This document shows positions 1-64,000 of a stretch of DNA of 64,000 nucleotides, in pieces. Position numbers and translations under genes: made by a program. Where the stretch lies: NCBI GenBank assembly GCA_903813345.2, contig CAIIXF020000007.1, positions 2,115,730 to 2,179,729 of the forward strand. The letters are read 5' to 3'. The notes below the pieces were generated by a model. The model ran no database searches. It had not been told where the DNA came from and saw only the letters and a program-made list of their open reading frames with translations. This DNA is from Owenia fusiformis. Lineage: Eukaryota; Annelida; Polychaeta; Sabellida; Oweniidae. Position 1 is the first letter of the stretch. The number at the start of each line of letters is the position of its first letter.

Positions 1-2683
1 GATATTTTGAGCACATTTTGTAAATGACCATAAAATCGTGACTATTAAGGATAGATCAATGACACTTAGTAGAATGAAAGAACATTGAACAAGGTAATGT
101 GCCAAATATGATGTCAAACCCATGCTGAATGACTGGGTTATTAACAAACATTTGGTTGGGTTACCTTTTTTGGCTCATATTAATAAACTGATGTCAGGGA
201 CAGGGATATTTAACATTTTGTTGCCTTTTCAAGGACATTTTTTGACCACTGATTGTAACAAATCGTTCTCTGTTTTACCAGAAAAGGTATATAATATATC
301 AAATTGAATTTAAAAGGAAAAAACATTTGATAATTTAACAGTTATCAACAAAAAGTAGGGCTTCCCCTATATTTCACCTGGCATTTGCTGTTTTTCTACT
401 TTTTTTTTTACATAATCCTTTCCTGAAAACCTCAAAAAACTGTTTTCAGGACAAAATAAGCCTTTACAAATAATTTAGTTGTGCTATTGAGTTCAAATAT
501 GACATATCTTGGAAGTAATTAAACAAAAGTAAGGTCACCCCAAAAGTGGGTGTGGTAAAATATTGAAATTTCAAATATTATTTTCACGCTCAATATTCAC
601 TTAATGACCCTGATACTTATCAAAGACAATGTTCAGGTGTACAATACCCTCCTTGATATTTTTCATGCAATTCTGATGAATTGATACAGAAATAAATACA
701 TTGTTATATTAAATTCGGGCTATTTGATGGCCTATTTTCAGATATTTGGCGCTAGAAATGCCAATTATTGCACTCAAATAGTTGGTTAACAATTTTCAGT
801 TGCTCTTATGTCAGTAAACTATCATAATATTACTAGTTTAGTTGACAAGAGTATTCCATTTTGAAATAAAAAAATATTTACAATCCCATACTCAAATTTG
901 GAGGGGGGTACCTGGAATGTGACATTTCATATTTGTCCACTGCATATATTTTTCTATATTTTTGATATGTTTTTCAACTGGTATCAATATACAATATAAG
1001 CCTAATTTAAAAACTGTTGCAATTTTTGGGATGTTAAACTTCCATTTGCCTAGCCTATCAAGGTGGGAAACCATATCGTCCTATTTCTTGGCACGAGGGG
1101 TCAGAAATTGGTACTTCGCCCAAGATTACATACCCTCTAAAGCAAAAATGTTTAACAACGATCATTTTAAGTAAAATAAGTTTTCAAAATTATGAACACT
1201 GGCGCCTTAAATATGTCAGAATATCAACAAGAAGAGATATCGAGGAAGTTCAAAATGGATTCATTTGGACAATAAAGATTGTGAACCAAAATGCATTCAT
1301 CATATAGAATCATAAATATAAGTTTTCAAAAACAAATAGTACCGGTATATCTCGTATTCAATTGTGTTTACATAAGTACAGAAGTAGTTAGTATCTTGAA
1401 TAAGTTGAATATTTCAAAAAGTTTATCATTCCAACAGAATTTTTAAAAAAAACATGAGCTCTAATGAATGTTCAATTCAAATCAAAGCATTGTACTAGTG
1501 AAATAATTAAAGTCAGAACTGTTGAACCTTTTTAAAGTAGGCGTGCCATGGAATCTATATCTACGTACAATGTTAAAATTGTTGGCTACTACAAGAGATA
1601 GACTTGCTGTCCTTATTCATATGCTCCTTCAAGAACCCACATAATGAATATGGTGCTTCATGATGATCACCCCTCTGCAGTCAAAATAAACCATAATCTA
1701 TAAAATGTACTTATTGTATTCTAGCTTATTCACTCTTGGTCCATGTTGCAAATATTGGAATGCCCAAGATAATCGGTCTGTGCTGCTTGCTAAGGTCATT
1801 TATGTTAACAAACCTAAGCCAAAATATGCATAGTAAGTTTATAAAAAAAGAAACTAAACTCAATATACACTGTGCAAAATGTGGAGAATCGCACAGAAAC
1901 AGAGAGGTATATCACATTCACAATATTAACTTTGAATCAGACAACATCGTGAGGTTTTAGGCCTTTTTTATTGATACTACTGGGTGGTAAAAACGGCAAT
2001 CCTGCATATTCTTCATTTCTTTGTAATTTTATGTATTTACTACCTGATATAGCACACATTATTATGTAAATCATTCATTTTCTATGAGCTATATTTTCTT
2101 TTGTGATAAATGGATGTTAACCCTTTGATACGCCTATAGACTTCGAGACTTAATTTGTCTTTCACACATCATTTGAGACTGAATGCTTGTATGAATACTA
2201 AATCTATCATCTACAACTATATTAAAATATGTTAACCAAGATAATACCATTTGTTGGACTATACTTATGATTTTTGCAGACTTTTGATATAAAGGTACAT
2301 TGAAAAGCACATGCAACTACATAACATAAGTGGCAACGGACTGTTCAAACTTGCTGAATGCAAATGTTAAAACTTTAAATAAATGTATGGAATTGTGATG
2401 AGTACACATTAGCTCAACAGAAAAGAATTAATCGTGATTTACCTTAACCTTACCAGTTCTTTAAAAATGCAAGTCATTGGGGGTATCCATTTTCGCAAGT
2501 CACTCGTCCGGTATTTAAACAGTTGTTTTGTGAATCTAAAAAGCCACCAAATGTTTTGATTTCATTTAAATATCGTGATCGACAGTACGCATGAACTTAT
2601 ATGAAATTCCATATTAAGTGCAGTGTTTTGAACAAGAGCGTCGTTTTGCAGGGTACAAAATGTTTTTCCTCTTGTGATTTGTT
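1..2683. other. Intergenic DNA, no gene recognised
   Basis: AT-rich sequence with short T and A runs. The open frames here are all under 75 codons, lack family motifs and are not flanked by convincing splice sites. I see no RNA gene, transposon terminus or tandem repeat in this stretch. Confidence 0.5.
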
Positions 2684-3510
2684 GAACACGCATCATATGA
2701 CTTGAAATACTCTTTGATATTCCCCCGTGATGGCAGATAAGCTAATTGAACACGCATCATATGACTTGAAATACTCTTTGATATTTCCCCGTGATGGCAG
2801 ATAAGCTAATTGAAGACGCATCATATGACTTGAAATACTCTTTGGTATTTCCCCGTGATGGCAGATAAGCTAATTGAACACGCATCATATGACTTGAAAT
2901 ACTCTTTGATATTTCCCCGTGATGGCAGATAAGCTAATTGAACACGCATTATGACTTGAAATACTCTTTGATATTCCCCCGTGATGGCAGATAAGCTAGT
3001 TGAACACGCATCATATGACTTGAAATACTCTTTGATATTCCCCCGTGATGGCAGATAAGCTAATTGAACACGCATCATATGACTTGAAATACTCTTTGAT
3101 ATTCCCCCGTGATGGCAGATAAGCTAATTGAACACGCATCATATGACTTGAAATACTCTTTGATATTCCCCCGTGATGGCAGATAAGCTAATTGAACACG
3201 CATCATATGACTTGAAATACTCTTTGATATTTCCCCGTGATGGCAGATAAGCTAATTGAACACGCATCATATGACTTGAAATACTCTTTGATATTCCCCC
3301 GTGATGGCAGATAAGCTAATTGAACACGCATCATATGACTTGAAATACTCTTTGGTATTTCCCCGTGATGGCAGATAAGCTAATTGAACACGCATCATAT
3401 GACTTGAAATACTCTTTGATATTCCCCCGTGATGGCAGATAAGCTAGTTGAACACGCATCTTATGACTTGAAATACTCTTTGATATTCCCCCGTGATGGC
3501 AGATAAGCTA
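2684..3510 (+). repeat. 64-bp minisatellite, about 13 copies
   Basis: Thirteen head-to-tail copies of a 64-bp unit that begins GAACACGCATCATATGACTT and ends GATAAGCTAATT. Copies are nearly identical; variants include CCCCC versus TCCCC, GATATT versus GGTATT, one 2-bp deletion near 2949 and one GAAGACGC start near 2812. Because 64 is not a multiple of three, the minus-strand open frame across it cycles through all frames and is not a gene. High identity indicates recent expansion or homogenisation. It lies about 1.5 kb upstream of gene A. Confidence 0.93.
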
Positions 3511-3818
3511 AGATAACGTAAGATCGTTTTGAAGAGCGAATGTTTCCTACATCCCGTTTTTAATATCTCTCCTCCAGAACCAATACCTTTAAAATATATA
3601 TTCCTGAGCTAGAGAAAAATAAAAGATGAATAGTGAGGAGGAGGTTTGTGGGAAATGCGATGTGAAGGCATATACAATGGAAGAATTGTATGGAGGGAGT
3701 GAGGGCCATACTTATTAGGAGATAGGGGGTTGGGTTGCATTGAAATGAGAAGAGTCTACTTTGGGAGAAAAGGAAAAAAGATGTGGCTGCTGAACGGTCA
3801 CACAACATGGACCCACCT

Positions 3819-3962
3819 AATGCCTTGGTCACATATGCTCCGATCTATCGGCTGGCGCCCGGCCGATTGAGTGTTTTGTTCAATATTGTTTTCAATTTTG
3901 AACAGAATACTCAATCGGCCGGGGGCCGTGGTGAAAATCGGAGCAAATGTGACCAAGGCATT
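3819..3962. mobile_element. Hairpin (foldback MITE-like) element, full copy
   Basis: Imperfect inverted repeat of about 144 bp. The left end reads AATGCCTTGGTCACATATGC and the right end reads GCAAATGTGACCAAGGCATT. The inner arms CGGCCGATTGAGTGTTTTGT and its complement flank a small AT-rich loop near 3885. A half copy lies at 8881-8968 and a terminal scrap at 63186-63207, so this is a dispersed family. No coding capacity. Confidence 0.75.
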
Positions 3963-4920
3963 AGCCAACCATCCGCAAACATTACATCTGAAATGTAACG
4001 CTTTCAATATTATTGAAAAAACAGCAGGCAAGCTTCTTGTCTTGATTTATTTTCCTTAGCCCTTATATTGCTACTGAAATCTAAATATTTCCAATAGCAA
4101 TTGGTAAGTAAAATTCGAATAGTACAAACGCGTTTTATCATTGGCGACAAGTTAAATATTATATTGCAATGGAAAGAGGGGGTAGCATTTTTTCCAGGTT
4201 GTAAATCATTCTTTGATCCTAGATTAGCTATTCATTGACTGGAAAAAACAGCGTTGCGTCGTGTCGGGTGTAAATAATATCATTTATATTTATTTGAGTC
4301 TCAAACCATATATGCTTTTGGTCTTGTGTAAACTCGACCTCAAGGTAAGGGACATAAACCAAATCAAACATGTCATTTGTCCGATGTGCACCTATATAAT
4401 ATATACACTCCAATCGACACCTCTGGAAACCAAGTAGTACCATATTAGATAAACTATGTCCATTTTGGGATTATATAGTCTCTCATCTATATACCTGAAT
4501 ATTGAATAATAACGAATTATTGTATGTAGGTTATTATTTGAAAAGTGGACCAGTCCTCCAAAGACGTATACAAAAACTTTAATCATCGTGGCTAACCCAG
4601 CTCCAAGATCTTCCTGTAAATACATATTTCTGATACAATCGTTGTTCGATTCATCATTCCATACAAAATAAGTATTAGAATAAAAAATCAATGAAACACA
4701 CAATTGCCTATTTTCGAAAGTTGAAAAACCCAGTCTTAGGTTAATAACTGCTAAAACATTGACTAAAATAGGTATTATCTTTATCAGATATAAATTCCAC
4801 AATGCATTGAGAAAATCGGGTGTTTCCAAAGTTGTGAGCTATTGTGTTTGCATGTAAAAGACCCAGATTCTGACTTGCTTCGTGACAACCAGTATGCAAA
4901 ATACATAATAGTGTAAACAA
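3963..4920. other. Intergenic DNA upstream of gene A
   Basis: No supported gene. A minus-strand open frame of 145 codons at 4392-4829 has no recognisable motif, is rich in I, Y and N as expected for AT-rich chance frames, and overlaps other open frames. I treat it as non-coding. Confidence 0.4.
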
Positions 4921-4938
4921 ATGAATCACGTGATTCAT
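4921..4938. promoter_or_regulatory. 18-bp perfect palindrome centred on an E-box
   Basis: ATGAATCACGTGATTCAT is its own reverse complement and carries the canonical CACGTG E-box (bHLH-type site) at its centre. It abuts the TATA box of gene A by one base. A CACGTG also occurs just upstream of the start codons of genes B (12051-12056) and C (44067-44072). The binding factor is inferred, not shown. Confidence 0.55.
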
Positions 4939-4939
4939 C

Positions 4940-4947
4940 TATAAAAG
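4940..4947 (+). promoter_or_regulatory. TATA box of gene A
   Basis: TATAAAAG lies 68 bp upstream of the gene A start codon, so transcription would start near 4970 and leave a 5' leader of roughly 40 nt. It directly follows the E-box palindrome, giving a compact promoter. Confidence 0.65.
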
Positions 4948-5007
4948 AGACAGCGCGAAATAAAAAGTACATTTAGATCAGCGAGATTACGGGACCCAAT
5001 TCGAATT

Positions 5008-8000
5008 ATGAAGATCTTCATCGTATTTGCGTTGATAGCCATTGTGCATGGTTGTCAGAAAAGTGGTGGTAAAGGAGACGCAGGACACAAGGGGGATGGT
5101 GACAAGAAAGACAGTTATGAAGACAAGAAAGACAGTTATGAAGACAAGGGCGATGGATATGGAGACAAGGACGGTATGGATGGCAAGGATGGAATGGATG
5201 ACATGGGTATGAAAGACATCGACTGGGACAATGAAGAAGCTGTTAAGAAGATGATTGCTGGTATGCCTCCAAAGGGAATGCCAATGAAGTTATGGATGTA
5301 CCACAAGCGCAAGATTATGGAATGGGATTCCGACAATCTCATGAAGAAAAAAGGCAAAACTCCCCGAGAAGTGTTTGAGAAGAAAATGTACATGTAAGTA
5401 ATAACTTTCTGATTGCTTCGAACAATCATATAATGAAAATATATGTGCATTGATAATTGAAATGACACACAGACCACAGCAAAATATGAATGGAACTCAT
5501 TGATTATGTTCTAATTCTTGTTATCATTTATTTTCCAGGAAGAAAAACACTATTCTGTTTGGTCTGACTGAGAATCCATACAGTTTTATGAAGAGGTAGA
5601 TGTTTGATATATATTGGTCATCGTGTACAAAATAAGACTATTGTATTGTTAAAAATATGTTTATAGCTTGTATTTCCTAATAAAAACATACAAATGCGAT
5701 ATGATAAAGTTCAAATGAGAAAATGAATTTCTCAAACGAGAAGATTTTTGAACACAGCCATGAGTAGTATTTTATTTTACAAAGTTTATCTGAATAATAT
5801 GTTTTCCTACATACAGGGACTTTAATAAAAAGGCAGGTGTATCAGGTTTCATCCCTTCGCTCCTCCACAAGACATGCAATTATTGCGGACTCAAATGCGC
5901 AGGCGTGTACGTCAAAGATAGTAAAAAATGCTTTGATGAAACAGACCTTTCTAGCGAAGGTAAGATGAATGTTCAGGAAAACGTTGATCTTTCTGTATTT
6001 AAATTAAGTGGCATGGTTACTTATTTTAAAATATTTTGTTAGGTGTCGTTCTTTACCATATGTAGAGCACTTTTACACATAGATAGGCATGCATTACCAC
6101 ATTATGACCAATCAGAACACAATACTATGTAAGTGTGAAATGCTGATGCATCGCAGCATGTATGCCATGCTACTATCATAACATTAAATGGAGGCTAAAG
6201 GCAAAATGTTATATTTAGTTATACATGTACAAACTTATCATTACAGGGTTGAACAACAAGCAGTTCCACGCATGTCCCGGGGTACCACACACCATGCAAA
6301 CCGCAGCTGCCTTTAATGTCTCGATACCCATGTTAAAGACCTCTAAATCGCAGTTCTACATTAGACCAACCACTACCGACATAACTAGCATGGCTGACTT
6401 GAATGGGAAAAAGATCGGTACGATTTACAACTTTACTTTCACTTTTGTCTCACGGTGACTTTGTTTTCTGTACATGAGAAATCAGTTTATAACACCTTGG
6501 TGATTGCGAAAAACACTCAAACTTTACCGATGTAATATTATACGTACATTTAGATATTATTCCGTGTCATGTTGTTTTAAATGTAAATCTAACTGCAAGC
6601 CCCTGTGACTCCTCACCCACAACTTGACTACACAGGTATGAAAACATCTCACACAGGAGAGTCGTGTGAGGGGGGGGGGGGGCAAAGGCTTGTAGCTAGA
6701 TATTTTAGATATGTTAATGTGAGTAATGGATTCAATCCTGACTCCACATTGAATGGCCTGTTTATGCTTCTAATTGAATTGCTTCCTTCAATTACATTAA
6801 AGGGGCAACAAAGACTGTAGAGAGAAAATTCGAAAATTTTTATTTTTTCTGAGCTATCAGATCAATATTTAGCTTAACATTTTCTTTGACATACCTATTT
6901 TTTAAAATTATGGATAAACTATCAATATCAGCATTAAGAAGTGTAAATTCAGTTCAAAAATTATATAAAGGGATTCCCTCTTCTAGATTTTTATAATTCA
7001 CCACGTTTCAAGAGGAATATCAGCTGAAATAATGTTCATCCAGCCAACACGTGATAAAACGATGTATTTTATTTCTCCGCGTATGATCTGCATTATGTAT
7101 TTCTAAAAGTTGACACATATACCATACGTTTATACACAACATAAATGATTACAATGCCCTTTGTTTTAGGTGTTATGGGAAAGGGATATATGAATGAGGA
7201 TTGTCTCCGTCGCATGATGGCTAAAGCTTTGGCTGCTGATGTCGAAATAACTGCAGAAATAATCGCCGCTGACACGAAAGAGGAAGTAGTTAAGCTTCTT
7301 ACTGATAGAAATGTAAGGCTTTAATTTTTACAATTCGGCTTGGCAATTTATTGTTACAACTTACAGGGTGGAAACAACGGAATGCAAATCATAAATGAAT
7401 TAAAAAGATTATTCAAAAGGAAATAAGGATAATATGATGTACCTTGTTTAAGGTTATTCCATTCCCAACTTAATAACATAGTAAAGCAGGGGTTAGTTTT
7501 ATTTGGTACATTGCAGCAAAATATGTGAACCCATTTGTTCTAAAATTTGATTGATTGGTCGATCTTTTGTCTGTTTAGTAGACTGAATGCAATGATATGC
7601 TTTGTCATACGAGTGTATCTACCTGTATTATTAAAATCAATTTAAATGATTGTTAATTTGTCTAAATTTAAACATGTTTGTACAAATCCAGCTTTGCAAG
7701 TGAAAGTAAAAGATATCATCGTCAATAATGAGAAATACCGACACTTATTTATCACTAAACTGTGCAAATTAATGTATTAAACATTTCCAAATAGGTGGAA
7801 GTCGTGCTTGGACCAGAGATTTCCGACGCTCTTCCCGCAGATTTGAAAACGTCTCTCGAAGGCCTGAGGCGTATGGGCGAACCCTTCCAATGCGCGCATG
7901 GTAGAGGTCTTCTTCACCGAAAAGACGTCGATTTCTCCGTCTTTACAATGTGTTATTACTACGCTGTCATCAAGAACGGTCTCTACGACGAGATGGCCGA

Positions 8001-8380
8001 AAAATATGGTAGGTTACTTAAAAGATTTAGCCTTTTGCCAAACTATGATCTATATCAAACACCGTATTGAGGTTACTGTAGTATTTCTTCGACTGTACAT
8101 TATTACTCAAATCGATGGCACAAAAGGTACAATACAACAATTTGTCGTTACTGGTTTATGACTGATTTCATTTTTTGTCATATATACAAGTAGTTATTTT
8201 TATATAGATATTCAACGTAAATAAGGTGCTCGTTTATTCGTTAAAATAAACCTTTATTATACTTATGAAAATCAAACATAAACGTTAAAGTAACCATTTA
8301 ATATTTTATTTTCAGGCATTCCCGAAATGGCTCGCGTCAATTACAAGAAGTATATGGAAAGTGGAGGAATGGAAATGTAA
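5008..8380 (+). CDS. Gene A: secreted periplasmic-binding-protein-like protein, 7 exons, 392 aa
   Basis: Exons 5008-5393, 5539-5595, 5817-5959, 6247-6417, 7170-7312, 7795-8008 and 8316-8380 join in frame through GT-AG introns. Residues 1-15 (MKIFIVFALIAIVHG) look like a signal peptide, with Cys16 starting the mature chain. Residues 17-70 are a Gly/Asp/Lys-rich stretch with tandem KDSYED repeats that is absent from genes B and C. The domain from about residue 130 to 380 resembles SBP_bac_3: a GFIPSL segment, Cys pairs (CNYC, KC, KKC), TSMADLNGKKIGVMGKG in lobe 2 and LLHRKD...GLYDEMAEKYG at the end. The expected T-x-x-R ligand motif reads TMQT here (Thr214), so the ligand arginine is missing. 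Seen: exon structure and motifs. Known: this fold binds small solutes. Inferred: an extracellular binding protein with a changed or lost ligand. Confidence 0.85.
6668..6680 (+). repeat. Poly-G run in gene A intron 4
   Basis: An uninterrupted G run in the intron between exons 4 and 5. It is a simple repeat and could form a G-rich structure in the pre-mRNA. Confidence 0.6.
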
Positions 8381-8807
8381 TATCGAAGCATAAGGGAACA
8401 CCTTATCTAACATAAGGGAACACTTAACGACTCTAGTAGACTGAACACTTGGAAATTCATAATGTATCGTATTGTATTTCATTTTGTAATATAGACGATA
8501 TCTCGTATGAAGGTAGAAAACCAATTTGTGAGAGTATTATCCTACTCACCAGTGTTTTCACAATTAAAACTACATACCTTGGAAATCCAAGATGTTTTAA
8601 GTTGCAACAATTGGACACTCTTTGAATAATCTTAGCTTATATGGTATCTATCTTTACATCTCACATATTCTTATTAATAGTCATTCATCATAAAAATAAT
8701 TTCCGTCGATTGTTCAAGCCATCTTCGTGAACCTTAGCAAGCTATATACAAAATAATACTTGTAATGTTGTCTACTTTTAAGAAGTAAACACATTTTATC
8801 CTTGTCT

Positions 8808-8813
8808 AATAAA
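8808..8813 (+). terminator. Candidate polyA signal of gene A
   Basis: AATAAA about 430 bp after the gene A stop codon is the first canonical hexamer seen. An ATTAAA variant near 8564 is an alternative. Confidence 0.4.
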
Positions 8814-8880
8814 ATACATTTCGACTAAGTTTGAATTATTTTGTAAGTCATAAATATATATGCTAGATATGATGATAATA

Positions 8881-8968
8881 TTTTGTACAATATTGTATTC
8901 AATTTTGAACAAAATACTCAATCGGCCGGGTGCCGTGGTGAAAATAGGAGCAAATGTGACCAAGGCAT
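8881..8968 (+). mobile_element. Half copy of the 3819-3962 hairpin element
   Basis: It matches the loop and right arm of the full copy, including CTCAATCGGCCGGGTGCCGT and the terminal GTGACCAAGGCAT. The left arm is missing, so this is a deletion remnant. Confidence 0.7.
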
Positions 8969-9665
8969 AACTAGACTAGTTTTTCCAGTCATATCAAATC
9001 TCCAAAAGTTATTTTTAACTACATGCTTGTAATGATGTACTTTGTAGAGTCACAATCGATAATTGAATATACCTTCTAACGTATCTATAAGTAAATAGGT
9101 CATGTTGTGTAAAATGAAATAAAATGGCGAGGGATGTTTTTTTCAACGCGAAAAGTAAACGGACACGCGCATTCAGATCCCACTCTGATCAGCAAATTAA
9201 TATGATATTTATACATTTTGGTGATTTTTCATTTGATATTTTTAACCATTTTGGTTACATGTTCATAATGGCCGTACCCATCCACACATGTTGGCATGTT
9301 GGAATACATGGAAACACAATTCGTGAACTTGGTTTGGTCTCATCAACATTTGCTTCATTTAACGCATATTACATTATTACTTATATTTGTAACAGATCCA
9401 AAGAGAGGAAGCAGATCGCAGATATATTTCAAAAGTCAGTAAAATTTCAAATTACTGAATCAGACAAGCGCATCTACAGTATCTCCTTTTTGAGTCATTT
9501 TAACATGAGAATCCACAAATAGCGTTTTGCATAAATGTCCTGCTTCCGCGGTCATTCTGTTATGGAAACCACCGTACCATTGAACTGGAATGACCAATAA
9601 TACAAAAGATTTTGTCCATAAGCCAATAAAACAACAAAGTCAAAGCCGGTGAAAAGGCGACATAC
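8969..9665. other. Intergenic DNA between genes A and B
   Basis: Contains an open frame of 132 codons (9124-9522, plus) with no recognised motif, no signal peptide and no paralogue in the window. No other structure noticed. Confidence 0.4.
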
Positions 9666-9750
9666 CAGGGGCGGATCGGATTTTTGGCCCAAATTTTTTT
9701 GGGCCCAATTTTTTTTCTGGGCCCCTGCCCCCCCCCCAGATCCACCAGTG
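9666..9750. mobile_element. Short transposon remnant with hAT-like ends
   Basis: The left end CAGGGGCGGATC and right end GATCCACCAGTG form degenerate inverted termini of the kind seen in hAT-type MITEs. Between them are G- and C-rich runs around TTGGGCCC. About 85 bp, no coding. Target duplication not resolved. Confidence 0.35.
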
Positions 9751-9805
9751 CATACTGTACATGTATGACCCTCTTAATATCTTTACATACCCCTTGTAAT
9801 AGACC

Positions 9806-10523
9806 TTTTTACAATCACGATCGATATAGATCGGATACGAGTTCCGACAAATGATATCGAATCCCGACTTATGCTAATATTATAGGACAAGTTTCTATTT
9901 GCAATGTTAATTTTAGCGATTATTTACAACCTCATCCTTTTGCCAAGAGCACACACAATTGGCAGTTTTTAAGCTAGATCAAACAAGTTTGTCTTGCTAA
10001 CACTTAAGGTGCCATGGAAGTATGTATATTGGGTACAATTTCTGAAAAAGTCAAAAGATTCTGTTCAGTGACCTTTCCTGAGCACCTACTCTTAGCTATT
10101 TTTCAGTCACATTTTCAGAGGGCTGAAAAGGTTATTTCATCCTGTTAATGGTCATTCTGACCATTTCCTTTGTGTTTCCGGTCATGTAAATGATATGTGG
10201 AACTAGTTAAACTGACTGGAGGTCCAAACAGAATTCTGTTATCTTGGTTCAAAACATTTTCACAATCCAGTATGGTTTTGTCACTTTTTGCTTTGTCATT
10301 TCCTGTTAACTTCCATGGCACCTTAAGTGTTAGCAAGACAAACGTGTTTGATTTAGCTTAAAAACTGTCAATTGTGTGTGTTCTTGGCAAAAGGATGAGG
10401 TTGTAAATAAATCGCTAAAATTAATATTGCAAATAGAAACTTGTCCTATAATGTTAGCATAAGTCAGGATTCGATATCATTTGTCGGAACTCGTATCCGA
10501 TCTATATCGTGATGGTAAAAATG
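9806..10523. mobile_element. 0.7-kb foldback element with arms of about 215 bp
   Basis: Left arm 9806-10021 and right arm 10309-10523 are close reverse complements. Shared landmarks are ATATAGATCGGATACGAG near the outer ends, CAAAAGGATGAGGTTGTAAA in the middle and CTTAAGGTGCCATGGAAGT at the inner ends. The spacer 10022-10308 has no coding capacity. No clear target duplication was found. Type: foldback or long-TIR MITE. Confidence 0.8.
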
Positions 10524-10868
10524 ATATCATTTGTTGGAGATGCGTTATACTACTAAATCTAAAACTGAAACCAATAAAAATGCATCAAAAGCACCTAAGC
10601 CTGCACGTGAGTACCTATTTCATTACTACATTCATTAAAATAAAAACAAGATGAATAACGGGGTTACAGTCATTTTCATATAGTAAATTATATCGTCATC
10701 ATATCTCTATTTCGGTGAAAGTATTGAGTTCATGCTCAAAAACAAATTTTGAAAATATGAAAATACTGTATCGATTTACAGTAACCAAGTCGGTACGGGA
10801 CTTTGTTGTCGAAATCGGTGAAAGTAAATATCTTCCTCAATTTTTTATATGACTAATTGCTGCACATA
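10524..10868. other. Intergenic DNA, nothing recognised
   Basis: AT-rich sequence with no supported gene or repeat. Confidence 0.4.
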
Positions 10869-11935
10869 CCGAGGTTCTATGACCAATAAAAGCCAACGAG
10901 GCATTTCGTTTATTCTCACAATGGAGGATCGGGAATGTAATATTTTTGAAAAGAGTTCACTTCTATATATAGCGTTATAGGTATTTGTCCCTAAACAAGT
11001 TCCAACAGTCCCACTTATTTACAGACCCCTTTAAAATCACTTAGCATATTATATAGATTTTGGCTTTGCTTTTGTTAGCAATTGAATGATTCAAATAGTT
11101 TTTGCACCAATAAGCTTCTGCCCTAAATACATTTGCATATTGGCTTAAATTCCTCTAACACCAGCCTGTAATAATTTGCACATGTCATGACAAAGTTATT
11201 TTACTTACGAAACACGGAGGGGTCAACCATTGCTTGTCACAATTTAAGAAATTATTGCGTTCATTATAATATTTTTTTTATTCAAAATATTTATTCTAAT
11301 TTTATATATTTTAATGGAAGTATAGCCCATTAAGCCTGTTCCCGTTATATAACATGCCTTTAAGAACCCATGCAAAGTTTGAAAATATGGTTTTATCATT
11401 CACTTTTTATTGTTCATTCTTTTGAACGTAATGTAAAAGATGTATAAAAAATGCTTTTCAAAAAGAGCTTTTTATTTCTCAAATATTCAAATTTCCCGCC
11501 AGTTTTCTCATAAAAGTTGATTTTTCAATCATTAAATGTCAACTATATAGCATAAAAACATTATCTTTATGACATCATTGTGAAGACTGAAATAAGGACA
11601 CGTTATTCCTCGAAGGAAATGTCATATCTAATGTGTCCCTTAATTTCCCTTAATGCTAAATTTTCTAAATACGAAAACTGGCTTGTCAAGATATAGAATT
11701 GGTATTTATGTCTAATAACACAGCAATGATTCAGAATGTACATTTAGCTCGTCAAATAGAAGCTATTCCTACACCACACCGAAAAGTTGTACTAAGGAAA
11801 CACTTTAATGGTTATTCTAGAGCACAGTAACACACGTATATTAACATTAATTCGTTTATTGATAGTCATTAGATTAGAATTTGATCAGAAAATCTGCATC
11901 ATATGTTTTTCGTTTTCAAACAGTATTTTACAACG

Positions 11936-12090
11936 ATCTAAATGCAACCCCAACATTCTCATATGTTACATCCTTTACTTATTTAACCCATTGGGTCAAC
12001 AAATCGATGTGGTACTTAATGCATCCTCGCCCGTGAGAGTGCGCAGACCTCACGTGAAACGCAATTAGGCAACACAACGGTCCGACCATC
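11936..12090 (+). promoter_or_regulatory. Gene B promoter, near-identical to gene C promoter
   Basis: About 150 bp upstream of the start codon match 43955-44106 with only a 3-bp indel and very few substitutions. Elements include TATTTAA at 11980-11986 as a TATA-like box and CACGTG at 12051-12056. Sequence further upstream is much more diverged, so this tract is constrained or gene-converted. Confidence 0.55.
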
Positions 12091-15000
12091 ATGATGAAAC
12101 TTGTACTCGCCTTCGCCTTGATGGCGATTGCCCACGCCTGTATTCGATCCGAGGAACCAGGCCCGGAAAAACCAAAATATGAACCGACAGATGAGGAAAT
12201 CTATATGGAGATCCAGAAGGGAATGAAAAGACCAATGGGCTTTGATGAACGTTCTTGGGGTATCATGCAGAAGAAGATTAGAGCATGGGATTACGATGGA
12301 TGGTTGGAAAAAAGTGGAATGATGGAGAAAGATTTCTTCATGCAAAAAGCCGCGATGTGAGTATGATCTGAAGTTTTTCCATGTTCATGCAAATAGATCC
12401 GATCTTGCAATGTGAGAGGTCACCTACACATCCTTCTATCAAATCATATCACAAGATAGAGGCCGTTATCCATTTTCAAGTAAACATTTCAGATGTTCAG
12501 GATGTCCCCCTACCTCTTGTTCACGAGCTTCTATAATTTTAAACGGTATAAAGTCTCCACTATTTAAAGTATGCAGATAACCGATGTTTTTCTTTAGTTG
12601 TATAATCAAAATGCTATTCTAATGGAAATTGTTTTGTTCAGATTAAAATAGACAACCACTTTTTATATTCGCACAGTTCTTAGAGTACAGGGTTGACTTT
12701 AAAATAGGGGCAGGATACCGACAATCGACTCAAACGGTTTATCACACTTTAGCCTCGATCAGATTTGCCCTACGGCGGTCGTACGGTGGCCGCGGGGCGC
12801 ACAAATGCATAAATCATACATCTAACTGCTTATCCCTATATTCAATGTTGCATATTTCTCTCGATTTGGGGAAGCTACGACCACCGAACAGTTGCCATAC
12901 ATCACATGTGACCGAAGCATTGGCTTAAAGTGTAATTTCCAGTATTTAGTTAGATGATTGAGTATAGAGTATCTCATGGTAGCTAACCATAATGTATATA
13001 TGAATTCTTAATCGAAAGTAGTTTTAACAAATTACTGTGACATTTTCCTGTTCATCCTTATATATCCCTTGATTTTCATTATATTTCAGACAAGGCGGCA
13101 ATTATCCAACTCAATTTGCATTCATGGACTTTGCAGATAATCCGTATTGGAAAAACTTTTCCTATGTGTGAGTACTAGTATTATATTAATTATATCAGAT
13201 ATTAAAACGCAATCCATCCAGCCTAACTTTAGAGCAGTCCCAGTTCCAGATGTAAGGACCCAAATGGGCATATGGGATATTATCAAAATACAGATATGAT
13301 CGTCAAAAAACAACAACAAATTATATGTCTTTTTTCACGAAATGTTATATAGTCTGTATACATGGTATACCACTCGTATATAGTGGAGTATTAATATGAT
13401 TGTCATTTATATATGTTGTAATGCTATTGATGAATATATATGGCTGAAGCTTATAGATTATATCTTAAAATAACCAAGAGAACTTGTTTACTGGCCACAA
13501 AAAGAAATAATTTATAATGAGCATATGATAATCAACCACATTATTGTGTTTTTATAGATCATCAATTTGAGTTTTTAATTTTAGAAATCCAAGAACCCAA
13601 ATGCTTGAAGGTTTTCTACCAGCTATTACTCAGAAAGCATGTGACTTTTGTGGAGCAACATGTGGCATGAGGAACATTGGAATGAGATCCGATCGATGCT
13701 TCGACGAGATGGAACTCACTGGCTCAGGTAAGATCTAGATATACTATACTATCTAAACTCAAATTGGGTCCGCGAGTTATACTGAAATGCGACGACAAAC
13801 CATATAACGACGCGCGTTGTACCAATACCCAGTGTGCCAAAAATTATAATATTTGAAGTTATATAAAAATTGTAATTGAAGAGTGGAGATAAACCTAACA
13901 GAGCAACAAGGGTACTTACTTTGAGCATTTTCAATAAACGAAAAGTATAATTTATTTACTCTCTGGCATTATTTATTTGTTTTATTCTTATGCCACACAG
14001 CATTGTTACCTTAACTTATTTTCGCTTTTCACATGTCGATGACTAAATGCAATAGCTCATCAAAAGTTTCAGGGGATAATAATCCCCGAGACGGGATATT
14101 AAGGGATAATAGAATACATTACCGATCGCAGAAGAATACATTTCTACACAATGTGCGGGGATATAACGATATTCGGTGTATACCATTTCGGTTCATTGAC
14201 TTTCGGAAAAAAGCTCTACGGTACAAGGCATTTTAGTATAATGCAGTTATCCCACATGATTCACTCTTATAATATCACCATGATAACCATAGTTTGATTT
14301 GTGTGCCCTGAAATGACGAAAAGATGATTGCTAAAGGGGGTTTAGGGTTATATGCTAGTTGAGATTAGGTTTTGTATTGACATTGTCATGCCTAGTAATA
14401 GTTGGCCTATTCATGGACCTATATATAGAGGCCCATGGCCTATTTAATTTAAGAATCAACGAATCGTGCAGATTCCGTTTGATAAATGCTTCGAATTTCA
14501 CTTCAAAATTGATGTTACAAAATTTTGAGTTTCTTGATGAATTTGATGTTGCCATGGCTATGTTATTGTCGATTAATCAAACACATGATCATGAATCACT
14601 CTCCAGAATTGAAGCCAATATTACTAATAAGTAAATATCAAAATATTGTCGCTAGTTTACACAAAGGATAACCCTTGCTGGTAAGAAAAGAAAATATGAA
14701 TAAACAGGTATTTGGAAATCGGATTACAACTCAGTAAAGACCATTTCAAAACAAGTGAATTTTAAGTGTATGTGCACTCTTGCCATTTATGCCAACTCTT
14801 TGTGTCTGTATAAACAAGAGTCATTGAACGAAAACTATTTTTTTGCAAAGTCATTGCTTGGCCTTGGTTTATTTGGAGAAGTAAAAAGGGTTAAGTATTT
14901 TTGTACTTACTACATTATTACTCACTTTTTGGTTGCTCTATAAAATAATAAGAATGTAGTATTCTCCATATATTTCATGTAAAGTGATGATTACAAAAAC

Positions 15001-18000
15001 GGTTCGTTTAGTGTAAAGATAAAAGCTAAGCTTCGGGCTCTTGGTCAAACTATGATAGTAGCGGCCTGTCTTTATTTTCTCATATCTATACTTCGCTCTA
15101 AAATGAATTGGTTCAACTATTTGATTAATATAAAACATTTGGCTTAATTTTTCCTCTGAAGGGGAGTCTAGCACAGGGTAAGATGACAAAATAGCTTCAT
15201 TTTTGTCATCCTTCGAGATCAAGCTTCGCTGAGCTCAGAATAACTTGAAATACGCTTTGACCAAGTACTCCTCATCGGACAATCGTTAATTCTAATGGGT
15301 TTCATTTCTCAAAGAAGTACAAGAGTTCGGCCATTTAGTTGATTAATGAGTTCTTGACTCTGGTCAGCAAAGTTTTTTTTGTTCAAGTTAACAAATCATA
15401 TAGTATACTATGCATCGAAAACGCAATGCAGCAGTATAATTCGACTTTTTAAAGCTTAGTAATATTTTATCTTTCAAATGTTATGTTTCCGTCTGTTTTC
15501 ATGCATTCGGTGTATTAAACTATTAAACTATTATTCTAACCCACAGGTTTGGACAACAAAGAATTTGCAGCCTGTGCAGGATATGGGTCCACCCCAAAGC
15601 GCGCCAATGTCTACAATTTCAGTGCTCCACTTTCAATGGCACCAATGAAACAACTTTGGATCAGGAAAACTACCACGGATATCACTTCTGAAGCTGATGT
15701 CAATGGAAGGAAAATCGGTGAGGAAGTTGTCGGTTTTTATATCAATAAACTGAACCAATTGTGTTCTCAACTTTCCATCTCTATACTAGTAAACAACAAA
15801 GTCATATCAACGTCGAGGTGTAATCACTAGTATTGTTTTGTAAAAAGGATGTGTCCGGATATATGCCCTTTTGGTCCCTGAGTAAAATGTATGTGAAATA
15901 TGGTTTTTATTACTGTCCTAGTTATATTTGACAAGTATATTTACTTTTTCATGAGTTTTGATGCATAATCAGCCCCCTGTTGAGAGTCAGAATAAGTAGC
16001 CTAACAAAACAAAAAATAGTCATAATCATAAAAAAAACACCAATGGCAACATGTAAGACATACAAAGAAGAAATAACTTAAGACCCATGAAGAATTAAAA
16101 AGAAAATCATATTTTTGAAATATATTTAAGGATTAAATTTTTTTTCAAATTTTTGAATTTCCCGCCAGTTTAATTTGAAGGGGGAAAACAAGATGGCTGC
16201 CATTTGATGTAAGAAATATCAGAAAAAGTTGCTTCACTTTTAGTTTTCACAATGAGCACAGTTTTCCGGTTTAGGTTTTATGCCTGATTCTGACTCTTCA
16301 TCACCAGGGTCATGTATAGGGATTATAAAATTGAAACCAAGATGTTGTGCTCAGCATGAATTTTACTGAAATATGTGTAACTTCCCCAACACAATTGAAG
16401 TCTCAAAACTGGATGCTCAGTAACTTTGATTGACTATAATCCCTTGATTACCCAGATAAACACCAATTCACTTATTCAGAAATACCATTCAATGTCTATA
16501 CAATCAAAGTAAGCAATGTTACGGAGGATATGTTTCAAACTTTTTGTATAAATAATTCTTTTAATATTTGCCATTGATTTTTTCAATTCTGACAAAGTGA
16601 TATGCACTGTCTTTGATGCCAATATTCTTCATCAATTGTGATACAAATTGATATTTTTGTAATCTCAGAAGAAGGATAAGATATTGAAGTTTAATAATAT
16701 GTGTGATTGAGTTGGTTTTTCAGACATTAAAATTTTTAATATTTTCTAAGTCGATACCCAGACTCATTCCCAGACTCATCCTTTGAATTTGATATACTAG
16801 TTTCTCAAACGTAACCTTCATGTTACGTTGTTACGTAAATGTCAAGCTATCATATGTTTCCAGCTATACCTGCACCAGAAGCACAATATGGACAGTATGA
16901 CGCAGCTTGTCTACAGCGCGTCTGGCCTGACGTTGTTCCAGGGGAGATCGTTGAAACAGCTGCTGATGATGTGGGACTTATCACACAGCTTGTGAACAAA
17001 GAGGTAACTGCAGCAGAACAAATATGTTAAAGATCTTAAAATTTATATCAGAATACTAACATGTTTCCTATCTCTGTAGCTGCCATGACCCTTGCATGAT
17101 ACAGCACTGAGTCAAATTAATTAGGTCAAACAAGCAAGATAAAAATCTGATAAACATTCTTGACGATGTCTGGAGGAACAGTCATAAATGGCAGCGCAGT
17201 TCCCTGTTAAAGAGAGAATGACATATGTATTAAACTACTCTTACTATTGTCATCTTTATGTTGCCCTAAATCATAAAATATCAAATATGTCTTAAAAGTA
17301 TTACCTCACTCCTTACACAGGCTGACATTGCTATGGGACCCGTTATTCCAATGGATGCAGATGCTGAAACACAAGAGGCCATAAAGGATATCCAACGATT
17401 TGGAGAACCATTCCACTGCGTGAAAGATGGAATATACCAGATGATGCACCGTAAGGATGAGGACATGAGGTTGTTCAGCCTGTGTTACTGGTATGGAGTT
17501 GTCAGGACTGGTGAATACAAAAGAATGTGCGAGATGTACGGTACGTGAGCATGTTATGATCAGTTTCTATATTTGAATTCCTTATTCTTTTCGCTAGATT
17601 GATCTACAGTGTTAAAGTGGGAGGGTACAGCCTTTTTCAAAACGTTACTACGACTGACAATATGACATATAGCGGTATAACGCAACTCGACATATTGTCG
17701 CTTTGTTTATTTGATAGTTGATTTGAACCAGCCTTATCTGAAACTCATCCGAATTACATGTATAATTCTCCGATGTTCTCGATATTTGATCATGTTAATG
17801 AGTTTGTGAAAACTGTGTGTAAATGAGATTCACTGACGAAGTATATCCCTGGAAGTAATCGAATGTATAGTTATATTTTCCAAAAAGTTACATGTGGCTT
17901 GTTATCATTCTAAAGTTGTGAACAATATATACAGACAATTGATTCATTATAGCTTTCAAACATTCTAATTGTGGCTTGTTTTATTACAGGAGGCATGGTG

Positions 18001-18090
18001 GAAGAAATGTGTATTGATTTCGAAGGTTGGATGCGTGAAATGATGATGGACCCAAACCCACCTATGAAGGATGGCATGGGTGATATGTAA
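12091..18090 (+). CDS. Gene B: secreted periplasmic-binding-protein-like protein, 7 exons, 372 aa
   Basis: Exons 12091-12356, 13090-13167, 13585-13727, 15547-15717, 16864-17003, 17321-17540 and 17990-18090 join in frame. Residues 1-16 (MMKLVLAFALMAIAHA) form a signal peptide with Cys17 next. Residues 20-89 are acidic/basic with Trp and Met. From about residue 95 the chain follows an SBP_bac_3-type fold: NPYWKNFSYV, EGFLPAI (123-129), Cys134/137/141/153, FAACAGYGSTPKRANVYNFS (169-188) with Arg181 in the ligand-binding position, EADVNGRKI opening lobe 2, LVNKEADIAMGP, and MMHRKDEDMRLF then TGEYKRMCEMYG closing the domain. The tail is Met/Pro-rich (DPNPPMKDGMGDM). Exons 3 and 4 have the same lengths and phases as in gene A. 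An amino-acid-like ligand would fit the retained Arg but is inference. A glutamate-receptor-derived origin is the alternative to bacterial transfer. Confidence 0.88.
15845..16820. other. Extra 1 kb in gene B intron 4
   Basis: Gene C intron 4 is only 160 bp (53077-53236), while gene B intron 4 is 1146 bp. The extra middle part is AT-rich, non-coding and shows no clear terminal repeats. It holds TTTCCCGCCAGTTT, which also occurs near 11494. Confidence 0.45.
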
Positions 18091-18308
18091 AAGGGATGCC
18101 CAAGCGAAGCACAATGATAAATCATATAATTAGAGCTTAACACAATGAACAATATATCAATGCAAATCCGCTTTTTACGTTCATTTATAACACAATGAAC
18201 ATTAATGCAAATTCATAATTAGAACTTCTATATTTTGCATTCCAGAAAGCATATGTAATCATATCAGATATTTCAAATTGGTTGAAATCTTCTAGTATGA
18301 TTGTTCAT

Positions 18309-18314
18309 AATAAA
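18309..18314 (+). terminator. PolyA signal of gene B
   Basis: AATAAA 219 bp after the stop codon, inside flank conserved with gene C (55628-55633) and followed in both by AGTGGTT...TTTACAAATG. Conservation across the duplication supports use. Confidence 0.6.
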
Positions 18315-19439
18315 GTGGTTGTTTACAAATGTAAACTGTTGGTCTGTCTGATTCATAAGATACTCAGTGAGATGTGATCGAGATTTTTCGCCTAGCATTT
18401 GTTGCAGGATAATTATATATTATATGAACAACAAAAATGGTTCATGATAAAGTGAATGGAAAACATTTCTTCTTTAGTTTGTATCGTAGATGTGCAACGG
18501 GAGTGAACCGGGTGGTGTGAGGGAATTTTCTTGTTACATATGATATCCATACTGGGGATGAAACATCGTAAGATGTGTTTTATATCTTAAGGGTATATCC
18601 ATCAGTCATTTTTACAAAAATTCAAGAATTTCTTCAACTGTTAAATCAACAAGGAAACATCATAATTGTTCAACTTTCCTGAGCTTCCCCAATTATATAG
18701 CAAGGAGTGCCAATCATAGTAATCGATCCCTTTCTAGAGATGACGTCAATGTGCAGGTGTCAAACAAATTAGTTCTCCCCTAAATCAAAACTATGAACTT
18801 TTGTGCAAGTTTACACATTTTTCTTCGAGATGATCGAGTTGATAGAGAGAATAGCAAGTTTGATCTTATTTAGAACGTTAGTTTTTTAACTTACTTTTAA
18901 CTAACAGTGTCCTCAAGAAAAAACAGATCGAACTTATGCTCAATTATCACCCTTACGTCAAAGCACAGTGTCTTATGTACCCACCAGAGAAAATAATTAA
19001 ACTCGGTACATTGATTTTTTCTTGTCATGGTTTTATCTCATCCACCATGAAGCGCTCTATAGTTAGTGGCCGAATCATTCAAATTTAAGCAGTTATAAAT
19101 GCGCTGTTTTTCTACAGTGAAAACGAAATGAACTTTAAGCTGCCCATGTCAACTTGTTCCATCAACTTAATGTACTAAATGACCCACCAGGCCCATCAAA
19201 GCCCAAATACACTGTATGCAGAGACATCTATTCATGTTGTAACGACCCTTGATAGCAAGTTGCTACAACAGTCCATTGAATTTAGCACATTTTCTTTCAA
19301 TTTCTTGTTAGTTAGTCATTCCCCTTGGGCGCATTCGGGTCATTAAAATGTTTATAGCATTTATTTTATAGAACTATAATTTTTATTTTAATTGTTCTGC
19401 CATGAACGCGGAGTAATAGTGGTGTCTATTCAAATCCCT

Positions 19440-19520
19440 GCTATCAGGGAAGATGAAATGTACTAATCACAAGTTAGGTCATGTGACCAGTCATTAGTAC
19501 ATTTTATCTTCCCCGATAGC
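19440..19520. repeat. 80-bp hairpin
   Basis: Arms GCTATCAGGGAAGATGAAAT (continuing GTACTAAT) and its near complement ending CTTCCCCGATAGC flank a loop of about 25 bp containing GGTCATGTGACC, itself palindromic. Probably a small MITE. No flanking duplication resolved. Confidence 0.6.
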
Positions 19521-19623
19521 TGAGCTTATAGGAGAATAAGAACCTGTAAGGATAAAATGTTCAAGAGAAAGGACCTCACATTTTGTTTTTGTTTACAGAG
19601 TACATATGAGGTATATAATAAAA

Positions 19624-19750
19624 TAAATAGTGACTGCCACATTTTCGGGAAATAGTGTAAAAAGTTTCACCTCTGGAATGTCCTGTCCTGACAGGACATT
19701 CCCTCGGGAAAAATAGTTTACATTATTTCCCTCAATGGCAGTCACTATTT
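19624..19750. repeat. 125-bp inverted-repeat element
   Basis: The outer ends AAATAGTGACTGCCA and TGGCAGTCACTATTT are perfect complements. The centre GGAATGTCCTGTCCTGACAG continues as a palindrome. A foldback MITE-like element, non-coding. Confidence 0.65.
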
Positions 19751-20764
19751 GTATAATAATAGTCACAACTATTGTCCCATAAGCTGTTCGAAATGTTCTC
19801 TCCCATGCTTAATGCACAATTGCTGGTGTTCAATTGTGTTCATATAACTGACACTTTCTGGCGTAAAAATCGAGGTGATTTTGGGGAGAGGGACAGAGTG
19901 ATGATGGTCGCAAATTGATTAACATCCCCTGTTCAAACGTAATTGTTGTCTACATCACACTGTGGTGTAACAGACATTAATCAAAGGAATGCAACAAAAG
20001 CATTACAATGTTCAATATATTCATTGAATATAAATAATATATAAACAATAAAGTAACTATACAATCTGATATAATTTCCTATTGACCGATCCATAACATC
20101 GTGTTATTTTTGAGAATTTATCTGTTTATTTTTTATTTATTTGCTTAACACTTTTTAAGCAGTGGCACAATGGAAAATTGCAATGCGGCAGTACATACAA
20201 CAAATACATATGCATAAGATACAATACAGATAGATATTAGATAAAATAATATTTTAAATTGTACAAATGTTATGAGTTTAAGATATCGTTATTAATAGTC
20301 ACTAAAAATTGTTTGGCACACTTCTCAAACAAGAATCCTTGGTCTTTGCCCTAAATACTAAAAACAACATCTCCTAGGCACCACTTTAATTGTTCATTTA
20401 AAGGGATCCAACACCTTACAAAACTTCTTAACGGAGAGGAATAAGGGAAAATGCTTGCCGGATTCTGAATCTGTGTATTTTTTAATGATTTTTCACCGTC
20501 TTAGAATTTCAATTTTTTTCCTTTGAAAAAATGAGATTTGCATTGTTTCCCAATTAGAAAAATGAGTAAACATGAATAGCTCGAAATCTAACGGTGAGAT
20601 TTTATTTAAAAAAATCATGGATATCAAGGCTAAATATAGCTATACAGTAAACTTAAAAAAGCAATGCTTGGACTCTTCATATTCACACAAAGAATTAATT
20701 AGTAAATGAGGTTGATATTTGTGAGAATAAGTTGTACGAGGTGCAATGTTCTACAAACACCAGA

Positions 20765-21013
20765 CTACAGGGTGGATTAGGATCAATGACACACATAAAA
20801 ATTAATTTAAAAATATTTCATGATAATTATCTCAAAGAAAAGCAGTTAGCGAAGGATACGTTTCATTACACTCAATAAATAGTTATCACTTTTGACTATA
20901 TATACATATCTCATGGGAATGTATTTCCATCTGCTCAAGATATCATATTTTAGCTTCGAAAATCACAATCGTTGGATAATACATTTGTCTCAGAATGATA
21001 GGCCACCCTGTAG
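20765..21013. mobile_element. Candidate 249-bp MITE
   Basis: CTACAGGGTGG at the left and CCACCCTGTAG at the right form an 11-bp perfect terminal inverted repeat around AT-rich non-coding DNA. A single copy was seen in the window, so classification is tentative. Confidence 0.4.
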
Positions 21014-22616
21014 CAATGTAGCTTTCACTTGAAGTGTACCCTTGAGAATAATGAACTTACTTTCAAATTGGTCTTGCTTTTGTGGTGTATGTGGCTTTTT
21101 AGCAAATCTGCCACGTTCATTACTTTCCAGAACCATCTTGTTCAAATGTATCACTATACGCGCATGCATAGACAGATGGCATAGATACTGTATACATATA
21201 AATTATATATTGCACCTGTATTTACTTACATGGGAATATAATCCCTTTGGAAAAATGCAAATGCATGAACATATATTTCATCTTATATATGACTTCAAGC
21301 TAACATATTATTTCATATTTATATTTTCATAGTTAGTTTAACATGAATAATAGATCCATGAGAACAATATTCTTTGTTTTTTAAACAGATGGGTTTACTG
21401 TGAATTCAATAAATTACAATTTGCAAGGGGTAAGTATACTGTATGAGCTAGCTAGTGGCTTGGTATTTTATGTTAGGCCAGGGTAATTAAATTAGTTGTT
21501 TCTCTTTCTTCTATTTTTCAAAATTGATACGGGAATGACGGTTTTTATATTACCTTTTTTGTCTATCTAAAATGCTGATGAGGGACGGGATGATTTTTTT
21601 CTTTAGAATAACTGTAAAAACAAATAACTAATTTTGAAGGAAATAAACTGAGTTTATGTTGAATTTAAATGTTGAATTTAGCCAACTTTACTGGTATATT
21701 TGATCATATATCAGTACCACGATATTGTCAATTATCCTGATCCATAAAAAGTGTTTCACACGCCATGGATGCGCGCGAGGTACGGTGTTTTTTTCTTCTC
21801 AGAAATGGCAGAAAAAAGGTGGAGGGGGATTGAGCCACACGCGGGCAAGAATGAGAAACAACTTATTTAATTACCCTAACCTTAGTTCATCCAGTAGTAC
21901 TCTTTTACTGCAAAGTAGTGTTTTTATATGCAGCTTAATAGCATAAAATATGTTGAGTGAAGCATATGGTGTGGATTAGTCGTGTGACATACAAACTGAC
22001 CAATACATGAGGGTATTAGCTACTTTTCACATAAACCAAAGGAGGACAGTGCTTTTATTTCAACTGGGAGCTTACCTCCACACGACTGATCATGTGACCA
22101 TGGTGGTGGTCCCCTTTAAAGGAAGCGTTAAAAACATATTAAATACATCAGGTAAACACGGTCAGGTTTAATTATGTTGTAAAATTCATTTCTCTCACGT
22201 TGGTTGTAAAAAGTCTGTGTGTTAAATCATCAATTGGATGAAGGGAACAAAGTTTGCAAAAACCATCATCACATTTTCTTCTTTTGAGGTCGGTTCCAAT
22301 ACATATAAACACCCAGTTCTGGCTTTGAACTTCAATCTCTGTCCAACAAAATCATTATACTTGAAGTAAGGTAATTCTCCAGAAATGGGGTTGGTTTGAT
22401 TGATTCATAAAATTCTAGTGAAGATTTCGAGAAACATTCAGCAAGAAAATTACTTTTGTGCTGTTGGGAGGATATGGTCAAATATTGATACCATCAGATA
22501 CGATATTGGCCAAACAAACGCATTTGTTTTTGTGGTCAAATAATTATTAGAGCTTAAGCATGAGCTGTCTAAAAAAGCTTGCAATAACGTACCTGCCCCT
22601 TTGCTTAATCTCTACC
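21014..22616. other. Intergenic DNA
   Basis: Only short motif-free open frames. A weak inverted pair around AGTCGTGTG (near 21979) and CACACGACT (near 22079) may be another decayed MITE. Confidence 0.4.
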
Positions 22617-22820
22617 AAAGGACAAGTCTCGGTTTGGAGAAAAGTCTCATTGGCTAATAATTTTTATGGAAAAGATAGAAATATCACCCAAATTAAATTA
22701 TGACTATTCAAAAGAAGACATTCATATCTATATTATGTAAAAAATCCGAAAATGTCCGAAGAAGGGGTAACGCTCAGATAGAGTAATGAACTCCGTTCTC
22801 CATACCGAGAATAGCCCTTT
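22617..22820. mobile_element. MITE family M1, copy 1
   Basis: About 204 bp with ends AAAGGACAAGTCTCGGTTTG and CCGAGAATAGCCCTTT. The interior carries ATAGAAATATCACCCAAATT and TAACGCTCA, shared with copies at 53887-54069 and 55904-56297. Confidence 0.75.
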
Positions 22821-23124
22821 GCTTCATGATTCATTTTGGTCCATTTAAAATTTTTGCCAGAATTTAAAAGTTTTTACCTTTGCCAAATAATTGCAAGAGC
22901 AAAATCATAAGTGAAATATCCCAATTCTTAAATTTAAGGGCAAAAATCTAGAACTTGCCCCGAATTTGATTCAAGGATAGGTTTGTGTGATTCAATTGTC
23001 TCGTATTTCCCATTACTTGCACAATGTGCTCTTTACATAGACAGGAGGCAAAAATTAGCAAAAATGTGAGAGAAAATGAGAGAAAAACAATGTTGCAAGT
23101 GACTCCTGACCAAAAGTAACGTTT

Positions 23125-24256
23125 GTATCCGGGGATATCAACACCACGGAATACCATGGCCCCTTATGCACCATTCAAAAGTTTGCGTGAGACCCCACCC
23201 ACGTGGGCATGGGTGGGGAATTCGATAAAAACATTTGGCCCGTCTAATTCCTTACCCGGGACCAAATAAATGTGTCAATATCCCTACCGTAGAAACAATA
23301 AATCTGGTCAAGTATTTCCGACCCCCGGGTCCTTCTACCATTTGAAATCTATTTTAAACATCAGATTTCCTTGTTAGTAGACTGATGTTCGTGAATGTTG
23401 AGGGATACAAATGCAGTCCTTTTTTATGTCAACATTTTAATTATATGGTCATAAGATTCTTCGCTGAAAGTCCACTTCACATGCTACAATTAATTTATGA
23501 AAAGTTCGCTTACGATTTACATATAACCAATAGAGAAGCAGCTTTTTAAATGTTGCAATTACCCGCAAAATTAAGCAGCAGCATGGACTGCCGAGTCGTA
23601 TCCAATGATCCTGGGCCTATCGTAAAATGAAAGCTTTTAATATGTTGTTGCCTTAAAAAACATATCTATTTTCCATGTATGCAACCTGAGACTAACATCA
23701 GATGCAACTAGAAGGAAATCTGATGTTTAAAATAGATTTCAAATGGTAGAAGGACCCGGGGGTCGGAAATACTTGACCAGATTTATTGTTTCTACGGTAG
23801 GGATATTGACACATTTATTTGGTCCCGGGTAAGGAATTAGACGGGCCAAATGTTTTTATCGAATTCCCCACCCATGCCCACGTGGGTGGGGTCTCACGCA
23901 AACTTTTGAATGGTGCATAAGGGGCCATGGTATTCCGTGGTGTTGATATCCCCGGATACCAACTTTTTATGTCAACATTTTAATTATATGGTCATAAGAT
24001 TCTTCGCTGAAAGTCCACTTCACATGCTACAATTAATTTATGAAAAGTTCGCTTACGATTTACATATAACCAATAGAGAAGCAGCTTTTTAAATGTTGCA
24101 ATTACCCGCAAAATTAAGCAGCAGCATGGACTGCCGAGTCGTATCCAATGATCCTGGGCCTATCGTAAAATGAAAGCTTTTAATATGTTGTTGCCTTAAA
24201 AAACATATCTATTTTCCATGTATGCAACCTGAGACTAACATCAGATGCAACTAGAA
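23125..24256. repeat. 1.1-kb A-B-A'-B compound repeat
   Basis: Segment A (23125-23372, 248 bp) is repeated as an essentially perfect inverted copy A' (23712-23959). Segment B (23421-23713, 293 bp) is repeated directly at 23964-24256. The order is A, 48-bp spacer, B, A' (overlapping B by 2 bp), B. Near identity indicates a recent rearrangement. A contains CCCACCCACGTGGGCATGGG and CAAAAGTTTGCGTGAGACCC; a diverged relative of that part lies at 25340-25475. No coding capacity seen. Confidence 0.88.
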
Positions 24257-25339
24257 TTTGTGCACATACCTTATATCGATCGATAATGGCAAAATAAAAT
24301 TCTCTAATTCTTCGTCTTCTAATTCTCCTTCGTCTCCATCATTTTCTCTTATTAAACCGGAAGTTTGTTCTCTAACGTCAGCGCAATTTTTTAAAACTTT
24401 TATTTCAGATTACGCTTCTGATTCAACTTTTAATACTTTCTAATAATCGTCAAGTGATTTCTATAAGAAACGTTTTCATAAAAAGACTCACACTATCAGA
24501 GATTTTATCGATTCGAGCAGCCAGAAAAATTAGTTTTAATTTAACCCGCTAGGTGTTTCTTGGAAAGAATTTGAAAAATCTAAATGGGACTCCTTGTCCG
24601 GCTCCTTGTATAGAATTATGGATTCTAAACGATTTATCAGTTCTACTGGTTGATGAATATTGCCGTATGCATACATTATAACAAAATAGGAATAAGGAAG
24701 ATGTTAGACCAAACTTCGCCCCGATAGCTCAGAAAAGGTAAAATTTATCAATCTTTCTCTCCACAGTCCTTGTAGCCACTTAAAAAGCCAATGAGAATAC
24801 AGTTTTCGCAAACTGCCTGAAAGTTTTGACAAAAATGAGCCGAGAGGGACATGGTTTTACCCTTGGTTTGAAACAAAAGTGGAGAACATATACCTGTATG
24901 AACGATCACTTTTTGTGGAATGGGCGGGTGGATTGTTGCGTTTGATGGGAACAAATTCACATCGAAGTAATTTTCGAAAGGTCTCTTGTAATTTATGCGA
25001 TGACGTATTTTAAGGTAATGGCTTTTTACTTTATTAGAATGCCTCCCTCTGTTTTATTCATCTATATCAAATTAAATTTCGAACGTAAAATTTTTCAAAA
25101 ATTAATTTTAAATTAAATTTATCATCTATATTAAATCAATTAACATAGATATAGATATAAGTAGAACGCGGAAGTGCATTTTACTGAACGGAGGGCGAAA
25201 ACAAGCTTGAATAATTAAGACACTGCTCATTATTCTAGAATTCCTCTCTCTCCAGTGGTTATTCACGGCGATTCCACCGAAACTATACCAAGCGTTTAGA
25301 TGAGATATTTTCTTCTGTTCCCGATATGGGCACATGTAA
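24257..25339. other. Intergenic DNA, possible decayed coding remnant
   Basis: Short serine-rich and lysine-rich plus-strand stretches between stops (about 24290-24650) look like eroded protein-coding DNA, perhaps from a mobile element. I cannot name a family, and no intact frame exists. Confidence 0.25.
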
Positions 25340-25475
25340 ATCAGATTCCCCACCCCGGGACGGCAATCTTTATCAAATTCCTACCCCTAGGGGCAATATT
25401 GTGTATCAATTTCCTTACCCTCCCCGCGTGGGGGGGGGGGGTCCCACGCAAACTTTTGAATGGTGCATTACAGAC
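25340..25475 (+). repeat. Diverged relative of repeat A
   Basis: Shares CCCACGCAAACTTTTGAATG and neighbouring CCCCACCCC motifs with segments A/A' at 23125-23959. The G run at 25430-25440 interrupts it. Confidence 0.6.
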
Positions 25476-26688
25476 AGGTTTTTAGATGCGATGTGTATCA
25501 GAATGGGGTATCAAATACAGCCAAATTGTTTTGAGTGTATGTATTTAAAAAAATGTAGCCCTTTGTGTCCTATGATTGAAACAGCGTTCTTCATATTTAA
25601 TTAACTCATGTAAGCTCCCGCTAGCTTTTGAAGAGGAACTTTAGAAATATAGACCGAAAACTTTTGTGCCTAGCCCTGAGGGAAGTATTCAACGATATTA
25701 TACCTGCTCTGAGTTCTATATTACGATTCGAACATGAGAACTCACCAAAATGTTATGACGTCACACATTACTTGTATTACCAGGGGCATTGCTTATGAAT
25801 ATAACCCGGTTGAAATATTGACATACTTTCTTCACAGTTTATAGAAGGCGTGAGTACAGTCATGTTCGAATTGCTGTTACGGCATTAAGAAGTAAAAACA
25901 TTCTTAGTATGAGCTTTCTAGCGTTCAGAACTTTGGTGCATCATGTAATTGAAAAAATCATAAAATTTTCTGATTTATATCATAAATCACACAAAGAGAC
26001 CATTTTGACGTTATATCCCAATGAGAGATTTTTTACTCGTCAAATATGCTTTATTTGTACAATTGATTTCCTTTTGATGATATTCCAGGCCTAAAATGTA
26101 AAGTGCAAATCTTTTATCGCCCATCTCAAAATAATTTGCTTTTCTGTGTTCTCAGTCTTTTTACTCAAGATAAAGTTATATCTCACACATTTCCATTTTT
26201 TTATATACCTCATCTAAGGTAATCAAAAAACGATAAATTACTGAAATACTGCAAATAATAATATAACTCAAAATTTGGGGGTTCGCATAATTGCCGGAAA
26301 AGGTGAGTTCGAACCATTTAGGCAAGATTTGGGGGGGGGGGGTCGCACGAACCCTCCGAACCCCCTCTCCCCGCGGCCCTATCTATACAAAATATTAGTC
26401 TTTCACGGGATATTGCTCTTGTACGATTTCACATTGTAAGTAATAGTCTATAATGTGAACATGGGCTAATCGGAGGGTGACATGCAATAACAAACTTTGA
26501 ATGCATGCATGTTCTCCTCGTTACCGCATATTTCAGTGCCTAGTCAATAAACGGATCTAACTCGGTGTACATAGTGATAGCTAAGGAATGTGAACAGCAA
26601 TTATCTTTCAAGATGGTGGTCTGCTCCAATGATTTCGGTCATTTACGAAAGTTTACAATGAAAGCCGCATCGCGTGTTTGTATATATA
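25476..26688. other. Intergenic DNA, nothing recognised
   Basis: AT-rich, with a poly-G tract near 26331-26342. No gene, RNA or repeat supported. Confidence 0.4.
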
Positions 26689-26950
26689 GGGTGCTCCAAA
26701 AAATGAACCCTTGCAACAAGCTATATATCTCAGTTATTACTTGCATGAATGTGATGACATTCTCGCATGTTTTAGAAGAAGATCTAAATGTTTTATTATT
26801 GATACCATAAGTCTTAAGTCTTGCAGAAGTAATTACAGCTCGCTCATGAAACCCTTGTGCTACTTTATAGAAATTTTTGATCAACTTATTTGAGTCATCG
26901 ATTTCTAAGAAAATACTTGTCAAAAAGCGGTTTGACTTTTCCGGACACCC
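26689..26950. mobile_element. 262-bp MITE with GGGTG ends
   Basis: The left end GGGTGCTCCAAAAAATGAAC and right end CTTTTCCGGACACCC form imperfect inverted termini (GGGTGTCCGGAAAAG on the other strand). It is flanked by TA-rich DNA (TATATATA left, AATA right). The interior is non-coding. Confidence 0.45.
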
Positions 26951-27779
26951 AATACGGTTATCAATTTTTCTGTGACGGTTATGGAAAGAAACGAGTCACA
27001 GTCCCCGAGGCTGAATATCCCTCTTTAGATTTTCAAAAATAACATTATAGTATAGTAGGAACAAGGGGTTCCCATGCACCCATAAGGTGTGAATAAGTTA
27101 CATACATTTTTGTTATCCCTAGGGTGTCTATTTAATGAATTCATTTGTTAACATTGCCAACTAATGTCCCATAGTACTTTTATGGCGGCATTCAGTTACC
27201 ATGGTTACGCATCTTTAGACATCTTACCTTGGTATCTTAAATCATTTGTAGCTCTGTCATTATTTGGTCTATAGAAATGATATTGGTACCAAATTGAACC
27301 TCGTTAAATTTTCAATAAATTTCTGATATTCAATTATGCAAATTATCTAATTTGCATAAATTATGACGTCATTAATCTATTTTTGGTTCAGAATTTCCAA
27401 ATATAGCAACGTATCTATTAGAACTGAGGCCGTATGGCAAAATTTCTGAAAGGTTTTGTCCTTTATTCTATTAGTAGAAGGTATAAGCAACATAAAAGTG
27501 AAAACAGATTCAAAATTGAATCAGTATTACAAAAGTTATGTAACTTTCGAGGCAGCTATCGTGAATGTCATTATTTGACAATAATATACATACGTCTTAC
27601 CTTGGAGTCTTGAATCAATGTAGCTTCGCCATTATTTGGTCTATAGAGATGATATTGGTATCTGATTAAACCTTATTAGACTCCAGATGAAAATCTGGAG
27701 TCTATTGCTTTCGTCAGTTTTCTTTATTAGACTCCAGATGAAAATCTGGAGTCTATTGCTTTCGTCAGTTTTCTTTATT

Positions 27780-29951
27780 ATTATTATTATTATTATTCTT
27801 TCAGAATCTTCCTCCTTCCCAGATTTCTCACCAACTAAAAGAATTTACTTTAAGCTGCTTACATGATCAACTAGGGGCAGTACCTGGGATGATGGGAAAT
27901 TAGGTCAAATTTTTATCTAGGTCAAGGGTCAAGAACTAGGTCAAATCAAGGTCAAATCAACATTCTGTCAATTATCTTCGTTGTTGTTTGTCGTAACTAC
28001 TTCATCTTAGTTTCTACATGTAGCGTAGAAAAAAACAAATCGAGAGTGTGCCATCCGTTTTTTGATTACTCTTAGCGATTTTGAGATATGGCGTCCTGAA
28101 AGTAGGTCAAAACCAAAAAGTTCTCCAAATTTAACATATGAGCTATGAAATAAGGGTAGAATTTTCTCAGGAATCCGAATCTGCAAACCAAATTTTGATC
28201 CGACTTCCCGTTCGGAAGTTATGGCGTTTTGAAAGCTCAAAAATCGCTAAATTTGGTGCCCATGTTAAGTCAATGGGAAAAAACATTTTTTTGAAGTGAA
28301 AAATACGAAATATAGACTGAGTTCAGCTAAATATAATGAAAGCTTTTAAAAGAAGGGGACCTCATAAGCCATCTAGCTTCAAAATTTGGACACCAAAATG
28401 CCTAGGTCAAAATCTAGGTCAAATTCAAAGTTTTTCCTTATTTTTGCGATTCTGACACAACAGATTAATTATATTCTTCGAAATTTTGTATACATGTAGC
28501 CAAGAGTGTCCTAATAGTGTTAGCCTTTTGCCGTCAGAAAGTATTTTGCCCCATTTTTGAGATATGGTGTCCGAAAAGTAGGTCAAACTAAAAATTTCTC
28601 CAAATTTAACGTATGAGTTATGAATTAAGGGTAGAATTTTCTCAGGAATCCGAATCTGCAAACCAAATTTCGATCCGACTTCCGGTTTGGAAGTTATGGC
28701 GTGTCCGAAAAGTAGGTCAAAATAAAAAGTTTCCAAATTTAACGTATGAGCTATGAATTAAGGATAGAATTTTCTCTGGAATCCAAATCTGCAAACCAAA
28801 TTTCGATCCGACTTCCGGTTCGGAAGTTATAGCGTTTTGAAAGCTCAAAAATCGCTAAATTTGGTGCCCATGTTATGTCAATGGGAAAAAATATTTTTTT
28901 GAAGTGTAAAATACGAGATATAGACTAAGTACAGCTAAACATAATGGAAGCCCATAAAAGAAGGGGACCTCAAAACCTTCTAATCTTGAAAATTTGGACA
29001 ACAAAATGCCTAGGTCAAAATCTAGGTCAAATTCAAAGCTTTTCCTTATTTTTGCGATTCTGACACTACACTTTAATTATATTCTTCGAAATTGTGTATA
29101 CATGTAGTCAAGAGTGTGCTAATAGTGTTAGCCTTTTGCCGTTAAAAAGTATTTTGACCCACTTTTGAGATATGGTGTCCCAAAAGTAGGTCAAAATAAA
29201 AAAATCTTCAAATGTAACGTATGAGTTATGAATAAGGGGTAGAATTTTATCAGGAATCCGAATCTGCAAATCAAATTTTGATTCGACCTCCTGTTCGGAA
29301 GTTATGGTGTTTTGAAAGCTCAAAAATCGCTAAATTTGCTGCCCCATGTTATGTCAATGGGAAAAAATATTTTTTTGAAGTGTAAAATACGAGATATAGA
29401 CTGAGTACAGCTTAATATAATGAAAGCCTATTAAAGAAGGGGACCTCGAAGGCTACTTAGCTCCAAAATTTGGACACCAAAATGCCTAGGTCAAAATCTA
29501 GGTCAAATTTATAGTTTTCCCTTATTTTTGCGATTCTGACACTATATTTAAATGATTTGCTTTAAAATTTTGTATACAGGTAGCAAAGAGTATGCTAATA
29601 GTGTTAGCGTTTTGCCGTCAGAAAGTATTTTGACCCACTTTTGAGATATGGTGTCCGAAAAGTAGGCCAAAGGTAAAAGTTTTCCAAATTTAACGTATGA
29701 GTTATGAATTAAGGGTAGAATTTCCTCAGAAATCTAGATCTGCAAACCAAATTTCGATCCGACTACTTGTTCTGGAGTTATGGCGTTTTGAAATCTCAAA
29801 AATCGCTAAATTTGGTGCCCAATGTTAAATCAATGGGACCGAATAATTTTTTGAAGTATAAAAATACGAGATATAGAATGAGTACAGCTAAATATAATGA
29901 AAGCCCATAGAAGAAGGGGACCTCAAAAGCTACTTTCCTTCAAAGTTTGGA
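27780..29951 (+). repeat. Satellite higher-order unit 1, tandem subrepeats of about 480 bp
   Basis: Subrepeats each carry AATTTGGACACCAAAATGCC, TAGGTCAAAATCTAGGTCAA, TTTTTGCGATTCTGACAC, GTGTTAGCCTTTTGCCGT and AAGTTATGGCGTTTTGAAAG. The distance between the last three occurrences of the first landmark is about 480 bp. The block is nearly identical in the same orientation to 34490-36650. Minus-strand open frames inside it (for example 28425-28736) recur only because the repeat recurs. Confidence 0.85.
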
Positions 29952-29989
29952 CACCAAAATAGGGTGTCTACAAAACTAAGACCTAAGAC

Positions 29990-30900
29990 CTACAAAACTA
30001 AGACCCCCTACGTTATAAAACTAAGACCCTGTTATAAAACTAAGACCCCCCACGTTATAAAACTAAGACCCTGTTATAAAACTAAGACCCCCCACGTAAT
30101 AAAACTAAGACCCTGTTATAAGACTAAGACCCCCCACGTTATAAAACTAAGACCCTGTTATAAAACTAGGACCCCCACGTTATAAAACTAAGACCCTGTT
30201 ATAAAACTAAGACCCCCCACGTTATAAAACTAAGACCCTGTTATAAAACTAAGACCCCCTACGTTATAAAACTAAGACCCTGTTATAAAACTAAGACCCC
30301 CCGCGTAATAAAACTAAGACCCTGTTATAAAACTAAGACCCCCCACGTTATAAAACTAAGACCCCCCACGTTATAAAACTAAGACCCCCCACGTTATAAA
30401 ACTAAGACCCTGTTATAAAACTAAGACCCCCCACGTAATAAAACTAAGACCCTGTTATAAAACTAAGACCCCCCACGTTATAAAACTAAGACCCTGTTAT
30501 AAAACTAAGACCCCCCACGTTATAAAACTAAGACCCTGTTATAAAACTAAGACCCCCCACGTTATAAAACTAAGACCCTGTTATAAAACTAAGACCCCCC
30601 ACGTTATAAAACTAAGACCCTGTTATAAAACTAAGACCCCCCACGTTATAAAACTAAGACCCTGTTATAAAACTAAGACCCCCCACGTTATAAAACTAAG
30701 ACCCCCACGTTATAAAACTAAGACCCTGTTATAAAACTAAGACCCCCACGTTATAAAACTAAGACCCTGTTATAAAACTAAGACCCCCCACGTAATAAAA
30801 CTAAGACCCTGTTATAAAACTAAGACCCCCCACGTTATAAAACTAAGACCCTGTTATAAAACTAAGACCTCCCACGTTATAAAACTAAGACCCTGTTATA
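29990..30900 (+). repeat. 42-bp minisatellite, left arm
   Basis: The unit alternates ATAAAACTAAGACCCTGTT and ATAAAACTAAGACCCCCCAC plus GTT, with ACGTAATA and single-C-deletion variants. Because 42 is a multiple of three, open frames arise across it by chance; I do not regard them as genes. Confidence 0.93.
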
Positions 30901-30959
30901 AGAATCAGTCACCGTGCCTTGCTCTGCTCGCCACAAGGTAGTCTTGCCTCTGGGCCTTG

Positions 30960-31400
30960 TGTTCCCCAGTAACATACAGATTCTACAAAAGATAGTCTTG
31001 CTTCTGGTCCTTGTGTTCCCTTCTAATATACAGATTCTCCCCACTAACATAAAGATTCTACAAAAGGTAGTCTTGCTTCTGGTCCTTGTGTTCCCTTCTA
31101 ATATACAGATTCTCCCCACTAACATAAAGATTCTACAAAAGGTAGTCTTGCTTCTGGTCCTTGTGTTCCCTTCTAATATACAGATTCTCCCCACTAACAT
31201 AAAGATTCTACAAAAGGTAGTCTTGCTTCTGGTCCTTGTGTTCCCTTCTAATATACAGATTCTCCCCACTAACATAAAGATTCTACAAAAGGTAGTCTTG
31301 CTTCTGGTCCTTGTGTTCCCTTCTCACATACATAATCTACACATGGTAGTCTTGCCACTGACCCTTGTTTTCCCTAGTAACATACACATATACATAATTT
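30960..31400 (+). repeat. 75-bp tandem repeat inside the foldback element
   Basis: About four near-identical copies of a 75-bp unit containing AAAGGTAGTCTTGCTTCTGG and CCCACTAACATAAAGATTCT, plus degenerate flanking copies. The 164-codon plus frame and 132-codon minus frame across it are repeat artefacts (75 = 25 codons). It is present only on the left side of the foldback. Confidence 0.88.
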
Positions 31401-31485
31401 TAAAGTAGTCTCGGCTCTATCCCTCGAGTTCCCCAGTAACATACAGGTCTAAGACCCTGTTATAAAAGGACAAGAAGCAACTTAT

Positions 31486-31976
31486 TTTAGTTAAGAATTC
31501 CTAATAGAATTAAGAATTAATAGCTGAAACTGTTCTGTTTGTCCTAGCAAACAATATCCCAATATGCATTTGAAATTCATTTTTGTCTATATGTGTTGAC
31601 AGTCTGTGATGTCATCATCAATCATCACAATGGGAATTAGGTGAATTCTATCTGTGACAGTGAGATTATCTATGATGTCACATACTGTAGTAGTTTGATT
31701 TCTAAGAAATGTAGCAGAGTTCTATCTATGACAGAGATGCTTTGTGATGTCATCATGAATTATCTCGTTTCCATTGTGATGATTGATGATGTCATCAGAG
31801 TACTTTGTGATGTCATCGTGAATTACCTCATTTCTATTGTGATGATTGATGATGACATCACAGACTGTCAACAAATAGACAGAAGAAGTTGAACTACAAG
31901 TTGGAAAATTGTTTGCCGGGGCAAAACTACTCAGTTTCAGCTAATAATTCTTAACTCTATTAGGAATTCTTAACTA
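31486..31976. repeat. 490-bp palindrome at the core of the foldback
   Basis: Ends AGTTAAGAATTCCTAATAGA and its complement, then GCTGAAACTG/CAGTTTCAGC, then TGACAGTCTGTGATGTCATC and its complement, fold towards a centre near 31735. Inside are several GATGTCATC copies. This may be a separate small insertion. Confidence 0.75.
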
Positions 31977-32049
31977 ACAATGGTTCAGCAATCTGTGCCA
32001 GAATGATGGGTCTTAAATCTTGAACTACCATTAAACATCACTTCCAAAA

Positions 32050-32170
32050 CAATACCAGCATAAAATGGAGTATCTCCTTTTATGCTCAGCATAAAATGGG
32101 ACATCACTTTTTATGCCAGCATAAAATGGGATATCACTTTTTATGCCGGGCATAAAAAGTGATATCCAAA
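32050..32170. repeat. Three tandem palindromic units
   Basis: About three copies of a unit of roughly 33 bp reading AGCATAAAATGGGATATCAC then TTTTTATGCC. Each is partly self-complementary (GGCATAAAAAGTGATATCC). Confidence 0.7.
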
Positions 32171-32319
32171 AATTACTTTTTTTAAAAATCAACAAATCCG
32201 GGTATTTGTTACAGTCCATTTTTATATAATCCGCCGTTGTATGTTACTGGGGAACACAAGGCCCAGAGGCAAGACTACCTTGTGGCGAGCAGAGCAAGGC
32301 ACGGTGACTGATTCTTATA

Positions 32320-33780
32320 ACAGGGTCTTAGTTTTATTACGTGGGGGGTCTTAGTTTTATAACAGGGTCTTAGTTTTATTACGTGGGGGGTCTTAGTTTT
32401 ATAACAGGGTCTTAGTTTTATTACGTGGGGGGTCTTAGTTTTATAACAGGGTCTTAGTTTTATAACGTGGGGGGTCTTAGTTTTACAACAGGGTCTTAGT
32501 TTTATAACGCGGGGGGTCTTAGTTTTATAACAGGGTCTTAGTTTTATAACGTGGGGGGTCTTAGTTTTATAACAGGGTCTTAGTTTTATAACGTGGGGGG
32601 TCTTAGTTTTATAACAGGGTCTTAGTTTTATAACATGGGGGTCTTAGTTTTATAACAGGGTCTTTGTTTTATAACGTGGGGGGTCTTAGTTTTATAACAG
32701 GGTCTTTGTTTTATAACGTGGTGGGTCTTAGTTTTATAACAGGGTCTTAGTTTTATAACGTGGGGGGTCTTAGTTTAATAACAGGGTCTTAGTTTTATAA
32801 CGTGGGGGGTCTTAGTTTTATAACAGGGTCTTAGTTTTATTACGTGGGGGGTCTTAGTTTTATAACAGGGTCTTAGCTTTATAACGTGGGGGATCTTAGT
32901 TTTATAACAGGGTCTTAGTTTTATAACGTGGGGGGTCTTAGTTTTATAACAGGGTCTTAGTTTTATAACGTGGGGGGTCTTAGTTTTATAACAGTGTCTT
33001 AGTTTTATAACGTGGGGGGTCTTAGTTTTATAACAGGGTCTTAGTTTTATTACGTGGGGGGTCTTAGTTTTATAACAGGGTCTTAGTTTTATAACGTGGG
33101 GGGTCTTAGTTTTATAACAGGGTCTTAGTTTTATTACGTGGGGGTCTTAGTTTATAACAGGGTCTTAGTTTTATAACGTGGGGGGTCTTAGTTTTATAAC
33201 AGGGTCTTAGTTTTATAACGTTGGGGGTCTTAGTTTTATAACAGGGTCTTAGTTTTATAACGTGGGGGGTCTTAGTTTTATAACAGGGTCTTAGTTTTAT
33301 AACGTGGGGGTCTTAATTTTATAACAGGGTCTTAGTTTTATAACGTGGGGGGTCTTAGTTTTATAACAGGGTCTTAGTTTTATAACGTGGGGGGTCTTAG
33401 TTTTATAACAGGGTCTTAGTTTTATTACGTGGGGGGTCTTAGTTTTATAACAGGGTCTTAGTTTTATAACGTGGGGGGTCTTAGTTTTATAACAGGGTCT
33501 TAGTTTTATAACGTGGGGGGTCTTAGTTTTATAACAGGGTCTTAGTTTTATAACGTGGGGGGTCTTAGTTTCATAACAGGGTCTTAGTTTTATTACGTGG
33601 GGGGTCTTAGTTTTATAACAGGGTCTTAGTTTTATAACGTGGGGGGTCTTAGTTTTATAACAGGGTCTTAGTTTTATTACGTGGGGGGTCTTAGTTTTAT
33701 AACAGGGTCTTAGTTTTATAACGTGGGGGGTCTTAGTTTTATAACAGGGTCTTAGTTTTATAACGTGGGGGGTCTTAGTT
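32320..33780 (-). repeat. 42-bp minisatellite, right (inverted) arm
   Basis: The same unit as 29990-30900 in reverse orientation, with more copies (about 34 versus 21). It gives a 171-codon minus-strand frame (33297-33812) of 14-residue repeats that is a by-product of the 42-bp period. Confidence 0.92.
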
Positions 33781-34179
33781 TTGTAGGTCTTAGGTCTTAG
33801 TTTTGTAGACACCCCACCAAAATACCTAGTTCAAAATCTAGGTCAAATTCATAGTTTTTTTTATTTTGCGATTCTGACACTACACTTCAATGATATTCTC
33901 CGAAATTTTGTAAACTTGTAGCAAAGAGTGTGCTAATAATGTTAACATTTTGCCGTCAATAAGTTTTTTGACCCACTTTTGAGATATGGTGTCTGAAATG
34001 TAGGTCAAAATAAAAAGTTCTCCAATTTTAAAGTATGAGTTATGAATTAGGGGTAGAATTTCCTCAGGAATCCGGATCTGAAATTAAAATTGCAATCCGA
34101 CCCCCGGTTTAGATTCTACGCCATTTTGAAGTTTGAAATTCGCACTTGCCAGTATTCACGATGCAGATTGATCAAATAT

Positions 34180-34420
34180 ACTGCATACTGCATACCCTAC
34201 TTTACCTCTCTACCTACTCAGCTACTTATTTGACTACTTACTCAATTACTTAATTAGTTATTACTTACTTAGCAACTTACTCAGCTACTAACTCAGGTAC
34301 CTACTCAGCTACCTACTCAGCTTTTTACTCAGTTACTTACTCAGCTACTTACTCAACTACTACTAAGGTACTTACTCAGCTTATTACTCAGTTACTTACT
34401 CAGCTCTTTACTGATCTATC
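34180..34420 (+). repeat. ACTCAGCTACTT simple repeat
   Basis: Irregular tandem copies of TACTTACTCAGC. A second copy of this tract lies at 37030-37245 in the next satellite unit. Confidence 0.8.
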
Positions 34421-34478
34421 TAGGTCAAATAAATCTGGAGTCTTAAATTGAACTTGTTCAATTTCACAAATCTAGTTA

Positions 34479-37308
34479 TTATTATTATTCTTTCAGAATC
34501 TTCCTCCTTCCCAGATTTCTCACCAACTAAAAGAATTTACTTTAAGCTGCTTACATGATCAACTAGGGGCAGTTCCTGGGATGATGGGAAATTAGGTCAA
34601 ATTTTTATCTAGGTCAAGGGTCAAGAACTAGGTCAAATCAAGGTCAAACCAACATTCTGTCAATTATCTTCGTTGTTGTTTGTCGTAACTACTTCATCTT
34701 AGGTTCTACATGTAGCTTAGAAAAAAACAAATCGAGAGTGTGCCATCCGTTTTTTGATTACTCTTCGCGATTTTGAGATATGGCGTCCTGAAAGTAGGTC
34801 AAAACCAAAAAGTTCTCCAAATTTAACATATGAGCTATGAAATAAGGGTAGAATTTTCTCAGGAATCCGAATCTGCAAACCAAATTTTGATCCGACTTCC
34901 CGTTCGGAAGTTATGGCGTTTTGAAAGCTCAAAAATCGCTAAATTTGGTGCCCATGTTAAGTCAATGAGAAAAAAGATTTTTTTGAAGTGAAAAATACGA
35001 AATATAGACTGAGTTCAGCTAAATATAATGAAAGCTTTTAAAAGAAGGGGACCTCATAAGCCATCTAGCTTCAAAATTTGGACACCAAAATGCCTAGGTC
35101 AAAATCTAGGTCAAATTCAAAGTTTTTCCTTATTTTTGCGATTCTGACACAACAGATTAATTATATTCTTCGAAATTTTGTATACATGTAGCTAAGAGTC
35201 TGCTAATAGTGTTAGCCTTTTGCCGTCAGAAAGTATTTTGCCCCATTTTTGAGATATGGTGTCCGAAAAGTAGGTCAAAATAAAAAATTCTCAAAATTTG
35301 ACGTTTGAGTTATGAATTAAATATAGAATTTTCTCAGGAATCCGAATTTGCAAACCAAATTTCGATCCGACTTCCGGTTTGGAAGTTATGGCGTGTCCAA
35401 AAAGTAGGTCAAAATAAAAAATTTCCAAATTTAACGTATGAGCTATGAATTAAGGATAAAATTTTCTCAGGAGTCCGAATCTGCAAACCAAATTTCGATC
35501 CGACTTCCGGTTCGGAAGTTATGGCGTTTTGAAAGCTCAAAAATCGCTAAATTTGGTGCCCCATGTTATGTCAATGGGAAAAAATATTTTTTTGAAGTGT
35601 AAAATACGAGATATAGACTAAGTACAGCTAAACATAATGGAAGCCCATAAAAGAAGGGGACCTCAAAACCTTCTAATCTTGAAAATTTGGACAACAAAAT
35701 GCCTAGGTCAAAATCTAGGTCAAATTCGAAGCTTTTCCTTATTTTTGCGATTCTGACACTACACTTTAATTATATTCTTCGAAATTGTGTATACATGTAG
35801 CCAAGAGTGTGCTAATAGTGTTAGCCTTTTGCCGTCAAAAAGTATTTTGACCCACTTTTGAGATATGGTGTCCCAAAAGTAGGTCAAAATAAAAAAATCT
35901 TCAAATGTAACGTATGAGTTATTAATAAGGGGTAGAATTTTATCAGGAATCCGAATCTGCAAATCAAATTTTGATTCGACCTCCTGTTCGGAAGTTATGG
36001 TGTTTTGAAAGCTCAAAAATCGCTAAATTTGCTGCCCCATGTTATGTCAATGGGAAAAAAGATTTTTTTGAAGTGTAAAATACGAGATATAGACTGAGTA
36101 CAGCTTAATATAATGAAAGCCTATTAAAGAAGGGGCCCTCGAAGGCTACTTATCTCCAAAATTTGGACACCAAAATGCCTAGGTCAAAATCTAGGTCAAA
36201 TTTATAGTTTTCCCTTATTTTTGCGATTCTGACACTATATTTAAATGATTTGCTTTAAAATTTTGTATACAGGTAGCAAAGAGTAGGCTAATAGTGTTAG
36301 CGTTTTGCCGTCAGAAAGTATTTTGACCCACTTTTGAGATATGGTGTCCGAAAAGTAGGCCAAAGTTAAAAGTTTTCCAAATTTAACGTATGAGTTATGA
36401 ATTAAGGGTAGAATTTTCTCAGAAATCTAGATCTGCAAACCAAATTTCGATCCGACTACTTGTTCTGAAGTTATGGCGTTTTGAAATCTCAAAAATCGCT
36501 AAATTTGGTGCCCAATGTTAAATCAATGGGACCGAATAATTTTTTGAAGTATAAAAATACGAGATATAGAATGAGTACAGCTAAACATAATGAAAGCCCA
36601 TAGAAGAAGGGGACCTCAAAAGCTACTTTCCTTCAAAGTTTGGACACCAAAATACCTATTTCAAAATCTAGGTCAAATTCATAGTTTTTTTTATTTTGCG
36701 ATTCTGACACTACACTTCAATGATATTCTCCGAAATTTTGTAAACTTGTAGCAAAGAGTGTGCTAATAATGTTAACATTTTGCCGTCAATAAGTTTTTGA
36801 CCCACTTTTGAGATATGGTGTCCGAAATGTAGGTCAAAATAAAAAGTTCTCCAATTTTAAAGTATGAGTTATGAATTAGGGGTAGAATTTCCTCAGGAAT
36901 CTGGATCTGAAATTAAAATTGCAATCCGACCCCCGGTTTAGATTCTACGTCATTTTGAAGTTGAAATTCGCACTTGCCAGTATTCACGATGCAGATTGAT
37001 CAAATATACTTTCAAAAATTCCTGCATACCCTACTTTACCTCTCTACCTACTCAGCTACTTATTTGACTACTTACTCAATTACTTAATTAGTTATTACTT
37101 CCTTAGCAACTAACTCAGCTACTAACTCAGGTACTTACTCAGCTACCTACTCAGCTTTTTACTCAGTTACTTACTCAGCTACTTACTCAACTACTACTAA
37201 GGTACTTACTCAGCTAATTACTCAGTTACTTACTCAGCTCTTTACTGATCTATCTAGGTCAAATAAATCTGGAGTCTTAAATTGAACTTGTTCAATTTCA
37301 CAAATCTA
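34479..37308 (+). repeat. Satellite higher-order unit 2
   Basis: A direct repeat of unit 1, with the same subrepeat order from TTTCAGAATCTTCCTCCTTC to AATTTCACAAATCTAG. It lacks the foldback insertion, so it supplies the empty site at about 36640-36660. Confidence 0.85.
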
Positions 37309-38907
37309 GTTATTCTTTTTCTTTTTTCTTCTTCCTCCTAACAGATTTTCTCTCCAACTATAACATCTTACTTAATCCAACTTACATGGTTAACTAAAGA
37401 CTGTATCCGGCTTTCTAGGAAATAAGGTCAAATTTTTATCTAGGTCAAAGGTCAAGAACTAGGTCAAATCTTACATTTTCAACATTCTTCATCATATCTT
37501 TGTCAATATTCTTCGTAACTCCTCATCTTTTTTTCATCGTGTAGCTTAGAAAAAGGCGAGTCAAAGATATGACATCAGAATTTTGATTACTCTTACCGAT
37601 TTTGAGATATGGCGTCCGGAAAGTAGGTCAGAACAAAAAGTTCTCCAAATTCAACATGTGAGTTATGAAATAAGTGTAGAATGATCTAAGGAATCCGAAT
37701 CTGCAACCCAAATTTGGATCAGACTTCCGGTTCGGAAGTTATGGCGTTTTGAAAGCTCAAAAATCGCTAAATTTGGTGCCTATGTTAAGTCAATGGGAAA
37801 AAAGACTTTTTCGAAGTGTAAAATACAAGATATAGACTGAGTACAGCTTAACATAATGAATGCTTATAAAAGAAGGGGACCTCAAAAGCTACATAGCTTC
37901 AAAATTTGGACACCAAAATGCCTAGGTCAAAATCAAGGTCAAATTCATAGTTTTTCCTTATTTTTACGATTCTGACACTACACTTTAATAATTTACTTCA
38001 AAATTGTGTATACAGGTAGCAAAGAGTGTGCTAATAGTGTTAGCCTTTTGCCGTTAGAAAGTATTTTGACCCACTTTTGAGATATGGTGTCCGAAAAGTA
38101 GGTCAAAATAAAAAGTTCTCCAAATTTAACATATGAGCTATGAATTAAGTATAGAATTTTCCCAGGAATCCGAATCTGCAAACCAAATTTCAATCCGACT
38201 CTCGGTTCGGAAGTAATGGCGTTTTGAAAGCTCAAAAATCACTAAATTTGGTGCCCCATGTTATGTCAATGAGAAAAAAGATTTTTTTGAAGTGTAAAAT
38301 ACCAGATATAAACTGAGTACAGCTTGACATTCTGAAAGCCTATAAAAGAAGGGGACCTCGAAGGCTATCTAGCTTTAAAATTTGGACACCAAAATGCCTA
38401 GGTCAAAATCTAGGTCAAATTCATAGTTTTTCCTTATTTTTGCGATTCTGACATTACACTTTAATGATTTGCTTAGAACTTTTGTATACAGGTAGCAAAG
38501 ACTGTGCTTATAGTGTTAGCCTTCTGCCGTCAGAAAGTATTCTGACCCACTTTTGAGATATGGTGTCTGAAAAGTAGGTCAAAATAAAAAGTTCTCCAAA
38601 TTTAACGTATGAGTTATGAATTAAGGGAAGAATTTTCTCAGGAATCAGAATCTTTAAACCAAATTTCGATCCAACTTCTGATTAGATAGTTATAGCGGTT
38701 TGAAGTCTCGAAAAGTCGATATGATGATATCCCCATGTTAAGCCAATTGAGTCGAAGATAACATTCTTAAGAGTTGTCTAAATGTCTATATTCTAGCTGA
38801 CTCAGCTTATTCTGAATGACTCAGCTTACAAGTATTTAGATGACTCAGCTTAAAAAAAGTCTGAAATCTGGAGTCTTAAATTGAACTTGTTCAATTTACA
38901 TGTCTAG
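37309..38907 (+). repeat. Satellite higher-order unit 3 (diverged, short)
   Basis: Starts with a diverged TTCTTCCTCCTAACAGATTT, contains three subrepeats and ends TCTGGAGTCTTAAATTGAAC followed by the element terminus. Confidence 0.75.
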
Positions 38908-39724
38908 TTAAATTTACTATATGGTTACAATATTCAGTTATGCAAATTAGCTAATTTGCATTAATTGTGACGTCATCAATCCATTTTTGGTTCTGAATAT
39001 CCTAGTATAGCAACATATCTATTAGAACTGAGGCCGTATGACAGAATGTGAGCATAGTTTTGTCCCTTATTTGATGAGTGGAAAATATAAGCAACATTAA
39101 AGATACAACAAATCTTCAAAATTGGATCAGAATTAACAAAATTATCCAGCTTTGGAGGCAGCTACTGTGAACGTCATTGTTTGACAATTATAAAAAGAAT
39201 ATTAAATTAACAAAAAAAAGTAACAACCATAGTTGTTTCAATCTTATTGAGTAAAAATGTGCATGTATTGAACTGAACTAATAAGTATGTGGAAAGGTTA
39301 CATGTATTTTGACTATCATTCACAGGGGTCAAAACTGTTATCTCGACCCTGTATATTAAAGATCCAATTTTATAATTTACCATGCACTTTCAATGATTCA
39401 TATAAATAGTATACATATAGTCTGATTTTTATCATATTCTTCATATTCTTGATTCTTAAAGTATCTGAAGTATAAAGCATGATTAGAAGTGAAGATGATT
39501 CATCATATGGTTTATGTAATATTTCTAACATTTCAGATGCTATGGTAACATCACTTGATAATGAGGTTTTTACATTTCACGTTCTTAAGGAGTTAAAAGA
39601 AAGTTATTCTCCCTTTGCTTTAGAGATAAATAGTCACATGAATTTGTTTAAAAAAATTATAACTTAATTTAACCCCCTCCTGACAGCCCCCATATTTGAA
39701 GATTTTGGTGAAACCTGGCAAAAT

Positions 39725-40950
39725 ACATTAATTATTAGGTTCCAGAAGCCCCGAGAAGCTATATGATGGCCCCCAGTGGCCCAAAGAATCTATACAGGGG
39801 CCCCAAGTGGCCCCCAGAAGGTATACGATGGCCCCCAGAAGCTATACAAGGGCCCACAGAAACTATAGTGTGGTCTCCAGAAGCTATATGGTGGCCCCCA
39901 GTGGCCCTCAGAAGCTAAATGATGGCCCCCAGAAGCTAATTAGTGGCCCCCAGGAGATATATGGTGGCACCCAGAAGCTATACAGGGAACCCCAGTGGCC
40001 CCAAGAAGCTATACAATGGCCCCCAGAAGCTATACAGCAGCCCCCAGAAGCTACACGATGGCCCCCAGAATCTATATGATGGCCCTTGCATAGCTTCTGG
40101 GGGCCATCGTATAGCTTCTGGGAGCCACTGTGGGCCCCTGTATAGCTTCTGGGGGCCACTATATAGCTTTTGGGGCTACTGAGGGCCACCATATAGCTTC
40201 TAGGGGCTACTGGGGGGCCCTTTATAGCTTCTGGGAGCTATTGGGGGCCACCATATAGATTCTTGGGGCCATTGTGTAGCTTCTGGGAACCACCATGTAG
40301 CTCCTGAGGGTCACTATTTAGCTTCTGGGGGCCACCGTATAGCTTCTAGGGGCTACTTGGGGCCCTTCACATCTTCTGGGAGCCATTGGGGGCCATCATA
40401 TAGATTCTTGGGGCCATCATGTAGCTTTTTGGGGCTGCTGTATAGCTTCTGGGGGCCATCGTTTAGCTTCTTGGGGCCACTGGGGTCCCCTGTATAGCTT
40501 CTGGGAGCCACCATATAGCTCCTGGGGGCCACTAATTAGCTTCTGGAGGCCATCATATAGCTTCCGAGGGCCACTGGGGGCCACCATATAGCTTCTAGAG
40601 ACCATAGTGTAGTTTCTGGGGCCCCTTGTATAGCATATGGGGGCCATAGTATAGCTTCTGGGGGCCCAGGTGTAGCTTCTGGGGGCCACCGTATAGCTTT
40701 TTGGGGCCACTGGGGGCCCCTGTATAGCTTCTGGGCGCCACCGTATAGCTCCTGGGGGCCACAGGGTTTCCTGTATAGCTTCTGGGAGCCACCGTATAGC
40801 TCCTGGGGGCCACTATTCAGCTTCTGGGGGCCAACATTTAGCTTCTTGGGAGCACAGTATAGCTTCTGGGAGCCACTTGGGGCCCCTGTATAGATTCTTG
40901 GGGCCACTGGGGGCCATCATATAGCTTCTGGGCCTGGGGGCTTCTGGAAC
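39725..40950. repeat. 21-bp minisatellite inverted about 40085
   Basis: To the left of about 40085 the unit reads GATGGCCCCCAGAAGCTATAC; to the right it reads its complement (GCTTCTGGGGGCCATCGTAT). Seven-codon periodic frames on both strands (for example 39807-40079 and 40536-40907) come from the period being a multiple of three. It forms the tip of the outer palindrome. Confidence 0.9.
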
Positions 40951-42900
40951 ATAATAATTAATGCCAGGTTTCTGGTTTCACCAAAATCTTCAAATATGGG
41001 GGCTGTCAGGGGGGGTTAAATTAATTAAGTTATAATTTTTCTAAACAAATTCATGCGACTATTTATCTCTAAAGCAAAGGGAGAATAACTTCCTTTTAAC
41101 TCATTAAGAACGTGAAATGTAAAAACCTCATTATCAAGTGATGTTACCATAGCATCTGAAATGTTAGAAATATTACATAAACCATATGATAAATCATCTT
41201 CACTTCTAATCATGCTATATACTTCAGATGCTTTAAGAATCAAGAATATGAAGAATATGATGAAAATCAGACTATAAGTATACTATTTATATGAATCATT
41301 GAAAGTGCATGGTAAATTATAAAATTGGATCTTTAATATACAGGGTTGAGATAACCGTTTTGACCCCTGTGAATGATAGTCAAAATGCATGTAACCTTTC
41401 CACATACTTATTAGATCAGTTCAATACATGCACATTTTTACTCAATAAGATTGAAACAACTATGGTTGTTACTTTTTTTGTTAATTTAATGTTCTTTTTA
41501 TAATTGTCAAACAATGACGTTCACAGTAGCTGCCTCCGAAGCTGGATAATTCTGTTAATTCTGATCCAATTTTAAAGATTTGTTGTCTCTTTAATGTTGC
41601 TTATATCTTCCACTCATCAAATAAGGGACAAAACTATGCACACATTCTGTCATACGGCCTCAGTTCTAATAGATATGTTGCTATACTACGATATTCTGAA
41701 CAAAAAATGGATTGATGACGTCACAATTAATGCAAATTAGCTAATTTGCATAACTTAAAATTGTAACCATATAGTAAATTTAATAAGGTTTAATCAGATA
41801 CCAATATCATCTCTATAGACCAAATAATGGCGAAGCTACATTGATTCAAGACTCCAAGGTAAGACGTATGTATATTATTGTCAAATAATGACATTCACGA
41901 TAGTTACATAACTTTCGTAATACTGATTCAATTTTGAATCTGTTTTCATTTTTATGTTACTTATACCTTCTACTAATAGAATAAAGGACAAAACCTTTCA
42001 GAAATCTTGCCATACGGCCTCAGTTCTAATAGATACATTGCTATAGTTGGAAATTCTGAACCAAAAATAGATTGATGACGGCATAATTTATGCAAATTAG
42101 ATAATTTGCATAATTGAATATCAGAAATTTATTGGAAATTTAATTAGGTTTAATTTGGTACCAATATCATTTCTATAGACCAAATAATGACAGAGCTACA
42201 AATGATTTAAGATACCAAGGTAAGATGTCTAAAGATGCGTAACCATGGTAACTGAATGCCGCCATAAAAGTACCATGGGACATTAGTTGGCAATGTTAAC
42301 AAATGAATTCATTAAATAGACACCCTAGGGATTACAAAAATGTATGTAACTTATTCACACCTTATGGGTGCATGGGAACCCCTTGTTCCTACTATACTAT
42401 TACTATTGCTGATCGAATTAAGGTTTTATGACCTGCCAATACTCGTTAACTACACAGGGCTATTATTTACGCAACGGAAGATCGGGGAAATTTTGACAAG
42501 GGTCACGACGATTTCCCATTTACTTCTTATAATCATGTTGTCTAAGTGTAATGTTAATATATCTACATTTGTTCCGTAAACGAGTTCCATTAGTCCCATT
42601 TATTTAACCATCATTTCAAAATCTCTTAATATTGATTTTGGCTTTACTAACGTTAGCATTGTGAATGATTCAAATAATTTTGTTTCCATAAACTTTAAAT
42701 ATGTTTACATATAGGCTTATATTTCCTAGCACTGGGCTAATTTTGCACATGCGATGACAAAACACGGAGGGATCAAATTATATTCTTCCATTTAAAAGTG
42801 TTCTTAAGGGAAGTATAACCCGTTAAAAAGCTAAGACTGTACTCATACATAACATGCCCATGCCAAGCTTTAAAAATAAAGATATGTTGATCTAACTAGG

Positions 42901-43441
42901 TTGAAAAGAAGAATATGCGATATTTTTCATGTTACTGTTCCATTGGTTTCTTACTTAATATACGAGCAGATGTACACGTCGAATGACAATACTCTTTGGG
43001 ACGATAGTAATAACCAAAATGGCAACAAATTACGAACATACAGACTGTTTAAGACACACTCTGTGGAACCCGCCCTTTATACTTGTATTAACATGTCAAG
43101 GAGCGAACGCAAAGCAATTGCCCAACTTAGAGGCGGTACACTCCCATTGAAGGTGAAACTGGACGTTATCACAATACCCCACTTCAGGATCCAGGGATCA
43201 TCGATGTCACTGTGACAATCACACTGTTGAGGACGAGATACACTTTCTTCTTCAGTGCAATTCTTATGAAGAACTTAGAACATTGTTTCTGAAATGTCTT
43301 GAAATTATGGATATTCACTCTTTTAATTATATTCTGGGATATCCTACCTATTCTAAATGTTCTTGGTATCACACGTTCGGAATGAAACGAAATATCTATC
43401 CAAACCTCATGGAACAAAACGACATATACACAACGTGTTAA
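42901..43441 (+). pseudogene. Non-LTR retrotransposon ORF2 C-terminal fragment, frameshifted
   Basis: The frame 42901-43215 contains NKLRTYRLFKTH and RSERKAIAQLRGGTLPL, typical of the C-terminal part of LINE polymerases. The following zinc-knuckle-like part (RCHCDNHTVEDEIHFLLQC) is in another frame from about 43200, and stops follow. It lies inside the duplicated block, between the conserved distal upstream region and the gene C promoter, and is absent from copy 1, so it inserted after duplication. The N-terminal half of the element is missing. Inactive remnant. Confidence 0.65.
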
Positions 43442-43954
43442 GATCTCTCAATATTCTAATTTTACAAAGGAAAGTTTGGTTAATCTAAAAAATATCTTGT
43501 TAATGAAATAAAAGGTTTACTTTAATTTTTATCTATTTTTGTTTTTTTGTCATAGTTTTTTGAATTATTTTTGTTAAATGAACCAAAATTTCCTTTGTAT
43601 TTACAATATTGAGAGGTATAAGAAAATGTTGTATATGCTGTTTTGTTCCATCAAGGTTGGGAAAAATATTGTATTTCATTCTCGAGAAAGGTAGAAAGGT
43701 AGAAAGGAACAAAAATAATTGCACTAAGATCAAAAAGTGTTAACAAAAACAGTTATAAAAAATATATATAAATAATTTTCGCATCATTTTGTTGACAATC
43801 AGTGACCATTACATAAATAAACTTTTTTTTTTACAGAATGCTATCAATAATTGGTAAAAAGAAAAAGCAATGTTGAATTCAGTTCGCCATATCGATACCA
43901 ATCCTTTAATCATAAAATCTGCATCATATTTTAAACAGTTTTAACAGCGATCTA

Positions 43955-44106
43955 ATTACAACCCCAACATTCTCATATGTTACATCCTTTACTTATTTAA
44001 CCAATATTGGGTCAACAAATCGATGTGGTACTTAATGCATCCTCGCCCGTGAGAGTGCGCAGACCCCACGTGAAACGCAATTAGGCAACACAACGGTCCG
44101 ACCATC
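43955..44106 (+). promoter_or_regulatory. Gene C promoter
   Basis: Near-identical to the gene B promoter. TATTTAA at 43994-44000, CACGTG at 44067-44072, start codon at 44107. The LINE fragment ends about 500 bp upstream, leaving this core intact. Confidence 0.55.
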
Positions 44107-47100
44107 ATGATGAAACTTGTACTCGCCTTCGCCTTGATGGCGATTGCCCACGCTTGTATTCGATCCGAGGAACCAGGCCCGGAAAAACCAAAATATGAAC
44201 CGACAGATGAGGAAATCTATATGGAGATCCAGAAGGGAATGAAAAGACCAATGGGCTTTGATGAACGTTCTTGGGGTATCATGCAGAAGAAGATTAGAGC
44301 ATGGGATTACGATGGATTTTTGGAACTGCTTGGGTTTGAGGAGAAAGATTTTTGCGTGCAAAAAACCGCGGTGTGAGTACTGGAGTATGACCTGGAGTAC
44401 ACTCCCCTCCAAACGTTTGGCAACCTTAGCTCCCTCATTGAACTACGTCTTAAAGCCTCTTTATGTTTGACTTTTTATTTACATAACCTGCGAGGAAAAT
44501 ACTTATCGTATTTATGGAAATGTAACTTGATTTCATTTTCTAAGGTTGCCAACTTATGGAGGGGAGTGTAGGTCGAAAATTGATGATACATCTGATGAAT
44601 TTTTGAAAATCGAAATTCCCATGTAAACCAATGGGAAATGGTTGGTTTGCCTCAAGTCATGTGACAGAATATTCATCCATCCGAGTTCTTGCAAAAATAG
44701 TTAGGTGGCCATGGTCAATTGAATTTGCTAATTTTATTTAATAAAATTGATACGTTCAGGTTTAAAAATGTTATAGGTCTTCAAAGTCAAAATTGCTTAA
44801 AACTCCTCCCATTGAAATAACACAGAAGACGAAAAATGATTTTCAAAAATTACTTTGAAGCTCTGTAACTTTAATATTCATAAAGTAAATTGAACACTTA
44901 GCGTACAAAAAAGTTAGACAATTCAATTTTCTACATAAAAAATATCTTTTGGTGAATCTTTTACTGGATAGATATCCTGAAAACAGATTTGCCCCGAACC
45001 CACCATTTCCCATTGGTTTACATTGGAATGACGATTTTCATAGAATTCATTGTAATTGAGGAAAAATTGGGAAAAATCACATTTCCATCAATATTATAAG
45101 TATCTTCCTCACGAATTATGTAAATAAAAGAGGAGACGCGAAAATCTTTCCTTATAAGGTCAAAATATTTCCCATGATGCAGTTCGCGGAGGAACAAATT
45201 TATACTTCCTTGTTTTCCCTCATAGGTTTAACATGGGGATTTTCACACCTATTTTTCAAACGATATATTCGTTCATATTCCCGTACAAGAGTACAGAAAA
45301 AATTATTAGAAAAGATTGATCTCTTATTAGTCTTAATATAACAGCTATTTTTTCATTGTATTGATTCATAGCGTGGTGAGAACGATGATTGAAAAGTGAG
45401 AAAATATTCCGGAAAAGAAGGTCACGTGATCAGTTGACTAGTCGCCATTTTGGAAAAAACAATTCCATTCGACTTTCAATACTTTCCTGCCAATCTTACC
45501 GCACTAAAAACTGCAACATCGATGCAACAACTGAATAAAAGTATTCATCTTCAAATTACATTTTAGCGTTACGTTGAAAACCCACAAACAACTGAGCAGT
45601 AGACCAAAGAAGACGCATCGCTATTATCTAGGTCAATCTGTTCAGTGGTCCGAAAGCAAATCTATAATACTCGTTTCCGAATTTGTTGGTCATTGTACAA
45701 TCTTTTATTGATTAAACTCGGTATACTGACAATTAAAGCAATGACAACGAAGAATACTTCCGATGGTGTCATTGTTTTATTTAGCGTGCGGGTGTAAAAA
45801 CAAAATTGCGTAATTAGTTTGATTTAGAGCTTTCGGGTCACGCAAATAGCTACGAGAAATGCATAGTGGGAAAATATTGACCAATCAAATGTTGTCCTTT
45901 TTGATTGCTTTTTCAGTACATATTTGCGAACGTTCTGATTCAAAGAGCGAACCGCGAAAGGGAGAATTGGTTTCTGAGATAGGGCTCTATTTGCGTTATT
46001 TGTTGATCACCCCCTGTATGTTGCGTTTTTATGGAATAGATTATATACTTTTGTGATTTTTAGAAAATAGTCATGACAAGGAATGATATAAGCCATTTTT
46101 CTAAAATTGAGACACTTTTTGATTGCTTAGCTACTAGAATAGTATATCTGATTCTCAATAGCTCATTGTAATCTTCTATATTCACGGTGTCCAACCCAAA
46201 CGCTCTTACATGCCGGGGCGTTTCAGAAACGTTGGAAACGTTGCAGAGCGAAATGAAATGGTAGCAAATGAAGATCCCACTATGACCGTAAGTATTGTTT
46301 CACTCGTTTCTCTTACATATCATACGTTATGTTGACATATTATGTACCATTCGATGAACAAAACCCGAAGCAAAGATCTTACTTATTCAACTTTTGCTGG
46401 TGTCTGTTATTTGCTTGATCAAAGCTCCGTAGTGTAGATCGAACGAATCTGATGTTGACGAATTGACCACAAATTACGAATTAATCATGTATTTATATGA
46501 AAATGTCAACCAAAGAGTTTGGAATGGAATATATCTCTCAAAAACGTGTTATTGAGAATAAGGCAGATTGTAACTTCCCAAACTGGTGGTGCTACACGTG
46601 CAACAAGCCGAGTTGAAGCCTACATTAGATGATGATATGTCTACATGTACGCTAAAACATAAAAATATTGACAAAAAAACAAAAAGTTTATATATGATTT
46701 AATCTTTCTTCTTTTGATGCCAGGGATACAATAGATCTTTTTTTCTCTTCCTGAATAGGAAAGTCAAGCTAATTACTCAGATGTGAGTAGGTAGTTACCA
46801 GTTTCGCCACCAGGTGGCTGATTCGGGGGAATTAACATGGCAGGGTATTACGAAATTCCCCTAAACTTGAATATGCATTAGTTTTAGTGGTTCACTTTTC
46901 ATATTACCCTTATGTATCTGATCGTTATACAGATAAAAATATGTCCAGTTAAAGAAAATATTATCTGCCCAACACAAGAAAAGATATTTCACTTTTTGTG
47001 GTTTTACAACATGGGGTCTATTGGGAATCTCCCCGACCTAGAAGTCACATTTTCAAAGAAAATTAAATTTTTAAAGTTGATAAACTCTTTTCAAAACCAG

Positions 47101-50100
47101 ATTTTTAAATGTAATTTTACATGTAGATTCCAAATATAATATCAGTTTGACTGAATTGTGTATTTTTAATGACGTAAATCAAGATTATTTCTACTCTCAT
47201 CTGGGATATTCCTAAGCATATTTAGACTAAGATTAGTACTGCAGCGTTTCCAGTTCATTGTGTTAACCAGATCGCAGCGTTTCTTGAATATGAGAATGTC
47301 ATCATTTTTAAGACTGGATTTTCGGTCATTAAATAACAATTACGATAATGTATGGTGCGTTGAAACTTCGGAATTTGACCAAAATATACTCTGGTGCTCT
47401 AATCTTCACTCAACTAATCACATGCCTGACAAATACGTTTATGAATTTTGATAAGTACTGCTTCGTACAGCTCTTCCTAATTGTTTCAAACGTAAACAGC
47501 CAGCCAAGTACAAAATGAATATCACACCCATCGAATGGTATACTCGAAATAAGTAACACGTACCCATCATTCCCACCCGTCATTTTTCCTACTCCGGAGC
47601 GTTTCTTTGTTTAGTTTCAGTAATGAAACGCTCAGTCGTGCATGTAAGAGCGTTTGCGTTGGACACCGTGATATTGGGCTTATACATTTTCCAAGTCTAA
47701 CTAGTACAAGCCCTTGTGTTATAGATAAGGGTCCACGGTCTTAAGCAATACTAGCACTCTTAAAAAGTATAACTTGGATTTCCTTATATTGAGAAATTGT
47801 ACTACTCATTTTAAGTCAAAAATTACTTAAATAATCTTGAACTACTGAATAATTTTTAAGTAATTTTTAAGTAATTCATTTATGGTGAATTTACTAATGC
47901 AAGGAGACAAATTGAAATACTTACTGTAGTAATTGTAATACTCATTTACATAAATAAGCAATTAAAAAACTCAAAATGACAATATAAGTAAAACCTAAGT
48001 AAAATGAAGTAAAACTAAGTATTTATCTTTAAGTAATTTTTATACTCGGGAAATATTTGGGAAATACTCAAGTAATTCATTTTTAAGAGTGAGCCTTCCC
48101 TCTTGGCCTACATTTATAGTGTATCCTATTGTATACCTGACCATATTATATTATTACGTTGACATTTTTATGTTCATCATTATATATCCCTTGATTTTCA
48201 TTATATTTCAGACGAGGTGGCAATTATGCCATTCAATTCGCATTCCTGGACTTTGCAGGTAATCCGTATCAGAACTTTTCTTATGTGTGAGTACTATATT
48301 AATTATATCAGATGTTAAAATGTTTATGCAATCTCTCGGGCCTTTGCTAAAGAAAGTCCTAGTTCCAGATATTAGGCCACATATGTTCATGTTGGATATG
48401 ATCAAATCACTGATCATTCGCAAGAATGAAAAGAGTTATCTTTTACTAAATTTATATAGTCTGTACGAGTATAGTCAATGGAGTTTATACATTATAGTCA
48501 TTCGAGTGTTTATGTTAAATGTATATATCTGTTTTAATTAATTCTGTTTTGATACACGTGTAGATGATATTTAAAAAATAATCAAGAAAAGTTATATACT
48601 GACCACAGACAGAAAAATGAGCAACTACATAGCTAGGAAAACCGGTCTCATCACAAAAAGTAAAAATGTGCTACAGAGCCAAGAATGTGCCCTAGATAAA
48701 GAGGAAAATGTGCTAAATTTAAATCTGACTTTTTGTCTGTATCTGCAGGGAAAAAATGTTAAGACATAAGCTATGGCTCATTTGAAAGGTCTCTTTGTGC
48801 TTTTTAAGATAAACGAAAATATTGAAAATGACTGATATGACCCCTTTTCCCATGGCCTGGCTCAAATATTGACCATTTGATAATCAAGCACAAAAGTGAT
48901 TTTGTAGATCATCCATATTTCTTATTTTAGAAATCCAAGAACCCAAATGCTTGAAGGTTTTCTACCAGATATTACTCAGAAAGCATGTGACTTTTGTGGA
49001 GCAACATGTGGCATGAGGAATATTGGAATGAGACCCGATCGATGCTTCGACGAGATGGAACTCACTGGTTCAGGTAATAATACATTTGTTGTAAATGCTA
49101 CCTAAACCTAGTATTCAATGGTGTCCACTTGATTATAAAGACGTTACGGGTCTATATCCAAATGGAAAAACACTAATATAAGGGCTTTTAGGTATAATGC
49201 AGTTATCCCCCATAATTCACTCAAATACTGTCACCATGTTAACAATACCATGATTTGTGTGCCCAGTTTTGTGTGCCCAGTTTTGACGTAAAGATGATTA
49301 CTAGTTCGTTAAAAGGATTCGACTGTTATATGCTCTCTTTAAAACCCATGGTCTACATTATCAAGCCTTGTTAACGAATCTTAACTCCGTTTGATGAATG
49401 CCTCGAATTTGACATAATTCTGAAGTTCTCAATGCAAAATTGATGATGCAAAATTTTCAAAAGTCAGTAAGTTATCTTGATTAAGATTGTGCCATGGCTA
49501 TGGCATTGTTACTGTCGATTAATCAAACACATGATCATGAATCACTCTCTAGAATCGAACCCAACATTATTATGAAGTCAATATCAAAATATTGTCGCTA
49601 GTTTACACAAAGGATAGCCCTTGGTAAGAAAAGAAAATGTGAATAAACAGGTATTTGGAAATCGGATTACAAATCAGTAAATACCATTTCATAACAAGTG
49701 CATTTTAAGTGTATGTGAACCCTTGCCATTTGGACCAAACTCCTCGTGTTCATGTAACCGCCAGACAAACGATAATAAGTGAACGAAAAATATATAAAAA
49801 GAGCCAGTAGACATTGTTGTTCTAAATTAGAGTTTGGTGCACACTCTATTACAAACCAGGGCATGTGAAGAAATAAATTTTGGTCATTAAATTCATTTCA
49901 TAACAAACTCTTTTAGGTGGTACTTGTTTTTATAATGAACATTCATGATTACTTGTATATTATATTATATTATATTATATTATTACCACCTTGCCGGACC
50001 AGTTCTAGTGGTTTTTAGTGCTAGTTAGAAGGCATTCATTTTACTTTATCAACCTGAGCAATATGTGACGTCATAGTGGCGGCTAATATAGTCGGTCAAG

Positions 50101-53100
50101 ATTCAAGCATTTAACGACCGGGAAAATCAAGGGAAAGATCAATACCCGGTGATTTCAGCGGGAAGCGGCGTTTCGTTCAGTGGATGAGCTGCGCGCGCAC
50201 GCATAAATGTGATTATCCAATATATTTAGAGGAGGGCTATTTGAAATAGTTTTGGTCTCAGGCGCGACCCAGGGCTGTTGTCTTAAGGACATTTCGTTGA
50301 AAATGAGCCATTCGGCTGATAATTGGTAATAGTTTGCGATCTTATAATGTATAACTGTTACTCAGACACATATTTTGACACGATTCTGTTGGATATAAGC
50401 TTTGAACCGAGAGATATTCACGATTGATATGCACATTTTTGATTGTGCCATTGCTTTTCCATTGCACAATCCATGTATTGATAGAAGTAACATTAATAAT
50501 GCAGATTGTTTACCTTCAATACATGGCAGACACTACATATCGGTCTATTAATATTAAAATTTTAGAATGATCAATCAGGCAATGGTCCAAATCAAGTTAT
50601 AACATTATATGATATTCAGCAAGAAGTCCGGTAGAAATACAGAATATTTAAACATCAAAGCTGAAAGTTAAAAGCTAATCTGTCAATTTTCTGTCTGCAA
50701 AAGAGCGTTTACATTTGACACAAAAACAGACTGAGGCTTTGAAATCTAGGATTCCCAAGGAAAATATGACGTCATACTAATTAGCATAAGGATTTCCCTA
50801 TTGGTCTGGGTCGAGCCTTGTTCGAAAACACAATCCATAAATACATGCTAATTTCTAAGGAGATAGGAAGTGTATAACGTGTTTATCGATTTTGTTTAAA
50901 GATTTAATCAATTATCAAATTGTTTAAGTGGATAAAGTGGGCACACTTGCTTCAATTCATAGCGTAATCGACGGATAGAAACTGACCGAATTCCCGATAT
51001 CCTACCCCGTATTACTGTAGGCTATTAAGCACAGTGACCTACAGAGGGCGCTATCACAAACAAGTACTGCGCGAACCGATAAATTCCCGGGCATTGTAAC
51101 GCCCTTGGGAAAATTAGATATCGTTCAGTGCGTAAGATTTTCTTGCTGTTTCAGTCCTGGTTATTATTAACGGTGGTAATAATACTAATAACGTCATTTC
51201 TGCGGGCAATATAAGTGAAATATTGGACCTTAGGCCTTCAGCCCTCGGTCCAATATTTCACAATATTGCTCTCCGAAATGACGTTATTGCACTATTAAAT
51301 CGTATTATATTCTATTACATCACGTAATATCATATCATACTACACCCCTTCCATATGATCACAGCCGTGGCACTGACTACCACGGAATATTACTGATCAT
51401 TTCAGTAAAAATGATGACCTTATCCCTCAGAAATGAAGATTGTGTTCCACAGATAGTTTTGCGTGCCATGCGACATCGCCCAGTCTCTAGGAAATTGATT
51501 TTATTTTCTAGTTACTAATCGTATAATTGTGGATAGAGTGGTTAGCGACCCAACCTCCTTTGTTTACATTCGCAAAACTGTGAAAAAACTAGAAAAGTTG
51601 TCAAGATATTTTAAAAACTCAATAAATGGAACCGATTTCACTTGTAAGGTTCTACATGAAATGAGCAGATCAATGCGGTTCGTAATATCTTCAAATGAGC
51701 TATCTCTCCAGTTGAAGACATTCAATCAAAGACCACGTGTTACACTGGAGTGATCACGCATAACGTATTGAGCTCACTCGATTATCATTCCGGTGTAACA
51801 CGTGGTGTTTGATTGAATGTCTTCAACCACTTCATACCATTGCAGGTTATACCTTCCCAATATACACGTACAACTCTCCTCCATAAGTTTGGCAACCTTA
51901 GCTCCCCATTGAACTACGTGTTAAAGCCTCTGTACGTTTGAATTTTTATTTACTTAACTGGCGATGAAATGACTTATAATATTGATGGAAACGTAACTTG
52001 ACTTTATTTCCAATACCCCCAAATTTTCTCAATTTTTTCCTCAATTACAATATGTCGAAAACTTATGATAAATTTGATGAATTTTTGAAAATCGTCATTC
52101 CCATGGAATCCAATTGGAAATTGGGGGTTCGGGGCAAATTAAAAATCAGGATATCTTTTCAGTAAAAGATTCAGCAAAAAATATTTTTATATAAAAAATT
52201 GAATTGTCCAACTTTTATGTACACTAAGTGTTTAGTTTATTTCATGAATACTAAAGTTACAGCGCTTCAAAGTCATTTTTGAAAATAATTTTTCGCCTCC
52301 TGTGTTATTTCAATGGGAGAGGTATTTTGAAAAACAATTTTGACTTTAAAGCCCTATAACTTTGTTGAACCTGAAGAAACTTATCAATTTTTTATTAAAT
52401 AAAGTTAGCAAATTCAAATGCCTGCCTAACTCGTATTTTTTGCAAGGACCCGGATGGATGGATATTCTGTCATATGACTTGCGGCAAACCTACCACTTTC
52501 CATTGGTTAACATGGGAATGTCGATTTTCAAAAATTCATCAAATTTATCATCAATTTTCGACTTATTGTAATTGAGGGAAAAATTTTAGAAAATTTGGAG
52601 GTATTGGAAATAAAGTCAAATTACGTTTCCATCAATAGCATAAGTATTTTCAGCGAAGGTTAAGTAAATAAAAATTCAAAGGTAAAGAGGCTTTAACACG
52701 TAGTTCAATAGGGGAGCTAAGGTTGCCAAACTTATGGAGGGGAGTACCATATAACCAGGTCTTTGTTTTAACATATACAGCAGTTTGATAAGATTTTATG
52801 GCTTCGTAATGATTTATCTCTCAAAATGTTATGTTTCCGATTTCATCACATATCAAGATTGAGATGTTAAGCTTAAATACTTATTTAAATGTTTCTAACC
52901 CACAGGTTTGGACAACAAAGAATTTGCAGCCTGTGTAGGATATGGGTCCACCCCAAAGCGAGCCAATGTCTACAACTTCTCTGCTGCACTTACGATTGCA
53001 CCAATGAAACAGCTTTGGATCAGGAAAACTACCACGAATATCACTTCTGAAGCTGATGTCAATGGAAAGAAGATCGGTAAGGAAATGGTAACTTTTTTCA

Positions 53101-55402
53101 CAGAGTCAAACAATTGTTTTTCGATATATAACAAATATAAAATCATACCAACCTAGAATTTGAAATCACTATTTTTTTGAAAGACTTAAGTTTGTCTATG
53201 CTGTTATATTAATGGCGTGCTATCATATGTTTCTAGCTATACCTGGACCATTAACACAATATGGACAGTATGACGCAGCTTGTCTACAGCGCGTCTGGCC
53301 TGATGTTGTCCCAGGGGAGATCATTGAAACAGCTGCTGATGATATAGAACTTATAACGCAGCTTGTGAACAAAGAGGTAACTGCAGCAGAACAAATATGT
53401 TAAAATCTTAAAATTTATATCAGAATACTATAAGTTTCCTATCTCTACCTGTCCCTTGTTTGATGCAGCGCTAAGTCACACTAAAAACAGCAACTTTACG
53501 GAGTAGCAAATCCCACCGAACTAAACATGTTTTGATAAATAGCGGCCATCTTCAAAATTATCGAAGATTACGTTTTTTACGAAAAATGCCGGCCATTAGG
53601 AAAACAGCTGTCGTCTTTAAAGTTTCTTCTCAAGCAAAGCTTCTTTGTCCCATGACATCAGTACGTAGAATATGAACCAAATCCGTCCACTGGTATTTGA
53701 GTTATCAAAGATTACGTTTTTCACCAAAAATGGTGGTCATTATGAAATTCAGTGGCCATCTTGAAAATGTCTTCTTCTTTGAGTTGTCAAAGTTTACGTT
53801 ATTTTAGGAACAATTGCGGCCATTTTGAAATTAAACCGCCATCTAAAGCCTTTTCTAGGCGTTACGTGTAGAAGACAGATTCAATAAAAGACAAGTCTCG
53901 ATTTGGAAAAAGAAGGAATATAGAAATATCACCCAAATTAAATTATAAATATTCAAAAGAGGACATTTAAATCTACAATATGTAAACCTATCAAAATTGC
54001 CCAAAGCAGGCGTAACATGCAGTGCAGTAGACTGATGAAATTCGTTCTCAACATCGAGACTAGTCTTTTGAACCAAATCTGTCAACTAGTCTTTTCAATT
54101 CAATTCAATTCAAAATTCCATCATACAATATTTTATATATAACATGAAATAGACACCCAAAAGGGGCGTATACATTCCATCGGTTTTAATTTTAGATACG
54201 TAGTCGTAGATCAAAAGCTAAATGAACCAAACTGAAAGAGAAAGGTGCAAGCATAAATTATCATTGGTATTACTTGATAAGACAATTTTTATCAGTTTTT
54301 CGAATTCTTTCACGTGCTTTGCCTTTTTAAAATTCATAGCCAGTGAGTGATATAGGATTGCTCCTATAATCGCAATTGATTTTCGACCAGTTTCAGGTTT
54401 AACCCTTTTGATTGTTAAATTATATTTGTATCTACTGGTATCATGGGTTTGATGTCTGTCTTCTCTTGAAAAAATGTTTGAAATTACGAAATGGGAAATC
54501 TGCAGATTCTGTAAAAGTTTTCTGAACAAAAGTGAGTGTTTGCAATTTATTAATGTCAAAAATATTTTATATTTGATTTATTTATATTGAGTAGCCATAT
54601 TGGAAATTTCTTTTCAACCAGAGGTCCTTTTTCAATGAGGCACTGACTTTAAAATTTGATTCCAATCTGTCAACCGGTATTTGAGTTATTGCCCGGACAG
54701 ACGAACGAACGCACGAACCGACGGGCGGATGTCTTCTTTATATCCTACTCTTATTACGTTCGGTGGGGTAATTAAGTCCAATATGCAAGATTACTATTCA
54801 TATATTTGGTGATGTCGGAAGAATAGTCAAATATGGCAGCACAGTCCCCTGTTGTAGAGAGAATAACAAGTATGACCTATCTCCTTACACAGGCTGACAT
54901 TGCTATGGGACCCGTGATTCCAATGGATGCTGATGCTGAAACACAAGAGGCCATAAAGGATATCCAACGATTTGGAGAACCATTCCACTGCGTGAAAGAT
55001 GGAGTATTCCAGATGATGCACCGTAAGGATGAGGATATGAGATTGTTCAATATGTGCTACTGGTATGGGGTTGTCAGGACTGGTGAATACAAAAAAATGT
55101 GCGAAAAGTACGGTACGTGTACATGTTAAGTTATAATATTATCATTATTGGTATGGTTTATTCAGTTTCTTGGATGGCTATTTAGTGTTAAAATGGGACA
55201 ATACAGCCGTTATTTAAACGTTACTGTTACTGCGAATGAACATATGCATTATTTTTAATTATATTCAAAGATTCTAATCGTGGCTTGTTTTATTACAGGA
55301 GGCTTGGTGAAAGAATTGTGTATTGATTTCGAAGCTTGGATACGTGAAATGAATATGGATCCGAACCCACCTATGCAAGATGGTATGATGGGTGATATGT
55401 AA
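44107..55402 (+). CDS. Gene C: secreted periplasmic-binding-protein-like protein, 7 exons, 372 aa
   Basis: Exons 44107-44372, 48212-48286, 48931-49073, 52906-53076, 53237-53376, 54893-55112 and 55299-55402 join in frame. Total coding length equals gene B because exon 2 is one codon shorter and exon 7 one codon longer. The signal peptide and first 70 residues are the same as gene B; the end of exon 1 differs sharply (FLELLGFEEKDFCVQKTAV, with an added Cys). The binding domain keeps TPKRANVYNFS with the ligand arginine, but the usual FS-x-P proline is Ala (FSAAL). Lobe 2 opens EADVNGKKI and the domain closes HRKDEDMRLFNMCYWYG then TGEYKKMCEKYG. All splice sites are GT-AG and no exon carries a stop, so the gene looks functional despite its large, transposon-filled introns. 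Confidence 0.87.
44398..45131. mobile_element. Foldback family F2, copy 1 (gene C intron 1)
   Basis: Starts TACACTCCCCTCCAAACGTT. A complementary GGTTGCCAACTTATGGAGGG lies at 44544-44563, so 44398-44570 can fold. The rest (44571-45131) matches the interior of 51873-52745 in opposite orientation, for example GATGAATTTTTGAAAATCG. A rearranged copy. Confidence 0.65.
46183..47670. mobile_element. 1.49-kb DNA transposon with CACGGTG ends and 5-bp duplication
   Basis: A 31-bp terminal inverted repeat with one mismatch starts CACGGTGTCCAACCCAAACG. ATATT is duplicated at 46178-46182 and 47671-47675. CAC...GTG ends plus 5-bp duplications are characteristic of the Transib/RAG group, but the heptamer CACGGTG differs from the usual CACWRTG at one position and no transposase was recognised inside. 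Subterminal GCGTTTC motifs recur. It lies in gene C intron 1 and is absent from gene B. Confidence 0.72.
49955..49984 (+). repeat. (TATAT)n microsatellite in gene C intron 3
   Basis: About six copies of a 5-bp TATAT-type unit. Confidence 0.85.
49985..51186. other. Gene C intron 3 insert, unclassified
   Basis: Slightly GC-richer than surrounding intron and absent from gene B intron 3. No coding motif or terminal repeat was identified. Confidence 0.4.
51187..51290. repeat. 100-bp hairpin in gene C intron 3
   Basis: Arms AATAACGTCATTTC...GTGAAATATTGGACC and the matching GGTCCAATATTTCAC...GAAATGACGTTATT surround a short loop. MITE-like. Confidence 0.7.
51712..51830. repeat. 120-bp inverted repeat in gene C intron 3
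   Basis: GTTGAAGACATTCAATCAAA at the left and TTTGATTGAATGTCTTCAAC at the right, with inner CACGTGTTACAC/GTGTAACACGTG. The open frame 51529-51753 runs into the left arm and is probably spurious. Confidence 0.75.
51873..52745. mobile_element. Foldback family F2, copy 2 (gene C intron 3)
   Basis: Outer arms CTCCATAAGTTTGGCAACCT and its complement (ending TTATGGAGGGGAGT) extend inward through TTAAAGCCTCT and GGAAACGTAA for about 170 bp. Inner sequence around GATGAATTTTTGAAAATCG is also inverted. About 870 bp, non-coding. Confidence 0.78.
53477..54780 (+). repeat. Dispersed invertebrate repeat split by MITE M1 (gene C intron 5)
   Basis: Recurring phrases such as GGCCATCTT, GATTACGTTTTTCACCAAAA, CCGTCCACTGGTATTTGAGT and GTATTTGAGTTATTGCCCGG, ending in an ACGAACGAACGCACGAACCG run, mark a diverged interspersed repeat. 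M1 lies inside it. No coding. Confidence 0.5.
53887..54069. mobile_element. MITE family M1, copy 2
   Basis: Shares AGACAAGTCTCGATTTGG, AATATCACCCAAATTAAATT and the right end GAGACTAGTCTTTT with the other copies. Confidence 0.7.
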
Positions 55403-55627
55403 AAGAGATGCCCAAGCGAAACACAATGATAAATCATCTAATTATAGAACTTTGAAGCCAACATAACACAATGAACAATATAATTATCAATGCAAAGCCG
55501 TTTTTTACGTATTTGTATTTTGTACAACTCTCATGTAGACTATTTGCAATCCAGTCACATACATTAAATCACAACGGATCAAAACGATTTTGGAATCACC
55601 TGGTATGGTTGTTTAATCATTGTTTAT

Positions 55628-55633
55628 AATAAA
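55628..55633 (+). terminator. PolyA signal of gene C
   Basis: AATAAA 226 bp past the stop codon, positionally conserved with gene B. Confidence 0.6.
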
Positions 55634-55903
55634 TTAAAGTGGTTATTTACAAATGCGAACTGTTGTTCTGTCTGATTTATAAAATAATCAGTGAGATCTG
55701 ATCGAGAATTGTCTCATAGAATTTGTTGCAGGATAATTATATATCATATGAACAACAAAAATGGAAAACATTTTCTCATTACTTTGTATCGTGGATGTGC
55801 AACGGGTGTTAGAATGTATTTCTTCTCACATTTTTTCTATTCTGGGGTGAAATAAGGGCAATATATATTATATCCGAAGCCTAGATTCACTTGTTATTCT
55901 TGC

Positions 55904-56297
55904 AAAGGACGATTCTCGGTTTGGAGAACAGTCTCCTGGGCTAATAATTTTTTTCATGAAAAATATAGAAATATTACCCAAATTAAACTATGAATATTCA
56001 AAAGAGGACATTTAAATCTACAAGATGTAAAAATAACAAATTGGTCTGAAGCAGGGATAACGCTCAATTAGACCGATTCAATAAAATACAAGTCTCGATT
56101 TGGGGAAAAAAGTTCATCAGTGTACTGCGCTTATATTTTTTTGCGAAAAATCTAGAAATATTACCCAAATTAAATTATGACTATTTAAAAGAAAACATTC
56201 AAATCTATATTATGTAAAAAAATCAAATTTTTCCGAAGCAGGGATAATGCTCATTTATATTGATGAACTTCGTTCTCCAAACCGAGAATCGTCCTTT
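55904..56297. mobile_element. MITE family M1, two head-to-tail copies
   Basis: The left end AAAGGACGATTCTCGGTTTG and right end AACCGAGAATCGTCCTTT form the outer inverted repeat. A second internal start at about 56083 (AAAATACAAGTCTCGATTTG) shows two M1 units fused, sharing ATCTAGAAATATTACCCAAA. Confidence 0.75.
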
Positions 56298-56499
56298 AAA
56301 TTCAAGTTTTTCTTAGAAAACCTCATCTGTTCCTCAGCTAACCAGCTTTCTAATTATGTAGCCAGCAACTAGCACCATCTATATAAAAGGATCCGTCAAT
56401 GAGGTATATCCAGAACTTGGGCAATATCAAAACAGTAAAAAAAACGAATTCCATTAAGACCATGAAACAGTGTCAAAACATCCTAAAAAGACCCTGAAT

Positions 56500-56660
56500 A
56501 TGTATGTAAAAAAATGAATTCCATAAATACAATAAACTTGTGTGTAGAAAAACAACAAAAACAAACAATTGAACCCTAACCCTAAGACCATCATTATGTG
56601 TGAAAAAATGAATTCCATAAATACAATAAACTTGTGCGTCAAAAAATGACTAAAAATTAA
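56500..56660 (+). repeat. Imperfect tandem duplication
   Basis: AATGAATTCCATAAATACAA followed by TAAACTTGTG occurs twice (56513- and 56608-), with CCCTAACCCTAA between. Confidence 0.7.
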
Positions 56661-56734
56661 TTTAATTAACCCTAACTCTATTAAACAAGATGGGTTTTAA
56701 ATGATTACCTAACCCTGACCTGCCCGCTGAGAAC

Positions 56735-56992
56735 ACAGGGCGCGTACCAGGCCCTATGATACAGGGTCCACTTGGCAGGAGCGGCGATCGCGTACCAGAC
56801 GTGTACCAGAGGCGAATGTCGCTCCTGCCAAGTGGACCCAAATAAACAATAAACAATATCATTAGGGTCTGGTTCGCGATCGACGCTCCTGCCAAGTGGA
56901 CTTTGTATCACTGGGTCTGGTACGCGAGCGCTGCTCCTGCCAAGTGGACTCTGTATTATTAGTATAGGGTCTGGTACGCGATCGTATATTCA
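56735..56992. repeat. CTCCTGCCAAGTGGAC repeat cluster
   Basis: GCTCCTGCCAAGTGGAC occurs three times forward (from 56821, 56885 and 56932) and once inverted (GTCCACTTGGCAGGAGC near 56768), alternating with GGGTCTGGTACGCGATCG variants. It forms a GC-rich patch, with the period between the last two copies near 48-60 bp. No gene. Confidence 0.75.
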
Positions 56993-58042
56993 TGGTCCTA
57001 GGGTTAGCGTTGAATTCATTTTTTCCAATACTGTAGAAAATGCAAAGTGACCAATATTGCTCTGTTTGATGAATTCGCTATTAGCATATTGAATCCTAAA
57101 TATGTTTTATTTCATGAAGATCAAGCCACTATTGACTATCTTAGAAATTTTAAAAGGTAAATTACTTTCACAAATGTGAAAGAAAAACCTATTTCAAAAA
57201 CAACTTGTTCAAAACATTTGAGTTTTTTGGAATGTTTCGTCAATGTACGTGCAAACTATTGACAATTTGATGTTGTTATAAATCTATCCAAAGGACCATA
57301 TGAGGTATGGCAACTGATTTTAGGCGGTCATATCTTTCACAATCAGTACTTTCTGGCCATAAATTCAATGATTTTTATTTAAAGGGTTCCGATTAGCATC
57401 CCGTATAAAAACAATATGGCGGCTCCAGGTGAATCAACTGGATCAGTCCATTTTTAAGAAATAAGGGGAGTTCTGTAAAATCCAGTTTATTGAAATTGTC
57501 TTTGAGATAAAGTAATCCGTTTATAATGATTTTGAAAACGTTATCCAAAGAGTGATTGCGTTCAAATAATACATGTACAACAGCCAATATAAATTCTTGT
57601 ATTAGGAACCGGTTTGTCTTGCTTTGTTTCATTTGTAGGATATTTCATATGCCAAGCTGTGTGCTATTACGTTATGGGGAAATTTAGATGCCAATTTTTC
57701 CTTATTATACACAAATAGAAGATCCTGAAACTTCACCCATAAATGTGGAATTGATTTGTCAAAATAAAAATCACCCTTTTATAAATGTGTGACGATCTAT
57801 AATATACTTATGCTATATAACAGTTAGAGGTGTTAACACAACGACCTCGAACCTGTGAACCTTCGAGTATTATTCCGGGATCGGGCCTTTTATACTAAAC
57901 GGTGAGCAACACCAGAAACGAGCGTTCGATTTGCTAAACGATATGCGTCACCCTTTAAACAGATTGTTTTCTTTCAAGTTTCTCCAACACCATATTAACA
58001 ATTTCTGATAAGGAATGGGTATTGAAATGAGCTGAACATAAG
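56993..58042. other. Intergenic DNA
   Basis: A minus-strand open frame of 79 codons (57393-57632) contains FTELPLFLKNGLIQLIHLEP, which reads more protein-like than most here. It has no identified family or neighbouring exon, so I do not call it a gene. Confidence 0.3.
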
Positions 58043-58572
58043 CACTGGTGATCCGCTCGATACGCTGGTTACCGAAACGGTTCGTTTCGGTAACAAAATG
58101 TCGGAACGTAGAAGGTACGATGTTTATTTTTTCCTTATTTCACGTGTTGGCAGAATCACCACGACATTTTTCTCAAAACGTGTATCAGTATCTTATGTTT
58201 TAGAAAATGTACATGTTTGCGAAAAAATAGCTCAGAAGACAACAGAATTGTAGATTTAATTCCTCACTAAGTTACATTTAACGATATGGGTTAAAAATGC
58301 AGATCTTAACCGTTTTTTTAAAATACCTTGTATGTAACTTTAGTGAGGAATCAAATCGACGATTCTGTTGCCTCCTGAACTATTTGTTCGCAAATATGTA
58401 TATTTTCTTTAACATAAGATACTGATACACATCTGTGATAAAAATGTCTTGGGAATTCTGCCTACAACGTGTGAAATAAGGAAAAAAGGAAAATCGTACC
58501 TTTGACGTTCCGACATTTTGTTACCGAAACGAACCGTTTCGGTAACCAGCGTAATCGAGTGGATCACCAGTG
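58043..58572. mobile_element. 530-bp foldback element with CAC ends and 5-bp duplication
   Basis: Arms of about 250 bp fold from CACTGGTGATCCGCTCGATA and its complement. Near the ends, GGTTACCGAAACGGTTCGTTT is present in both arms with its own internal palindrome. ATAAG flanks both sides (58038-58042 and 58573-58577), a 5-bp target duplication. CAC...GTG ends resemble the 46183-47670 element's ends, but the inner sequence differs. Non-coding. Confidence 0.8.
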
Positions 58573-58577
58573 ATAAG

Positions 58578-60752
58578 CCCACATATTCCAGTTTATTTTT
58601 CCACAGGGGAAAACATGCTATCCATTGTTTTCAGCATAATTTTGTTCATCGAAAATTGATATCTTCAAAACTCGTTGTTCAATACCAATCTACTTTTGAA
58701 GAAGTTATGACTTCTTGTTGAATCTTTCCATGCAGTAAAAATATAAATCAGAAAAAGAAGATCCTCTTTTGAGTAAATAGGTTCATTGATTGATATTCTC
58801 TCATCATTTGGACTTTACTTTAAGAAAACATATTGTTTCATAAAAATACATTTTTATATGGCATATATTTAGTTAGAACTATGATCAAAACATAGGCAGG
58901 ACAGAAACTAATGTTAACAAAATCTACTATGCTGTGAATTATTAAAATTGCTTCGCAGAACCTGTAACCACGTTACCATGACAACCACCATTTTGGTATT
59001 ATTCAGTATATCTCAATATAGATCTTTTTGATGAATGACGAAAAATAAAGGTTTGAGGGCAAAATTAGCTTTACTTATTGAATGCCCTGTATAATTCATT
59101 ATATCTAAAAACAACCAGAATATCAAACATTCCGACGTATTTCTTGTATAGTAAAATATAAAACGTACAAAATATAATAATATATATTTACATAACTATA
59201 ATATATAATACTTTTTGACTTTGAGCTATTTAATAATTGTCTCTTTGAATCATTCATAAAAAGAGAAAAGCTCATAACACTATTTATAAATATAACATAA
59301 AACTCAAACATCACGAGACGTTTACACTATGTAGAATACCAATGTAAGATAGATGTGTAGTGGTAGATATAAATACACTGATAAAATCACTATAAGACTA
59401 GAGTATCATTTATGATTGTCCTTTCCTTTGCTGTTCATTGAAAAAAGTTTATTTGTATTTTCATCCATGTATTTTATACGAATACGAGGCGTCTGGATTG
59501 TATATAGATCACAATGACGATGGTTGTAATGTATGTTCGATTTTCACATGAATCACTATGATTATGTATTGTCGGTGGTAACTTCCTAACACGTTAGTGT
59601 GCTGCCCTACCAATTCCTTTTTGCTTCATATCATGAAGACGATCGGTTTTAAATAACTGGAATAGATGAATAAAATGTTCTTACTTGGTACATGCACCAG
59701 TTGACGTACTGAAATATGATCATACTTTTCTTTAGTATGGAGACAATTTCAAGTACACAAAAATGAGTAAAAACTAATATTCTAGAAAATGAATACTTTG
59801 AAATTCTCTAAGAAAAACTCAAAATCATAAAAAATGTCTCGGAAATATGCCTTTGACATACTTTTGAACAAAACTTATTATTGCATTTACCTTCCCGAAT
59901 CATTTTTGTTCACTGTAACTCGCGCACGATCGGATTATGTAACTAACTGGCTCCTCGACAGCTCTCTCTTTACCCGTCTTTAGCTAACCCTCCTCAAGTA
60001 CATCTGAAAAAATGCCTCTCGACCAAATGACTCCAAAGGAAGTTGTAAATAGTATACAATTCATTCTGATATCTCTTGCATATTTACTCTAGGTTTGAAA
60101 TAAAAATTTGGATAATGTTTATGTTCATGTCTTTTCGATTATAGCCTAGTTACCAACGAAGACGATGTCATAGCTAACACGGGTCAACATGTGACCATTA
60201 AATGATAAAATGTGATCGAGTCTGTCTTCTTTGAATAACAGGCATAATCGGTATGTTTACCTATTTGACAAGGTTAGAGGTCTAACTAACGTCAAAATGT
60301 TTGGCAAGCATCTATTTTGGTTTTATCACACCACTATATTGGCACATTAGACCCGATGGAGACATCGATGCGATGATGCCATCAAAGTAAACGTGAACCA
60401 ATGTAATGGGTTTGCGAAAGACATAACTTCACATTTGTCTTTATCCGATGGGTTTTGTTAAGACCAATCTGATAAAGGGCCAAACGTCAAGAGTTACGTA
60501 AGCTTAGAAGTGCGTTAATCAGCGTAGACATGTGTTATTACACAGTGGTTACTAATACAGTTAGAAGACGTCACAATACTAGTATTATGTATCTAACGCT
60601 GAAATAAACGCTGCATACAGGGTATCTCTGAATTCGAAATTTCAAAATTAGAATATCTACTATTATAATATGTTTTTAATTTTTTAAATATGATGTATTT
60701 ATCTTTACAATATGAGTGTGTATTTGAAGAAACGTTGTACAAAAGGTTATAC
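58578..60752. other. Intergenic DNA, nothing recognised
   Basis: AT-rich, with only short motif-free frames. No repeat structure noticed. Confidence 0.4.
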
Positions 60753-61926
60753 CAAGAATGTTGACTGTAACTCTGCATAACTCGGTTTTGTTCAGTCCAA
60801 GCGACTCTTGGGCCACATTACAAGTAAAAACTTGACCGTCTACTACAGAGGAAGCAGATTTAGTGACAGAGATGCTCTTTCTGGCAGTTGTGCTGAAAAT
60901 ACAACCGGAGTGAAAAAGTAATGAAAATTAATGAATATCATATTAAAATGAAGATCATGAGAGATGGATAGTATTAGACGAAATATTATTGAAAATTAAT
61001 GACAGTCAGGTGCCGTGATATAAGGACTATGACAACTTTTTAAGATATGATGTATCAATTAGCTCTAGAATTAACTTACCTTGAGTCCGTTATCACTGTT
61101 TCCTCAACCCCGTCTAGTTCAATCGTAACAATTGGTTCTTGGGATGTATCCCCTGCGCCGAAGAATTCAATTGAACAATCCACCGTAAAGTCATCTCCAC
61201 CAGGTACTACGGTCAATATTTCTGCAGCACATGTCACTGGGTCTAAGGATAATAAGATACGATTCGATCATTTTCAGCGCATAAAATGAAAAATATATTT
61301 TAATGAGGTTTCTCTATTGAAATTAACTACATCATTCCTCGTTGCTGGTTGTGCTCTGAGATATTTTCAGCGTGTCTTTATTTAGTCTAGTGCACTTTGG
61401 TTTGCCTGTTTTTAGCAAGACAAAGTGATAAATATCGCACTTTGAAGAGCAATAATAACCATGTAATTTACCCAGCATGCTATGCTAAAAACCTGATCGG
61501 ATCACTTTAAAAGTGAGAAAATGAAATTTGTAAAAAAAATATCAAACGAGTCTTACTTAGAACAACGACGTTTGCCTCGCCCAAATAATTCCCAGTCATA
61601 ATGTCTTGACAGGCATAATACCCAGCATCTTCTTCTGTGATATCATCAATCGTCAGTGTAAATGTAGTTCCGGTTTCTATATCAAAAGTGGGTTGACCAG
61701 GGTCAGTGTTTGCAACAACGTTTTCATTTACAGATATTCTACTGTTGCCAGCTGCAGTCAATCTATCACTATTCCCTATCCATGACACAAATCCATATAC
61801 ACCAGTGTCTACATTACACTCCAGTTCCACGGATGTTGAGCTGACGCCATCCAATAAAATGTATGTATCAGTTGGCCCTGGATTGGCTATAACTGGTAAT
61901 GCTATAAAGCAGAGTACAATCAGCAT
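60753..61926 (-). CDS. Ig gene 1: secreted or membrane immunoglobulin-superfamily protein, 3 exons seen, 3' end open
   Basis: Minus-strand exons 61557-61926, 61080-61242 and 60753-60892 join in frame (phases 1, then 2). The first ATG in frame at 61926 gives MLIVLCFIALPVIA as a short signal peptide; an upstream in-frame GTG at 61941 is not a likely start in an animal. Domain 1 is V-type Ig: ELECNVD Cys, FVSWIG Trp, then TEEDAGYYACQD, the classic D-x-G-x-Y-x-C. Domain 2, split by an intron, has TCAAEILTV, FTVDCSIEFFG and VFTCNVAQ, then ELCRVTV, giving an extra Cys pair. Phase-1 junctions are usual for Ig exons. The third exon's 3' boundary (GGTATAA donor) is uncertain, and downstream exons (transmembrane or tail) were not found. 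An immune or adhesion role is a family-level guess. Confidence 0.72.
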
Positions 61927-61989
61927 TATCAATAAGTTCACAATGAAACATGTACATCATTACTCATTAATAGGAGATCTTGGTCAATG

Positions 61990-62202
61990 AACAATCCTTG
62001 AGTTTTAGAAAAAAAACTATTTAGTAAAGTGAAAAGTTTTCCATAAGTACTGGTATGAGTAACGGTGAACACAATACTTATATTTTTATGCCTCAGTCAT
62101 ATCCATGCTATAGCGATTGTGCACTCTACGGCCAATCGCAATCCTTCGACCGCTGTAATATCCCCACAGTCGTATATACAGGTTTGCGATCAGTTTGGCG
62201 CT
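61990..62202. other. Upstream region of Ig gene 1
   Basis: No clear TATA box or other promoter motif recognised. Confidence 0.3.
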
Positions 62203-63016
62203 TACCACCCTATCACACCAAACTAGTTCTTACCCGTTCTTGCCAGTCCTACGAAAATGTCGTAAAACGGGCTCAATCTGGCTGCGGTCGGGATATATGT
62301 CTAAAATAATTAGCTACTTCGTTCATAAACAGTCTTCAATACGTCCATCTCATTTGCAGCTCGTTCAGGTCGCACCACGTCGGTGTGAAACGTAGTATAA
62401 ACCGTCCCTTAGTCTAGAAGGTCATCATGACCTGATTACAGAACGGCATGGTCGCCATCGGATTTTGAATCGATTCAAAATTCTAAATCACATTCCCCGT
62501 CCGGGAAAGTCCATGAAGTTCGTAAACAGACCGTAGAACGTTGTAGCTACGTTCATTCAGTTCGCACACAGTTTAAAATCAGTTCTGAAGAACGCAGTGG
62601 CAACTTGTTTGGTGTGATAGCTATATTTTTGCTAACTCGTCCATAAGCAGTCTTTAATACGTTCTTAATCAGTTTAATCCCGTTTGCAATTAGTTCTACC
62701 TCGTTCTCAATACGTCCTCAGACAGTTCAACTCGTTGTAAAAACGTCCCTAGTAGGATTGAAGTACGACGGTTCCGTTCGTAGTACGTCCAGCTCGTCGT
62801 TAGTACGTTGTCACTCGTTCTAATTGTAGAACGTAACGACCACGAGATCATTTTGAGCAAGTTCTAAGTTCTAAATGACCTACCCGTTCAAGTACGTTTG
62901 ATGAAGTTTGTAAATAGACCCCAAACGGTTCTAAGCACGTCCAGTTCAGTCGTACACAGTTGAAGCCCGTTTTCGAGAACGTAATGAGAACTAGTTTGGT
63001 GTGATAGTAGGGTAAG
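62203..63016. mobile_element. Foldback pair with CTATCACACCAAACTAGTTC ends
   Basis: CCTATCACACCAAACTAGTT at 62212 is complementary to ACTAGTTTGGTGTGATAG at 62991-63008. A third terminus (ACTTGTTTGGTGTGATAG, about 62604-62621) divides the region into two units. The interior is a quasi-periodic run of CGTTC, CGTCC, AGTTC and CGTTT words roughly every 10-13 bp. No coding. It lies between the two Ig genes. Confidence 0.65.
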
Positions 63017-63185
63017 CACGGTAACGTTTTCAAAGATGGCTTATACATGAAAAAGATTACAACTCCTTGCTATCATTTCAACGCGCCATACGGTCTGTCA
63101 AAAGTGGGATACGTCGCACGGTGACCTTGAGGCGACCGTAATTCTTTTTTTCGATTATCTGAGTTCGCTGCCATAGAGTAGCCAT

Positions 63186-63207
63186 AGAGCAAATGTGACC
63201 GAGGCAT
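63186..63207 (+). mobile_element. Terminal scrap of the 3819-3962 hairpin family
   Basis: AGCAAATGTGACCGAGGCAT matches the right terminus of the full copy with one substitution. Confidence 0.5.
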
Positions 63208-63421
63208 AAAGATAATAAAATATGTTATATTAAGTATAATTTAAATGGTTTCAAGCTTAATTTTACGTTCCATAAATTGACAAAGGCAACTACAAACAGA
63301 ATGTTATCAAATTGTTATGTAACGGAAGCAGTTGTTCATAGGTATGGTCTTAATCTTCACAGCTTCGATTGGAAGACTGTCCAACAGAAAAACTATACAG
63401 ATGCAACTAAAAAGGGCTCAC

Positions 63422-63775
63422 CAGTGACATCTAATTTAATGTGACATATGTTTTGTTCTGTAATTTGAGGACTAGTTTCATCGCCTTCCAAAAATAATCG
63501 GCAATCGAAATATATCATATCCATTTCGTTTCCAGCAGTAAATGTGTAGGTCGATGACACTCTTCCATCTACACTAGAAACAGGAGCTGGTTTAGATGTG
63601 TTTGTTCCCGTCACCGTAATTCCTGATGTCACTAAGTTGTTATTTACATACCAAAGTATTTCTGGTACATAGGGAGAATCGTACGATTGTGCTCCATAGT
63701 AATCAGCAGAGCATTCGAGAGAAACTTCGTCTCCCTCCGTTACAGGTACGAACAAATTAGCACACGGCTGGGGAT
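63422..63775 (-). CDS. Ig gene 2: single immunoglobulin-domain exon (partial gene)
   Basis: A 354-nt minus-strand exon bounded by an acceptor (CTTACAG) at 63776 and a donor (GGTGAGCC) at 63421, both phase 1, so it encodes a self-contained domain of about 118 residues. Motifs in order: PQPCANLFVPVTEGDEVSLE then Cys, EILWYVNN with the core Trp, STYTFTAGNEMDMIYFDCR as the F-strand Cys region, and ICHIKLDVT. Its layout, including the extra Cys at both ends, matches domain 2 of Ig gene 1, but here it is in one exon. Ig gene 1 has its own signal peptide, so this exon belongs to a neighbouring paralogue whose 5' exons lie beyond the window end. Confidence 0.72.
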
Positions 63776-64000
63776 CTGTAAGAGATCAATTTTAGTTACC
63801 CAAAACAAAATAAGACAAAGTAATCACAAGGATACTGTGATTTAAAGGAAAGGAAAGAACTTTGGTCAATGAGGCCATGAACAAAATATCACAAATTAAG
63901 TTATGAATTCCTACACAAATATAATGACTTCATAAATTAAAGAGAACAATGGACATTAAGAATTCCTAACTTTACAAAGTTTCTGCAAATGTATTCCTTG
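63776..64000. other. Intron of Ig gene 2, to window end
   Basis: AT-rich, no exon seen. Confidence 0.4.

Follow-up and report, generated by a model that had tools for sequence, protein, structure and literature searches.

In animals, the fold of the bacterial solute-binding proteins (SBPs) is known mainly from inside receptors, which carry a channel between the two halves of their ligand-binding domain. Automatic database names of the SBP kind exist for some invertebrate proteins. For the bacterial protein LAO, Arg77 is described as binding the carboxyl group of the ligand, and Ser72 and Asp161 as locking its amine; NocT of Agrobacterium, without the equivalents of Ser72 and Asp161, is described in the same account as not binding arginine (PMC4192606). 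Among annelids, the luciferase of the fireworm Odontosyllis is described as a secreted protein of 329 amino acids with 10 conserved cysteines, encoded in eight exons and accompanied by paralogues, and the descriptions drawn on here report it as without known homologues (PMC6109096, PMC6736977, PMC6082529). In literature searches, which covered mostly top-ranked papers, we found no description of a secreted SBP-like family such as the one presented below; one further literature search found no paper joining "solute-binding protein family 3" with "worm", and neither "solute-binding" nor "periplasmic" occurs in the main text of PMC13342648.

The window (the whole stretch of 64,000 nucleotides that was analysed) is located on contig C7 of the 498-Mb assembly of Owenia fusiformis. 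On C6 of this assembly, Eryth_link_C, a domain that marks annelids, has three matches above the cut-off, a result with a weak control, since the 14 control genomes are prokaryotic. A preliminary description of this DNA had placed three seven-exon genes, A, B and C, between positions 5008 and 55402, and these models were borne out. With splicing at canonical sites, each gene has seven exons, GT-AG introns and a complete open frame, and the intron phases are identical in the three genes (2,2,1,1,0,1). Position 5008 is the ATG of gene A and position 55402 the final base of the stop codon of gene C; the encoded proteins have lengths of 392 (A), 371 (B) and 371 (C) amino acids. The genes and their exons are as follows.

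5008..8380, + strand: gene A, SBP-like, signal-like start, carboxylate-binding Arg lost; 7 exons, 392 aa
5008..5393, + strand: A exon 1, signal-like start, Cys16, Asp/Lys/Gly-rich linker; splice model
5539..5595, + strand: A exon 2; splice model
5817..5959, + strand: A exon 3, GF-P motif and four-Cys block; splice model, paralogue matches
6247..6417, + strand: A exon 4, lobe-1 strand, DLNGKKIG; splice model, paralogue matches
7170..7312, + strand: A exon 5, lobe 2; splice model, paralogue matches
7795..8008, + strand: A exon 6, HRKD and C-terminal helices; splice model, paralogue matches
8316..8380, + strand: A exon 7 and stop; splice model
12094..18090, + strand: gene B, SBP-like, signal-like start; 7 exons, 371 aa; SBP_bac_3 E 0.00099, below cut-off
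12094..12356, + strand: B exon 1, signal-like start, Cys16, linker; splice model
13090..13167, + strand: B exon 2; splice model
13585..13727, + strand: B exon 3; splice model
15547..15717, + strand: B exon 4, TPKR motif; splice model
16864..17003, + strand: B exon 5; splice model
17321..17540, + strand: B exon 6, DIAMGP, HRKD; splice model
17990..18090, + strand: B exon 7 and stop; splice model
44110..55402, + strand: gene C, near-duplicate of B (89%); 7 exons, 371 aa; SBP_bac_3 E 0.00057, below cut-off
44110..44372, + strand: C exon 1, signal-like start, Cys16, linker; splice model
48212..48286, + strand: C exon 2; splice model
48931..49073, + strand: C exon 3; splice model
52906..53076, + strand: C exon 4, TPKR motif; splice model
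53237..53376, + strand: C exon 5; splice model
54893..55112, + strand: C exon 6, DIAMGP, HRKD; splice model
55299..55402, + strand: C exon 7 and stop; splice model

From their sequences, B and C are near-duplicates of one another and A is distant: amino-acid identity is 89% between B and C and 35% between A and B. The divergence between B and C amounts to a dN of 0.061 and a dS of 0.162 (dN/dS 0.37). With this ratio, the introns, the open frames and the location on a chromosome-size contig, we judged pseudogenes or contamination unlikely. The series of motifs reported in the preliminary description held in part. All three proteins contain, in this order, G-F-x-P-x-I/L, D-V/L-N-G-K/R-K-I, HRKD, G-x-Y and YG, but TPKRANVYNFS is found in B and C only, A having TMQTAAAFNVS with the arginine lost, and likewise the D-I-A-M strand of B and C reads VEVVLGP in A.

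Several other features were noted in the window. The DNA of B and C matches in nine blocks, most of all in exon 1 and its upstream DNA (11880-12363 against 43905-44379, 92% alike, as if recently homogenised); the remaining eight blocks are 74-90% alike. Tandem arrays (28567-38676) occupy a large part of the DNA that separates B from C: a 476-base unit is present in three stretches, with about 2.6, 3.2 and 2.3 copies, and a 42-base unit has 21 and 35 copies in opposite orientations. These arrays are flanked by an inverted repeat of 503 bases (27047-27549 and 41898-42400; 97% complementary, 14 kb apart). A further array, at 2682-3511, has 13 copies of a 64-base unit with 97% matches. Near the right end of the window there are immunoglobulin-domain exons on the minus strand, at 61507-61956 (V-set, 7.5e-6) and at 63393-63785 (Ig_2, 6e-4, below the cut-off).

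We searched the assembly with A, B and two paralogue queries. Copies of exon 4 were found at 26 places, a lower bound: three in the window, 22 in the paralogue loci that were fetched and one more (L013). They are distributed over six chromosome-size contigs (C1, C2, C3, C6, C7 and C10). An additional exon 6 is located on the 50-kb contig C524 (L023), and there is a weak match on C10 at 3.85 Mb. The genes A, B and C are thus members of a large and apparently undescribed O. fusiformis family. The preliminary description had called it a tandem family; A, B and C are indeed neighbours, but the term is too narrow, since two further copies (L006) are located about 20-27 kb to the left of the window on the opposite strand and others are found on five other contigs.

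The paralogue loci that were fetched contain 22 copies of exon 4, 17 of exon 3 and 16 of exon 6, with splice sites at like places of the alignment, as have the exon-5 blocks; the search imposed the exon phases of the paralogues, so that shared phases in these loci indicate no more than the presence of splice sites at corresponding positions of the alignment. Some exon-3 ends of paralogues were set by hand, and the end of exon 6 in L004 is doubtful. We assembled 15 domain rows, and 14 of these were used in alignment A2, the residue counts and the tree; L006a is partial. L009, L011, L013, L016-L021, L023 and the second L006 copy were not assembled and stand outside the residue counts. The identity of family members to L005 ranges from 29 to 73%. 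At 30.57-30.65 Mb of C2, five neighbouring paralogues (L017-L020) have a very similar exon 4, and their exon 6 is seemingly split differently. Positive selection in this cluster was considered and set aside, the changes being too few: replacement and silent changes in exon 4 number 11/1 between L017 and L018, 4/0 between L018 and L019, and 2/4 between L019 and L020.

The preliminary description had assigned the three proteins to SBP_bac_3 and the type 2 periplasmic-binding fold. Tested singly against Pfam, the window proteins are borderline: B and C score 19.3 and 20.1 bits against SBP_bac_3 (cut-off 26.4; E 0.00099 and 0.00057), and A alone has no SBP_bac_3 match, only sub-threshold matches to DUF3834, NMT1 and NMT1_3. 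A profile built from A, B and C only had no significant match in the PDB (best 0.12, mixed with talins). With the paralogues included, the assignment is supported. SBP_bac_3 (PF00497) is matched by 12 of the 14 members of alignment A2 at E up to 1 (best 5.9e-9), and the first member reaches 27.9 bits, above the cut-off of 26.4. NCBIfam models TIGR01728 (best 1.4e-6) and TIGR01096 (best 1.3e-4) are each matched by five of the 14, with bits, shown for one member, far under the cut-offs of both models.

The PDB search with the 14-member profile returned 64 sequences at E up to 1. The first of these is AncQR (8.2e-9), and many are of the ArgT/HisJ/ArtJ type, among them ArtJ (2.3e-6), HisJ (1.3e-5) and forms of LAO (6e-6 to 9e-5). 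An hhalign comparison of the family with six SBPs of E. coli K-12 gave an E value of 1.1e-12 and a probability of 97.8 over 205 columns. In a tblastn search of 72,556 plasmid records, L005 matched annotated ABC substrate-binding proteins at 8e-7 (over 52% of its length) and 2e-5 (over 99%); the search gave 134 records at E up to 10, and among the 20 matches listed, nine are annotated as substrate-binding and 11 fall at places without a listed gene. Gene C, searched against the same 72,556 records, matched five, the best (E 0.9) annotated as substrate-binding. The occurrence of the same exon-4 block at 23 further places in the genome, together with the E value of 8.2e-9 to bacterial proteins, points to more than a chance resemblance. 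On these profile comparisons, the homology of the family to bacterial solute-binding proteins of family 3 is secure with 14 members. When the SBP_bac_3 model was searched against the whole genome, none of the 25 matches listed was at a family locus, and those inspected were of the receptor type; exon by exon, the domain appears too split or too diverged for this search to recover the family loci.

The proteins were described as secreted, soluble and rich in cysteine, and the sequences agree, as judged by hydropathy and by no anchor being seen. A, B and C begin with a hydrophobic, signal-like stretch ending in V-H-G or A-H-A, followed by Cys16, and contain nine, 11 and 12 cysteines in total, respectively. 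Candidate first exons with a signal-like stretch were recognised by eye from hydropathy in 11 loci (L001-L005, L007-L010, L012 and L015). A cysteine near the mature start is present in A, B, C and the candidates from L001-L005, L007-L010 and L015, and absent in that from L012. With cleavage placed by eye, this cysteine directly follows the signal-like stretch in A, B, C and the candidate starts of L002, L007, L008 and L010, and lies a few residues beyond it in L001, L003, L004, L005, L009 and L015. Because its position relative to the signal-like stretch varies, a frozen lipobox as the relic of a bacterial lipoprotein is not supported. The linkers before the domain are of low complexity and variable.

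Within the domain there are nine conserved cysteine positions (numbered by L005). Six of them, at residues 34, 41, 53, 72, 131 and 190, are cysteine in all 14 members. Residues 37 and 211 are cysteine in 12 of 14 and both alanine in the close relatives L007 and L012; this joint replacement hints at a disulfide. Residue 225 is cysteine in all members except L004 and A (12/14).

Residues equivalent to those of the bacterial binding site were mapped through the hhalign alignment and counted over the 14 rows. The equivalent of the carboxylate-binding Arg77 is arginine in 12 members, threonine in A and isoleucine in L002, and the residue three before it is threonine in 13. The equivalent of the amine-binding Asp161 is aspartate in none (proline in 13, glutamine in one). 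Serine occupies the place of Ser72 in one family member only (L010), and this place varies among nine bacterial proteins, too. The lobe-2 loop differs from that of amino-acid binders and between subfamilies: it reads FR-x-(F/Y)-W-(F/Y)-(M/T)-DK in L002, L004, L005, L007, L008, L012 and L014, and otherwise in the other seven, including A, B and C. Because none of the 14 members has the amine-binding aspartate, we file the family as a putative variant of the SBP fold and not as an amino-acid-binding protein. In the absence of an Asp161 equivalent, a free alpha-amine would not be held as it is in amino-acid-binding proteins, and we infer a carboxylate without a free alpha-amine as the ligand, a class assignment that depends on a handful of positions in sequences aligned at about 20-34% identity. 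This prediction does not hold for A, which, having lost the arginine, probably binds something else or nothing.

We consider it probable that the family comprises secreted, soluble SBP homologues that bind a small molecule and act as carriers, scavengers or binders of chemical signals; the choice of these roles follows from the lack of a visible membrane anchor and of a known partner transporter. Soluble, disulfide-stabilised carriers of small carboxylates would be the most likely form. In such a protein, the signal-like start would be followed, usually, by the cysteine near the mature N-terminus, then by the variable linker and the binding domain. The conserved cysteines would probably lock the domain by disulfides outside the cell; the two lobes would close on a small molecule, whose carboxylate the retained arginine would hold. 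By analogy with NocT, the ligands may be N-substituted amino acids (opines), or they may be plain carboxylates, and the proteins may act in mucus, in the tube or in body fluid. If so, worms might use these free-standing, apparently secreted and cysteine-rich versions of the fold to transport small molecules outside their cells or to signal chemically, and the design of sensors could naturally begin from them.

The fold may instead have been kept while ligand binding was lost, the proteins having a structural or adhesive function in the mucus or the tube. The missing Asp161 equivalent in 14 of 14 members and the lost arginine in A and L002 are consistent with this, as are the low-complexity, variable linkers. 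However, arginine is retained in 12 members and the threonine before it in 13, although identity to L005 is no more than 29-73%, a pattern suggestive of a maintained site; we regard the loss of binding as unlikely for the family.

As to origin, the preliminary description had offered acquisition from bacteria or excision from a receptor ancestor. Under the second, an ionotropic glutamate receptor would have lost its channel, and its ligand-binding domain, now soluble, would have given rise to the family. These receptor domains are homologous to the family domain, and the same genome contains three channel-less, receptor-type open frames (L029-L031), so that such excision seems to occur in the lineage. 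However, the family matches the domains of L029-L031 (alignment A4) with an E value of only 3.4e-4 and a probability of 38 over 147 columns, compared to 1.1e-12 for bacteria; A4 consists of only three rows and begins after the first third of the domain, so that its score is lowered, and part of the gap reflects profile depth. The full A4 alignment matches bacterial SBPs at 3.7e-13. Over like segments, with nine bacterial proteins (one row, ArtI, not cut to the common segment), the E values are 5.4e-5 for family against receptor type, 7.4e-12 for family against bacteria and 2.3e-11 for receptor type against bacteria. L041 carried no annotated gene and was left out. GluA2 has a low rank in the PDB search (0.009). 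At the site of the channel in receptors, exon 4 continues without interruption in A, B, C and the 22 copies, and the channel segment is absent; the lobe-2 cysteine of the family and that of L031 do not coincide in the alignment. The profile comparisons thus disfavour a receptor origin, which we rate as quite improbable.

The receptor-type domains are located on C3 and C1 (L029:1866-2504, + strand; L030:1364-2098, - strand; L031:1393-1998, - strand). They comprise the domain from the middle of lobe 1 onward, with the halves joined without a channel; in Pfam, both SBP_bac_3 and Lig_chan-Glu_bd are matched by all three. The tails of L029 and L030 are rich in histidine, and a terminal hydrophobic stretch resembling a GPI-anchor signal is present in L030 and L031.

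A tree of the 14 members, bacterial proteins and receptors recovered the family as one clade (100/100); it does not settle the place of this clade relative to receptors and bacteria, and long branches meet in it. In 74% of the bootstrap trees a branch separates the bacterial rows from the rest, which leaves room for a common animal stem. Transfer from bacteria is a possible origin. No close bacterial relative came up when 84,980 species of bacteria and archaea were scanned twice by pattern, a method whose reach is limited to close relatives. A more far-reaching reading is that an annelid lineage adopted a bacterial amino-acid-binding protein long ago, that the gene gained introns and the protein disulfides, and that duplication led to at least 26 genes for secreted binders of opines or other small carboxylates, an animal counterpart of the odorant-binding proteins of insects. 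We put this forward as a speculation with little likelihood; if true, the worm would have a repertoire of binders for chemical communication or for metabolite sequestration in mucus. The family would provide a test case for the flow of bacterial genes into animals.

Enzymes derived from periplasmic-binding proteins exist, and the PDB matches of the family profile include the ancestral AncCDT-1 and CDT-Anc1 (5t0w and 5tuj; E 0.0029 and 0.0023); the Odontosyllis luciferase, as described, also has an outline similar to that of the worm family. That the family is an enzyme on a binding-protein scaffold, such as a light-emitting enzyme or a dehydratase, and not a carrier is nevertheless very unlikely. 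The two printed luciferase peptides fit the family profile no better than random ones (p 0.73 and 0.98). Jointly, these two peptides, which are too short to rule out a similarity, gave a p of 0.97. A link to the luciferase is thus unsupported: a fit to exons 5 and 6 made by eye was undone when the position-specific profile placed both peptides elsewhere. A Polycirrus transcript is described as weakly similar to the Odontosyllis luciferase, with an uncharacterised Saccoglossus protein as its top match (PMC8476577).

Compared to known systems, the family shares with the Odontosyllis luciferase, as far as that protein is described, a secreted nature (predicted for the worm proteins), similar length, richness in cysteine, multiple exons and paralogous copies; however, the printed peptides, the two short stretches by which the two were compared, do not match the family profile. 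The ligand-binding domains of ionotropic glutamate receptors (PF10613) belong to the same fold superfamily and match weakly; in contrast to these, the family has no channel segment, and its profile match to receptors is far weaker than that to bacterial proteins. Most members resemble NocT, described as opine-binding, in that the carboxylate-binding arginine is kept and the amine-binding aspartate is absent; NocT shows no specific closeness to the family (0.024 in the PDB search), and opine binding by the worm proteins is a guess from residues. The place of the Gly-Ser-Thr of ArgT is taken by the aromatic loop in seven of the 14 members. With the bacterial proteins of SBP family 3 (ArgT/LAO, HisJ, ArtJ and GlnH), the family shares homology over the whole domain, with no membrane domain seen, and the GF, T-x-x-R and GK-x-(I/V)G motifs. 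Unlike the bacterial proteins, the worm family has no known transporter partner, its genes contain six introns, and its domain carries nine conserved cysteine positions.
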